Below are positions 1 to 41,794 of a stretch of 41,794 nt of DNA, piece after piece (positions within the stretch are counted from its first letter, which is position 1; each line of letters starts with the position of its first letter). This stretch comes from Rhodocyclaceae bacterium (GTDB taxonomy: Bacteria > Pseudomonadota > Gammaproteobacteria > Burkholderiales > Rhodocyclaceae), in assembly GCA_030682175.1 (NCBI GenBank), contig JAUXOM010000092.1, positions 1 through 41,794 on the forward strand. Direction: 5' to 3'. The translations under genes were made by a program, and so were the position numbers. The notes beneath the pieces are model-generated. The model saw only the letters and a program-made list of their open reading frames with translations, had not been told where the DNA came from and ran no database searches.

Positions 1-31
1 CTGCAAACGCCTACCACCCGCCAAGTACGCC

Positions 32-65
32 GCATTGCATCGTCAGCATGCTGACGATGCAATGC
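32..65. repeat. 34-bp perfect palindrome
   Basis: The two 17-bp arms are exact reverse complements with no loop, centred on GCATGC (47-52). There is no T-run after it, so it is not an obvious intrinsic terminator. It lies downstream of the tRNA-Lys terminator, at the left edge of the window. It could be a cruciform, a protein binding site or part of a larger element cut by the window edge. No gene was recognised in 66-164. Confidence 0.9.
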
Positions 66-164
66 AATCCACCACCATTTCGATTAACCTTGCCACCGGA
101 CTTCCTGCCTAATGATCGGTACGGCTACAGGGGGCAGGTCAATGTCGCGCTGTGAATCTGAAAG

Positions 165-198
165 AAAAAAGGCCACCCTATGCGGGTGGCCTTTTTTG
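165..198 (-). terminator. Rho-independent terminator after tRNA-Lys
   Basis: An 8-bp perfect stem (GGCCACCC at 171-178 with GGGTGGCC at 184-191) has A6 on its left and T6 on its right, so it can end transcription in both directions. On the minus strand it lies four bases beyond the CCA end of the tRNA-Lys gene, so it should terminate that transcript. Confidence 0.85.
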
Positions 199-201
199 GT
201 T

Positions 202-277
202 TGGTGGGTGGTACAGGATTTGAACCTGTGACCAATTGGTTAAAAGCCAACTGCTCTACCAACTGAGCTAACCACCC
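202..277 (-). tRNA. tRNA-Lys (anticodon TTT)
   Basis: The 76-base minus-strand sequence folds as a cloverleaf. The acceptor stem is GGGTGGT paired with ACCACCC. A D-arm with AGCTCAGTTGGTAGAGC and a T-arm with GGTTCAAATCC are present. The anticodon loop CTTTTAA gives anticodon TTT. The 3' CCA is encoded (202-204 on the plus strand). A strong promoter lies just upstream and a terminator just downstream, so the gene is its own transcription unit. Confidence 0.97.
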
Positions 278-291
278 GAAGACAGCCGTGC

Positions 292-320
292 ATTTTATTG
301 AGAATTCAAAAAAGAGTCAA
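292..320 (-). promoter_or_regulatory. sigma-70 promoter of tRNA-Lys
   Basis: On the minus strand there is TTGACT (315-320), a 17-bp spacer and TAAAAT (292-297). The tRNA 5' end is 14 bases beyond the -10 box, which leaves room for a short leader. Both hexamers are one mismatch from consensus. Confidence 0.8.
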
Positions 321-400
321 ACAGATGTTGCCCTTTTTCCATCAAGATACATGCGGCATATATGGAAATTGCCGTGGCCGGTGCAGCGCTGCAAAATGTT

Positions 401-1090
401 TCAGCCAGCAGGCTGATAGCGCGTTGGGTCGGCCGCGCCGGCAGCAGCAAACCCGTCACGGCGCAGGCGACAGGCGTCGCACACACCGCAGGCGTGGCCG
501 CTGCTATCCGCCTGGTAGCACGATACGGTTAGGGCGAAATCGATGCCGAGGGCTTTGCCTTGGCGAATGATGTCAGCCTTCGCGAGGTCGATCAGCGGCA
601 CATGCAATTTGAGTGGGTGGCCTTCGGCAGCAGCCTTGGTGGCAAGGTTCGCCATGGTTTCAAAGGCCTTGATGAATTCGGCGCGACAGTCGGGATAGCC
701 GGAATAGTCGACGGCATTCACGCCCACGAAAATGTCCTGCGCGCCCAGTATTTCCGCCCAGCCTAGCGCCAGGGACAGCATGATGGTGTTGCGCGCCGGT
801 ACATAGGTTACCGGGATGCCTGGTGCGAGACCGCCGGTCGGCACGGCGATGGCGGAATCGGTAAGGGCGGAGCCACCAAACTGGCCAATGTCGAGATGGA
901 CGATGCGATGTTCCTGCGCCCCCAGTGCGGTGGCTACATGTGCTGCCGCTGCAAGTTCAGCGGCATGGCGCTGCCCATAATCGACCGAAAGACAGTGGCA
1001 AACAAAACCTTCGGTATGGGCAATTGCCAGGCAGGTGGCGGAATCGAGGCCGCCGGAAAGCAGAACAACAGCGCGTTTTGGTGGAGGCAT
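401..1090 (-). CDS. queC: 7-cyano-7-deazaguanine synthase QueC
   Basis: QueC converts 7-carboxy-7-deazaguanine to preQ0 using ATP and ammonia, in the queuosine pathway, in the cytoplasm. The 229-residue product has the PP-loop SGGLDS near residues 12-17 (ATP pyrophosphatase fold). Near the C-terminus is a zinc cysteine cluster, a Cys in SCYQ followed by CGVCDAC. The ATG at 1090 begins [14 protein letters not shown], the usual N-terminus for the family. The open frame extends upstream to 1279, but that part only translates the end of queE in another frame. The start lies 8 nt after the queE stop, so the two genes are cotranscribed and act in consecutive steps. Confidence 0.96.
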
Positions 1091-1098
1091 GATTGCGA

Positions 1099-1758
1099 TC
1101 ACCTGCTCCGCTCGTTGCCCCACAGGAGCTTGTGCATCTGTAGCTGGAAGCGCACCGGCAAGCGATCCTCGATGATCCATGCGGCAAGCTGGGCGGGGGA
1201 CAGTGCGTCCCATACCGGTGAAAACAGCACGGGACAGCGAGTGAAAAGTCGGCGCTGGCGGGACGCCGCGACTGCCCACTCGTAATCGGCACGTGAAGCC
1301 AGCACGAACTTGATTTCGTCGGATGGACGCAGAAGCTCGATATTCTCCCAGCGATTTCTTTCGCTCTCGCCGGAATCTGGCGCCTTCAGATCGACGATAC
1401 GCGCGACGCGCGTATCGACAGCACCGATATCGAGTGCGCCAGAGGTCTCAAGAGATACGGAATAACCCGCGTCGCAAAGTGCTGATAGAAAAGGCAGGCA
1501 GTTAGGCTGCGCCAAGGGTTCGCCGCCGGTGACGCAAACGGTCGGGCAAGCCATGGTGGCTAGACGCTCCATGATCGCGCCGATTGATAAATGCTCGCCA
1601 CCGCTAAAGGCATAGGTAGTGTCGCACCATGTGCAGCGCAATGGACAACCGGTGAGACGAATGAATACGGTGGGTAGTCCGACGCGCGTCGATTCGCCTT
1701 GCAGCGAATGGAAAATCTCGCTGACGCGCAGGGTGACTGACGCGTCTGACTTTACCAC
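1099..1758 (-). CDS. queE: 7-carboxy-7-deazaguanine synthase QueE (radical SAM)
   Basis: QueE is a radical SAM enzyme that contracts 6-carboxytetrahydropterin to 7-carboxy-7-deazaguanine, the step before QueC. The 219-residue protein carries the CX3CX2C cluster motif as CPLRCTWC (Cys38, 42, 45), and SLQGEST, a substrate-loop motif, near residue 20. The best start is GTG at 1758, 7 nt after the cpoB stop, with CAGG just upstream. A dispersed repeat copy lies antisense within the gene (1244-1270) and encodes SRQRRLF near residues 163-171, in the variable stretch before RCPVLFSPV. The conserved motifs on either side are intact, so the gene looks functional. Confidence 0.95.
1244..1270 (+). repeat. 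dispersed repeat copy 1 (inside queE)
   Basis: Copy of the short repeat with core AGTCGGCGCTGGCGGGACG, here followed by CCGCG. It is antisense to queE and is read through as SRQRRLF without breaking the frame. Confidence 0.8.
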
Positions 1759-1765
1759 CTGAAGC

Positions 1766-2521
1766 TCACCGTCGTTTCTTTGGGGCGAGTGCTTTCAGGC
1801 GCGCACGGGCTGTCTCGGCCGCCGAACTGGCTGGATATTTCTCGACCAGCGTTTCCAGCACTGCTATGGCGCCCTTGTCGTCCTTTACTTCGAGCAAGGC
1901 ATTCGCTTGAGCGAGCAGAGCATCGGGTGTTCTTGGGTCGGTAGGCCAAGTGGCTGCAACCTGCGCGAAAATGGTCGCAGCCTTGGCATACTGTTTTTGC
2001 TGATAAAGACTGGAGCCCAACCAGTAATGGGCGTTGGGGAGCAGCCCGGACTTGGCATGCTGGGCGATGAAGCTTTCGAAGGATGTCTGGGATTCCCTGA
2101 ATTTGCCAGTACGGAAATGACCCAGTGCGATCTCGTAATCGCGCATTTCCGCTTGCGGGTCTGACTTGGCCTCGGCTGGAGCAGTTGCGGTCGTGGCGAC
2201 GGCCTCAAGTTTGCGCAAGCGGTTGTCGAGGTCGACGTAAAAATCCTGCTGACGCTTGTGTGCGGCGTCAAGTGAGTTGCTCAACACCTCGATCTGACCG
2301 GTCAGGCGCGCCACGCTGGTACGCAATGTCTCGGCCTGATTGGAAAAATCGAGCTGGTTCTGGGTGGCTCCGTCAACGCGACGCGTCAGCGCCTCCTGGG
2401 TTTGCTTAAGCTCGGCACGCAATTCCGCGATCTGCCGGCGCGCTTCGAGGTCGTCGAAGAGGCCGGCGTACGCCGGTGTAACCAGCGCAGCACAGATCAG
2501 GAGGCATGCAAGGCGCGACAT
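1766..2521 (-). CDS. cpoB: Cell division coordinator CpoB (YbgF), periplasmic TPR protein
   Basis: CpoB is a periplasmic partner of TolA that links outer-membrane constriction with peptidoglycan synthesis at the septum. The 251-residue product has a Sec signal peptide ending in TPAYA (about residues 15-19). An N-terminal coiled-coil region rich in Gln and Glu (about 25-110) follows, then three TPR-like repeats from about residue 130 (for example HFRTGKFRESQTSFESF and LPNAHYWLGSSLYQQKQY). It follows pal with only a few bases between, its usual place in tol-pal operons. The DNA of the signal peptide (2463-2476, CCGGCGTACGCCGG) is palindromic, but it encodes a normal cleavage region. Confidence 0.94.
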   Translation of the reverse strand: MSRLACLLICAALVTPAYAGLFDDLEARRQIAELRAELKQTQEALTRRVDGATQNQLDFSNQAETLRTSVARLTGQIEVLSNSLDAAHKRQQDFYVDLDNRLRKLEAVATTATAPAEAKSDPQAEMRDYEIALGHFRTGKFRESQTSFESFIAQHAKSGLLPNAHYWLGSSLYQQKQYAKAATIFAQVAATWPTDPRTPDALLAQANALLEVKDDKGAIAVLETLVEKYPASSAAETARARLKALAPKKRR

Positions 2522-2524
2522 GGC

Positions 2525-3073
2525 TCAAAACTCTCCAGCGTAGAGCATGTCGCCGCGGCGATTTTGTGCCCAGCAGGATTCGGATTGTTCCATGCAGGCG
2601 GGCTTTTCTTCGCCCAGGCTGACCGACTCAAGCTGCGCCTCTTTGGCACCCAGCAACAGCAGGGCTCTCTTGACTGCTTCGGCGCGTTTCTGGCCGAGGG
2701 CGAGGTTGTATTCGCGGCTGCCGCGTTCGTCAGCATGACCCTGGATCAGCATCTTCATCTGGCCATTCTGGAGAAGAAATTTAGCGTGGTGGTCAAGCAA
2801 GGACTTGAACTCATCCTTGACAACATAGCTGTCGTAGTCGAAATAAACGCTGCGCTTGGACAATGGGCTCTTCGGGTCCTTGAGGGCGGCGATGCCATAC
2901 TGATCGGCTTGTCCCGCCGTGACGGGTGTTACGGATGAAATTGCTCCGGGGGTGCGATCTTCGACGCCGGCACCAGCCTGCTCGGGAGCAGCGGGCTGGC
3001 TGCTGCAAGCACCGAGGCTAACAAGGGCGGCAATAAGCAGCAACGCGGAAGAAAGAGAAAATGTTTTAGACAT
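2525..3073 (-). CDS. pal: Peptidoglycan-associated lipoprotein Pal
   Basis: Pal is an outer-membrane lipoprotein that binds diaminopimelate in peptidoglycan and is recruited to the division site by TolB. The 182-residue product has a lipobox LVSLGAC with Cys23 as the lipidation site. Its OmpA-like domain runs from about residue 80 (VYFDYDSYVV, then GHADERGSREYNLALGQKRA). The start is ATG at 3073, because AAGGAAC sits 7 nt upstream. A TTG two codons earlier would be too close to that site. It lies between tolB and cpoB in the Tol-Pal operon. Confidence 0.96.
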   Translation of the reverse strand: MSKTFSLSSALLLIAALVSLGACSSQPAAPEQAGAGVEDRTPGAISSVTPVTAGQADQYGIAALKDPKSPLSKRSVYFDYDSYVVKDEFKSLLDHHAKFLLQNGQMKMLIQGHADERGSREYNLALGQKRAEAVKRALLLLGAKEAQLESVSLGEEKPACMEQSESCWAQNRRGDMLYAGEF

Positions 3074-3115
3074 GAGCAAGGTTCCTTATGAATTAGAGCG
3101 GTGAATGTTTCAAGA

Positions 3116-4390
3116 TTACTTGTTGAATGGTCCCCACGCTGGCTCGCGGACGTCAGCAGCTTGTACCGAAAGGCGATGCTTGACGCGGCCATCGGTGGAT
3201 ACGGCGGCGAGCACGCCGCGTCCGCCGACTTCCGTGGCAAACAGGATCATGCGTCCGTTCGGGGAAAAACTGGGCGACTCGTCCTTGGCTGTATCGGTAA
3301 GAATCAGCTTCTGGCGTGATGCGAGGTCCATCACGGCGACCCGGAAGCGGCCACTGTCGCGAGTGACAAACGCCAGACTCTTGCCGTCCGGCGAAAGTCG
3401 TGGCGTGACGTTGTAACTGCCTTCAAAGGTAACGCGTTGCGCTGTGCCGCCCGCAACGGGCTGACGGTAAATCTGCGGACTGCCGCCGCGATCCGAAGTG
3501 AAGTAGATGAACTCGCCGTCGGGTGAAAACTGCGGTTCGGTATCGATGCCGGAAGACGAGGCCAGACGGGTAACACCGCTGCCATCCACATTGACGACAT
3601 ATAGCTGGGAGTTGCCGTTCTTGGTCAGCACGACGGCCAATTTGGTGCCGTCAGGCGACCAGGCGGGTGCCGAATTCGAGCCCTTGAAATTGGCCGCGAC
3701 GTGGCGCCGGCCGGTTGCCAAGTCGTGCACATAGACAACCGGTTTCTTTGCTTCGAAGGAGACATAGGCCAGCCTGCTGCCGTCGGGAGACCAGGTTGGC
3801 GAGATGATCGGTTCGCGCGAAGCCAGGGCAACCTGCGGGCCATTGCCATCGGCATCGGCAATCTGCAATTCGTAACGTCCGGTGCTCTTCATCACATAAG
3901 CGATACGTGTCGAGAAGATGCCGCGCTCACCGGTGATCTTCTCGTAAATGATGTCGGCAACCCGATGTGCCGTGGTGCGGATCTGCGTGGCGTTGTGTGC
4001 CAGCCCCTGCCCGGCGATAGCGGTTTGCTTCTGGGTGTCGTGGAGGCGAAAGCGCGTTTCGTAACGGCCATCGCTGGTGACATTGACACTGCCAGCGGCC
4101 AGTGCATCGGCACCACGTGTCTTCCAGTCAACATAGTTGGGCACGCTGGTTTCGTTGAGTAGCGCACCGGTGGTATCGATGATCTGGAACAGGCCACTGC
4201 GCTCGAGGTCGGAGCGCACTACCGAAGTCAGTGCTTGGGCAAGGACGCGCTCGCCACCAAAATCGCTGACCGCCAGCGGAAAGCGCTGGGCGCCGGCGCC
4301 GGTAATTTCAATGGAAAGCTGCGCCTGGGCGAGAAGCGTAAAGCAAGCCAGCAATCCACCGGCCAGCCATCTGAGACTAAATGTTTTCAT
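3116..4390 (-). CDS. tolB: Tol-Pal system periplasmic protein TolB
   Basis: TolB is the periplasmic protein that binds Pal and TolA and hands over Pal during outer-membrane constriction. The 424-residue product has a signal peptide ending AQA near residue 23. Its N-terminal domain contains LAVSDFGGERVLAQALTSV. A C-terminal six-bladed beta-propeller shows repeated SPDG units (SPTWSPDGSRLAYVS, APAWSPDGTKLAVV, EPQFSPDGEFIYF, TPRLSPDGKSLAFV). AGGAG precedes the ATG. Length is typical for the family. Confidence 0.97.
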   Translation of the reverse strand: MKTFSLRWLAGGLLACFTLLAQAQLSIEITGAGAQRFPLAVSDFGGERVLAQALTSVVRSDLERSGLFQIIDTTGALLNETSVPNYVDWKTRGADALAAGSVNVTSDGRYETRFRLHDTQKQTAIAGQGLAHNATQIRTTAHRVADIIYEKITGERGIFSTRIAYVMKSTGRYELQIADADGNGPQVALASREPIISPTWSPDGSRLAYVSFEAKKPVVYVHDLATGRRHVAANFKGSNSAPAWSPDGTKLAVVLTKNGNSQLYVVNVDGSGVTRLASSSGIDTEPQFSPDGEFIYFTSDRGGSPQIYRQPVAGGTAQRVTFEGSYNVTPRLSPDGKSLAFVTRDSGRFRVAVMDLASRQKLILTDTAKDESPSFSPNGRMILFATEVGGRGVLAAVSTDGRVKHRLSVQAADVREPAWGPFNK

Positions 4391-4458
4391 GGAACAATTA
4401 TAACTCCTGCATCACGGCTCACTCATACACGGATTGGGGGGTGTAGCCAAGAATCCAT

Positions 4459-5211
4459 TCAGTTGTCCAGGGGGCGGAATTTCAGTTCCAGCGTGCGGCT
4501 GAAGAGATCGCTCTTCGCTGGTTTCGGTAAGGGACTGGACTTGCGGATCGCGCGTTCCGTGGCGGCATCATAGGCGGGATGTCCGGAGGTTTTGACCAGG
4601 CGGACATTCAGCACTTCGCCGGAAGGCAATTGATTGACCTCGAAGATGGCTTCGGGATTGCCACGGATATCGGGAGGCAGGACAAGGTTGCCGCGCACCT
4701 TGCCGCTGATGGCGGCGATGTATCTGCTCATGTCGCTTGCCTCCACGGCACTCGCCTGCTGGGCCTTCAGGTTTTCATGTTCCTGGGCGGCCGCTTTCAC
4801 CGCCTTGAGCTTTTCCAGTTGCTCGGCTTCGCGCTTGAGCTGCTCCTGAAAAGGGTCTGGCGCCGGCTTGGGTACGGGCTTGGGCTCTGGTTTGGGTTCC
4901 GGCTTGGGCACGGGTTTTGGCGGTGGCTTGGGCTTTTCCTTTTGGGCAATCTCGGGTTTCGGCGGCGGCTTGAGCAAAGGCTCCGGCTTCGGCTCGGGCT
5001 TGGGTTCCGGTTTGGGTTCGGGCGCTGGCGCGGAAGTCGGCGCTGGCGGAACGGCGCGCACCAGTTCGACTTCAACCACGTCCGGCGGGTCGGTGCGCCA
5101 ACTGATGCCGTAGATCAGAAAAATGACCAGCAGGAGATGCATCAGCACCGCCAGCACAAAAGAAATGCGCTTGCCGGGAGGCTTGCGTGGTGCAGCTGGC
5201 GCTTCGGTCAT
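4459..5211 (-). CDS. tolA: Tol-Pal system protein TolA
   Basis: TolA spans the periplasm and passes proton-motive energy from TolQR to TolB-Pal. The 250-residue product has one membrane segment (about 16-37). A long Pro/Lys/Glu-rich stretch of PKPEP repeats (about 60-125) follows, then an alpha-helical region, then a C-terminal TonB/TolA-type domain ending LELKFRPLDN. The Pro/Lys/Glu repeats are normal for short betaproteobacterial TolA. A dispersed repeat copy (5032-5058, antisense) encodes VPPAPTS at about residues 54-60, between the membrane segment and the Pro-rich rod. A 46-bp gap with GAGCGCAGCGA separates it from tolR. Confidence 0.94.
   Translation of the reverse strand: MTEAPAAPRKPPGKRISFVLAVLMHLLLVIFLIYGISWRTDPPDVVEVELVRAVPPAPTSAPAPEPKPEPKPEPKPEPLLKPPPKPEIAQKEKPKPPPKPVPKPEPKPEPKPVPKPAPDPFQEQLKREAEQLEKLKAVKAAAQEHENLKAQQASAVEASDMSRYIAAISGKVRGNLVLPPDIRGNPEAIFEVNQLPSGEVLNVRLVKTSGHPAYDAATERAIRKSSPLPKPAKSDLFSRTLELKFRPLDN
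5032..5058 (+). repeat. dispersed repeat copy 2 (inside tolA)
   Basis: This matches the AGTCGGCGCTGGCGGGACG core with one change (GGAACG in place of GGGACG). It is antisense to tolA and is translated as AVPPAPTS, a different frame from the copies in queE and ruvA. Confidence 0.75.
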
Positions 5212-5257
5212 TGCCTTGAGGGGAGAGCCGAGCGCAGCGAAGGCTTACGGGGTGGGC

Positions 5258-5668
5258 TCATCGGTTCTTGTGCTGCACCAGAAGGCCGATTTTGGCGACC
5301 TGGGCGCGCTGCAATTCATCCATTACGTTCAATACGGCCTCATATTTCACATTCTTGTCGCCGGCAATCAGCACGGGTTGGTCCGGATTTTTGGCCTGAA
5401 GTTCCTTGAGCCTTGCGGCCAGTTCAAGTCGGCCGACGGTGACTTCGGCGCCGCCCAGCGCGCGATCGCGCAGCGACATGCTCTGATCGGCGCGGACAAT
5501 GATTTCGAGCGGTTCGGCCGGCGGCTGGGCCGCCTTGCCGACGCTGGGCAGATCGATGCTGGCGGTCTGGATCGCTGGCGCGGTGGCCATGAAGATGACC
5601 AGCAGCACCAGCATCACATCGATGTAGGGAACAACGTTGATTTCGTGTTTGAGGCGGCGCTGGCGCAT
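5258..5668 (-). CDS. tolR: Tol-Pal system protein TolR
   Basis: TolR is the inner-membrane partner of TolQ in the proton-driven motor, of the ExbD/TolR family. The 136-residue product has one membrane helix near residues 15-34 (INVVPYIDVMLVLLVIFMAT) that contains the conserved Asp thought to carry the proton. A periplasmic domain follows with VLIAGDKNVKYEAVLNVMD. AGGGGA lies 6 nt upstream of the ATG and falls at the end of the hairpin-rich insert between tolQ and tolR, so that insert may supply the ribosome binding site. Confidence 0.95.
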   Translation of the reverse strand: MRQRRLKHEINVVPYIDVMLVLLVIFMATAPAIQTASIDLPSVGKAAQPPAEPLEIIVRADQSMSLRDRALGGAEVTVGRLELAARLKELQAKNPDQPVLIAGDKNVKYEAVLNVMDELQRAQVAKIGLLVQHKNR

Positions 5669-5670
5669 TA

Positions 5671-5775
5671 TGTTCCCCTGCCCCCCCTTTCGGAAGAAGG
5701 GGGTGACGGAGGCTCGCCGCTTTGCGGCTCCATGTGGCTGACGTGTGCCGCCTTGAGGCGGCCCGGCTGCGGCAC
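5671..5775. repeat. hairpin-rich insert between tolQ and tolR
   Basis: About 105 bp separate tolQ from tolR in an operon whose other upstream junctions overlap. The stretch holds three stem-forming units: CCCCCCTTTCGGAAGAAGGGGG (5683-5704), GGCTCGCCGCTTTGCGGCTCC and GTGCCGCCTTGAGGCGGCCCGGCTGCGGCACGC. No T-run follows. It resembles the GC-stem repeats elsewhere in the window and may act as an mRNA processing or stability element that changes TolQ:TolR stoichiometry (inference). Confidence 0.6.
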
Positions 5776-5777
5776 GC

Positions 5778-6455
5778 TCACTTCAACTGCCTTTGCAAAA
5801 TATTGGAGAACTCTTCCATGAAACTTTCGAGGCGCACCGAAACCCGATCGACATCGTGGGCGAAGCGGTTGTAGGCCACCACGGCAGGGATCGCCGCGAA
5901 CAGGCCGATGGCGGTTGCCACCAGCGCCTCGGCGATGCCCGGGGCGACCGCCGAAAGGGTGGCCGTGGTCATGTTGGCGAGGCCGCGAAAGGAGTTCATG
6001 ATGCCCCATACCGTGCCAAACAAGCCGACATAGGGCGACACCGAGCCGACCGAGGCGAGGAAGGCGATGTGCGCATCCAGGTCATCGAGTTCGCGCTGAT
6101 AGGTGGCGCGCATGGCGCGGCGCACTCCGTCGATGGCCGTGGCCGAGTCGCGCGATTGCTGGCCGCGTACTTTGGTGAACTCCCGGAAACCGGCTTCGAA
6201 AATTCGCTCCAGCGGGCCACTCTGGTGGCGCTCATTCAACGCGCTCTGGTAAAGGACATTCAGGTCGCCGCCGCTCCAGAACTCGCGCTCGAACTGTTCG
6301 GTCTTCCGCTGCGCGTCGCGGATCTGGAACCACTTGCGGAAGATCCAGTACCACGACATGACGGAAACATAGGCGAGCAGGGCCATCACCAGTTTGACGA
6401 GGAGACTGGCCTGGGCGATGAGATCGATGATGGCAATATCAGTGGAGACGTTCAT
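5778..6455 (-). CDS. tolQ: Tol-Pal system protein TolQ
   Basis: TolQ is the inner-membrane stator-like subunit of the TolQR motor (ExbB/MotA family). The 225-residue product has a first membrane helix near residues 15-38, a cytoplasmic loop, and two further helices in the MotA/ExbB domain (about 130-195) with VSPYVGLFGTVWGIMNSF and ALVATAIGLFAAIPAVVAYNRF. These signature stretches identify the subfamily. Its ATG overlaps the ybgC stop as ATGA, so it is translationally coupled. Confidence 0.96.
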   Translation of the reverse strand: MNVSTDIAIIDLIAQASLLVKLVMALLAYVSVMSWYWIFRKWFQIRDAQRKTEQFEREFWSGGDLNVLYQSALNERHQSGPLERIFEAGFREFTKVRGQQSRDSATAIDGVRRAMRATYQRELDDLDAHIAFLASVGSVSPYVGLFGTVWGIMNSFRGLANMTTATLSAVAPGIAEALVATAIGLFAAIPAVVAYNRFAHDVDRVSVRLESFMEEFSNILQRQLK

Positions 6456-6853
6456 CTGAGTGCTGTGAGTTTTTCGTGAAGGGGTTGCGGCATCGCTGTC
6501 GCCTTGCCGCGTACGAGGTCGAGGCAGGCGACGCGCACCGTGGCGGTCAGCAATATTTCATCCGCGCGGCGGATCGACTGGGCGAATGTTACCTGAGCGC
6601 GGCCGATGGCCTCGACCACGGTCACGACGCCAAGCAGATCATCGAGCCTGGCCGGCTTCAGATACTCGACCGCGAGCGAGCGTACCGCGAAGGCCAGGCC
6701 GGCTTCCCCGGCCAACTGGTGCTGCTCGAAACCGAGCTCGCGCAGCAGTTCGGTACGGGCGCGTTCGAGGTATTTGAGATAGTTGGCGTAATAGACCACG
6801 CCGCCGGCGTCGGTGTCCTCGTAATAGACCCGCACTGTGAGACTGGCAGTCAT
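6452..6853 (-). CDS. ybgC: Tol-Pal associated acyl-CoA thioesterase YbgC
   Basis: YbgC is a hotdog-fold acyl-CoA thioesterase found at the head of tol-pal operons and linked to phospholipid metabolism. The 133-residue product has the signature [24 protein letters not shown] near its start, with the catalytic Asp in DTDAGG. The chosen ATG at 6853 overlaps the ruvB stop (ATGA) and matches the family N-terminus. An in-frame ATG four codons earlier lies inside ruvB. It also overlaps tolQ downstream. Confidence 0.94.
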
Positions 6854-7917
6854 TGGCCTTGCCACAGTTCCCGATTCGCGCCACCCGGAGCGCCGGGGGA
6901 TTCGAGCCCGAAATGCCGCCAGATGCTCGGCGTCGCCACGCGGCCGCGCGGGGTGCGCTGCAGGTAGCCTTGCTGGATCAGATAGGGTTCGAGCACATCC
7001 TCGATGGTGTCGCGCGCCTCGCCGATGGCCGCTGCGAGGTTGTCGATGCCGACCGGGCCGCCACCGAATTTTTCGAGCATGGCGCCGAGCAGTTTACGGT
7101 CCATGACATCGAGGCCGAGCGCATCGACGTCGAGCATCAGCAGGGCGGCGTCAGCGATTTCACGGGTGATGGAGCCATCATGCTTGATCTCGGCGTAGTC
7201 GCGCACGCGGCGCAGCAGCCGGTTGGCGATACGCGGCGTGCCGCGGCTGCGCCGGGCTATTTCGATGGAACCCTCATCGGCAATCGCGCACTTGAGCAGA
7301 TGTGCCGAGCGGCGCACGATCAGGCCGAGTTCTTCCGGGGTGTAAAACTCAAGCCGGGCAACAATGCCGAATCTATCCCGCAATGGATTGGTGAGCATGC
7401 CGGCGCGCGTGGTGGCGCCGACCAGCGTGAACGGCGGCAGGTCGAGCTTGACCGAGCGCGCCGCCGGACCCTCGCCGATCATGATGTCGATCTGGAAGTC
7501 TTCGAGCGCGGGGTAGAGAATTTCCTCGACGACGGGCGAGAGACGGTGAATCTCGTCGATGAACAGCACGTCGTTCGGCTCGAGATTGGTGAGGATCGCG
7601 GCAAGGTCGCCGGCGCGCTCCAGCACCGGGCCGGAGGTCGAACGCAGATTGACGCCCATCTCGTGGGCGACGATGTGGGCCAGCGTGGTCTTGCCCAGCC
7701 CCGGCGGACCAAACAGCAGCACATGGTCGAGTGCTTCCTGCCGCCGCCGCGCGGCCCCGATGAAAATTTCGAACTGGCCGCGAATCTTTTGCTGGCCAAC
7801 GTAATCGGCCAGCCGCTTCGGTCGCAAGGCGCGTTCCAGTACATCCTCCTGCGGCGAGGAACTGTCGGCCGCAATCAGTCGATCGGGCGGGCCGCCGAGC
7901 GAATCGGTTTCGATCAT
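6850..7917 (-). CDS. ruvB: Holliday junction branch migration ATPase RuvB
   Basis: RuvB is the hexameric AAA+ motor that drives branch migration with RuvA. The 355-residue product has Walker [10 protein letters not shown], Walker B LFIDEIHR, sensor 1 GATTRAGML, and a C-terminal winged-helix region with RTPRGR. The ATG at 7917 (MIETDSLGG) overlaps the stop of the upstream permease gene as ATGA. The open frame extends to 8184 but only within that permease gene. Confidence 0.97.
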
Positions 7918-8984
7918 GCGGAGTCGGGAGTGGTGGGCAGTGCTGATGACCAGCCGGCGACGAGGGTGAGTGCGAGGGCCAGGATGACCGGGCCGAGAAA
8001 GACGCCGACGAAGCCGAAGCTCAGCACGCCGCCGAAGACGCCGAGGGCGATGAGCAGGATCGGCAGTCTGGCCGAGTAGCTGATGAGGATGGGTTTCACG
8101 AGATTGTCCACACTGCTGATGGCCGTGAGACCGTAGATCGCCATGAAAATCGCCCAGCCGATTTCGCCCTGGCTGTAGAGCCACCAGGCGGCGCCGCCCC
8201 AGATCAGCGGCGGGCCGACCGGCACCATCGACAGGAAGAAGGTCGCGCCGGCGAGCAGTAGCGGCATTGGCACGCCGGCGATGAGAAAGCCGATCAGCGC
8301 CACCAGCGCCTGCGCCGCCGCCGTGCCGACGATACCGATCATCACGCCCATGATGGTGCTGCGCGCCAGCACCAGCATGCGCGCGCCCAGTTCGCCGCCG
8401 ATCTTATCCGCCAGACTGGAAATATGTCCGCCCAGCGCGCGGCCGTCGCGGTAAAAAAAGAAGGCGATGAATACCACCAGCGTGAGTTGGAGCAGACCCT
8501 GGCCGATGAGCCCCGCGGCGGACGTCAGCAGCTTGCGAGCCGGATTGAACAGTTGCTGGCCGAGCTGTGTGAGCTCCGTCTGACTGGCGGCGAGTTTGCG
8601 CAAGTAGGCATCGGCTTGTTCGCCAACCAGTGGGAGCGCCGACAACCAAGCGGGCGGCGACCAGTCGCCGGTGTCAAACCGGGCAGAGAGCAGCGTCAGG
8701 AGTTGGTCGATGCCCTCGGCGATGGTCGCCGCCAGGTAAGCCATCGGCAACAGGACGGCCGTAGCCAGCATCAGGGTGGCCAGTAGGGCCGCGAGCGTGG
8801 TACGGCCCGCAGTACGGCCTTTAATGCGCGCCTCGATTGCGGCAAACAAGGGCCAGGTGGTGAGACACAGGATCGCGGCAAACATCAGCGCCGCCAGAAA
8901 CGGTGCCAGCACCCAGATTGCGCCGATCAGGATCAGTGCAACAAGGGCGATGCGGGCGTAGGAGCGAACGGCTTCATTCATCAT
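7914..8984 (-). CDS. AI-2E/PerM family membrane permease
   Basis: The 356-residue protein has about eight hydrophobic segments, paired at both ends around a long hydrophilic middle (about 80-150). Motifs such as [28 protein letters not shown] are characteristic of the AI-2E transporter (UPF0118/PerM/YdiK) family. Substrates for most members are unknown. It lies between ruvA and ruvB, with an ATGA overlap to ruvB, so the ruv genes are split here. Two adjacent ATG codons (8984 and 8981) could start translation. Confidence 0.9.
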
Positions 8985-9015
8985 GATAGTGCGCTGATTC
9001 TACCTGTTGCCATTT

Positions 9016-9618
9016 TCAGGCCTTGGCCAGTGATTTCAAAGCTTGACGGATGCCGTCGGAGACGCCGATGCCGGCGGGCAGGGTTTTGGTGGCGCCCAGC
9101 GCCTCGCGGTCGTTGTAGCCCAGCGCCAGCAGCGCGTTGAGGATATCGCTCAGCGTGTCATGGGCATCGGGAAGCGCCGTCCCGCCAGCGCCGACTTTTG
9201 CAACGCCGAGACCGCCCACCGGCAGCTTGCCCTTGAGTTCGAGGAGCAGTCGTTCGGCGGTTTTCTTGCCGATGCCGGGAATCCTCACCAGCCGCGCGGT
9301 TTCCTGCAGTGCGACAGCCTGGGCAAGTTCGCCCACCGAGAGGCCGGACAGCACCGCCAACGCCATGCGTGCGCCGATGCCGGAAATTTTCAGCAACTGG
9401 CGGAACAGCGCCCGCTCTTCATGGGTGAGGAAACCGAAGAGCAGATGGGCATCCTCGCGCACCACCAGATGGGTGACGAGCGCCACGGACTCACCGGTCG
9501 CCGGCAGGTTGTAAAACGTGCTCATCGGCACGTCCACCTCGTAGCCGACGCCGCCGACATCGATGAGGATCTGCGGCGGGTTTTTTTCCAGCAGCTTGCC
9601 GGCAATGCGACCGATCAT
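9016..9618 (-). CDS. ruvA: Holliday junction DNA helicase subunit RuvA
   Basis: RuvA is a tetrameric protein that binds four-way junctions and loads RuvB. The 200-residue product has an N-terminal OB fold ([28 protein letters not shown]), paired helix-hairpin-helix motifs ([14 protein letters not shown] and [21 protein letters not shown]) and a C-terminal RuvB-binding domain (about 155-200). A dispersed repeat copy encodes KVGAGGTA at about residues 139-146, in the flexible linker between domains II and III, where length variation is tolerated. The ATG overlaps the ruvC stop. Confidence 0.97.
9176..9204 (-). repeat. dispersed repeat copy 3 (inside ruvA)
   Basis: Full match to the core AGTCGGCGCTGGCGGGACG, in the sense orientation of ruvA. 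It is read as KVGAGGTA in the domain II-III linker, the same frame as in the YjgR-type ATPase gene. Confidence 0.85.
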
Positions 9619-10145
9619 ATGAGCCTCCCGTTGCGCACACGGAAGCCGTGCGTTGCGATGTTACCCAAGCCTTGCCCGCCGTGCGCGTGACAGATCGCAC
9701 AGGCCAGCGCGTCGGCGGCATCGGTCGAGGGTGCGCCGGACAATTGCAACAGGCGCGTTACCATGTGGCCGACCTGCTCCTTGGCCGCCTTGCCGTGCCC
9801 GACCACCGCCTGCTTGACCTGCAGGGCGGTGTACTCGGCGACCGGCAGGCCCGCCATTACCAGCGCGGCGATCGCGGCACCGCGCGCCTGCCCGAGCAAC
9901 AGGGTGGATTGCGGATTGACGTTGACGAACACCTTTTCGACGGCGGCTTCATCGGGCCGATGGGTGGCGATCACCTCGCCGATCCCGTCCAGCAGGGTCT
10001 TCAGGCGTTCTGGCAGGCTGTCCTGGGCGTTGCTCTTGATACAGCCGCTTGTCACATAGGCGAGCTTCTGGCCGGTCTTGTCGATGACGCCAAATCCGGT
10101 AATTCGCAGACCGGGATCAATGCCGAGGATGCGGACGGTGTTCAT
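9615..10145 (-). CDS. ruvC: Holliday junction resolvase RuvC
   Basis: RuvC is the dimeric endonuclease that resolves Holliday junctions. The 176-residue product has the first catalytic Asp in ILGIDPG (Asp10), a Glu in [12 protein letters not shown], and the C-terminal acidic pair in [14 protein letters not shown]. The ATG at 10145 ([12 protein letters not shown]) fits the family start. It overlaps the stop of the upstream EamA gene (ATGA), and the ruvC stop overlaps ruvA. Confidence 0.97.
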
Positions 10146-10996
10146 CGTCGCGCAAGATACACGCCCCACACCGCGAGCGCCATGCCGAACAAGGCAACGC
10201 CGCTCAGGGTTTCACCGAAGATCAGCCAAGCCAGCAATGCCGTGGTCGGTGGCGTGAGATAGAACAGGCTGGCGACATTGACGGCATTGCCGTGGCGGAT
10301 CAGCCAGTTGAGCAATGAGATGGCGCCGACCGAGAGCACCAGCACCAGCCAGCCCAGCGCGAAGACGAATTCGCCGGTCCAGTCGATGCGGATGCCGTCC
10401 TGCATGGCGACGATTGCCCCGGTGACGAGCGCGGTCGGGATGAACTGGAGGACCGCGCCGCTGCGCCAGTCGAAGCTGGGACAGAAGCGTTTTTGGTACA
10501 GAGTTCCGGCGGTGATGCCCAGCAGTGCGGCAAACGCCGGCCACAGCGCATCGAGCGCAAAGCCACTGCCCAGCTTGCCCGAAACGACCAGCGCGACGCC
10601 GACAAAGCCGAGCAGCAGGCCGATCCACTGGCGCGACCGGATCACTTCGCCCAGCAGCCAGCCGGCGACCGTGGCGGTCAGCAGCGGTTGCAGGCCGACC
10701 ACCAGGCTGGTGATGCCCGCCGGCAAGCCCTTGCCGATGGCGACAAAGACGCCGCCCAGATACAGCCCATGCACCAGCAGGCCGCTGACGCCGACGTGAA
10801 ACCAGATCCGGCCATCACGCGGCCAGGGTGCGCGCCAGAGCAGCGCGATGCTGGCCATCAGGCCGATGACCAGCAGGTAGCGAACGAACAGGAAGCTCAG
10901 CGGTGCCGCGTGCGGCAGGCCGAGCTTGGCACCGATGAAGCCGGTGCTCCACAGCAAAACGAACAGGAAGGGGGCCAAGCGTGCCATGGGAGCCAT
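10142..10996 (-). CDS. EamA/DMT-family transporter
   Basis: The 284-residue protein has about ten hydrophobic segments arranged as two EamA repeats. It starts [20 protein letters not shown], a common DMT-family opening, and has WLLGEVI and AWLIFGETL at equivalent places in the two halves. The substrate cannot be told from sequence. It overlaps ruvC by ATGA, so it is probably the first gene of the ruv-tol-que cluster. ATG at 10996 or 10987 could be the start; neither has a strong ribosome binding site. Confidence 0.88.
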
Positions 10997-11000
10997 TAAC

Positions 11001-11117
11001 GTGAAATACGCAATTTGACGCCGAGTTCGTTGATGAGCGCAGCGAACAAACTATGACCCCCGCCTCGGGGCGGGGGCTGGGGGTGGGGGGCGTCGATTGC
11101 CTGTTGCGTATTTCATG
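11001..11117. repeat. 117-bp element with terminal inverted repeats
   Basis: The element begins with GTGAAATACGCAA (11001-11013) and ends with the near-exact inverse TTGCGTATTTCATGC (11103-11117). The inner parts GACGCC and GGCGTC continue the pairing. Inside are GAGCGCAGCGAAC and a GC stem CCCCCGCCTCGGGGCGGGGG, the two modules of the GC-stem/GCTCGCTGCGCTCG family. It fills the gap between yebC and the EamA gene. It has no coding capacity and looks like a MITE. Confidence 0.65.
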
Positions 11118-11208
11118 CACGGGGGTGGCGCTATCGACCATGAAAGTCAGGGGAAAGTCGGCGTGACCGAAGGGAATCCCCTTTTCGGGACTGGCGGGCC
11201 GGCGCTGC

Positions 11209-11934
11209 TTACTGGTCCATCCCCGCCGTGGTGTAAACCGCCTGGACGTCCTCGAGCCCATCGATGGCGTCGAGCAGTTTCTGCATCTTCAGCGCATCCT
11301 CGCCGGTAAACTCGGTTTCGTTGAGCGGTTTCATCGTCACTTCGGCATACTCGGGCGTGAAGCCGGCCCCCCCGAGGGCTTCCTTGACGGCGAGAAAGTC
11401 GTTGGGCGCGGTGATCACCTCGATCGAGCCGTCGTCGTTGGCTGCCACATCCTCGGCGCCGGCGTCGATGGCGGCGTCCATCAGTTTCGCCTCGTCAGTG
11501 CCCGGCGCGAAGATCAGTTGGCCGCAGTGCTTGAACATGAAGGCGACGCTGCCGTCGGTACCCATGTTGCCGCCATATTTGTTGAAGGCGTGGCGCACCT
11601 CGGCGACGGTGCGCACACGATTGTCGGTGAGGCAATCGACCATCACGGCGGCGCCATTGATGCCATAGCCCTCGTAGCGAATTTCTTCGTAACTCACGCC
11701 CTCAAGTTCGCCGGTGCCCTTCTTGATGGCGTTCTCGATCTTGTCCTTGGGCATGTTGACGGCCTTGGCCTTGTCGACCGCCATGCGCAGGCGCGGATTG
11801 AAACCTGGATCGCCCCCGCCCATCTTGGCGGCGACGGTGATCTCCTTGGCGATGCGCGAAAACGCAGCACCGCGCTTCTCGTCCTGACGGCCCTTGCGAT
11901 GCTGGATGTTGGCCCACTTGGAATGACCTGCCAT
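11209..11934 (-). CDS. yebC: YebC/PmpR family transcriptional regulator / ribosome-rescue factor
   Basis: The 241-residue protein opens [22 protein letters not shown], the hallmark of the YebC/TACO1 family. It also has [20 protein letters not shown] and an acidic C-terminus ([16 protein letters not shown]). Family members were described as DNA-binding regulators and more recently as translation factors that relieve ribosome stalling. Length is typical. It sits upstream of the ruv genes as in most proteobacteria, but here an EamA gene and a MITE-like element lie between. GGAG lies 10 nt before the ATG. Confidence 0.95.
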
Positions 11935-12063
11935 GAAAACTGCTCCGAAATTTTAGGTGGGCCATTTTACGTCACCCGACAGTGGTCGGAACCCCTCTAC
12001 ACTGCAGTTCCGGCGCCGGGCCGACCCAAACCGGAACGACACGCGGCGCCAGCCGCAATCCGC

Positions 12064-12150
12064 ACGTTAGCTTCTACGGAGTCGCCCGTGATACACGAGC
12101 GCAGCGAGCAACAGTCACCCCCCATCCCCGGGAAGGGGGGCCGGGGGGGA
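12064..12150. repeat. GC-stem + GCTCGCTGCGCTCG repeat, copy A
   Basis: On the minus strand this reads as a GC stem (12117-12140), then GGGTGACTGTTGCTCGCTGCGCTCG, then TGTATCACGGGCGACTC. The same order is seen at 20742-20799 and 41592-41648. Here the left part is translated as the C-terminal tail of the nucleotide cyclase and supplies its stop codon. The remaining gap to yebC (11935-12063) shows TAAAAT boxes upstream of yebC but no clear -35. Confidence 0.75.
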
Positions 12151-13533
12151 TGGGGGCCTGATTTCGACGATCTCGGTCACTGACAGGGTGGCGATGTCAT
12201 GCAGTTTTTCCATGCGTGCGCCCTCTTGTTCGAGCAGCGACGACATCTGGGAGAAACTGGAGGAAACAAAAACTTCCCGGCCTTCGGGGGCGCGGCGGCG
12301 GACGCCATAGACGACGCGGTTGCGTTCCTCCGGCGGCAGCCTGCTGATCAGGCTCTTGGTGACCCAGATGCTGCCATGGCGGGCAAAATCGGAGATCCGC
12401 GCCGCCTGGTTGATGGTGTCGCCGAGCACGACGAATTCGACGCTGGTCGGTGACTGATAGGTGCCCAGCCACTCCTGGCCTTCGGTAATGCCGGTGTTGA
12501 GAAACAGCTCGTTGAACCACTGCTTGCGCAACTGCCAGGCCTTGGACAGGCGCTGGATCTCCTTGCGGATGTCCTGCGCACAGGCCAGTGAGTTGGCCAG
12601 ATAATCGCTGTCCGGCTGCGGGAAGAAGTAATACACCAGACCGTCGCCGACATGCTTGCCGCAGGTGCCGTGGTGTTTGCGGAAAATCGGCGCCAGGACC
12701 CTCCAGATTTCGTTGATCAGCTCGAAATATTCCGCGGGCGGAAGTTCCGAGCAGATCTTTGCCGAACCCTGCAGGTCGGACACCAGCACGGCCAGTTGCG
12801 TCAGCACCGGCAGGCGCTTGCGCAGCAGGCCGCGGATGATTTCGTCGCGACGCGCCAGCAGATCGAGCATTTCGTTGGCGTACCCGGCTTCGGGGATCAA
12901 GGCGATGAAGATGCCTTCGCGAAAGAACGTCGCGTAGGCGGTATGAAACTGTTCGACCTCCCTGGTGGCCGCGTTGCCGGGCAGGATCACGGTTGATTGA
13001 ACGACGGGGCGCACCGGCTCGGCCACCGTCTCGATATAGGCGGCTTGCAGCCGCGCATAGGCGACCGGGTCAAGCCCGCGGCACAGATTGCCGAAGCTAT
13101 CCGGGCTCAGGCGGGACTTGGCGAGTCCGACGTGAAAGTTCAGCAAGCTGCCCCACTCGTTACGCCCCACCGGCAGCAGGCGGAACAGGTTGCGTGCTTC
13201 ACTGGTCTGCGGCAGATCCGGATGCCCGCCAAAAAAACGTTGCTGGGCATGTTCGTTGATCCATACCAGTTCGAAATTCTGGTTGATCATGTAGGCCGGG
13301 TATTCGATGCTGTCCAGCGTCAGATGCAGCGTCGGGGTGTGGGCCTGTGGCGTGGCGGCTGTCGGCCTGAGTGGCGTCGCGCTGTGCGCGGTGTCTGAAT
13401 TTGGCGTGGAGTTTGGGGTGGCGGGCTCGTCACCGCTCAGGCGATCAATGATCTGAGTCATGCTGAGCCCCTTCTGCTTGAGTCGCCGCACCTCTTCAAT
13501 GCGGGGCGACATACTTTCCGGAATTGGTTTCAT
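12115..13533 (-). CDS. Class III adenylate/guanylate cyclase with N-terminal HTH-like and PAS-like regions
   Basis: The 472-residue protein is predicted to make a cyclic nucleotide. The C-terminal half holds a class III cyclase domain. The first metal-binding Asp is in VLVSDLQGSAK (Asp253) and the second in GKHVGDGLVYYF (Asp297). The substrate segment is VEFVVLGDTINQAARISDFA. The N-terminus has a short helix-turn-helix-like stretch (IEEVRRLKQKGLSMTQIIDRL), a Pro/Thr-rich linker, then a PAS-like region (about 70-105, YPAYMINQNFELVWINEHAQQRF). No membrane segment is seen, so it is probably cytoplasmic. ATG 13533 is chosen; ATG 13512 has GGAAAG near it and is an alternative. The last dozen residues (PPSPPAPLPGDGG) come from a repeat element. 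Whether it makes cAMP or cGMP is not decidable here. Confidence 0.85.
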   Translation of the reverse strand: MKPIPESMSPRIEEVRRLKQKGLSMTQIIDRLSGDEPATPNSTPNSDTAHSATPLRPTAATPQAHTPTLHLTLDSIEYPAYMINQNFELVWINEHAQQRFFGGHPDLPQTSEARNLFRLLPVGRNEWGSLLNFHVGLAKSRLSPDSFGNLCRGLDPVAYARLQAAYIETVAEPVRPVVQSTVILPGNAATREVEQFHTAYATFFREGIFIALIPEAGYANEMLDLLARRDEIIRGLLRKRLPVLTQLAVLVSDLQGSAKICSELPPAEYFELINEIWRVLAPIFRKHHGTCGKHVGDGLVYYFFPQPDSDYLANSLACAQDIRKEIQRLSKAWQLRKQWFNELFLNTGITEGQEWLGTYQSPTSVEFVVLGDTINQAARISDFARHGSIWVTKSLISRLPPEERNRVVYGVRRRAPEGREVFVSSSFSQMSSLLEQEGARMEKLHDIATLSVTEIVEIRPPSPPAPLPGDGG

Positions 13534-13754
13534 GATGCGGATAAGCAAGTCATGGCAGGTGTGTCCCGTTAAGTCAACGTCGAGTTCAGTGGCAAACAAC
13601 GGCGACCATGCTACGTCAAATAGCGGCAGTAATTGAAGTCTTTTTTCAGCTTAGCCATGCAACTTGTTGTTTTAATGCACATGGTCATTGCCGATTCCCT
13701 CTCGCGCACGCTTGCGCTATGCTCCGCGTCATTATCGGTCAATTCAAGACAATC

Positions 13755-15308
13755 ATGAGCGCTCCGCTAGTCATTGCCAAGCAAATTCAGGCCAACACCC
13801 AAGAACTTGTCCTGCTGCCGGCCTTCGCCAATCGTCACGGTCTGATCACCGGTGCCACCGGCACCGGCAAGACCGTCACCCTGCAGCGCCTGACCGAGCA
13901 ATTCTCGGCCATTGGCGTGCCGGTGTTCCTCGCCGACGTCAAAGGCGACCTTTCCGGCCTCGGCGCGGCGGGTGTGGCATCGGACAAGCTGCAAAAGCGC
14001 CTCGACGCCCTCGGCATCACCGACTGGCAGCCGTGCGCCAATCCGGTGGTGTTCTGGGATGTGCTGGGCAAGTCCGGTCACCCGGTGCGGGCGACGATTT
14101 CCGACATGGGGCCGCTGCTGCTGGCGCGCCTGCTGGGACTCAACGAAACGCAGGAAGGGGTGCTGCAGATCGTCTTTCGCGTTGCCGACGACGGCGGCCT
14201 GCTGCTGCTCGACCTCAAGGACCTGCGCTCGATGGTGCAGCATGTCGGCGAAAACGCCGCCGAATTCAAGACGAAGTATGGCAATGTTTCGGCGGCCTCG
14301 ATCGGCGCCATCCAGCGCGGCCTGTTGACATTGGAAGCGCAGGGCGGGGATCGCTTCTTCGGCGAACCGATGCTCGACATCGCCGACCTGATGCAGACGC
14401 AGGACGGCCGCGGCGTGGTGAACATCCTCGCCGCCGACCAGTTGATGAACTCACCCAAGCTTTACGCCACCTTCCTGCTCTGGCTGCTGGCCGAACTCTT
14501 CGAGCAGCTGCCCGAGGCCGGCGACCTGGAAAAGCCCAAGCTGGTGTTTTTCTTCGACGAGGCGCATCTGTTGTTCGACGATGCGCCGGCGGCGCTCATC
14601 GACAAGGTGGAGCAGGTGGTGCGGCTGATTCGTTCAAAAGGCATTGGCATTTATTTCGTTACGCAGAACCCGCTCGACGTGCCGGACAAGGTGCTCGGTC
14701 AGTTGGGCAACCGCGTGCAGCATGCCCTGCGCGCCTTCACGCCGCGCGACCAGAAGGCGGTCAAGGCGGCGGCCGAGACCATGCGTGCCAATCCAGCCTT
14801 CAACGCCGTGACCGCGATCACCGAACTGGGCGTCGGCGAGGCGCTGGTGTCCTTCCTCGACGAGAAGGGCAGGCCGCACGTCGTCGAGCGCGCCTTCGTG
14901 CTGGCGCCGGGCTCGCGTCTGGGTCCGCTCACACCGGCTGAGCGGGAGGCGACGATCAAGTCCTCCCTGCTGTTCGGCCACTACGAGAAAACGGTGGACC
15001 GCGAATCAGCCCATGAAATACTGGCCGCGCGTGCCGCTGCCGCAGCCCCGGAACAGAAAGTCGGCGCTGGCGGAGGTTTGGCGTCCCGCCAACAGAAAGT
15101 CGGCGCTGGCGGGACGGCGCCCCAGTCGGCAGAGGCCGGCGGCGGTGCGGTCAGCGACATCCTCTTCGGCCGCACCGGACCGCGCGGCGGACAGACCGAC
15201 GGCCTGGCGCAGACGATGGCCAAGACGGTGGTGCGCAGCATCGGTTCGCAGGTCGGGCGTGCCATCATGCGCGGCGTGCTGGGTTCGCTGCTCGGCGGAC
15301 GCCGTTGA
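13755..15308 (+). CDS. YjgR/DUF853-type HerA-like ATPase
   Basis: The 517-residue protein has Walker A GATGTGKT (33-40), DVKGDLSGL and Walker [14 protein letters not shown]. These match the HerA-like DUF853 family (E. coli YjgR), whose function is poorly known. ATG at 13755 ([12 protein letters not shown]) is the family start; the open frame upstream to 13608 has no homology-like character. Near the C-terminus (about 434-456) two copies of the dispersed repeat encode QKVGAGG twice, in a Gly/Ala-rich linker before the conserved tail [21 protein letters not shown]. The upstream neighbour is divergent, so a promoter should lie in 13534-13754; none is clear. Confidence 0.9.
15057..15077 (+). repeat. 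dispersed repeat copy 4 (inside YjgR-type ATPase gene)
   Basis: Left part of the core (AAAGTCGGCGCTGGCGG), in frame as KVGAGG. Between this and the next copy lies GCGTCCCGCCA, an inverted fragment of the same repeat's right part, so the pair may have arisen by inverted plus direct insertion. Confidence 0.8.
15096..15119 (+). repeat. dispersed repeat copy 5 (inside YjgR-type ATPase gene)
   Basis: Exact full-length copy of the repeat, including the flanking AAA and GCG. It is in frame as KVGAGGTA, 39 bp after copy 4 and hence in the same frame. Confidence 0.88.
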
Positions 15309-16204
15309 TCCTGGGCGGGAGTCATGGTGCGGGGATTGCCTTGGCGATCCTCGCGGCCTTCGGCTTTTCGTTCAAGGCGATTCTTGTCAAGCTGGCGTAT
15401 CCCTATGGCGTCGATGCCATCACGCTGCTGGCCCTGCGCATGAGTTTCGCCTTGCCGATCTTTCTCTGGGTGGGCCTCACCGCATCGCGCGGCGCGCCGG
15501 TGCTGTCGGCGCGCGACTGGCTGGGCATCGCTTTCATGGGCTTGACGGGCTACTACGGCGCCAGCGTCCTCGATTTTCTCGGTCTGCAATACATCACCGC
15601 CGGGCTGGAGCGCCTGATCCTGTTTACCTACCCGACGCTGACGCTGATCTTCGGCATGGTGCTGACCCGGCGGACGCCCAGTGGCCGCGAACTGGGGGCG
15701 CTGGCGCTGTGTTATGCCGGTATCGGCGCGGCCTTCTGGCACGACCTGCATCTTGCCGACGATTCCGCGACGATCTGGCTGGGCGGCGGCTTGGTGTTCG
15801 GCTCGGCGGTCTGTTACGCGATTTATCTTACCGGCAGTGCCGGACTCATCCTCCGACTGGGCACGGCACGCTTCGCCGCGCTGGCGACGCTGGCATCCAC
15901 CTTGGCCGTATTCGGCCATTATTTCGCCGTACAGCCTGATCCGCTCGGGGCGCTGAACCAGCCCTGGCCGGTCTATGGCTACGCGTTGGCCATGGGGGTG
16001 TTTTCCACGGCATTGCCGGTGTTCGCCCAGTCGGCGGCCATCCGGCAACTGGGCAGTTCGCGCGTGGCGCTGGTCTCCATGCTCGGCCCACTCGCCACCA
16101 TCGTCCTCGCCGCCTGGCTGCTCGGTGAGCCGCTCTCCCTCGCCCAACTGCTCGGCGCAGCACTGGTGCTTGCCGGCGTGGCGCTGGTCAGCCGGCGGAG
16201 TTGA
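15305..16204 (+). CDS. EamA/DMT-family transporter
   Basis: The 299-residue protein has ten hydrophobic segments in two EamA repeats ([22 protein letters not shown] and [46 protein letters not shown]). The substrate is unknown. It begins with a TTG that overlaps the stop of the preceding ATPase gene (TTGA); no ATG or GTG in frame is available near the start, so the exact start is uncertain. It is unrelated in detail to the EamA gene at 10142 beyond family membership. Confidence 0.87.
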
Positions 16205-16206
16205 CC

Positions 16207-18384
16207 ATGTGCAACAGCCCTGCGCAGCAGAATGTCAATGAAGTTGCCAGCCCTTCCGGTGCGTGCCATCATGCTCGGCCCAAGTTCTTCTCCCACAAGC
16301 CGATGTCCTCTCGTGCCTTCCTGTGCGCCCGCCTGATTTGCTGCTCCTTTGCGGCCAGCGGCGGCGTGCTGGCAGCCGAATTGTCCGAGCAGGACTACTT
16401 CAGCGAACTGCCCGTGGTGTTGAGGGTGAGCCGGCTCGCCCAGCCACTCAGTGAGACGCCGGGGGCGGTGACGATCATCGACCAGGAGATCATTCGCCGC
16501 TCCGGGGCCCGCGAACTGGCCGATGTGCTGCGGCTGGTGCCCGGCTATATGGTCTCGGGTTACAACGGCGCCAATCCCACCGCGTCCTACCACGCGCCAC
16601 TTGACGAATACGGCTTGCGCAATCTGGTGTTGATCGACGGTCGCTCGGTATATTCTTCTTATTATCTTGGTGACACCCATCGCGGCATGATGGGTGTGCT
16701 GCTCGAAGACATCGAGCGCATCGAGGTTCTGCGCGGCTCCAATTCGGCAGCCTATGGCGCCAATGCCATGTTTGGCGTCATCAACATCATTACCCGTCAT
16801 ACGGCGGATACGCATGGTACGGCGGTTTCCGTCACCAGCGGTCAGGCGGGGGTGAACGACAACATGGCGCGCATCGGCTGGGGCGGCGAGATGGCAAGTT
16901 TTCGGCTGTCTACCGGGCGGCGTGGCGACAGCGGCTACGGCAATGTCTACGACGACAAAATTGTCAGCCAGCTGCATTTCCGAGGCGATCTGCGGCCGGC
17001 CGCAGATCAGGAGTTGATGATATCTGCTGGCGTGGCGCAACTGGCTGGAGGGGAAGGCTTTCCGAGTAATGAAGGCAACCCCGAGCGCACCATGAAATGG
17101 CGGGATGTCTATCTGCAGGGACAGTGGAGGCAGATGCTATCGGGATCAGACGAGATCAAGCTGACGGCAAGTTTCGACGAGGAAACACTGTGGGATGCTT
17201 TCGCCCACGTGGCCGACCCCAGCGTGATTGTCAGTTCCAGAGGGCGCGGACGTCGGCTAAATCTCGAGTTGCAGCATCAGATGGGCATCTCTTCAGAGCT
17301 ACGCGCTGTCTGGGGTGTGGGCTACAAGTATGAAGAGGCTGTTTCGCCGCCGCTATATGCAACTCGGGAGGCGGTCTCTGTCCATGAGGAGCGCCTGTTC
17401 GGCAATCTTGAGTGGCGACCACACCCGCAATGGCTGATCAATGCGGGTGGGTTTGCGGGGTCTCATAGCAGGAAAGGCGATTATTTTTCGCCGCGCCTGA
17501 TGGCGAACCTGCATGTCTTGCCGGACCATACCCTGCGCGCGGGCATGACAGAGTCGTCCCGCATGCCTACTTTGTTTGAGTTGGCCGGAGATGCCAGGTA
17601 TTACCCGAAAAATTCGCTTAATACCCCCCTGCCCATAGTGCTACCCGCGAGGCCTTCGCTAGCGGACTATGCGCCTTACTTTTCTGCAATGGGTCAGCCG
17701 ATACGACTTTATGCCTCCTCGGGCGAGGTAAAGCCTGAAAATCTTTTCTCACAGGAAATTGGTTACTTCGGGAATTTCCGTGAGTGGCGGATGACGCTCG
17801 ATGTGCGCGCGTACATCGAGCGCATGAGAGATATTATTTCCAAAGGCAAGATAAATATTCCCGGATACCTTTCTGGAATAGTGCCTGCTGGAACTATAAC
17901 CACGATAGGCCCCCTGCCCGCTAGTTTGCCTGTCAACATACCTTTGGACGTTATCGATTTCGTCAACATTCCGGGGTTTGAAACCCGGGGTCTCGAATAC
18001 CAGTTACGCTGGAAACCATTTGAAACAACCGAGATATGGGTAAATCAGTCCTTCGCACGTACGTTCTGGGAGCTTAATGCCGACAAGCCACTACCACCCA
18101 CCCATGCCACCACGATCGCCTGGTTCCAGAAGCTCCCCTACGACCTCGACCTCAGCGTGATCCATCACACGATGGGAGCCATGACATGGAATAAGAAGTC
18201 GGACGAGTTGCCGAGCCGGCGGCGAATCGATGTCAGGCTCGCCAAGCCGTTCCGCATCGGCAGCACCCGCGCGGAAGCAGCGGTCACGGTGCAGGCTGCA
18301 AATGGCAGCCTGCCGGAATACCAGACTGGATCGAACCTGACTTTCGACCGCCGCGCCTACGGCACCCTGCGTTTCGAGTTCTGA
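16207..18384 (+). CDS. TonB-dependent outer-membrane receptor
   Basis: The roughly 725-residue protein is an outer-membrane gated channel for a ligand not identified here. The plug domain has ETPGAVTIIDQEIIRRSGARELADVLRLVPG, then LVLIDGRSVYS, IERIEVLRGSNSAAYGANAMFGVINIITR. The C-terminal beta-barrel ends in FDRRAYGTLRFEF with the terminal Phe expected for barrel assembly. ATG 16207 has GGAG 7 nt upstream. A shorter start at 16303 (MSSRAFLCARLICCSF) would give a conventional signal peptide ending VLAAE. The region near 17560-18010 is visibly AT-richer than its surroundings. It overlaps the next gene by TGATG and likely forms a three-gene operon with it and the diguanylate cyclase. Confidence 0.93.
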   Translation: MCNSPAQQNVNEVASPSGACHHARPKFFSHKPMSSRAFLCARLICCSFAASGGVLAAELSEQDYFSELPVVLRVSRLAQPLSETPGAVTIIDQEIIRRSGARELADVLRLVPGYMVSGYNGANPTASYHAPLDEYGLRNLVLIDGRSVYSSYYLGDTHRGMMGVLLEDIERIEVLRGSNSAAYGANAMFGVINIITRHTADTHGTAVSVTSGQAGVNDNMARIGWGGEMASFRLSTGRRGDSGYGNVYDDKIVSQLHFRGDLRPAADQELMISAGVAQLAGGEGFPSNEGNPERTMKWRDVYLQGQWRQMLSGSDEIKLTASFDEETLWDAFAHVADPSVIVSSRGRGRRLNLELQHQMGISSELRAVWGVGYKYEEAVSPPLYATREAVSVHEERLFGNLEWRPHPQWLINAGGFAGSHSRKGDYFSPRLMANLHVLPDHTLRAGMTESSRMPTLFELAGDARYYPKNSLNTPLPIVLPARPSLADYAPYFSAMGQPIRLYASSGEVKPENLFSQEIGYFGNFREWRMTLDVRAYIERMRDIISKGKINIPGYLSGIVPAGTITTIGPLPASLPVNIPLDVIDFVNIPGFETRGLEYQLRWKPFETTEIWVNQSFARTFWELNADKPLPPTHATTIAWFQKLPYDLDLSVIHHTMGAMTWNKKSDELPSRRRIDVRLAKPFRIGSTRAEAAVTVQAANGSLPEYQTGSNLTFDRRAYGTLRFEF

Positions 18385-19334
18385 TGGTGATGCGCTTTCT
18401 CTTCCGCCTCGCCCTCGCATGCCTCATGGGTATGACTTTGGTATTACCCGCGGCGGCCCAGCAGGTCTGGCTGGTGCTGGCGGAAGAGGGGGGCGTGCAT
18501 GCCGAGGCGGCTGCGGTGCTGCAGGCCAATCTGGAAGGCTTGACGGTGACAGCCGGCGTCGGACCAGCCCTGCTCGGCGACAAGGGCGAGCCACCCGCGC
18601 TGATTGTTACGGTGGGGGCGGCTGCATTTGAGGAAACGCTTAATTGGTTGTCCGGCAAACGCGGGTCATGGGAGCGCGTGCCGGTATTGGCCACGCTGCT
18701 GCCGCAGGCCGCCTATGACGGGCAAGTGTTACGGCAGGCGTCGGGCGGCGCGGCACGGCGCGTCCTGTCTGCCGCGGTGCTCGACCAGCCACTGGGGCGG
18801 CAGATGGCGCTGTTGAAGCGTGCCTTGCCCGAGCGGCGCCGGATCGGCGTGCTGGTGGGGCCGCAAACCCGACCACAGTTGCCGGCTCTGGGAAGAGAGG
18901 CAGCGGCGCGCGGATTGCGCGTGGCGACGGCGCCTGACGTAATGGTTCCCGATCAACTCTATCCAGCACTCAGAACGGCGCTCGAGGTCTCCGATGTGTT
19001 GCTTGCTTTGCCCGAGCCAACGGTCTACAACGCCGCCACCTTGCAAAACATATTGCTCACGACTTACCGGGCACGCCTGCCGCTGGTGGCATTCTCGCCT
19101 GCTTATGTCAAGGCTGGCGCGGTACTGGCAGTGTATTCGACGCCCGCTCAGGTGGCGCGCCGTGCCGCCGAGATGGTGCGGAGTTGGCAGGCCGGCCGTG
19201 GCCTGCCGCCACCACAAATGCCGCGCGAGTTCGCCGTTGCCGCCAATGCCAAGGTGGCCGCTTCGCTGGGATTGATGCTGGATGATGCCGCGGTGATTGC
19301 CGAAGATCTGCGCCGCCAGGAGGGGTTGCAATGA
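18384..19334 (+). CDS. ABC-type substrate-binding-like periplasmic protein (orphan)
   Basis: The 316-residue protein has a signal peptide ending LPAAAQ (about residues 20-26). Its two-lobed organisation is typical of PF04392-like ABC substrate-binding proteins, with RRRIGVLVGPQTRPQLPAL starting the second lobe and YNAATLQNILLTTYRARLPLVAFS. No permease or ATPase gene is nearby. It sits between a TonB-dependent receptor and a diguanylate cyclase with a periplasmic sensor domain. This suggests it passes ligand information to the cyclase instead of feeding an importer (inference). It is coupled to the receptor by TGATG and ends 10 nt before the cyclase ATG. Confidence 0.82.
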   Translation: MVMRFLFRLALACLMGMTLVLPAAAQQVWLVLAEEGGVHAEAAAVLQANLEGLTVTAGVGPALLGDKGEPPALIVTVGAAAFEETLNWLSGKRGSWERVPVLATLLPQAAYDGQVLRQASGGAARRVLSAAVLDQPLGRQMALLKRALPERRRIGVLVGPQTRPQLPALGREAAARGLRVATAPDVMVPDQLYPALRTALEVSDVLLALPEPTVYNAATLQNILLTTYRARLPLVAFSPAYVKAGAVLAVYSTPAQVARRAAEMVRSWQAGRGLPPPQMPREFAVAANAKVAASLGLMLDDAAVIAEDLRRQEGLQ

Positions 19335-19344
19335 GGGGCGCGCC

Positions 19345-20652
19345 ATGAAATGGCCGGTTTTCGGCTTTCGTGGCCGCCTGCTGCTGGGAGCGGTGCTGCC
19401 TGCCCTGATGATCGCGTCGCTGCTGATCACGGTATTTCTTGGGCGCTATCAGACCGATCTGGAGCGTTCGTTTCGGGATCACAGCCAGACCATAGCGCGC
19501 CAGATCGGCCCGGCTGCCGAATACGCCTTGTTCAGCGGCAGCCACGAAACCCTGCGCATGCTGGCGGAAGGGGCGCGCCAGGGGGATGCTTCGATCATTT
19601 CGGTGAGTGTGCGGGATCGCCATGGGCAGACGCTGGCGCAGTCCGGGCCTCCACCCCAGCAGGAAGTGCCGTTGGCCGGCACCTTGCAGGTCAAGAGCGG
19701 CCCGCGCCTGACGACCGTCGCCGCGCCGATCCAGCAGACCGCCATGCCGCTGGATGCTTCGGCTAACGCCTGGGCGGCGGCTGCGGAGACAGCTTCTCCG
19801 GTGGTGGTTGGCTATGTGGTGATAGAAATGTCGCGTGCGGAGTTGATTGCCCGGCAAAGCGAGATCGTCGAGATCACGCTGATGATCCTGCTGGGCGGTT
19901 TCCTGTTGGCGACCTGGGTGTCGATCAAGATCGCCGCCGGGGTGACGCGGCCGATTGCCCGCATCAACCGCGTGGTGGCAAGCATTGGCCGTGGCGACCT
20001 GGATGCGCGGGTGCCCCACGATTCGGCCGGGGTGTTGGCGCCGCTGGAGGCGGGGATCAACAGCATGGCCGAGAAAATCGCCGCCGCCCAGCGCGACCTG
20101 CAGCAGAAGATTGATGCCGCCACGAACGATCTGCGCCAGCAGAAGGAAGCTGCCGAGGCGCTGGCGCGCATCGATGTGCTGACCGGACTGGCCAACCGGC
20201 GTGCCTTCGACGAAGCGGCCCAGCACGAGATTCAGCGTGCCGTGCGCTACGGTACGCCACTGTCTTTGGTGATGGTCGATCTCGATTTCTTCAAGACGAT
20301 CAACGACAGGTTTGGCCATCATGTCGGCGATCAGGTGCTGGTGGATTTCGCACGGATTCTTGCCGCGTCGGTGCGCGGCATAGATCTGGCCGGGCGCTGG
20401 GGCGGGGAGGAGTTCATCATCCTGATGCCGGGCGCGGAGCTTGACGAGGCAGTGCAGGCCGCCGAGCGCATGCGCCTGAAGGTGGCCGCCGCGCCGACGA
20501 AGGTCGATGGCGTGACCTGTGGCTATACCGCCAGCTTTGGTGTCGCTGCGTTTTCCGCGCGGGAGCCCACCCTGGATGCCCTGCTCGGCAAGGCCGACCG
20601 GGCGCTTTACCGCGCGAAGGACATGGGACGCAATCGGGTGGAGGTTGGCTGA
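19345..20652 (+). CDS. Diguanylate cyclase with CHASE8-like periplasmic sensor, HAMP and GGDEF domains
   Basis: The 435-residue inner-membrane protein should make cyclic di-GMP from two GTP. It has a first membrane helix at about residues 10-33, then a periplasmic region (about 34-165) with ARQIGPAAEYALFSGSHETLRML, typical of CHASE8 sensors such as YfiN. A second helix (about 172-195), a HAMP segment beginning GVTRPIARINRVVASIGRGDLDARV, a short coiled coil, and a GGDEF domain follow. The active site reads GGEEF (353-357), and an inhibitory-site RGID (344-347) lies five residues before it, so product inhibition is expected. It is the last gene of the receptor/binding-protein/cyclase set. Confidence 0.93.
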   Translation: MKWPVFGFRGRLLLGAVLPALMIASLLITVFLGRYQTDLERSFRDHSQTIARQIGPAAEYALFSGSHETLRMLAEGARQGDASIISVSVRDRHGQTLAQSGPPPQQEVPLAGTLQVKSGPRLTTVAAPIQQTAMPLDASANAWAAAAETASPVVVGYVVIEMSRAELIARQSEIVEITLMILLGGFLLATWVSIKIAAGVTRPIARINRVVASIGRGDLDARVPHDSAGVLAPLEAGINSMAEKIAAAQRDLQQKIDAATNDLRQQKEAAEALARIDVLTGLANRRAFDEAAQHEIQRAVRYGTPLSLVMVDLDFFKTINDRFGHHVGDQVLVDFARILAASVRGIDLAGRWGGEEFIILMPGAELDEAVQAAERMRLKVAAAPTKVDGVTCGYTASFGVAAFSAREPTLDALLGKADRALYRAKDMGRNRVEVG

Positions 20653-20904
20653 GTGTAGTCGCCCGCCCCCCTTTGTGCGCCGTTGGCGCATCCCTCGCTT
20701 TGCTCGGGACCGCAGCTGCGCAGCGTCCTGCGGCCTGGTGCCCCCTCGCGGGGGGTTCTTAACGGCTCGCTGCGCTCGTCTATTACGGGGCGCCCCCGTT
20801 CATGCTTTGGCGCGGATTGCGGCTGGCGCCGCGTGCCGCCTTGCCCTGGGGCGGCCCGGCGGCAAGGCTACTGCTGAATTGTGCCGTCCCGCTAGCGCCG
20901 ACTT
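20653..20904. repeat. repeat-filled gap including GC-stem + GCTCGCTGCGCTCG repeat, copy B
   Basis: The gap between the convergent cyclase and metF genes is made of repeats. These are GCGCCGTTGGCGC and CCCTCGCTTTGCTCGGG hairpins, then the GC stem CCCCCTCGCGGGGGG (20742-20756) followed by TTCTTAACGGCTCGCTGCGCTCG and TCTATTACGGGGCGCC. More GC hairpins follow up to 20882, then a dispersed-repeat copy. No gene was seen. Confidence 0.7.
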
Positions 20905-20908
20905 TTAC
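20883..20908 (-). repeat. dispersed repeat copy 6 (at metF 3' end)
   Basis: Copy with one change (GCTAGCG for GCTGGCG), in the sense orientation of metF. The metF stop TAA overlaps the left AAA of the repeat. Confidence 0.8.
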
Positions 20909-21738
20909 CTGGCCAAGTTCAGCCGCCGCACGATTTCCATCGACAGCGTCGCCTGATTCAACGTGTAAAAGTGCAGGCCGGGCGCGCCCAGGTCGAGCAG
21001 GTGCTGGCAGAGCTCGGTGACCACGTCGAGGCCGAAGGCGCGAATCGAGTCGCTGTCGTCGCCGAAGCTCTCGAACTTTTTGCGCATCCAGCGTGGAATC
21101 TCCGCGCCGCTGCTGTCGGCGAAGCGCGCCAGTTTGCTGAAGCTGCCGATCGGCATGATGCCCGGTACGATGGGGATGTCGATGCCCAGCGCGCGCGCTT
21201 CATCGACAAAGTGGGCATAGGCGTCGGCGTTGTAGAAAAACTGGGTGATCGCCGCGTTGGCGCCGGCAGCCACCTTGCGCTTGAAATTGGCGAGGTCTTC
21301 GCGCGGCGTTTTCGCCTGCGGGTGCCATTCGGGATAGGCGGCCACCTCGATGTGAAAGCTGTCGCCGGTTTCGGCGCGAATGAACTCGACCAGTTCGTTG
21401 GCGTAGCTGAATTCGCCGGCATCGGCCGTGCCCGAGGGCAGGTCGCCGCGCAGTGCGACCAGGCGGCGGATGCCGTGGGCGCGGTAGCTATCGAGAATTT
21501 CGCGGATGCCGGCGCGGGTGGAGCCGACGCATGACAGGTGCGGTGCCGCGGCATGCCCTTCGGCGGCGATCTCCATGATGATGTCGAAGGTGCGCTCGCG
21601 CGTCGAACCGCCGGCCCCGTAGGTGACGGAGAAAAAGCTCGGCTTGAGCGTGGCCAGGCGGGCGCGTACGCCGCGCAATTTGGCGAGGCCCTCGGCTGAC
21701 TGGGGCGGGAAGAATTCGAAGGAGATTTCCTGTTTCAT
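20905..21738 (-). CDS. metF: 5,10-methylenetetrahydrofolate reductase MetF
   Basis: MetF is an FAD enzyme that makes 5-methyltetrahydrofolate for methionine synthesis. The 277-residue product opens EISFEFFPPQSAEGL, the family signature, and has FFSVTYGAGGSTRERT, the folate/FAD-binding LVALRGDLP, and AAITQFFYNADAY. Length is typical of bacterial MetF. It is downstream of ahcY on the same strand and probably shares its SAH-responsive leader, but a strong palindrome lies between them. Its stop codon falls at the edge of a dispersed repeat. Confidence 0.96.
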   Translation of the reverse strand: MKQEISFEFFPPQSAEGLAKLRGVRARLATLKPSFFSVTYGAGGSTRERTFDIIMEIAAEGHAAAPHLSCVGSTRAGIREILDSYRAHGIRRLVALRGDLPSGTADAGEFSYANELVEFIRAETGDSFHIEVAAYPEWHPQAKTPREDLANFKRKVAAGANAAITQFFYNADAYAHFVDEARALGIDIPIVPGIMPIGSFSKLARFADSSGAEIPRWMRKKFESFGDDSDSIRAFGLDVVTELCQHLLDLGAPGLHFYTLNQATLSMEIVRRLNLAR

Positions 21739-21773
21739 TGGCGTGGAATAACCTGGTAGGTCGGGCGAACTAT

Positions 21774-21827
21774 GTAGGTCGGGCGCAAGCCCGACAAGCG
21801 TGGCAGTCGGGCTTGCGCCCGACCTAC
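21774..21827. repeat. REP-like palindrome between ahcY and metF
   Basis: Two perfect 22-bp inverted arms (21774-21795 and 21806-21827), starting GTAGGTCGGGCGCAAGCCC, flank a 10-base loop. A partial third copy of the arm (GGTAGGTCGGGCGAAC) lies at 21756-21770. This GTAGGTCGGGC type is a widely dispersed REP class. In the mRNA it would form a very stable hairpin between ahcY and metF, which may protect the upstream message or reduce readthrough. Confidence 0.85.
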
Positions 21828-21880
21828 GCCTTACGCCTATCGGGTTTCATAACGAAGGGTGGCTGCAAGCGCCATGAAAG

Positions 21881-23287
<1,407 letters not shown>

Positions 23288-23324
23288 GGTGGTCTTCTCC
23301 ATTCGTTGAATTGAATGGGCGCCG

Positions 23325-23390
23325 TTCCATGAACTGCCGCACCGAGCCTGACGATCAAGGATGATCGCTGCAGCGCCCCTCGGTGCGGGA
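23325..23390 (-). ncRNA. S-adenosylhomocysteine (SAH) riboswitch
   Basis: On the minus strand upstream of ahcY, a perfect 10-bp stem (CCGCACCGAG at 23379-23388, paired with CTCGGTGCGG at 23337-23346) encloses GGGCGCTGC, GATCATCCTTGATCG and TCAGGCTCGG. These are the conserved blocks of the SAH riboswitch class (GAGGAGCGCUGC-like and AGGCUCGG). The class turns expression on when SAH is high. Two TAAAAT boxes (23390-23395 and 23396-23401) lie just before it; the farther one would start transcription at the first base of the stem. It should control ahcY and probably metF. Confidence 0.9.
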
Positions 23391-23406
23391 TTTTAATTTT
23401 ACAGAA

Positions 23407-24573
23407 TTACAGCCCGGCGTCGCTCTTCAGCAGCAGCGCCTTGTCGGTGGCTTCCCAGGTGAATTCCGGCTCGTCGCGGCCGAAGTGGCCGTAGGCGGCG
23501 GTTTTGCGGTAAATCGGCCGCAACAGGTCGAGCATGTTGACGATGCCTTTCGGCCGCAAATCGAAGTGTTTCGTCACCAGTTCGGCGATGGTTTCGTCGG
23601 AGACCTTGCCGGTGCCATAGGTGGTCACCCATACCGAGGTCGGGTGCGCCACGCCGATCGCGTAGGACACCTGGATCATGCAGCGCGCCGCCAGCCCGGC
23701 GGCGACGATGTTCTTGGCGACATAGCGGCCGGCGTAGGCTGCCGAGCGGTCGACCTTGGACGGATCCTTGCCGGAGAAGGCGCCGCCGCCGTGGGGACAG
23801 GCGCCGCCGTAGGTGTCGACAATGATCTTGCGCCCGGTCAGGCCGCAATCGCCCTGCGGACCGCCGACGACAAAGCGGCCGGTGGGATTGACCAGATATT
23901 TCACCTCGCCCTTGATCAGTTCCGGCGGCAGGATGGGCTTGATGATTTCCTCGATCACCGCTTCGCGGATGTCTCCCAGCGACATTTCCGGCGCATGCTG
24001 GGTCGAAATCACCACGGTGTCGATCGCGATCGGTTTACCGTCCTCGTAGCGTACCGTGACCTGCGACTTGGCATCGGGGCGCAGCCACGGCAGGCGGCCA
24101 TCCTTGCGCAGCATGGCCTGGCGTTCCATCAAGCGATGCGCGAGCCAGATCGGCAGCGGCATCAGCGAGGGTGTTTCGTCGCAGGCGTAACCGAACATCA
24201 GGCCCTGGTCGCCGGCACCCTGGTCGAGGTTGTCGTCGTAGGCCTTGTTCACGCCCTGGGCGATGTCGGGGCTCTGCTTGTCGTAGGCGACCAGCACGGC
24301 GCAGCCCTTGTAGTCGATGCCGTATTCGGTGTTGTCGTAGCCGATGCGCTTGATGGTGTCGCGCGCCACGCCGATGTAATCGATGTTGGCGCTGGTGGTG
24401 ATCTCGCCGGCGAGCACGACCAGGCCGGTGTTGCACAGCGTCTCGGCGGCGACGCGCGAATGCTTGTCCTGCGCCAGGATGGCGTCGAGGATGGCATCGG
24501 AAATCTGGTCGGCGACCTTGTCCGGGTGGCCTTCTGAAACCGATTCTGAGGTGAAGAGATGCTGGTTCGACAT
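23407..24573 (-). CDS. metK: S-adenosylmethionine synthetase MetK
   Basis: MetK makes S-adenosylmethionine from methionine and ATP. The 388-residue product starts [19 protein letters not shown], has [12 protein letters not shown], and [23 protein letters not shown], all family signatures. AAGGAG lies 6 nt before the ATG at 24573; the open frame farther upstream is leader. It is followed by the SAH riboswitch and ahcY, so the methyl-donor synthesis and recycling genes sit in line. Confidence 0.97.
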
Positions 24574-24714
24574 GCTTGCTCCTTGCGTACTTCCCCGCTG
24601 TTTGGTCGTCAGACCAGCCCGGGGGATCGGAGCAGGCGACGCTTTAGCAGAATTTATTGGGCCGTAATGAAATCCGGCCCCCGCCCTGCAAGTTGTCCTG
24701 ATTAACTCGGCGGA
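24574..24714 (-). promoter_or_regulatory. long metK leader, possible structured RNA
   Basis: From the predicted start of transcription to the metK ATG there are about 140 nt. The leader can form GGGCCG-loop-CGGCCC and TGGTCTGACGACCA hairpins. It does not match the SAM or SAH riboswitch classes as far as can be seen by eye. Any regulatory role is inference. Confidence 0.35.
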
Positions 24715-24721
24715 GGCGGCG

Positions 24722-24749
24722 ATAATACCGTTTTTTACAAACTCGTCAA
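24722..24749 (-). promoter_or_regulatory. sigma-70 promoter of metK
   Basis: The minus strand has TTGACG (24744-24749), a 16-bp spacer and TATTAT (24722-24727), both one mismatch from consensus. It lies back to back with the start of the plus-strand acyltransferase gene at 24764. Confidence 0.75.
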
Positions 24750-24763
24750 ACCGTATCAAGCTC

Positions 24764-25636
24764 ATGGGATTTCTGTTCCGCCTGCTTGCGCGCCTGCCCC
24801 TGCCGGTGCTGCACAACCTTGGCGCCCTGCTGGGCTGGCTGATCTGGCTGCTGTCGCCGACCTATCGCCGCCACCTCAAGGAAAACACTGCGCAGGCCGG
24901 CAGCGTCGCGGTGGCCGCGCGGCATGCCGCCGTGGCCGAGACGGGCAAGAGCCTCCCCGAGTTGCCCAAACTCTGGTTGCGCCCGCAGGATGAAGTGGTG
25001 GGGCGGGTGGTGAAAGTGAGCGGCTGGGAACTGGTCGAGGCCGCCTGGGGCGCCGGGCGCGGCATCCTGTTTCTGACGCCGCACCTGGGCTGCTTCGAGA
25101 TCGCCGCACAGTATTACGCTGCCCATCGACCGATCACCGCGCTCTACCGTCGGCCCAAGCAGGCCTGGCTCGCCCCCATCATGGAGAGCGGCCGTGGCGC
25201 AAACCTCAAGCTTGCACCGGCCGATCTTTCCGGTGTGCGCAAGTTGATCAAGGCGCTGCGAACTGGCGAGGCGGTCGGCATCCTGCCCGACCAGGTACCC
25301 AAACAGGGCGAGGGCGTCTGGGCACCCTTTTTCGGCCGGCCGGCCTATACCATGACGCTGGCGGCGCGGTTGGCACAGACGGGCGCGACGGTGATCTTCG
25401 CCTTTGGCGAGCGCCTGCATTACGGCGCCGGCTATCATCTGCGCTTGTTCGCGCCAGTGGGCGATGTCACGACCCCGGCCGGCATCAACCGGGAAATCGA
25501 GCGGCTGGTGCTGATGTGTCCCGAACAGTATCTGTGGGGTTACAACCGCTACAAGGGTACGCCGCCAGCGGTGCGTATTCCCGCCACGCCTGATGCCGAG
25601 ATTGCCGGGTTGCCGGAGCCGCTTGAGCGTGCCTGA
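24764..25636 (+). CDS. Lipid A biosynthesis acyltransferase (LpxL/HtrB family)
   Basis: The 290-residue inner-membrane-associated enzyme transfers a secondary acyl chain to lipid A precursors. It has an N-terminal hydrophobic segment (about 13-30), the catalytic HX4E motif as HLGCFE near residue 108, and the conserved [25 protein letters not shown]. Length is typical. A second family member follows 32 nt later; the two likely act in successive acylations. Which is LpxL-like and which LpxM-like cannot be decided by eye. Confidence 0.92.
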
Positions 25637-25674
25637 ATTTCTCCACTACCAATTATTTCTCCCTTAATGTGATC

Positions 25675-26544
25675 ATGACCCGCCTCACCCTCGCTCTCAT
25701 GTGGCTGCTGCATTGGCTGCCGCTGCCGCTGCTGGCGGCATGCGGCCGTTTCTTCGGCCGCCTGTTTCATGCCTTCGGCCGGCATCGCCGCCATGTCACC
25801 CTGACCAATCTCGGTCTGTGCTTTCCGCAACTCACCGCGGATGAAAAGTCGGCGCTGGCGCGACGGCACTTCGCGGCTTTCGGCCGCAGCTTTCTCGAAC
25901 GCGGGCTGTTGTGGTGGGCGCCGCCGGCGCGCATCCGGCGTCTGGTGAAGATTGCGGGCATGGAGCGGCTGACCGCGCTCAAGAACCGGCCGGTCATCCT
26001 GCTGGTGCCGCATTTCGTCGGCCTCGACATGGGCTGGACGCGGCTGGCGCTGGAACTCGACATGGTCAGTATTTACGCCAATCAGAAGAACCTGCTGTTC
26101 AATGCCGCGCTGTATCGCGGCCGGCTGCGCTTCGGCGGCTCGGAACTGTTCTCGCGCCAGGAGGGCACCCGCAAGGCCATCAAGGCGATGAAGGCCGGGC
26201 GGCCGTTCTACTATCTGCCCGACATGGATTACGGCGAGCGCGACACCATCTTCGTGCCGTTTTTCGGCGTGCCGGCGGCCACCATCACCGGCCTGTCGCG
26301 TCTGGCACGCATGGCCGGGGCGGTGGTGCTGCCGGTGGTCACCCGCATGACCAACGAAGGGATTTGCGGCTATGTCGTCGAGATCGGCGAGCCGTGGGGC
26401 GACTATCCCGGCGCCAGCATCGAGGCCGATACGCGGCGCATGAATGCCTTTGTCGAGGCGGAAATCCTCAAGATGCCGGAGCAGTATTTCTGGCTGCACC
26501 GGCGCTTCAAGACACGGCCCCCCGGAGAAAAACGGCCGTATTGA
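25675..26544 (+). CDS. Lipid A biosynthesis acyltransferase (LpxL/LpxM family), second copy
   Basis: The 289-residue enzyme has an N-terminal hydrophobic helix, TLTNLGLCFPQLTADEK, the HX4D active-site motif HFVGLD near residue 112, and YYLPDMDYGERDTIFVPFFG. A near-match to the dispersed repeat (25844-25868) encodes KSALARR at about residues 57-63, a frame not used by the other copies. ATG 25675 is preferred over an overlapping GTG. Its last 18 bp, ending in the stop region (26528-26545), are repeated at 26602-26619 beyond a hairpin insert. Confidence 0.92.
   Translation: MTRLTLALMWLLHWLPLPLLAACGRFFGRLFHAFGRHRRHVTLTNLGLCFPQLTADEKSALARRHFAAFGRSFLERGLLWWAPPARIRRLVKIAGMERLTALKNRPVILLVPHFVGLDMGWTRLALELDMVSIYANQKNLLFNAALYRGRLRFGGSELFSRQEGTRKAIKAMKAGRPFYYLPDMDYGERDTIFVPFFGVPAATITGLSRLARMAGAVVLPVVTRMTNEGICGYVVEIGEPWGDYPGASIEADTRRMNAFVEAEILKMPEQYFWLHRRFKTRPPGEKRPY
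25844..25868 (+). repeat. dispersed repeat copy 7 (inside acyltransferase gene, weaker)
   Basis: Matches AGTCGGCGCTGGCG and GACGGC with one base changed between (GGCGCGACGGC). It is read as KSALARR. Similar residues are common at this place in the family (ADEKxALARRHF), so chance convergence is possible. Confidence 0.5.
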
Positions 26545-26619
26545 TTTTCAGAGCAGCTTAACCGGCGTCAGCCGGTTAAGCGCGATAGCGCGGCCGAAAC
26601 CAAAAACGGCCGTATTGAT
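26528..26619. repeat. direct repeat of acyltransferase 3' end around a hairpin insert
   Basis: An 18-bp exact direct repeat (AAAAACGGCCGTATTGAT) lies at 26528-26545 and 26602-26619. The 56-bp spacer holds a perfect 10-bp hairpin CTTAACCGGC-GTCA-GCCGGTTAAG (26557-26580). The repeat covers the last codons (KRPY) and stop of the gene. The same arrangement, on a larger scale, follows xerC. Confidence 0.85.
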
Positions 26620-26642
26620 ATGGATTGCCCCCTCATTTACCA

Positions 26643-26668
26643 ATAATCGGCGCTGGCGGGACGGCGTA
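26643..26668 (+). repeat. dispersed repeat copy 8 (dapF leader)
   Basis: The core TCGGCGCTGGCGGGACGGCG is intact, with its left end altered to ATAA. It ends 10 nt before the dapF ATG, so it forms the translation initiation region of dapF. Confidence 0.82.
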
Positions 26669-26678
26669 TCCTCGTGCC

Positions 26679-27542
26679 ATGAAGATTCATTTCACCAAAA
26701 TGCACGGTCTGGGCAACGACTTCGTCGTGCTGGACGCCGTGCGGCAAAATTTTGTCCCCACGCCGGTGCAGGTGCGCTGGCTGGCCGACCGGCATTTCGG
26801 CATCGGCTGCGATCAGCTTCTCGTCGTCCAGCCGCCGCAGCGCGAGGACGCCGATTTCCGCTATCGCATCTTCAATGCCGATGGCGGCGAGGTCGAGCAA
26901 TGCGGCAACGGCGCGCGCTGCTTCGTGCGCTTCGTCCATGAACAGGGTCTTGCGACGCAACGCAGCATCTGTGTCGAGACGCTGGCCGGACTGATTGTAT
27001 TGTGCCTTGAAGACGATGGCCAGGTCACGGTCGACATGGGCGTGCCGCGTTGGCTGCCGGCCGACATTCCGTTTCTGGCCGACAGCGACGACCTGCTGCA
27101 AAGGCTTGAATTTGCCGGACGCAGCGCTGTCATTAGCGCCGTGTCGATGGGCAATCCGCATGCCGTGCAGGTGGTCGACAACGTCGCTATCGCGCCGGTG
27201 GCGCGCGATGGTCCGCTGATCGAGGCGCACCCGAGCTTCCCCAGGCGCGTCAATGCCGGCTTCATGGAGATTGTCGATCGTCACGCCATCCGGCTGCGCG
27301 TCTTTGAGCGCGGCGCGGGCGAGACGCTGGCCTGCGGCACGGGTGCCTGCGCCGCCGTGGCGGTGGGGGTGCGGCGTGGCCTGCTGGATTCGCCGGTGCG
27401 TGTCACCACCCGCGGCGGCGAACTCACCATTGCCTGGGGCGGCCTGGGTCAGCCGGTGTTGATGACTGGTCCGGCAGTCACCGTGTTCACCGGTGAAATT
27501 GAACTTCCCGGCAAATTAAACGAGGAAAATCCATGCCCCTAG
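26679..27542 (+). CDS. dapF: Diaminopimelate epimerase DapF
   Basis: DapF interconverts LL- and meso-diaminopimelate for lysine and peptidoglycan synthesis. The 287-residue product opens [17 protein letters not shown]. It has the two catalytic cysteines in [10 protein letters not shown] and [10 protein letters not shown], and substrate-binding MGNPHAV. The ATG at 26679 is the family start. No good ribosome binding site is seen; a dispersed repeat lies immediately upstream. The gene overlaps the next by 10 nt. Confidence 0.96.
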
Positions 27543-28189
27543 AAGCCAAGGATGTCGCCCAATATCTGAAGGATCACCCGGAATTCTTCACCCAGTACGC
27601 CGAAGCGCTGGCGCAGATTACGCTGCCCGACCCGCACGGCGGGCGTGCGGTGTCGATCACCGAACGGCAGATCGTCACGCTGCGCGAGCAGATCAAGCGC
27701 CTCGAAAACAAGCTGGCCGAATTGATCCGCTTCGGCGAAGAGAATGATGTGCTGTCCGGCAAGGCGCACCGGATCGATGTGGCGCTGGCGGGGGCCACAG
27801 ACGTGAGCAGCGTATTGCGGGTGCTATACGCCCATCTCGGCGGCGATTTTGCCGTCCCGCATGTCGCGGTGCGCTTGTGGGATGTGGCTGGTGATCCAGG
27901 CGCGCCCGAGTTGACGCCGATGAGCGCGGAAGCGCACGAATTTGCCGCAGCATTGAAACGCCCCTATTGCGGTGCCGGCAGCGGCCCTGATGTGCTCGGC
28001 TGGTTCGGCGAGCGCGGCAGCCATGTGCGCTCGCTGGCGCTCGTTTCCCTGCGGCGCGGGGCCGACACCTTCGGCCTGCTGGCCCTCGGCAGCGAGGAAC
28101 CGCAGCGCTTTTACCCGGAGATGGGCACGCTCTATCTGGAGCGCATCGGCGAGGTGGCGGCGGTAGCGCTGAATCGCACGCTGAGCTGA
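27533..28189 (+). CDS. DUF484 (GAF-like) family protein
   Basis: The 218-residue protein starts with [21 protein letters not shown], the signature of the DUF484 family, followed by a short coiled coil (about 45-70) and a GAF-like region (about 80-215, with [35 protein letters not shown]). Members almost always lie between dapF and xerC, as here and in E. coli (YigA). The molecular function is not established. Confidence 0.92.
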
Positions 28190-28197
28190 TAACGCCG

Positions 28198-29124
28198 ATG
28201 GCCGAAGCGGGAAAAGACCCGGCATTTGATCCGGGTGTGGCGCAATTTCTCGCTGAGCTGGCGCACCAGCGGCGTGCCAGCCCCCATACCCTGATCGCCT
28301 ATCGGCGCGACCTGGCGCTGCTGCAGGACGCCGCCGCCAACCGCCCCCTGGCGCAACTGCAATCCCACGAACTGCGCCGGCAGGCCATGCGGCTGCATGG
28401 TCAGGGCTTGTCGGCGCGTTCACTGGCGCGCACGCTGTCGGCGTGGCGTTCGTATTACCGCTGGCTGGCGCGGCGCGGTGTGCTGACCACCGATCCCTGC
28501 GCCGGTTTGCGCGCGCCGAAGCGCCCGCGCGCACTGCCGAAGGCGCTCGCCATCGATCAGGCCGCCGCCTTGCTGGCCGCGCCCGGCAACGATCTGCTGG
28601 CCGTGCGCGACCGCGCGATGTTCGAGCTGTTTTATTCCTCGGGCCTGCGTCTCGCCGAACTGGCTGCGCTGGACATGGTCGCAGGCCGCCAGGGGGCGGG
28701 TGGCCTCGATCTGTCTGGTGGCGAGGTGACGGTGACCGGCAAGCGTGCCAAGACCCGCACGGTGCCGGTGGGTGCCAAGGCGGTTGAGGCACTGCAGGCA
28801 TGGCTGGAGCAACGGCTTGCCATTGCCGCGGCGGATGAAACAGCCTTGTTTGTCAGCCGGCGCGGCACGCGCCTGAGTCCGCGCGCCATCGAACTGCGCC
28901 TCGCCCACTGGGCGAAGAAAAGCGGGCTGGGCCTGCATGTTCATCCGCACATGCTGCGCCATTCTTTCGCCAGCCATGTGCTGCAATCCTCCGGTGACCT
29001 GCGCGCGGTACAGGAAATGCTTGGCCATGCCAGTATCGGCACCACTCAGATTTATACGCATCTGGATTTTCAGCACCTGGCCAAGGTTTACGACGCGGCG
29101 CATCCACGGGCGAAGAAAAAATGA
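28198..29124 (+). CDS. xerC: Tyrosine recombinase XerC
   Basis: XerC acts with XerD at dif to resolve chromosome dimers. The 308-residue product has an N-terminal SAM-like core-binding domain (about 12-95) and a catalytic domain with the first Arg in SSGLRLAELAALD, Lys in TGKRAKTRTVPVG, the HxxR box HPHMLRHSFASHVL, and GHASIGTTQIYTHLDF carrying the final His and nucleophile Tyr. The location after dapF-DUF484 marks it as the housekeeping recombinase, not a phage integrase. Its last 55 bp are repeated at 29208-29262, and the encoded tail DAAHPRAKKK is identical in both copies. Confidence 0.95.
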   Translation: MAEAGKDPAFDPGVAQFLAELAHQRRASPHTLIAYRRDLALLQDAAANRPLAQLQSHELRRQAMRLHGQGLSARSLARTLSAWRSYYRWLARRGVLTTDPCAGLRAPKRPRALPKALAIDQAAALLAAPGNDLLAVRDRAMFELFYSSGLRLAELAALDMVAGRQGAGGLDLSGGEVTVTGKRAKTRTVPVGAKAVEALQAWLEQRLAIAAADETALFVSRRGTRLSPRAIELRLAHWAKKSGLGLHVHPHMLRHSFASHVLQSSGDLRAVQEMLGHASIGTTQIYTHLDFQHLAKVYDAAHPRAKKK

Positions 29125-29262
29125 GTGGATTTTGTCTCCGGCCGCTGCGCTTAACCTTCGCTGCGCGCAGGTTAGCCTACGACGCAACACGCCCTGCGGC
29201 GTGTTGTCAGCACCTGGCCAAGGTTTACGACGCAGCACATCCCCGGGCAAAGAAAAAATGAG
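29071..29262. repeat. duplicated xerC 3' end around an 82-bp hairpin insert
   Basis: Copy 1 (29071-29125) is the true end of xerC and copy 2 (29208-29262) precedes rlmI. The first 26 bp are identical. The remaining 29 bp differ at four places, all third codon positions (GCG to GCA three times, CCA to CCC once), so both encode QHLAKVYDAAHPRAKKK and stop. The 82-bp spacer contains CTTAACC...GGTTAG and a perfect 9-bp hairpin CAACACGCC-CTGC-GGCGTGTTG (29185-29206). Confidence 0.9.
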
Positions 29263-30490
29263 CGCTCAACTGATCCTCCATGCCGGCAAGGAACGTTCGC
29301 TTTTCAAGCGCCATCCGTGGCTGTTCGATACCGCCGTGGCGAGGCTGGACGGCCACGCGCGTCCGGGTGACACGGTGACGATTCAGGCGGCCGACGGCCG
29401 CCCGCTGGCGAAGGCGGCTTACAGCCCGCACTCGAAAATTCGCGCACGCGTCTGGAGTTTCGATGTCGCGGAGACGATCGACCACGCCTTCTTCAAGCGC
29501 CGCGTGGCGGCAGCGGTGGCGCGCCGCGCACGTCTGCCGGAACTCGCCGGGCAAGGGGAGCAGGGCGGCCTGCGCCTGATCCATGCCGAATCGGACGGCC
29601 TGCCGGGCATCATCGCCGATCGTTATGGCGACACCGTGGTTGTGCAACTCACCAGCGCCGGCGCCGAAAAATGGCGTGCCGCCATCGCCGACTCCTTGCA
29701 GAAGGCAACGGGCTGCGCGCGCATCTACGAACGCTCGGATTCCGAGGTGCGTGGCCTGGAGGGGCTGGAACCCGTCACCGGCTGGATTTCTCCTGCTTCC
29801 CTCCCCCCCGGCGGGGGAGGGACAGAGGGAGAGGGGGAGCCCATAGTCATCGCAGAGCATGGCGTGAAGCTGGCGGTTGACATCGTCGGCGGCCACAAGA
29901 CCGGCTTCTATCTGGACCAGCGCGACAACCGCCGGATGCTGGCGGGACTGGCGCAAGGCCAGCGCGTGCTCAACTGCTTCTGCTACACGGGTGGCTTTTC
30001 GCTGCAGGCGCTGGCCGGCGGCGCGGCGAGCGTGCTCTCCATCGACAGTTCGCAACCGGCGCTGCAGCAGGCGGCGGCGAATCTGGCGCTGAACCCGCGA
30101 CTGGCCGCTGACCGCGCAGAATGGCGCTGCGCCAACGTCTTCGACGAGCTGCGCCGGCTGAAGGTCGCCGGCGAAACCTTCGATCTGATCGTGCTCGATC
30201 CCCCCAAATTCGCCCCCTCGGCGAGCCACGCCGAACGCGCCAGCCGCGCCTACAAGGACATCAACCTGTTGGGTTGCAAACTATTGTCACCGGGCGGTCT
30301 GCTGATGACCTATTCCTGCTCTGGCGGCGTCGGTCTGGATCTCTTCCAGAAAATCGTCGCCGCTGCCGCCTGCGATGCCGGTCGTACCGCGCGCATCCTC
30401 AAGCGGCTGCAAGGCAGCGCCGATCATCCGGTGGACCTGGCCTTTCCCGAAGGCGAATATCTCAAGGGTTTGCTGTTGCAGGTGGATTGA
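29258..30490 (+). CDS. rlmI: Class I SAM-dependent 23S rRNA (cytosine-C5) methyltransferase, RlmI type
   Basis: RlmI methylates C1962 of 23S rRNA in E. coli. The 410-residue product has an N-terminal PUA domain (about 1-75, KERSLFKRHPWLF), a middle EEHEE-like domain, and a C-terminal Rossmann methyltransferase domain with VLNCFCYTGGFSLQALAGGA, LDPPKFAP and the catalytic-Cys-like motif MTYSCSGGV. A hairpin repeat (29801-29838) is translated in frame as about 17 residues rich in Pro, Gly and Glu (SPASLPPGGGGTEGEGEP), just before the catalytic domain. The ATG overlaps the stop of the second copy of the xerC tail (ATGA), which suggests the ancestral xerC-rlmI coupling. Confidence 0.92.
   Translation: MSAQLILHAGKERSLFKRHPWLFDTAVARLDGHARPGDTVTIQAADGRPLAKAAYSPHSKIRARVWSFDVAETIDHAFFKRRVAAAVARRARLPELAGQGEQGGLRLIHAESDGLPGIIADRYGDTVVVQLTSAGAEKWRAAIADSLQKATGCARIYERSDSEVRGLEGLEPVTGWISPASLPPGGGGTEGEGEPIVIAEHGVKLAVDIVGGHKTGFYLDQRDNRRMLAGLAQGQRVLNCFCYTGGFSLQALAGGAASVLSIDSSQPALQQAAANLALNPRLAADRAEWRCANVFDELRRLKVAGETFDLIVLDPPKFAPSASHAERASRAYKDINLLGCKLLSPGGLLMTYSCSGGVGLDLFQKIVAAAACDAGRTARILKRLQGSADHPVDLAFPEGEYLKGLLLQVD
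29801..29838. repeat. GC hairpin repeat inside rlmI
   Basis: CCCTCCCCCC-GGCGGGGGAGGG forms a stem and is followed by ACAGAGGGAGAGGGGGAG, a layout typical of intergenic GC-stem repeats. Here it is within a coding sequence and keeps the frame. Confidence 0.8.
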
Positions 30491-30531
30491 TCAGGGATTG
30501 CGCCGTCCCCATGACGGCGGCAGTCCGGCCA

Positions 30532-30558
30532 CGCCGCCCCGCTAGAGCCGACTTTCTG
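30532..30558 (-). repeat. dispersed repeat copy 9 (degenerate, after rlmI)
   Basis: On the minus strand it reads AAAGTCGGCTCTAGCGGGGCGGCG, three changes from the core. It lies in the 245-bp gap before the PEP-CTERM gene. The gap otherwise holds CGCCGTCCCCATGACGGCGG hairpin sequence and the promoter of the next gene. Confidence 0.6.
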
Positions 30559-30656
30559 GCACCGGCGCCTGTTTGCGTCGGAAAACTTTACATTTACGGC
30601 ACGTCTGGATTCATTGCCATGGGCAAATCAATTGAAAAACAATACGTTATAAATGT

Positions 30657-30672
30657 TGGCCTGATAAATGCT
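30657..30672 (+). promoter_or_regulatory. probable sigma-54 promoter of PEP-CTERM gene
   Basis: TGGCCTGATAAATGCT has GG (30658-30659) and GC (30670-30671) separated by exactly 10 bp and agrees with the -24/-12 consensus TGGCAC-N5-TTGCW at most positions. Transcription would start near 30683, giving a leader of about 53 nt with GAGGGG before the ATG. Sigma-54 control of PEP-CTERM genes through the PrsK/PrsR system is known in other bacteria. Confidence 0.6.
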
Positions 30673-30735
30673 TGACATGGAACAGGAGGTGGACACTCCT
30701 TTGACTGATTGGCAAGTTTTTTGAGGGGAACAAAA

Positions 30736-31560
30736 ATGAAAAACAAGTACCGCTTTGCCTTGACCGTGATCGCCGCCTCGCTGCTGATCGCCGTGCCACT
30801 GTCTTCTGCCCAGGCGGCAGCGATTCGCCAAGCCAGCGATTTCATCGATTTCTCGTTGGCCCGCAACGACGATGGCTCTACTGGCCTGGTGGCTATGGGT
30901 TTTAATATCAACTTTTACGGCCTAACTACGTCAAATCTGTATGTAAATAACAACGGCAATGTCACCTTCGACAACCCGCTTTCCACTTACACCCCGTTTG
31001 CACTGAGCACTACGGCGAGGCAGATATTGGCGCCATATTTCGGTGATTGGGACACGCGCCCCACTAGCTTCGGTTTAACGCAATATGGCACAGGTATCGT
31101 TGATGGCCGCAATGCTTTTGGTGTGAACTGGATTGGTATCGGCTACTTTAACCAAAATACTGACAAGCTGAATAGCGCCCAGTTGATCATCTCTGATCGT
31201 TCCGACACTGGCGCTGGCAACTTTGATTTTGAGTTCAACTTCGACCAGATTCAGTGGGAAACCGGTGACGTCAGCGGTGGTAGCGGTGGCTTGGGTGGCA
31301 ATTCGGCCCGAGTTGGCTGGTCCAATGGGGCTACCGATACATTTGAACTGGCCGGTTCGGCGATCAACGGCGCTTTATTGGACGGTGGCCCGAACGCCCT
31401 AATTTCCAACTCCCTTAATTCAAATGTGGCCGGCCGCTACGTATGGAGTGTACGTAACGGGGCGGTTGATCCTGGTAACGATGTGCCCGAACCTGCTTCT
31501 TTGGCGTTGTTCGGCCTAGGTCTGGCTGCCCTGGCGGGACTGCGTCGCCGCAAGGGTTGA
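30736..31560 (+). CDS. PEP-CTERM sorting-domain protein with a NIDO-like exported domain
   Basis: The 274-residue exported protein has a signal peptide (about 1-28, ending AQAAA). A central region with LYVNNNGNVTFDNPLSTYTPF and LAPYFGDWDTR resembles the start of nidogen (NIDO) domains. The C-terminal sorting signal is VPEPASLALFGLGLAALAGLRRRKG: PEP motif, hydrophobic helix, Arg/Lys tail. Such proteins are processed by exosortase and often join the extracellular matrix. No exosortase is in the window. The gene is visibly richer in A and T than its neighbours. GAGGGG precedes the ATG at 30736 and a strong terminator follows, so it is a single-gene unit. Confidence 0.93.
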   Translation: MKNKYRFALTVIAASLLIAVPLSSAQAAAIRQASDFIDFSLARNDDGSTGLVAMGFNINFYGLTTSNLYVNNNGNVTFDNPLSTYTPFALSTTARQILAPYFGDWDTRPTSFGLTQYGTGIVDGRNAFGVNWIGIGYFNQNTDKLNSAQLIISDRSDTGAGNFDFEFNFDQIQWETGDVSGGSGGLGGNSARVGWSNGATDTFELAGSAINGALLDGGPNALISNSLNSNVAGRYVWSVRNGAVDPGNDVPEPASLALFGLGLAALAGLRRRKG

Positions 31561-31608
31561 CGAGGGCTGGCTGGCGCGCGGAAACAACAGCGCGTCACGC
31601 TTCACCCA

Positions 31609-31644
31609 CGGGTTCCGGCAAGATTGTGCCGGAACCCGTTTTTT
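31609..31644 (+). terminator. Rho-independent terminator of PEP-CTERM gene
   Basis: A perfect 12-bp stem (CGGGTTCCGGCA with TGCCGGAACCCG) with loop AGATTG is followed by T6. A second small palindrome (GCGCCCGTCACGGGCGC) lies just after it. Confidence 0.92.
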
Positions 31645-31708
31645 CGTGCGCCCGTCACGGGCGCATTCTTGCAACGTCTTGCTTGTGCGTGGAGGCGGGT
31701 TCGCGGGC

Positions 31709-32245
31709 TTACCTCTTGGCCGCCGGCATCTCGTAGGGTGCGATTCTGTCGACCGTCAGCCGGTAACCGGCGACCCCCCAGGTGGTTTCGCCGCGCTGCA
31801 CGTTGAGCGTGCCATACACCCAGAGGGCTTCCATCATCTTTACACCCGCCAGGGATTTTGCCGACTTGGCGTGGATGATCTGGTTGGCGGGCGGCGGCGG
31901 GGTGTGGATGCAGGCGCCGTAGTAGGGCACGAGGAGGAATTCGGTGACCTTGCCTTCCTTGTCGCGTTCGAGTGGCAGGACATAGCCGGCGAGGCGGATT
32001 TTCCTGCCATTCAGCGCTGGCTCGGCCGGTGCGTTGTCCCACAGGGCCTTCAGCTTGTCGAGCGCTTCCATGGCGCGCGGATCGGAATCCTGCAGGCTGC
32101 CCAGATTGAGGTTCTTGAGGTCGCGCGTCGGGTCCCAGCCCTTGGGCACCAGCGCCTCCCACTTGATTTCGGGATAGGGGTCGGCGGCGTGGGTAGCTTG
32201 TCCCAGGAGGAGAGCGGCGAGCAGGGCAAAGAGTAGTTTGTTCAT
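31709..32245 (-). CDS. DUF3299 exported protein of the zinc-linked operon
   Basis: The 178-residue protein has a signal peptide (MNKLLFALLAALLLGQATHA) and the DUF3299 stretch RKIRLAGYVLPLERDKEGKVTEFLLVPYYGACIHTPPPPANQIIH, with a Cys and His that may bind metal. It follows the FtsX-like permease with one base between. The same set of DUF2796 protein, ABC ATPase, FtsX permease and DUF3299 protein occurs in Pseudomonas aeruginosa (PA4063-PA4066), where it responds to zinc. A role in zinc uptake or handling is therefore likely. The start at 32245 is supported by the signal peptide. Confidence 0.88.
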   Translation of the reverse strand: MNKLLFALLAALLLGQATHAADPYPEIKWEALVPKGWDPTRDLKNLNLGSLQDSDPRAMEALDKLKALWDNAPAEPALNGRKIRLAGYVLPLERDKEGKVTEFLLVPYYGACIHTPPPPANQIIHAKSAKSLAGVKMMEALWVYGTLNVQRGETTWGVAGYRLTVDRIAPYEMPAAKR

Positions 32246-32246
32246 T

Positions 32247-33506
32247 TCAGTTGCGCGGAGTAAGTCCGTCGGCCAGCGACATGCGCCAGGCACGCCAGCC
32301 GGGGATCAGGCTGGCGATGAGGCCGGTGGCGAGGATGGCTGCCAGCAGCAGCCATTCGTTGGGCGCGAGCAGGCGCCATTGCAGAATGATGCCGAAATGC
32401 GCCTGCAGGAGTGGCGCGAAAAAGAACGTGCCGACGGCCAGCAAGCCCAGGCCAAGCGCCACGCCGAGCGTGGTGACCAGCAACCCTTCGGCGGTGAGCA
32501 GCAGAAACAGCTCGCGCGGGCTGGCGCCCAGCGCGCGCAGGATGGCCAGTTCGCGGCGCCGTTCATTGAGGCTGGCGAGCATCGTCGCCAACAGGCCGGC
32601 CAGGCCAATCACCACCACCAGCGCCGACATCGCCAATAGCGTTCGCTCGATCATGCCGAGCGTCTGCCACAGCTCGTCCAGCGCCACGCCTGGCATCACG
32701 GCCATGAGGGGCTCGCCGCGATAGCCGTTGATGTGGCGTTGCAGGCGGAACACGTCGGCGCGGTTTTTCAGGCCGACGAGGAAGGCGGTGATTTCCTTGG
32801 GTTGCAGATCGAATTTCTTCACGAATTCGGCGGGTATCGCCAAGCCCGGCAGCGGCGCGCCGCCGACCCAGTCGAGATGGATCGCGCTGATCGATTCCAG
32901 GTTCACATGGACGCTGCGGTCGACCGGCGTGCCGGTGGGGGCGAGGACGCCGACGACCGTGAAGGGCTTGTCGTCGTGCCCCGGCCCCGTCTCGGCCATG
33001 CCGTGTGACAGCGTGATGCGGTCGCCGACGCGCAGCCGCAGTTCGGCGGCAACCGCGCTGCCCAGCACGGTTTCGAAAACGTCGGCGAATGAATGGCCGG
33101 CAGCGAAGCCCAGCGCCCGTTGGTCGCTGTAACGGAAGTGGCGGAAGTAATCCGGCGTAGTGCCCAGCACGGCAAAGCCGCGATGCGAATCGCCAAGGAC
33201 AAGCGGCACGGCCCAATCCACCGCCGGGTGTGTGGCGATAGCCTCGAAGCTTTCCCAGCGGATGTTATGGGTGGCGCTGCCCGCGCGGAACACGGCATAC
33301 AGCATCAGTTGTACGCTGCCGCTCCGGGCACCCACCACCAGGTCGACGCCCGACACCGCCTGCGTGAAGCTCTGCCGCGCATCATGCCGCACGCGCTCGA
33401 CGGCGAAGAGCAGCGCGCTGGCCAGCGCGATGGCGACGAGCGTGATGCCCAGCGTCAGCCGCCGCGCCCAGGCGCTTTTCACGGCGAGAATCAGCACCGC
33501 CTTCAT
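32247..33506 (-). CDS. FtsX/MacB-like ABC transporter permease
   Basis: The 419-residue membrane protein has one N-terminal helix (about 17-37), a long periplasmic region (MacB-PCD-like, about 45-275), and three C-terminal helices (about 285-410) with LLATMLASLNERRRELAILRALGASPRELFLLLTAEG, the FtsX-family signature. Its ATG overlaps the stop of the ATPase gene (ATGA), so the two form one transporter. The gene context points to zinc. Confidence 0.92.
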   Translation of the reverse strand: MKAVLILAVKSAWARRLTLGITLVAIALASALLFAVERVRHDARQSFTQAVSGVDLVVGARSGSVQLMLYAVFRAGSATHNIRWESFEAIATHPAVDWAVPLVLGDSHRGFAVLGTTPDYFRHFRYSDQRALGFAAGHSFADVFETVLGSAVAAELRLRVGDRITLSHGMAETGPGHDDKPFTVVGVLAPTGTPVDRSVHVNLESISAIHLDWVGGAPLPGLAIPAEFVKKFDLQPKEITAFLVGLKNRADVFRLQRHINGYRGEPLMAVMPGVALDELWQTLGMIERTLLAMSALVVVIGLAGLLATMLASLNERRRELAILRALGASPRELFLLLTAEGLLVTTLGVALGLGLLAVGTFFFAPLLQAHFGIILQWRLLAPNEWLLLAAILATGLIASLIPGWRAWRMSLADGLTPRN

Positions 33507-34204
33507 GACGCGGGAGCCGGTTTGGAAACTGCGACGCGGTTGATTTCAGCGAGCGCAACTTTCCGGTCGAAATGCGCGGCCAGGCGTTCGTCATGGCTGA
33601 CAAAGAGCAGCGCGGCACCGTCTGCCTTCGCCTCGGCAAGCAACAGGTCGATGAAAATCTGCTGGCGCGGGGCGTCCAGCGCCGAGGTTGGCTCGTCGGC
33701 GATGAGGATTTCCGGCCGGCCGATCAGGGCGCGCGCCGCCGCGACGCGCTGCTGCTGGCCGACGGAAAGCTCGCCGGCCGGCTTGTGCCAGAGGTCGGGA
33801 GCGAGATCGAGGTGGGTCAAGAGGCGCGCCGCCTCATCCCGCGGATTTCCCGCGCGTTGCTTGCGCCGCGCGGAGAAGGTGCATGGCAGCAGCACGTTAT
33901 CGATGGCGGACAGCCAGGGCAGCAGATTGAACTGCTGGAAGATGAAGCCGATGTGGTCGGCGCGAAAGCGGTCGCGTGAGTGGCCGGAGAGCGCAGTGAT
34001 GTTCTGACCGAGCAATTCGATGGCACCCTTTTCCGGCACGGCGACGCCGCCCAGCAGGCCGAGCAACGTGCTTTTGCCGCCGCCGCTCGGCCCATGCAAA
34101 AACACGCGCTCGCCGGCGGCGATGTCAAAGCGCGGAATATCAAGGCAGACGGTCTGCTGGCGCGGCCAGCGATAGGCCAGATTGACGATGGAAAGCGCAG
34201 TCAT
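33503..34204 (-). CDS. ABC transporter ATP-binding protein
   Basis: The 233-residue ATPase has Walker A GPSGGGKST, the Q-loop in FIFQQFNLLPWLS, signature LSVGQQQRVAAARAL, Walker B ILIADEPTSALD and the His switch SHDE. It belongs to the MacB/LolD-like group that works with FtsX permeases. It starts 9 nt after the DUF2796 gene and overlaps the permease gene. Confidence 0.94.
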   Translation of the reverse strand: MTALSIVNLAYRWPRQQTVCLDIPRFDIAAGERVFLHGPSGGGKSTLLGLLGGVAVPEKGAIELLGQNITALSGHSRDRFRADHIGFIFQQFNLLPWLSAIDNVLLPCTFSARRKQRAGNPRDEAARLLTHLDLAPDLWHKPAGELSVGQQQRVAAARALIGRPEILIADEPTSALDAPRQQIFIDLLLAEAKADGAALLFVSHDERLAAHFDRKVALAEINRVAVSKPAPAS

Positions 34205-34213
34205 GCGCCGAGC

Positions 34214-34702
34214 TTACCAGTTCAGGACAGGCTGCTTCGGGGTGAGCCTGGCCGCACCCTGACCGACGGGGCCGACGCGCTGCACTTCGAGCCGATACAG
34301 CCGCTTGAAATGCTTGAAGAGCGTGGTTTCGATGCCTTTCAGCGCGGCCGGATTGGCGCAGCGGAAAACATAGTCGGCGCCGATGTCGGCATGTGCGGCG
34401 CCAGAGAATTGCGGCATTTCGACCTTGACCGACTGGGCTGCGCAGTTTGCGGCAGGACTCGGCACGAACAGCGCGGCGGCGCTGTTCAATGTTTGGCCGG
34501 TCGCCGCCAATGCAGCCTTCTCCTTGTCGTTCTTCGGTGCGCGTTCGAAACCAACGGCGGCATCGAGCGGCAGTTCAAGGTTCAAGGTGATCAAGTCCTT
34601 GTCGATGGAAACATCGAGCCGCCCCTCGCCATGTTTGTGCTGGGCATGGGCAGCCGGGAGGAAAAACAGCAGGGCAGTGAGCAGCAGGCTATATGGCCTC
34701 AT
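34214..34702 (-). CDS. DUF2796 (ZrgA-like) exported zinc-binding protein
   Basis: The 162-residue protein has a signal peptide (MRPYSLLLTALLFFLPAAHA) followed at once by QHKHGEGRLDV, a His motif near the mature N-terminus typical of DUF2796/ZrgA proteins. Homologues in Vibrio and Pseudomonas are part of zinc uptake systems. It precedes the ABC genes. The 184 bp upstream hold a repeat element and no visible Zur box, so its expression may depend on the ZIP-gene promoter farther up. Confidence 0.88.
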   Translation of the reverse strand: MRPYSLLLTALLFFLPAAHAQHKHGEGRLDVSIDKDLITLNLELPLDAAVGFERAPKNDKEKAALAATGQTLNSAAALFVPSPAANCAAQSVKVEMPQFSGAAHADIGADYVFRCANPAALKGIETTLFKHFKRLYRLEVQRVGPVGQGAARLTPKQPVLNW

Positions 34703-34735
34703 GGAAAACTCCTGGAATCAACCTGGGAAAAGCAG

Positions 34736-34870
34736 TTCACCACAGAGGACACGGTGATCACGGAGAAAAAACAAGGTATTACGAAATAAGAGCATATCGT
34801 TCGTTGGGTGCGCCTGAATTTTAAATGCTTGCGCCGTTTCTCTGTGTCCTCTGTGCTCTCTGTGGTGCGA
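34736..34870. repeat. MITE-like inverted repeat between ZIP and DUF2796 genes
   Basis: The left end TTCACCACAGAGGACACGG (34737 onward) and the right end CTGTGTCCTCTGTGCTCTC...GTGGTGCGAA (34838-34868) are imperfect inverted copies of the widespread CACCACAGAGGACACAGAG repeat class. The inside has no gene; its only open frame gives a TTESTEDTEK peptide, a common artefact of this repeat. It fills most of the gap between the two zinc genes. Confidence 0.8.
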
Positions 34871-34886
34871 ACCAAGGTTTTTAGTA

Positions 34887-35690
34887 TCAATGGACATGGG
34901 TGCGGCCAAAAACCACCACGGCGATGCCGGCGGCCAGCAACAGGCCGTGCCAGCCGACGGATTTGGTTTCACGTTTCAAGCGTGGCATCAGGTCGGCGAT
35001 GGCAATATACAAAAAGCTCGCTGCCGCGATGGTGATGATGATCGGTATCCAGTTCTGGGCGCGCTCCAGTGCCAGAAAACCGACAATGCCGCCGAATATG
35101 GCCGTCAGGCTGGAAACCCCGTTCCAGAAGAGCGCCCGGCTGCGGGTCCAGCCCGCCGCGAGCAGGATGGCGAAATCCCCGGCCTCCTGCGGCACTTCGT
35201 GGGCGATGATCGCCAGCGTGGCGGCCCAGCCGAGCATCGGGTCGGCGAGGAAGGCCGCCGCAATGAGCAGGCCGTCGGTGAAGTTGTGAAAGCCGTCGCC
35301 GATCAGGATCAGCAGGGTTTCGCCGCGCGGGTCGTGCAAATGATGATGGCTGTGGGTGTGGTCGTCGCAGTGCTGGTCGCCGCAATGCGCGTCGGTTTCA
35401 CCGGCCCCGGCGTGGGTGTGCCGCCAGAGGGCGAACTTCTCCAGGGCGAAAAACCCGAGGATGCCGGCCAGCAGCAGCGGAAAGACTTCGTGCGGGGTCA
35501 GGCCGGATTCCAGCGCTTCAGGCAGCAGATGCAGGGTGGCCGTCGCCAGCAGCAGACCGGTGGAAAAACTGACCGTCAGCCCCAGCCACTTCTTCGGCAG
35601 ACCGAACATCACCAGCGCGGCGGCCGCGACGCTGAGCAGGCCGCCGAGCAGGCAGGCGAGGGTGATTTGAACGATCAGGGGCAGTTGCAT
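34887..35690 (-). CDS. ZIP-family metal (zinc) transporter
   Basis: The 267-residue membrane protein has about eight helices. A His-rich loop (about 95-125, HCGDQHCDDHTHSHHHLHD) and the two ZIP metal-site helices with IGDGFHNFTDGLLIAAAF and AIIAHEVPQEAGDFAILL are diagnostic. ATG 35690 is the family start. It diverges from the Zur-like gene with a near-perfect palindrome between them, so zinc-dependent repression of both is expected. Confidence 0.94.
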   Translation of the reverse strand: MQLPLIVQITLACLLGGLLSVAAAALVMFGLPKKWLGLTVSFSTGLLLATATLHLLPEALESGLTPHEVFPLLLAGILGFFALEKFALWRHTHAGAGETDAHCGDQHCDDHTHSHHHLHDPRGETLLILIGDGFHNFTDGLLIAAAFLADPMLGWAATLAIIAHEVPQEAGDFAILLAAGWTRSRALFWNGVSSLTAIFGGIVGFLALERAQNWIPIIITIAAASFLYIAIADLMPRLKRETKSVGWHGLLLAAGIAVVVFGRTHVH

Positions 35691-35757
35691 GGCAGCACGC
35701 CGGAAAGGCGGCGGGATCAGGGTGATGAGCGACCGCAATTGAAGCACAGCATTTCTG

Positions 35758-35780
35758 CAAATGCAACAATGTTGCATTTG
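35758..35780. promoter_or_regulatory. probable Zur box
   Basis: A 23-bp palindrome made of CAAATGCAAC, the spacer AAT and GTTGCATTTG lies in the divergent region between the ZIP and zur genes. Its AT-ended, TGYAAC/GTTRCA-like symmetry is of the kind seen in proteobacterial Zur and Fur boxes. It ends 26 bp before the zur ATG and 67 bp before the ZIP ATG, so one site could control both. Confidence 0.75.
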
Positions 35781-35806
35781 ATGTCGGGCTATGGTTTCAT
35801 GGCCGC

Positions 35807-36253
35807 ATGACTGGCAAGCCGAAAATCTCCCCCTCATCCGAGCAGATTCGCGCCGCGGGCGTCAAGGTGACGCGGCAGCGGGTGCGCGTGCTGGATGCCT
35901 TGCTGGCGGCGCGCCAGCCGCTGTGTCATGGTGAATTGGAGAGCCAGCTCGGTGGTGCGGAAGCGGGGAGCCGACGTGTGATCGACCGGGTGACGCTGTA
36001 TCGCGTGCTCGACTCGCTGGTTGCCTGCGGGCTGGCAATGCGGGCGGTCGATCCCCGCGGGGTTTTCCGTTTTTCTGCGACGGGTGCGCCGCGGCAGCAC
36101 GCCGGGCATGTGCATTTCCGTTGCACCGATTGTGGCGGGGTGTTCTGCCTCAAGGCCGAGCCGCCGCCGCCGCCGGCATTGCCGCGTGGATTCAGGCTGG
36201 CGCAGGTCGAGTTCGACGTGCGCGGCACCTGCGCACAGTGCGGCGCACGGTAG
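35807..36253 (+). CDS. zur: Fur-family zinc uptake regulator (Zur)
   Basis: The 148-residue protein has a winged-helix DNA-binding region (GVKVTRQRVRVLDALL, then RVTLYRVLDSLVACGLAMRA) and a metal/dimer region with HAGHVHFRCTDCGGVFCL and CAQCGAR, giving the two CX2C structural zinc pairs. Context (divergent ZIP gene, zinc operon behind it, palindrome between) favours Zur over Fur or PerR. No strong ribosome binding site is seen before the ATG. Confidence 0.87.
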   Translation: MTGKPKISPSSEQIRAAGVKVTRQRVRVLDALLAARQPLCHGELESQLGGAEAGSRRVIDRVTLYRVLDSLVACGLAMRAVDPRGVFRFSATGAPRQHAGHVHFRCTDCGGVFCLKAEPPPPPALPRGFRLAQVEFDVRGTCAQCGAR

Positions 36254-36290
36254 AATTCACGCCACTTTCCTCATTCCTTGAAGGCCGAGC

Positions 36291-36827
36291 ATGGAGCAAT
36301 ATCACGGCACCACCATATTGTCGGTACGGCGCGGCAATGTCGTTGCGCTGGGCGGCGACGGCCAGGTCACGCTGGGCAACATCGTCATCAAGGCCGGGGC
36401 GCGCAAGGTGCGCCGTCTTTACAGCGAGCGCATCCTCGCCGGCTTTGCCGGCGGCACGGCCGACGCGTTTACCTTGTTCGAGCGTTTCGAGGCCAAGCTG
36501 GAAAAACATCAGGGCAATCTGCTGCGCTCCGCCGTGGAACTGGCCAAGGACTGGCGCACCGACCGCATGCTGCGGCGGCTGGAAGCGATGCTGGTGGTGG
36601 CCGACCGCGACAATTCACTGGTGATCACCGGCAACGGCGATGTGCTGGAGCCGGAACTGGGCATTGCCGCCATTGGCAGCGGTGGGGCTTACGCCCAGGC
36701 TGCCGCGCAGGCGCTGCTGGAAAATACCGAGCTGGCGCCGCTGGAGATCGTGAAAAAATCGCTGTCGATCGCCGGCGACCTGTGCATCTACACCAACCAG
36801 AATCACATCATCGAGACGCTGGACTAG
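36291..36827 (+). CDS. hslV: ATP-dependent protease subunit HslV
   Basis: HslV (ClpQ) is the threonine peptidase of the HslUV protease. The 178-residue product begins [14 protein letters not shown], where cleavage before TTI exposes the catalytic Thr. GDGQVTLGN and the [14 protein letters not shown] region follow. It sits 28 nt before hslU, the standard operon order. Confidence 0.97.
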
Positions 36828-36855
36828 TTTCCCCGCGTCCGCTTTCCGGATAACC

Positions 36856-38217
36856 ATGACCCCAATGACCAGTCAGATGACCCCGGCCGAGATCGTCTCG
36901 GAACTCGACAAGAATATCGTCGGCCAGGCGCGCGCCAAGCGCGCGGTGGCGATTGCCCTGCGCAACCGCTGGCGACGTTCCCAGGTGGACGAACCGCTGC
37001 GTTCCGAGATCACACCCAAGAATATCCTGATGATCGGCCCGACGGGGGTCGGCAAGACCGAGATCGCGCGGCGACTGGCGCGCCTGGCCAACGCACCGTT
37101 CATCAAGGTCGAGGCGACCAAGTTCACCGAGGTCGGCTATGTCGGCCGCGATGTCGACAGCATCATCCGCGACCTGGCCGAGACGGCGGTGAAGGATGAG
37201 CGGGTGAATGCGATGCGCCTGGTGCGCGACCGCGCGCTCGACGCCGCGGAAGATCGCATTCTCGATGTGTTATTGCCGCCGGCAAGAGTCGGCGCTGCCC
37301 CGGCCTACGCCGGGGTGACAGAGACGGTGCCGGAGGAATCGACGACGCGCCAGAAGTTCCGCAAGAAGCTGCGCGAGGGCGAGCTCGACGACAAGGAGAT
37401 CGACATCGAGGTCAGTGCGCCTGCGGCGAGCATGGAAATATTCGCCCCGCCAGGCATGGAGGAGCTGACGCAGCAGATTCAGGGCATGTTCCAGAACATC
37501 GGCGGCGGCAAGAAGAAGACGCGCCGCATGCGCATCGTCGACGCCCTCAAGGCGCTGACCGACGAGGAAGCGGCACGGCTCATCAATGATGAAGAAATAA
37601 AAGCAACCGCGATGAAGAACGTCGAGCAGAACGGCATTGTCTTTCTCGACGAAATGGACAAGATCGCCTCGCGCAGCGAAACGCAAGGGGCCGATGTGTC
37701 ACGCCAGGGCGTGCAGCGCGACCTGCTGCCGCTGGTCGAAGGCACGACGGTGACGACCAAGTTCGGCATCATCAATACCGATCACATCCTGTTCATCGCC
37801 AGCGGGGCATTCCATTTCGCCAAGCCATCCGACCTGATTCCCGAGTTGCAGGGGCGCTTCCCGATCCGCGTCGAGCTGGACTCGCTCTCGATCGACGACT
37901 TCGAGTGCATTCTCACCCAGACCGACGCCTGCCTCACCCGCCAGTACGCGGCCTTGCTGGCCACCGAAAACGTGACGGTGGAGTTCGCGGCCGATGGCAT
38001 CCGGCGGCTGGCGCAAATTGCCTTCGAGGTGAATGAGAAAACCGAAAACATCGGCGCGCGCCGCTTGTATACGGTGATGGAAAAGCTGCTGGAAGACGTT
38101 TCGTTCTTTGCCGGTGCATCAGCCTCTGAAGCTGCGTTGACAGTCGATGCCACCTACGTCGATGAGCGCCTCGCCGAACTGGCGCAGCGCGAGGATCTGT
38201 CGCGTTACGTGCTCTAG
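36856..38217 (+). CDS. hslU: ATP-dependent protease ATPase subunit HslU
   Basis: HslU (ClpY) unfolds substrates for HslV. The 453-residue product has Walker [10 protein letters not shown] (about 61-69), the pore motif [10 protein letters not shown], Walker [12 protein letters not shown], and a C-terminus ending LSRYVL, the tail that inserts into HslV. At about residues 143-156 the I domain begins with [16 protein letters not shown], which comes from repeat DNA (37284-37321). Other HslU proteins have variable sequence here, and the family motifs are intact. It is about ten residues longer than E. coli HslU. Confidence 0.97.
37284..37321 (+). repeat. dispersed repeat copy 10 (composite, inside hslU)
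   Basis: AGAGTCGGCGCTG, the left half of the short repeat, is joined to CCCCGGC-CTAC-GCCGGGG (a 7-bp hairpin) and TGACAG. It is in frame and encodes [12 protein letters not shown] at the start of the I domain. Confidence 0.75.
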
Positions 38218-38241
38218 CCTCTCGCCGCAATAGTCACGGCA

Positions 38242-39129
38242 GTGTTGTTGCGCATTTTCGCCATCGTCTTCCCCATCTTCGCCATCATTGCGGTGGGCTG
38301 GCTGTACGCCCGCTATCGGCAATCGCGCGGCGGACTCGACATGACGTTCGCCAATCAGCTCAACATGGATGTTTTCGTGCCGGCCCTGGTGTTTGCCGCG
38401 CTGGCGACGAAGAGTTTCGATCTGGCTGCCTACGACCGGCTGGCGCTGGGCGCGCTCGGCGTGATGCTCGGCTCGGGACTGATTGCCTGGGGACTGGCCC
38501 GGGCGCTCGGTGAGCAGCCGAAGACCCTTGTCCCGCCGATGATGTTCGTCAATGCCGGCAACATGGGGCTGCCGCTGATGGTGCTGGCTTTCGGCCCCGA
38601 CGCGCTGCCGGCTGCCGTGGTGCTTTTTTTTGCCGAAAACACGCTGCACTATGTTCTTGGCACCTGGATGCTCGACCATCGCGCCAGAGTGTGGAACCTC
38701 TGGCGCGTGCCGGTGATCTTTGCCGCGCTGGCTGCCCTGGCGCTCGGCTGGTTCGACATCGAAGTCTGGCCGCCGTTATATATGGCCATCAAGCTGCTCG
38801 GCGAAGTGGCGATTCCCCTGCTGCTGTTTGCGCTGGGCGCGCGAATGGCGGTATCGCGGTTTTCCGACTTGCGTGTCGGCCTGATCGGGGCGATTGCCTG
38901 TCCGTTGATGGGCATGGCCCTGGCCTGGGGGTTGGCCCATGCCCTCGACCTGGATGCGCATACTGCCGCCATGCTGCTGGTATTCGGGGCGCTCCCCCCC
39001 GCCGTGCTCAATTACGTATTTGCCGAACGCTACCGGCAGGAACCGGCCAAGGTGGCCTCGATCGTGATGCTCGGCAACCTGGGGGCGCTGTTGTTTGTGC
39101 CGCTGGCACTGTGGCTTGCTCTTGGCTAA
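38242..39129 (+). CDS. AEC-family (auxin efflux carrier-like) transporter
   Basis: The 295-residue membrane protein has about ten hydrophobic segments and the AEC-family features NQLNMDVFVPALVF, FVNAGNMGLPLMVLAFG and a C-terminal half with LPPAVLNYVFAERY. Family members export small organic acids or similar solutes; the substrate here is unknown. It starts with GTG at 38242, 24 nt after hslU, so it may be cotranscribed. Confidence 0.88.
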   Translation: MLLRIFAIVFPIFAIIAVGWLYARYRQSRGGLDMTFANQLNMDVFVPALVFAALATKSFDLAAYDRLALGALGVMLGSGLIAWGLARALGEQPKTLVPPMMFVNAGNMGLPLMVLAFGPDALPAAVVLFFAENTLHYVLGTWMLDHRARVWNLWRVPVIFAALAALALGWFDIEVWPPLYMAIKLLGEVAIPLLLFALGARMAVSRFSDLRVGLIGAIACPLMGMALAWGLAHALDLDAHTAAMLLVFGALPPAVLNYVFAERYRQEPAKVASIVMLGNLGALLFVPLALWLALG

Positions 39130-39193
39130 TGCTGCCGTGTTAACCTGAAAGCCTTCAGCACGGGCGGGTGATTTACCAATGGGAGATAGTGTG

Positions 39194-41560
39194 ATGGAAC
39201 ATGCGGACATGGTCAGCGAGTACCCCAAGCTGGCCCAGGCCTTTGCCGAGGAACCGGACCGTTTCCCCCATGGTCTGGCGGTCCGTCACCCGCGCATTGC
39301 GCACAAGCTGGATGCCCTCTGGGGAACCGCGGAGTGCCTTGCCGTTCTCGATGAATTGATGCTCTCAGGGCGCCCCGACCGACGCGGGTTTTCCTTCGGC
39401 GTGGTGTGCGAGTTGTTTTCCCTGAAGGAGCTTCACGACAATCAATATCCCCAGCGTGCGCCAGGAACCAGTGATCCGTTTTCGACGGTGCTGGCCGAAG
39501 TGGCGCGGGCCGATGCCGAACGCCGTCGTGCCTTGGCCAAAGAAACTGGCAACATTTCAGCCTTGGACCGGCAGCAGGTCAAGGCCACCACGCCCCCCCT
39601 GAAGGTACAGCCTGGCAGGCTGGAAGCCCCGGTGGAAGAGAAAATTGGAAGGCCGGCATCGATAATCGAGCAGAAGGCCAGCTGGCCAAGAGTCGAGAGC
39701 TTCGAGGAACTGCAGCGCATCATGACGCTGCGCAGCCAAGGCGAGCGGGTGCCGCAGCGTGACACCCGTCAGCTGATGGAAATCCTGCAGAATTATGTCG
39801 TGCTGGCTGACAAGGATATTCAGACGGCGATCAAGATTCAGGCGGTAAAAGGCAGAAAACGCGAGCCGATCGGCAAGGTGTTGCTCCTGATGGGCGTCGT
39901 CACCGATGAACTGGTGACGCGGGCGCTCTGCCTGCAATACGGCGTTCTGATGGTGAACCTGCAACGTTTCCAGATTGCCCATGACGTCATGCGGCTGATC
40001 CCCATCGATGAAGCGCGCAAGGCGCGTGTCGTGCCGATTGCGGTGCTTGACGGGGTGATGTTCCTCGCCGTCGACAATCCCTTCAACTTTGATCAGCGCG
40101 AGTACTTCAGCTTCATGACCAAGTTGAAGATCGAACTGGTGATGGCCCCGGCCGGGCAGATCACCCATCAGCTTGCGGAATACGGGCAGGTGCATTCAGT
40201 GCAGCAGGGCGACCAGGAGTTTCGCTCGCTGGCACGGAAAGCATTTGTCGAATCCGCCGGGATGCTGGCGCTCAGCGAGGAGCAGGAGCTGGACGAGGGG
40301 AATAATATTTCCCAGGACGACGCCTCCGTGGTCGGCCTGGTCAATAAATTCATTTCCGACGCCGCAGAAGTGGGTGCTTCGGATATCCATCTGGAGTGTT
40401 TTGTGCAGGATCCCCAGGCGCATATCCGGTTTCGTCGGGATGGCCGGATGGAGGGCTACTCGCAATACTCGGCCAACTATCACCGGGCCGTCGTCTCGCG
40501 CATCAAGATCATGGCCAACCTGAACATCGCGGAACGCCGCATGCCCCAGGACGGCAAGATATCCTTCAATCGACCGGGGCAAGCGCGGCTGGATTTGCGC
40601 GTCGCCACCATCCCGACGGTGCGCGGCATCGAGAACATCACGATCCGGCTCCTGCATGCCGGCGACCCGCTGCCGGTTGACCAGATCAGGATGGGCGAAC
40701 GGGATCTGGCTGTGTTCAAGCGCCTGATCGAGAAGTCCTATGGGCTGATTCTGGTATGCGGGCCCACCGGCAGCGGCAAGACCTCCACCCTGCATTCTGT
40801 CTTGCGCGAACTGAACACGCCGGACCGGAAAATCTGGACGGCCGAGGATCCCATCGAAATCGTCCAGAAGAACATCAGCCAGGTGCAGATGAATGCGAAG
40901 ATCGGCTGGACATTCGCGACGGCCTTGCGTGCATTTTTGCGCGCCGACCCGGACATCATCATGATCGGCGAGATGCGCGATCTGGAAACCGCCAGGATCG
41001 CCCTGGAGGCTTCCATGACCGGCCACCTGGTGCTGTCGACCCTGCATACCAACTCGGCGTCAGAGACGGCCGCGCGCCTGCTGGACCTGGAGATCGACCC
41101 CTTCAACCTCGCGGATGCCCTGGTGTGCGTCCTCGCACAACGGCTGGCGCGCAGTTTATGTCCGCGTTGTGCCCAGAAACGGCCCATGACGCCTGAGGAA
41201 AAAGACGAGCTTGCTGCTGAATACTATTATTCGGCGCACCAGCGCGCGCCGACCCTGGCCGAAAAGGAGCGCATTATCCGTGGCTGGCAGGAGCACCTGC
41301 CAAAAGGGGAGGGGATGAGTCTGTGGCTGCCCAAAGGCTGCCGACAATGTGCCAACGAGGGGTACAAGGGCAGGGTTGCCCTGTTTGAATTGATGGAGGT
41401 GACACCGCAGATTCGTGAGTTGATCGCCCATCAATCGACGGCCGCCGAATATCAACGGATTGCAGTCAGTCAGGGCATGCGCACGCTGAAGCAGGATGGC
41501 ATCGAAAAAGCGTTGCTGGGCCTGACCGACATGACGCAGGTGCGCGGCGTCTGTAACTGA
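39194..41560 (+). CDS. PilB/GspE-type secretion ATPase
   Basis: The 788-residue cytoplasmic ATPase resembles those that power type IV pilus extension or type II secretion. A long N-terminal region (about 1-150) has no recognised motif. Next come an MshEN-like domain (about 185-345, GKVLLLMGVVTDELVTRALCLQYG), the N2 region with GASDIHLECF, Walker A GPTGSGKTST (about 523-532), Asp box and Walker B DPDIIMIGEMRD, the His box GHLVLSTLHTNSA, and a four-Cys zinc motif CPRC...CRQC. ATG 39194 is chosen because GGGAG lies 8 nt upstream; ATG 39179 is an in-frame alternative. No pilin, PilC or PilD gene is adjacent. Confidence 0.93.
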   Translation: MEHADMVSEYPKLAQAFAEEPDRFPHGLAVRHPRIAHKLDALWGTAECLAVLDELMLSGRPDRRGFSFGVVCELFSLKELHDNQYPQRAPGTSDPFSTVLAEVARADAERRRALAKETGNISALDRQQVKATTPPLKVQPGRLEAPVEEKIGRPASIIEQKASWPRVESFEELQRIMTLRSQGERVPQRDTRQLMEILQNYVVLADKDIQTAIKIQAVKGRKREPIGKVLLLMGVVTDELVTRALCLQYGVLMVNLQRFQIAHDVMRLIPIDEARKARVVPIAVLDGVMFLAVDNPFNFDQREYFSFMTKLKIELVMAPAGQITHQLAEYGQVHSVQQGDQEFRSLARKAFVESAGMLALSEEQELDEGNNISQDDASVVGLVNKFISDAAEVGASDIHLECFVQDPQAHIRFRRDGRMEGYSQYSANYHRAVVSRIKIMANLNIAERRMPQDGKISFNRPGQARLDLRVATIPTVRGIENITIRLLHAGDPLPVDQIRMGERDLAVFKRLIEKSYGLILVCGPTGSGKTSTLHSVLRELNTPDRKIWTAEDPIEIVQKNISQVQMNAKIGWTFATALRAFLRADPDIIMIGEMRDLETARIALEASMTGHLVLSTLHTNSASETAARLLDLEIDPFNLADALVCVLAQRLARSLCPRCAQKRPMTPEEKDELAAEYYYSAHQRAPTLAEKERIIRGWQEHLPKGEGMSLWLPKGCRQCANEGYKGRVALFELMEVTPQIRELIAHQSTAAEYQRIAVSQGMRTLKQDGIEKALLGLTDMTQVRGVCN

Positions 41561-41591
41561 AGGCCGACCCAGTAGATGCCCGCCCCTCCCA

Positions 41592-41648
41592 TCCTCCCCT
41601 CGCGGGGAGGTGACTGTTGCTCGCTGCGCTCGACTATCACGGGGAGCT
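41592..41648. repeat. GC-stem + GCTCGCTGCGCTCG repeat, copy C
   Basis: CCTCCCCTCGCGGGGAGG is followed by TGACTGTTGCTCGCTGCGCTCG and ACTATCACGGGGAGCTC, nearly the same order and sequence as copy A (12064-12150, inverted). It lies 31 bp after the PilB-like gene. The stretch 41649-41749 shows no clear feature. Confidence 0.8.
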
Positions 41649-41763
41649 CTTTTGGTAGTGTGCCGACTTATGTGCAAAAGCGTCTGCAGTAGGAAGCAGG
41701 CGGGTGGTCATGGTAAGAGGTTGATTGTCGAGATCGACCTTAACCCCCTTGGGAGGACAAACC

Positions 41764-41794
41764 ATGACCACGAGGAAGCGTAATACGAAGTTGA
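41764..41794 (+). CDS. start of an unidentified gene, cut by window edge
   Basis: ATG at 41764 is preceded by GGGAGGA at 8 nt spacing, a strong ribosome binding site, and begins MTTRKRNTKL before the window ends. Ten codons are too few to identify it. It may belong with the PilB-like gene, but a repeat lies between them. Confidence 0.45.
   Translation, partial: MTTRKRNTKL

What the first reader, a model, noticed from the sequence alone, without database searches (positions are those of the whole stretch)
1244..37321. A short dispersed repeat is built into six proteins in four different readings
Seen directly: the core AGTCGGCGCTGGCGGGACG, usually with AAA before and GCG after, occurs at 1244, 5032, 9176, 15057, 15096, 20883 and 26643, more weakly at 25844 and 30532, and half of it at 37284. 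Seven copies are inside coding sequence. Sense copies give KVGAGG(T) in RuvA and twice in the YjgR-type ATPase, and RVGAA in HslU. A second sense frame gives KSALARR in an acyltransferase. Antisense copies give VPPAPTS in TolA and SRQRRLF in QueE. Four of its six frames are thus used and none has a stop. Most copies fall in linkers (RuvA domain II-III, TolA rod start, HslU I-domain start, ATPase C-terminal linker). The closest known parallel is the Rickettsia palindromic elements, which are also inserted in frame. Inference: this is a small mobile or gene-converting sequence that tolerates coding insertion.
Basis: partly seen in the sequence, partly recalled or inferred. Interest (0 to 1): 0.85.

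Follow-up and report, generated by a model that had tools for sequence, protein, structure and literature searches.

The report
Candidate DNA-uptake signal in Rhodocyclaceae
A 24-letter DNA motif, repeated hundreds of times through the genomes of some uncultured Rhodocyclaceae bacteria and fitted even into protein linkers, behaves like the self-recognition tags that a few other bacteria use to choose which DNA to take up; if that is its job, this is a further bacterial family with such tags.

Summary
The 19-nt core has 659 places (up to 3 mismatches) in the 3.49-Mb genome against 5 for the reversed control; 18 of 19 genomes classed in the genus hold 153-646 copies at up to 2 mismatches. The full unit is a two-block motif of 24-25 nt, AAAGTCGGCGCTGG-CGGG-ACGGCG, with sharp edges. 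It is the most over-represented 11-mer in the G000 sample, on both strands, between genes and inside them.

It is not, in the main, a mobile insertion. In queE it stands in linkers of the same length as outgroups', reversed in the window and forward in G002. Orthologous copies diverge about 4-fold less than flanks in one well-sampled species pair, but not in another. Species and genera have dialects, one seen differing by the same point change at 5 of 13 orthologous copies. The 3 of 40 segments without copies are two prophages and a translation-gene cluster.

These properties are reported for neisserial DUS. Best reading: an unrelated, unusually long uptake sequence. Uptake is untested and no receptor was identified.

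The parts
1245..1268 (+). copy, antisense inside queE (1099-1758 minus): peptide SRQRRLF; 1 mismatch
   Evidence: the orthologous linker carries the other orientation in six genomes and a triple copy in G001
5033..5056 (+). copy, antisense inside a TolA/TonB-type gene (4459-5211 minus): VPPAPTS; 2 mismatches
9175..9198 (-). perfect copy in sense inside ruvA (9016-9618 minus): KVGAGGTA, linker before the C-terminal domain
   Evidence: present in 17 of 17 repeat-bearing genomes with ruvA in hand, absent in G011, Rhodocyclus and Accumulibacter
15057..15080 (+). first copy of a composite, 3' end not matching, inside HerA/YjgR-type ATPase gene (13755-15308 plus)
15096..15119 (+). perfect second copy of the composite, 39 nt downstream, same frame (KVGAGGTA)
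20882..20905 (-). copy abutting the stop codon of the MTHFR gene (20905-21738 minus); 2 mismatches
25845..25868 (+). copy in sense, second frame, in lipid A acyltransferase gene (25675-26544 plus): KSALARR; 2 mismatches
   Evidence: (24 of 24 identical in G006)
26643..26666 (+). intergenic copy upstream of the DAP epimerase gene (26679-27542 plus); 2 mismatches
30532..30555 (-). copy after the methyltransferase gene (ends 30490, plus); 3 mismatches
37285..37300 (+). 5' half of a copy in an HslU-type ATPase gene (36865-38217 plus): RVGAA; parted from its 3' end by a 21-nt stretch that G006 lacks

Best explanation
The repeat is most likely a DNA uptake sequence: a 24-nt, two-block, non-palindromic tag (AAAGTCNNNNCYGG, then about 4 variable bases, then ACGGC) recognised on incoming double-stranded DNA by a surface receptor of the type IV pilus/competence machinery, so that cells preferentially import and recombine DNA of their own lineage. 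Copies arise in permissive places (linkers, gene ends, intergenic DNA) by mutation or by recombination with incoming DNA. Those that match the receptor's preference are transferred more often and so are kept and spread (molecular drive). When the preference drifts, copies at orthologous sites drift with it and a dialect forms. Shown here: abundance, bounds, location, conservation in several genome pairs, dialects, no copy in two prophage segments, comEC in the six genomes examined. Inferred: uptake, the receptor, and the drive.
For: Most over-represented 11-mers in the G000, G018 and G026 samples, and in G062 as that genome's own dialect. 659 places vs 5 control. Both strands: 42 of 89 and 29 of 66 on plus. 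Enriched between genes but common in genes: 33 of 68 in-gene vs 0.82 expected, and 31 of 43 vs 0.84; frames giving KVGAGGTA and AVPPAPT commonest. Sharp edges at 24-25 nt. Constraint: G014 to G016 0.035 mismatches per site in copies vs 0.149 in flanks (13 ungapped of 23 copies); G000 to G003 0.028 vs 0.217 (3 copies). In ruvA the rare codon GCT is kept in 15 of 17 genomes although it is 105 of 1557 Ala codons in the window's genes. Dialects within the genus and between genera. G016 has T where G014 has A at position 3 in 5 of 13 orthologous ungapped copies. queE: both orientations, no length change against outgroups in three genomes. Zero-copy segments, 3 of 40, are 2 prophages and a translation-gene cluster. 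Inverted copies inside composites. ComEC in 6 of 6 genomes tested. PMC2397512 (abstract and passages) reports for DUS: permissive sites, stringent conservation, absence from recently acquired genes, inverted pairs.
Against: No uptake experiment exists. 24 nt is about twice the 9-12 nt of known uptake motifs (PMC12616744 passages), and one per about 5.3 kb is some 5-13 times sparser than the one per 400-1100 bp given for Neisseriaceae (PMC7371117 passage). ComEC and a GspH/FimT-type pilin also occur in G011, which has no copies, so they do not explain the distribution; G062 has its own dialect but only 2 N-methyl pilin matches and no GspH match, and G028 no GspH match. G018 to G001 copies diverge as fast as their flanks (0.138 vs 0.138). 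In the 100-kb G028 sample the dialect words rank only eighth and eleventh. Copies are not spread more evenly than random. In queE six genomes have longer linkers, so gain with insertion is not excluded there.
Confidence: 0.65

Rival explanations
1. A chromosomal protein-binding site (nucleoid organiser, segregation or repair signal) kept by selection on DNA binding, with no role in uptake. A binding protein whose specificity drifts would also make dialects.
For: Two conserved blocks with a loose stretch between, DNA-level constraint in some pairs, dialects.
Against: Near-equal numbers on the two strands in each copy-bearing genome of the genus, though orientation per replication arm was not tested. 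Counts per 20-kb segment range from 0 to 9 and are not more even than random. No copy in two prophage segments, and few-copy regions in other genera that include restriction and defence genes, fit exchange better than chromosome structure.
Confidence: 0.18
2. A small mobile or gene-converting element (REP/BIME, MITE or Rickettsia-palindromic-element type).
For: Composites with forward, inverted and forward copies, mostly with a 54-nt period in G018, including an array (L127 3723/3777); one site (L118:1797) with an 18-bp gap in the sister genome; sites where two species carry opposite orientations (queE; L132:4425 vs L133:7925); a variant core at 3 sites of G001 where G018 has the normal form.
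Against: Single units share almost nothing beyond 24-25 nt; most anchored copies align without gaps (13 of 17 for G014 to G016 with 6 more not anchored; 16 of 18 for G018 to G001 with 9 more not anchored); queE copies without length change in three genomes; no Y1 (REP-associated) transposase domain in G018 or G001, both listed as 100% complete and rich in copies; the same point change at several orthologous sites.
Confidence: 0.13
3. A protein-level or codon-usage artefact: flexible Gly/Ala/Pro linkers in a GC-rich genome converge on similar DNA.
For: The commonest in-gene frames encode small or proline-rich peptides.
Against: 54 vs 0-2 in codon-order shuffles; reversed control near zero; 35 of 68 copies in the G000 sample called intergenic; all six reading phases used; G011 and 85 of 150 family genomes have none.
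Confidence: 0.01

Closest known systems
DNA uptake sequence (DUS) of Neisseriaceae, with its dialects
   Same: Hundreds or more copies, genes and intergenic DNA, permissive sites, conservation, dialects by species and genus, absence from acquired genes, closely spaced inverted pairs (PMC3630211: abstract and the section on dialects; PMC2397512: abstract and passages; PMC7371117: listing and one passage).
   Different: 24 nt in two blocks instead of 10-12 nt; another sequence; about one per 5.3 kb against one per 400-1100 bp; no receptor and no uptake assay.
Uptake signal sequence (USS) of Pasteurellaceae
   Same: Uptake-associated motif spread through coding and intergenic DNA, with intragenic orientation preferences (PMC2346458, first of three parts of the text).
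   Different: USS core is 9 nt (AAGTGCGGT, PMC12616744 passage); different sequence, class of bacteria and density.
REP/BIME elements with RAYT (Y1) transposases
   Same: Dispersed short units, some with inverted neighbours in composites.
   Different: REP units are hairpins and mostly extragenic (recalled); here the single unit folds no better than its shuffles, about half or more of the copies are in genes, and two copy-rich genomes show no Y1 domain.
Rickettsia palindromic elements
   Same: In-frame presence inside several proteins.
   Different: RPEs are about 100-150 nt palindromic insertions (recalled); here 24-25 nt, not palindromic, and in queE of three genomes without insertion.

Membership tests
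DNA uptake sequences (DUS/USS kind) | Hundreds to thousands of copies, among the strongest over-represented words | tested here: met
   (copy number at the low end; weaker for g11)
DNA uptake sequences (DUS/USS kind) | Both strands, in genes and between them, fewer in genes than expected | tested here: met
DNA uptake sequences (DUS/USS kind) | Stringent conservation of copies in permissive surroundings | tested here: inconclusive
   met for G014-G016 and, on few copies, for G000 against G003, G012 and G015; weaker for G000-G006; not met for G018-G001
DNA uptake sequences (DUS/USS kind) | Dialects by species and genus | tested here: met
DNA uptake sequences (DUS/USS kind) | Scarce in recently acquired DNA | tested here: inconclusive
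   2 prophage segments with zero copies, but unsorted viral contigs hold matches
DNA uptake sequences (DUS/USS kind) | Raises uptake or transformation of DNA that carries it | not testable with these tools
   needs a culture
DNA uptake sequences (DUS/USS kind) | Competence machinery and a cognate receptor | tested here: inconclusive
   ComEC in 6 of 6; GspH-type pilin in 8 of 10, including copy-free G011 and not G028 or G062
Neisserial DUS or Pasteurellaceae USS proper | The known motif sequence and its 9-12 nt length | tested here: not met
   24-25 nt two-block motif of another sequence; so it is not filed in either family
REP elements with RAYT | Y1 transposase in the genome | tested here: not met
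   none in G018, G001 and G011; three matches in G000
Rickettsia palindromic elements | Long palindromic in-frame insertion relative to orthologues | tested here: not met
   24-25 nt bounds; no length change in queE of three genomes

The most novel reading that the evidence does not exclude
A third bacterial family uses sequence-tagged DNA uptake: Rhodocyclaceae genera carry an independently evolved, unusually long two-block uptake sequence with about four genus dialects (g1, g9, g11, g45), and the genus of the window holds dialects caught in the act of changing (AATGTC in G016, a GCGGC second block in G002, a variant core in G001).
Probability: 0.6. Interest if true: 0.88.

Novelty: new variant of a known kind. 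Interest (0 to 1): 0.8.

Why it matters
[quoted passage not shown] A further, independent case with many dialects in closely related genomes would show whether uptake sequences evolve by the same route, would let receptor and motif be compared as they drift, and could mark which environmental Rhodocyclaceae exchange genes with each other. It also gives a tag for recognising DNA of this origin in other genera.

Tried and rejected
Mobile-element reading: tested by orthologue alignment, gap counts and transposase search and set aside as the main process, not excluded for composites. Protein-level artefact: rejected by codon-order shuffles. RNA hairpin or terminator role of the single unit: its fold is no better than shuffles, z -0.14 and 0.47; two composites z -1.47 and -0.99. 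Even spacing: not found. Receptor hunt: N-methyl pilins and GspH/FimT-type pilins occur with and without the repeat; a PDB search with the G000 pilin gave 13 sequences at E up to 1, the best a PilA (3.1e-4), mostly pilins, one an unrelated translation factor, none named ComP or FimT; no receptor is claimed. Search for another tag in copy-free G011: the top word (ATGAGCGGCAT, 10 vs 0.58 expected) is far weaker than the repeat in G000. Codon heterozygosity in ruvA: the five repeat columns are not unusual as a set (35 of 44 other columns are at or below their maximum), so only the rare GCT codon is used as evidence. A resemblance of the reverse complement (TGCCGTC) to the neisserial DUS was noticed and left as a curiosity. 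Literature: searches returned no paper; 37 listed 20 of 29 papers, none of those listed on an uptake sequence in Rhodocyclales; 67 listed 3, none relevant; 68 listed 12 of 1,001, none relevant. The tree uses 200 columns, essentially RuvA, with the repeat-bearing linker columns left in, which can favour grouping of the bearers.
Full report
Observation. In the whole genome (3,493,354 bases, 153 contigs) there are 338 forward and 321 reverse places against 3 and 2 for the pattern read backwards. In 376 predicted genes, 54 matches stand against 0, 2, 0 and 1 after shuffling codon order. Seven window copies, the half copy included, are in coding sequence and three are not.

What the unit is. In 400 kb of the own genome G000 (20 stretches) 109 copies at up to 6 mismatches (2 in the reversed control) give a motif with sharp edges: positions 1-15 and 19-24 are conserved, 16-18 are looser, and beyond that the flanks are near random apart from an A-rich position 0; 400 kb of G018 (89 copies, 3 control) give the same with a looser position 4, a final A and a following C in 71%. 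A count of 11-letter words puts pieces of it first in G000, G018 and G026; G062 shows its own form AAAGTCGACGCTGG first; in G028 its dialect words come eighth and eleventh; G011 has nothing comparable.

Who has it. Nine close relatives found by a neighbouring gene are uncultured, eight of them titled Rhodocyclaceae and one Proteobacteria bacterium (L031-L039). Of 19 genomes classed in the genus 18 carry 153-646 copies at up to 2 mismatches; G011 has none. On a tree that is essentially RuvA, G011 groups with Rhodocyclus (support 0.90), and a split with support 0.96 parts G011 and the outgroups from the copy-bearing genomes (caveat on the linker columns in Tried and rejected), so its lack is probably original. 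In 150 genomes of 68 genera of the family, 65 have at least one match to the 24-mer at up to 3 mismatches; genomes of genera g1, g2, g9, g38, g46 and g64 have 184 to 738 copies, the others from none to 35. A two-block pattern with one mismatch (control 0-4 per genome) gives g11 30-60 per genome (AAAGTCAGTCCYGG), g45 74 (AAAGTCGACGCTGG) and g66 11-24; a variant pattern without mismatches on 24 chosen genomes keeps g11 (32-60) and g45 (54) but leaves g66 0-7 and G002 only 9. In the order, 29 of 300 genomes have any match, and outside the family none has more than 5. Twelve few-copy regions were fetched from other genera. From 10 of them 15 different proteins were scanned in 20 queries: restriction-modification, restriction-helicase or Hma-type defence genes appear in L315, L318, L320 and L323 and a weak LmuB match in L319, but L316 has a cobaltochelatase, L321 an ABC protein, and six of the ten PADLOC queries had no match. 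I infer footprints of gene transfer.

How copies evolve. ruvA: 17 of 17 copy-bearing genomes with ruvA in hand have the motif in the linker, mostly as AAA GTC GGC GCT GGC GGG ACG GCR, while neighbouring codons vary; G011, Rhodocyclus and Accumulibacter have a different linker (loci of the same genome counted once). The rare codon GCT stays in 15 of 17; the other repeat codons are not more constant than many codons elsewhere in ruvA. queE: the window and G003 carry the motif reversed, G006 a decayed form of that (6 mismatches), G002, G004, G005, G010, G016 and G018 carry it forward, G014 a broken form, and G001 forward-inverted-forward. The window, G003 and G002 have the same linker length (13 codons by my count from the output) as G011 and the two outgroups aligned, so no insertion is needed there; G004, G005, G010, G014, G018 and G001 have longer linkers. 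In tolA the motif is reversed and recognisable in at least seven genomes, degraded or absent in others. A second site with opposite orientations is L132:4425 versus L133:7925.

Constraint, pair by pair. Copies were chosen by their match in the first genome; mismatches are given for ungapped, anchored copies. G014 to G016: 23 copies, 6 not anchored, 4 gapped, 13 ungapped, 0.035 per site against 0.149 in flanks. G016 to G014: 12 ungapped, 3 gapped, 8 not anchored, 0.031 against 0.150. G000 to G006: 6 ungapped of 8, 0.069 against 0.111; G006 to G000: 5 of 9, 0.042 against 0.102. G000 to G003: 3 of 8, 0.028 against 0.217; to G012 2 of 8, 0.042 against 0.143; to G015 2 of 8, 0.000 against 0.125. 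G018 to G001: 16 ungapped, 2 gapped, 9 not anchored, 0.138 against 0.138; G001 to G018: 13 ungapped, 2 gapped, 3 not anchored, 0.122 against 0.138: no clear constraint. In that pair G001 is further from the consensus whichever genome the copies are chosen in (2.19 against 0.94, and 1.46 against 0.69, strict-core mismatches). G001 also has 26 places of a variant TCGGCGGCTYCGGGACGGC (up to 1 mismatch) where 4 other genomes have 1-2 and 14 have none. Three of these, the three in the stretches compared, stand where G018 has the normal copy. I read this as a dialect in change or a relaxed system; it is not explained.

Dialects. Position 24 is mostly G in G000, G006, G003, G012 and G015, mostly A in G018, G001, G016 and G005, mixed in G014; position 4 is C in 21 of 91 copies of G018, 3 of 5 of G010 and 3 of 4 of G002; G002 has G at position 19 in 4 of 4; G016 has T at position 3 in 8 of 24 copies, and at 5 of 13 orthologous ungapped copies where G014 has A. 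Several genomes rest on 2-5 copies only.

Place in the genome. In-gene 33 of 68 (G000) and 31 of 43 (G018) copies at up to 2 mismatches, expected 0.82 and 0.84. The gene finder is home-made and misses some genes (queE among them); of 44 copies called intergenic in G000 at up to 4 mismatches, 36 lie in an open frame of 150 codons or more on some strand, which in GC-rich DNA is weak evidence either way. The commonest frames are those giving KVGAGGTA in sense and AVPPAPT in antisense. Of 40 segments 3 have no copy: a tailed prophage (L109, 10 of 10 proteins scanned match phage families), a Mu-like prophage (L080) and the EF-G/EF-Tu/SecY/RpoA region (L100). In the G018 stretches 15 listed rows, one site listed twice, have an upstream companion, 11 of them at exactly 54 nt; most show an inverted copy between; G000 shows 5 rows with other spacings.

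Mechanism. These features match what is reported for uptake sequences: dialects (PMC3630211, abstract and section on dialects), permissive sites with stringent conservation, absence from acquired genes, inverted pairs, and new copies too divergent to come from point mutation alone (PMC2397512, abstract and passages). ComEC is present in 6 of 6 genomes tested, also in copy-free G011. GspH/FimT-type pilins are in 8 of 10, absent by this search in G028 and G062, which have dialects. So the machinery is compatible, not diagnostic, and the receptor is unknown. Length, lower density, the G018-G001 pair and the missing functional test keep the claim at 'works like', not 'is a member'. Searches for a prior report in Rhodocyclaceae showed none in what they listed from the open library held here.

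Noticed in passing
window 10996-11150: A dispersed repeat of about 155 bp; 82-91% identical stretches at about a dozen listed places in G015 and some in G000:C145, G012 and G013.
   Followed up: no
window 12014-12157, 20765-20861, 41579-41647: Another dispersed repeat with the word GCTCGCTGCGCTCG; the 12014-12157 part has further copies in G000 C61 and C123.
   Followed up: no
window 21774-21827: Perfect 22-nt inverted repeat with a 10-nt loop, terminator-like.
   Followed up: no
window 37285-37321: The HslU-type copy is parted by a 21-nt stretch with the palindrome CCCCGGCCTACGCCGGGG, in frame; G006 has no such stretch there.
   Followed up: partly
L067, L130 and other G001 places: A variant core of the motif, 26 places in G001, standing at three compared sites where sister G018 has the normal motif.
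   Followed up: partly
L099-L127 (G018): Composite of forward, inverted and forward copies, mostly with a 54-nt period, once as an array.
   Followed up: partly
L136-L215 (the loci listed): At least 120 stretches of a viral-contig collection hold a match, mostly one each; L156 has five, four of them 316 bp apart.
   Followed up: no
G011: Listed as same genus, but RuvA groups it with Rhodocyclus, and it lacks the repeat.
   Followed up: partly
G000 stretches L076-L089: Another over-represented word, CTTGGGGCGGC, 20 copies in 280 kb.
   Followed up: no
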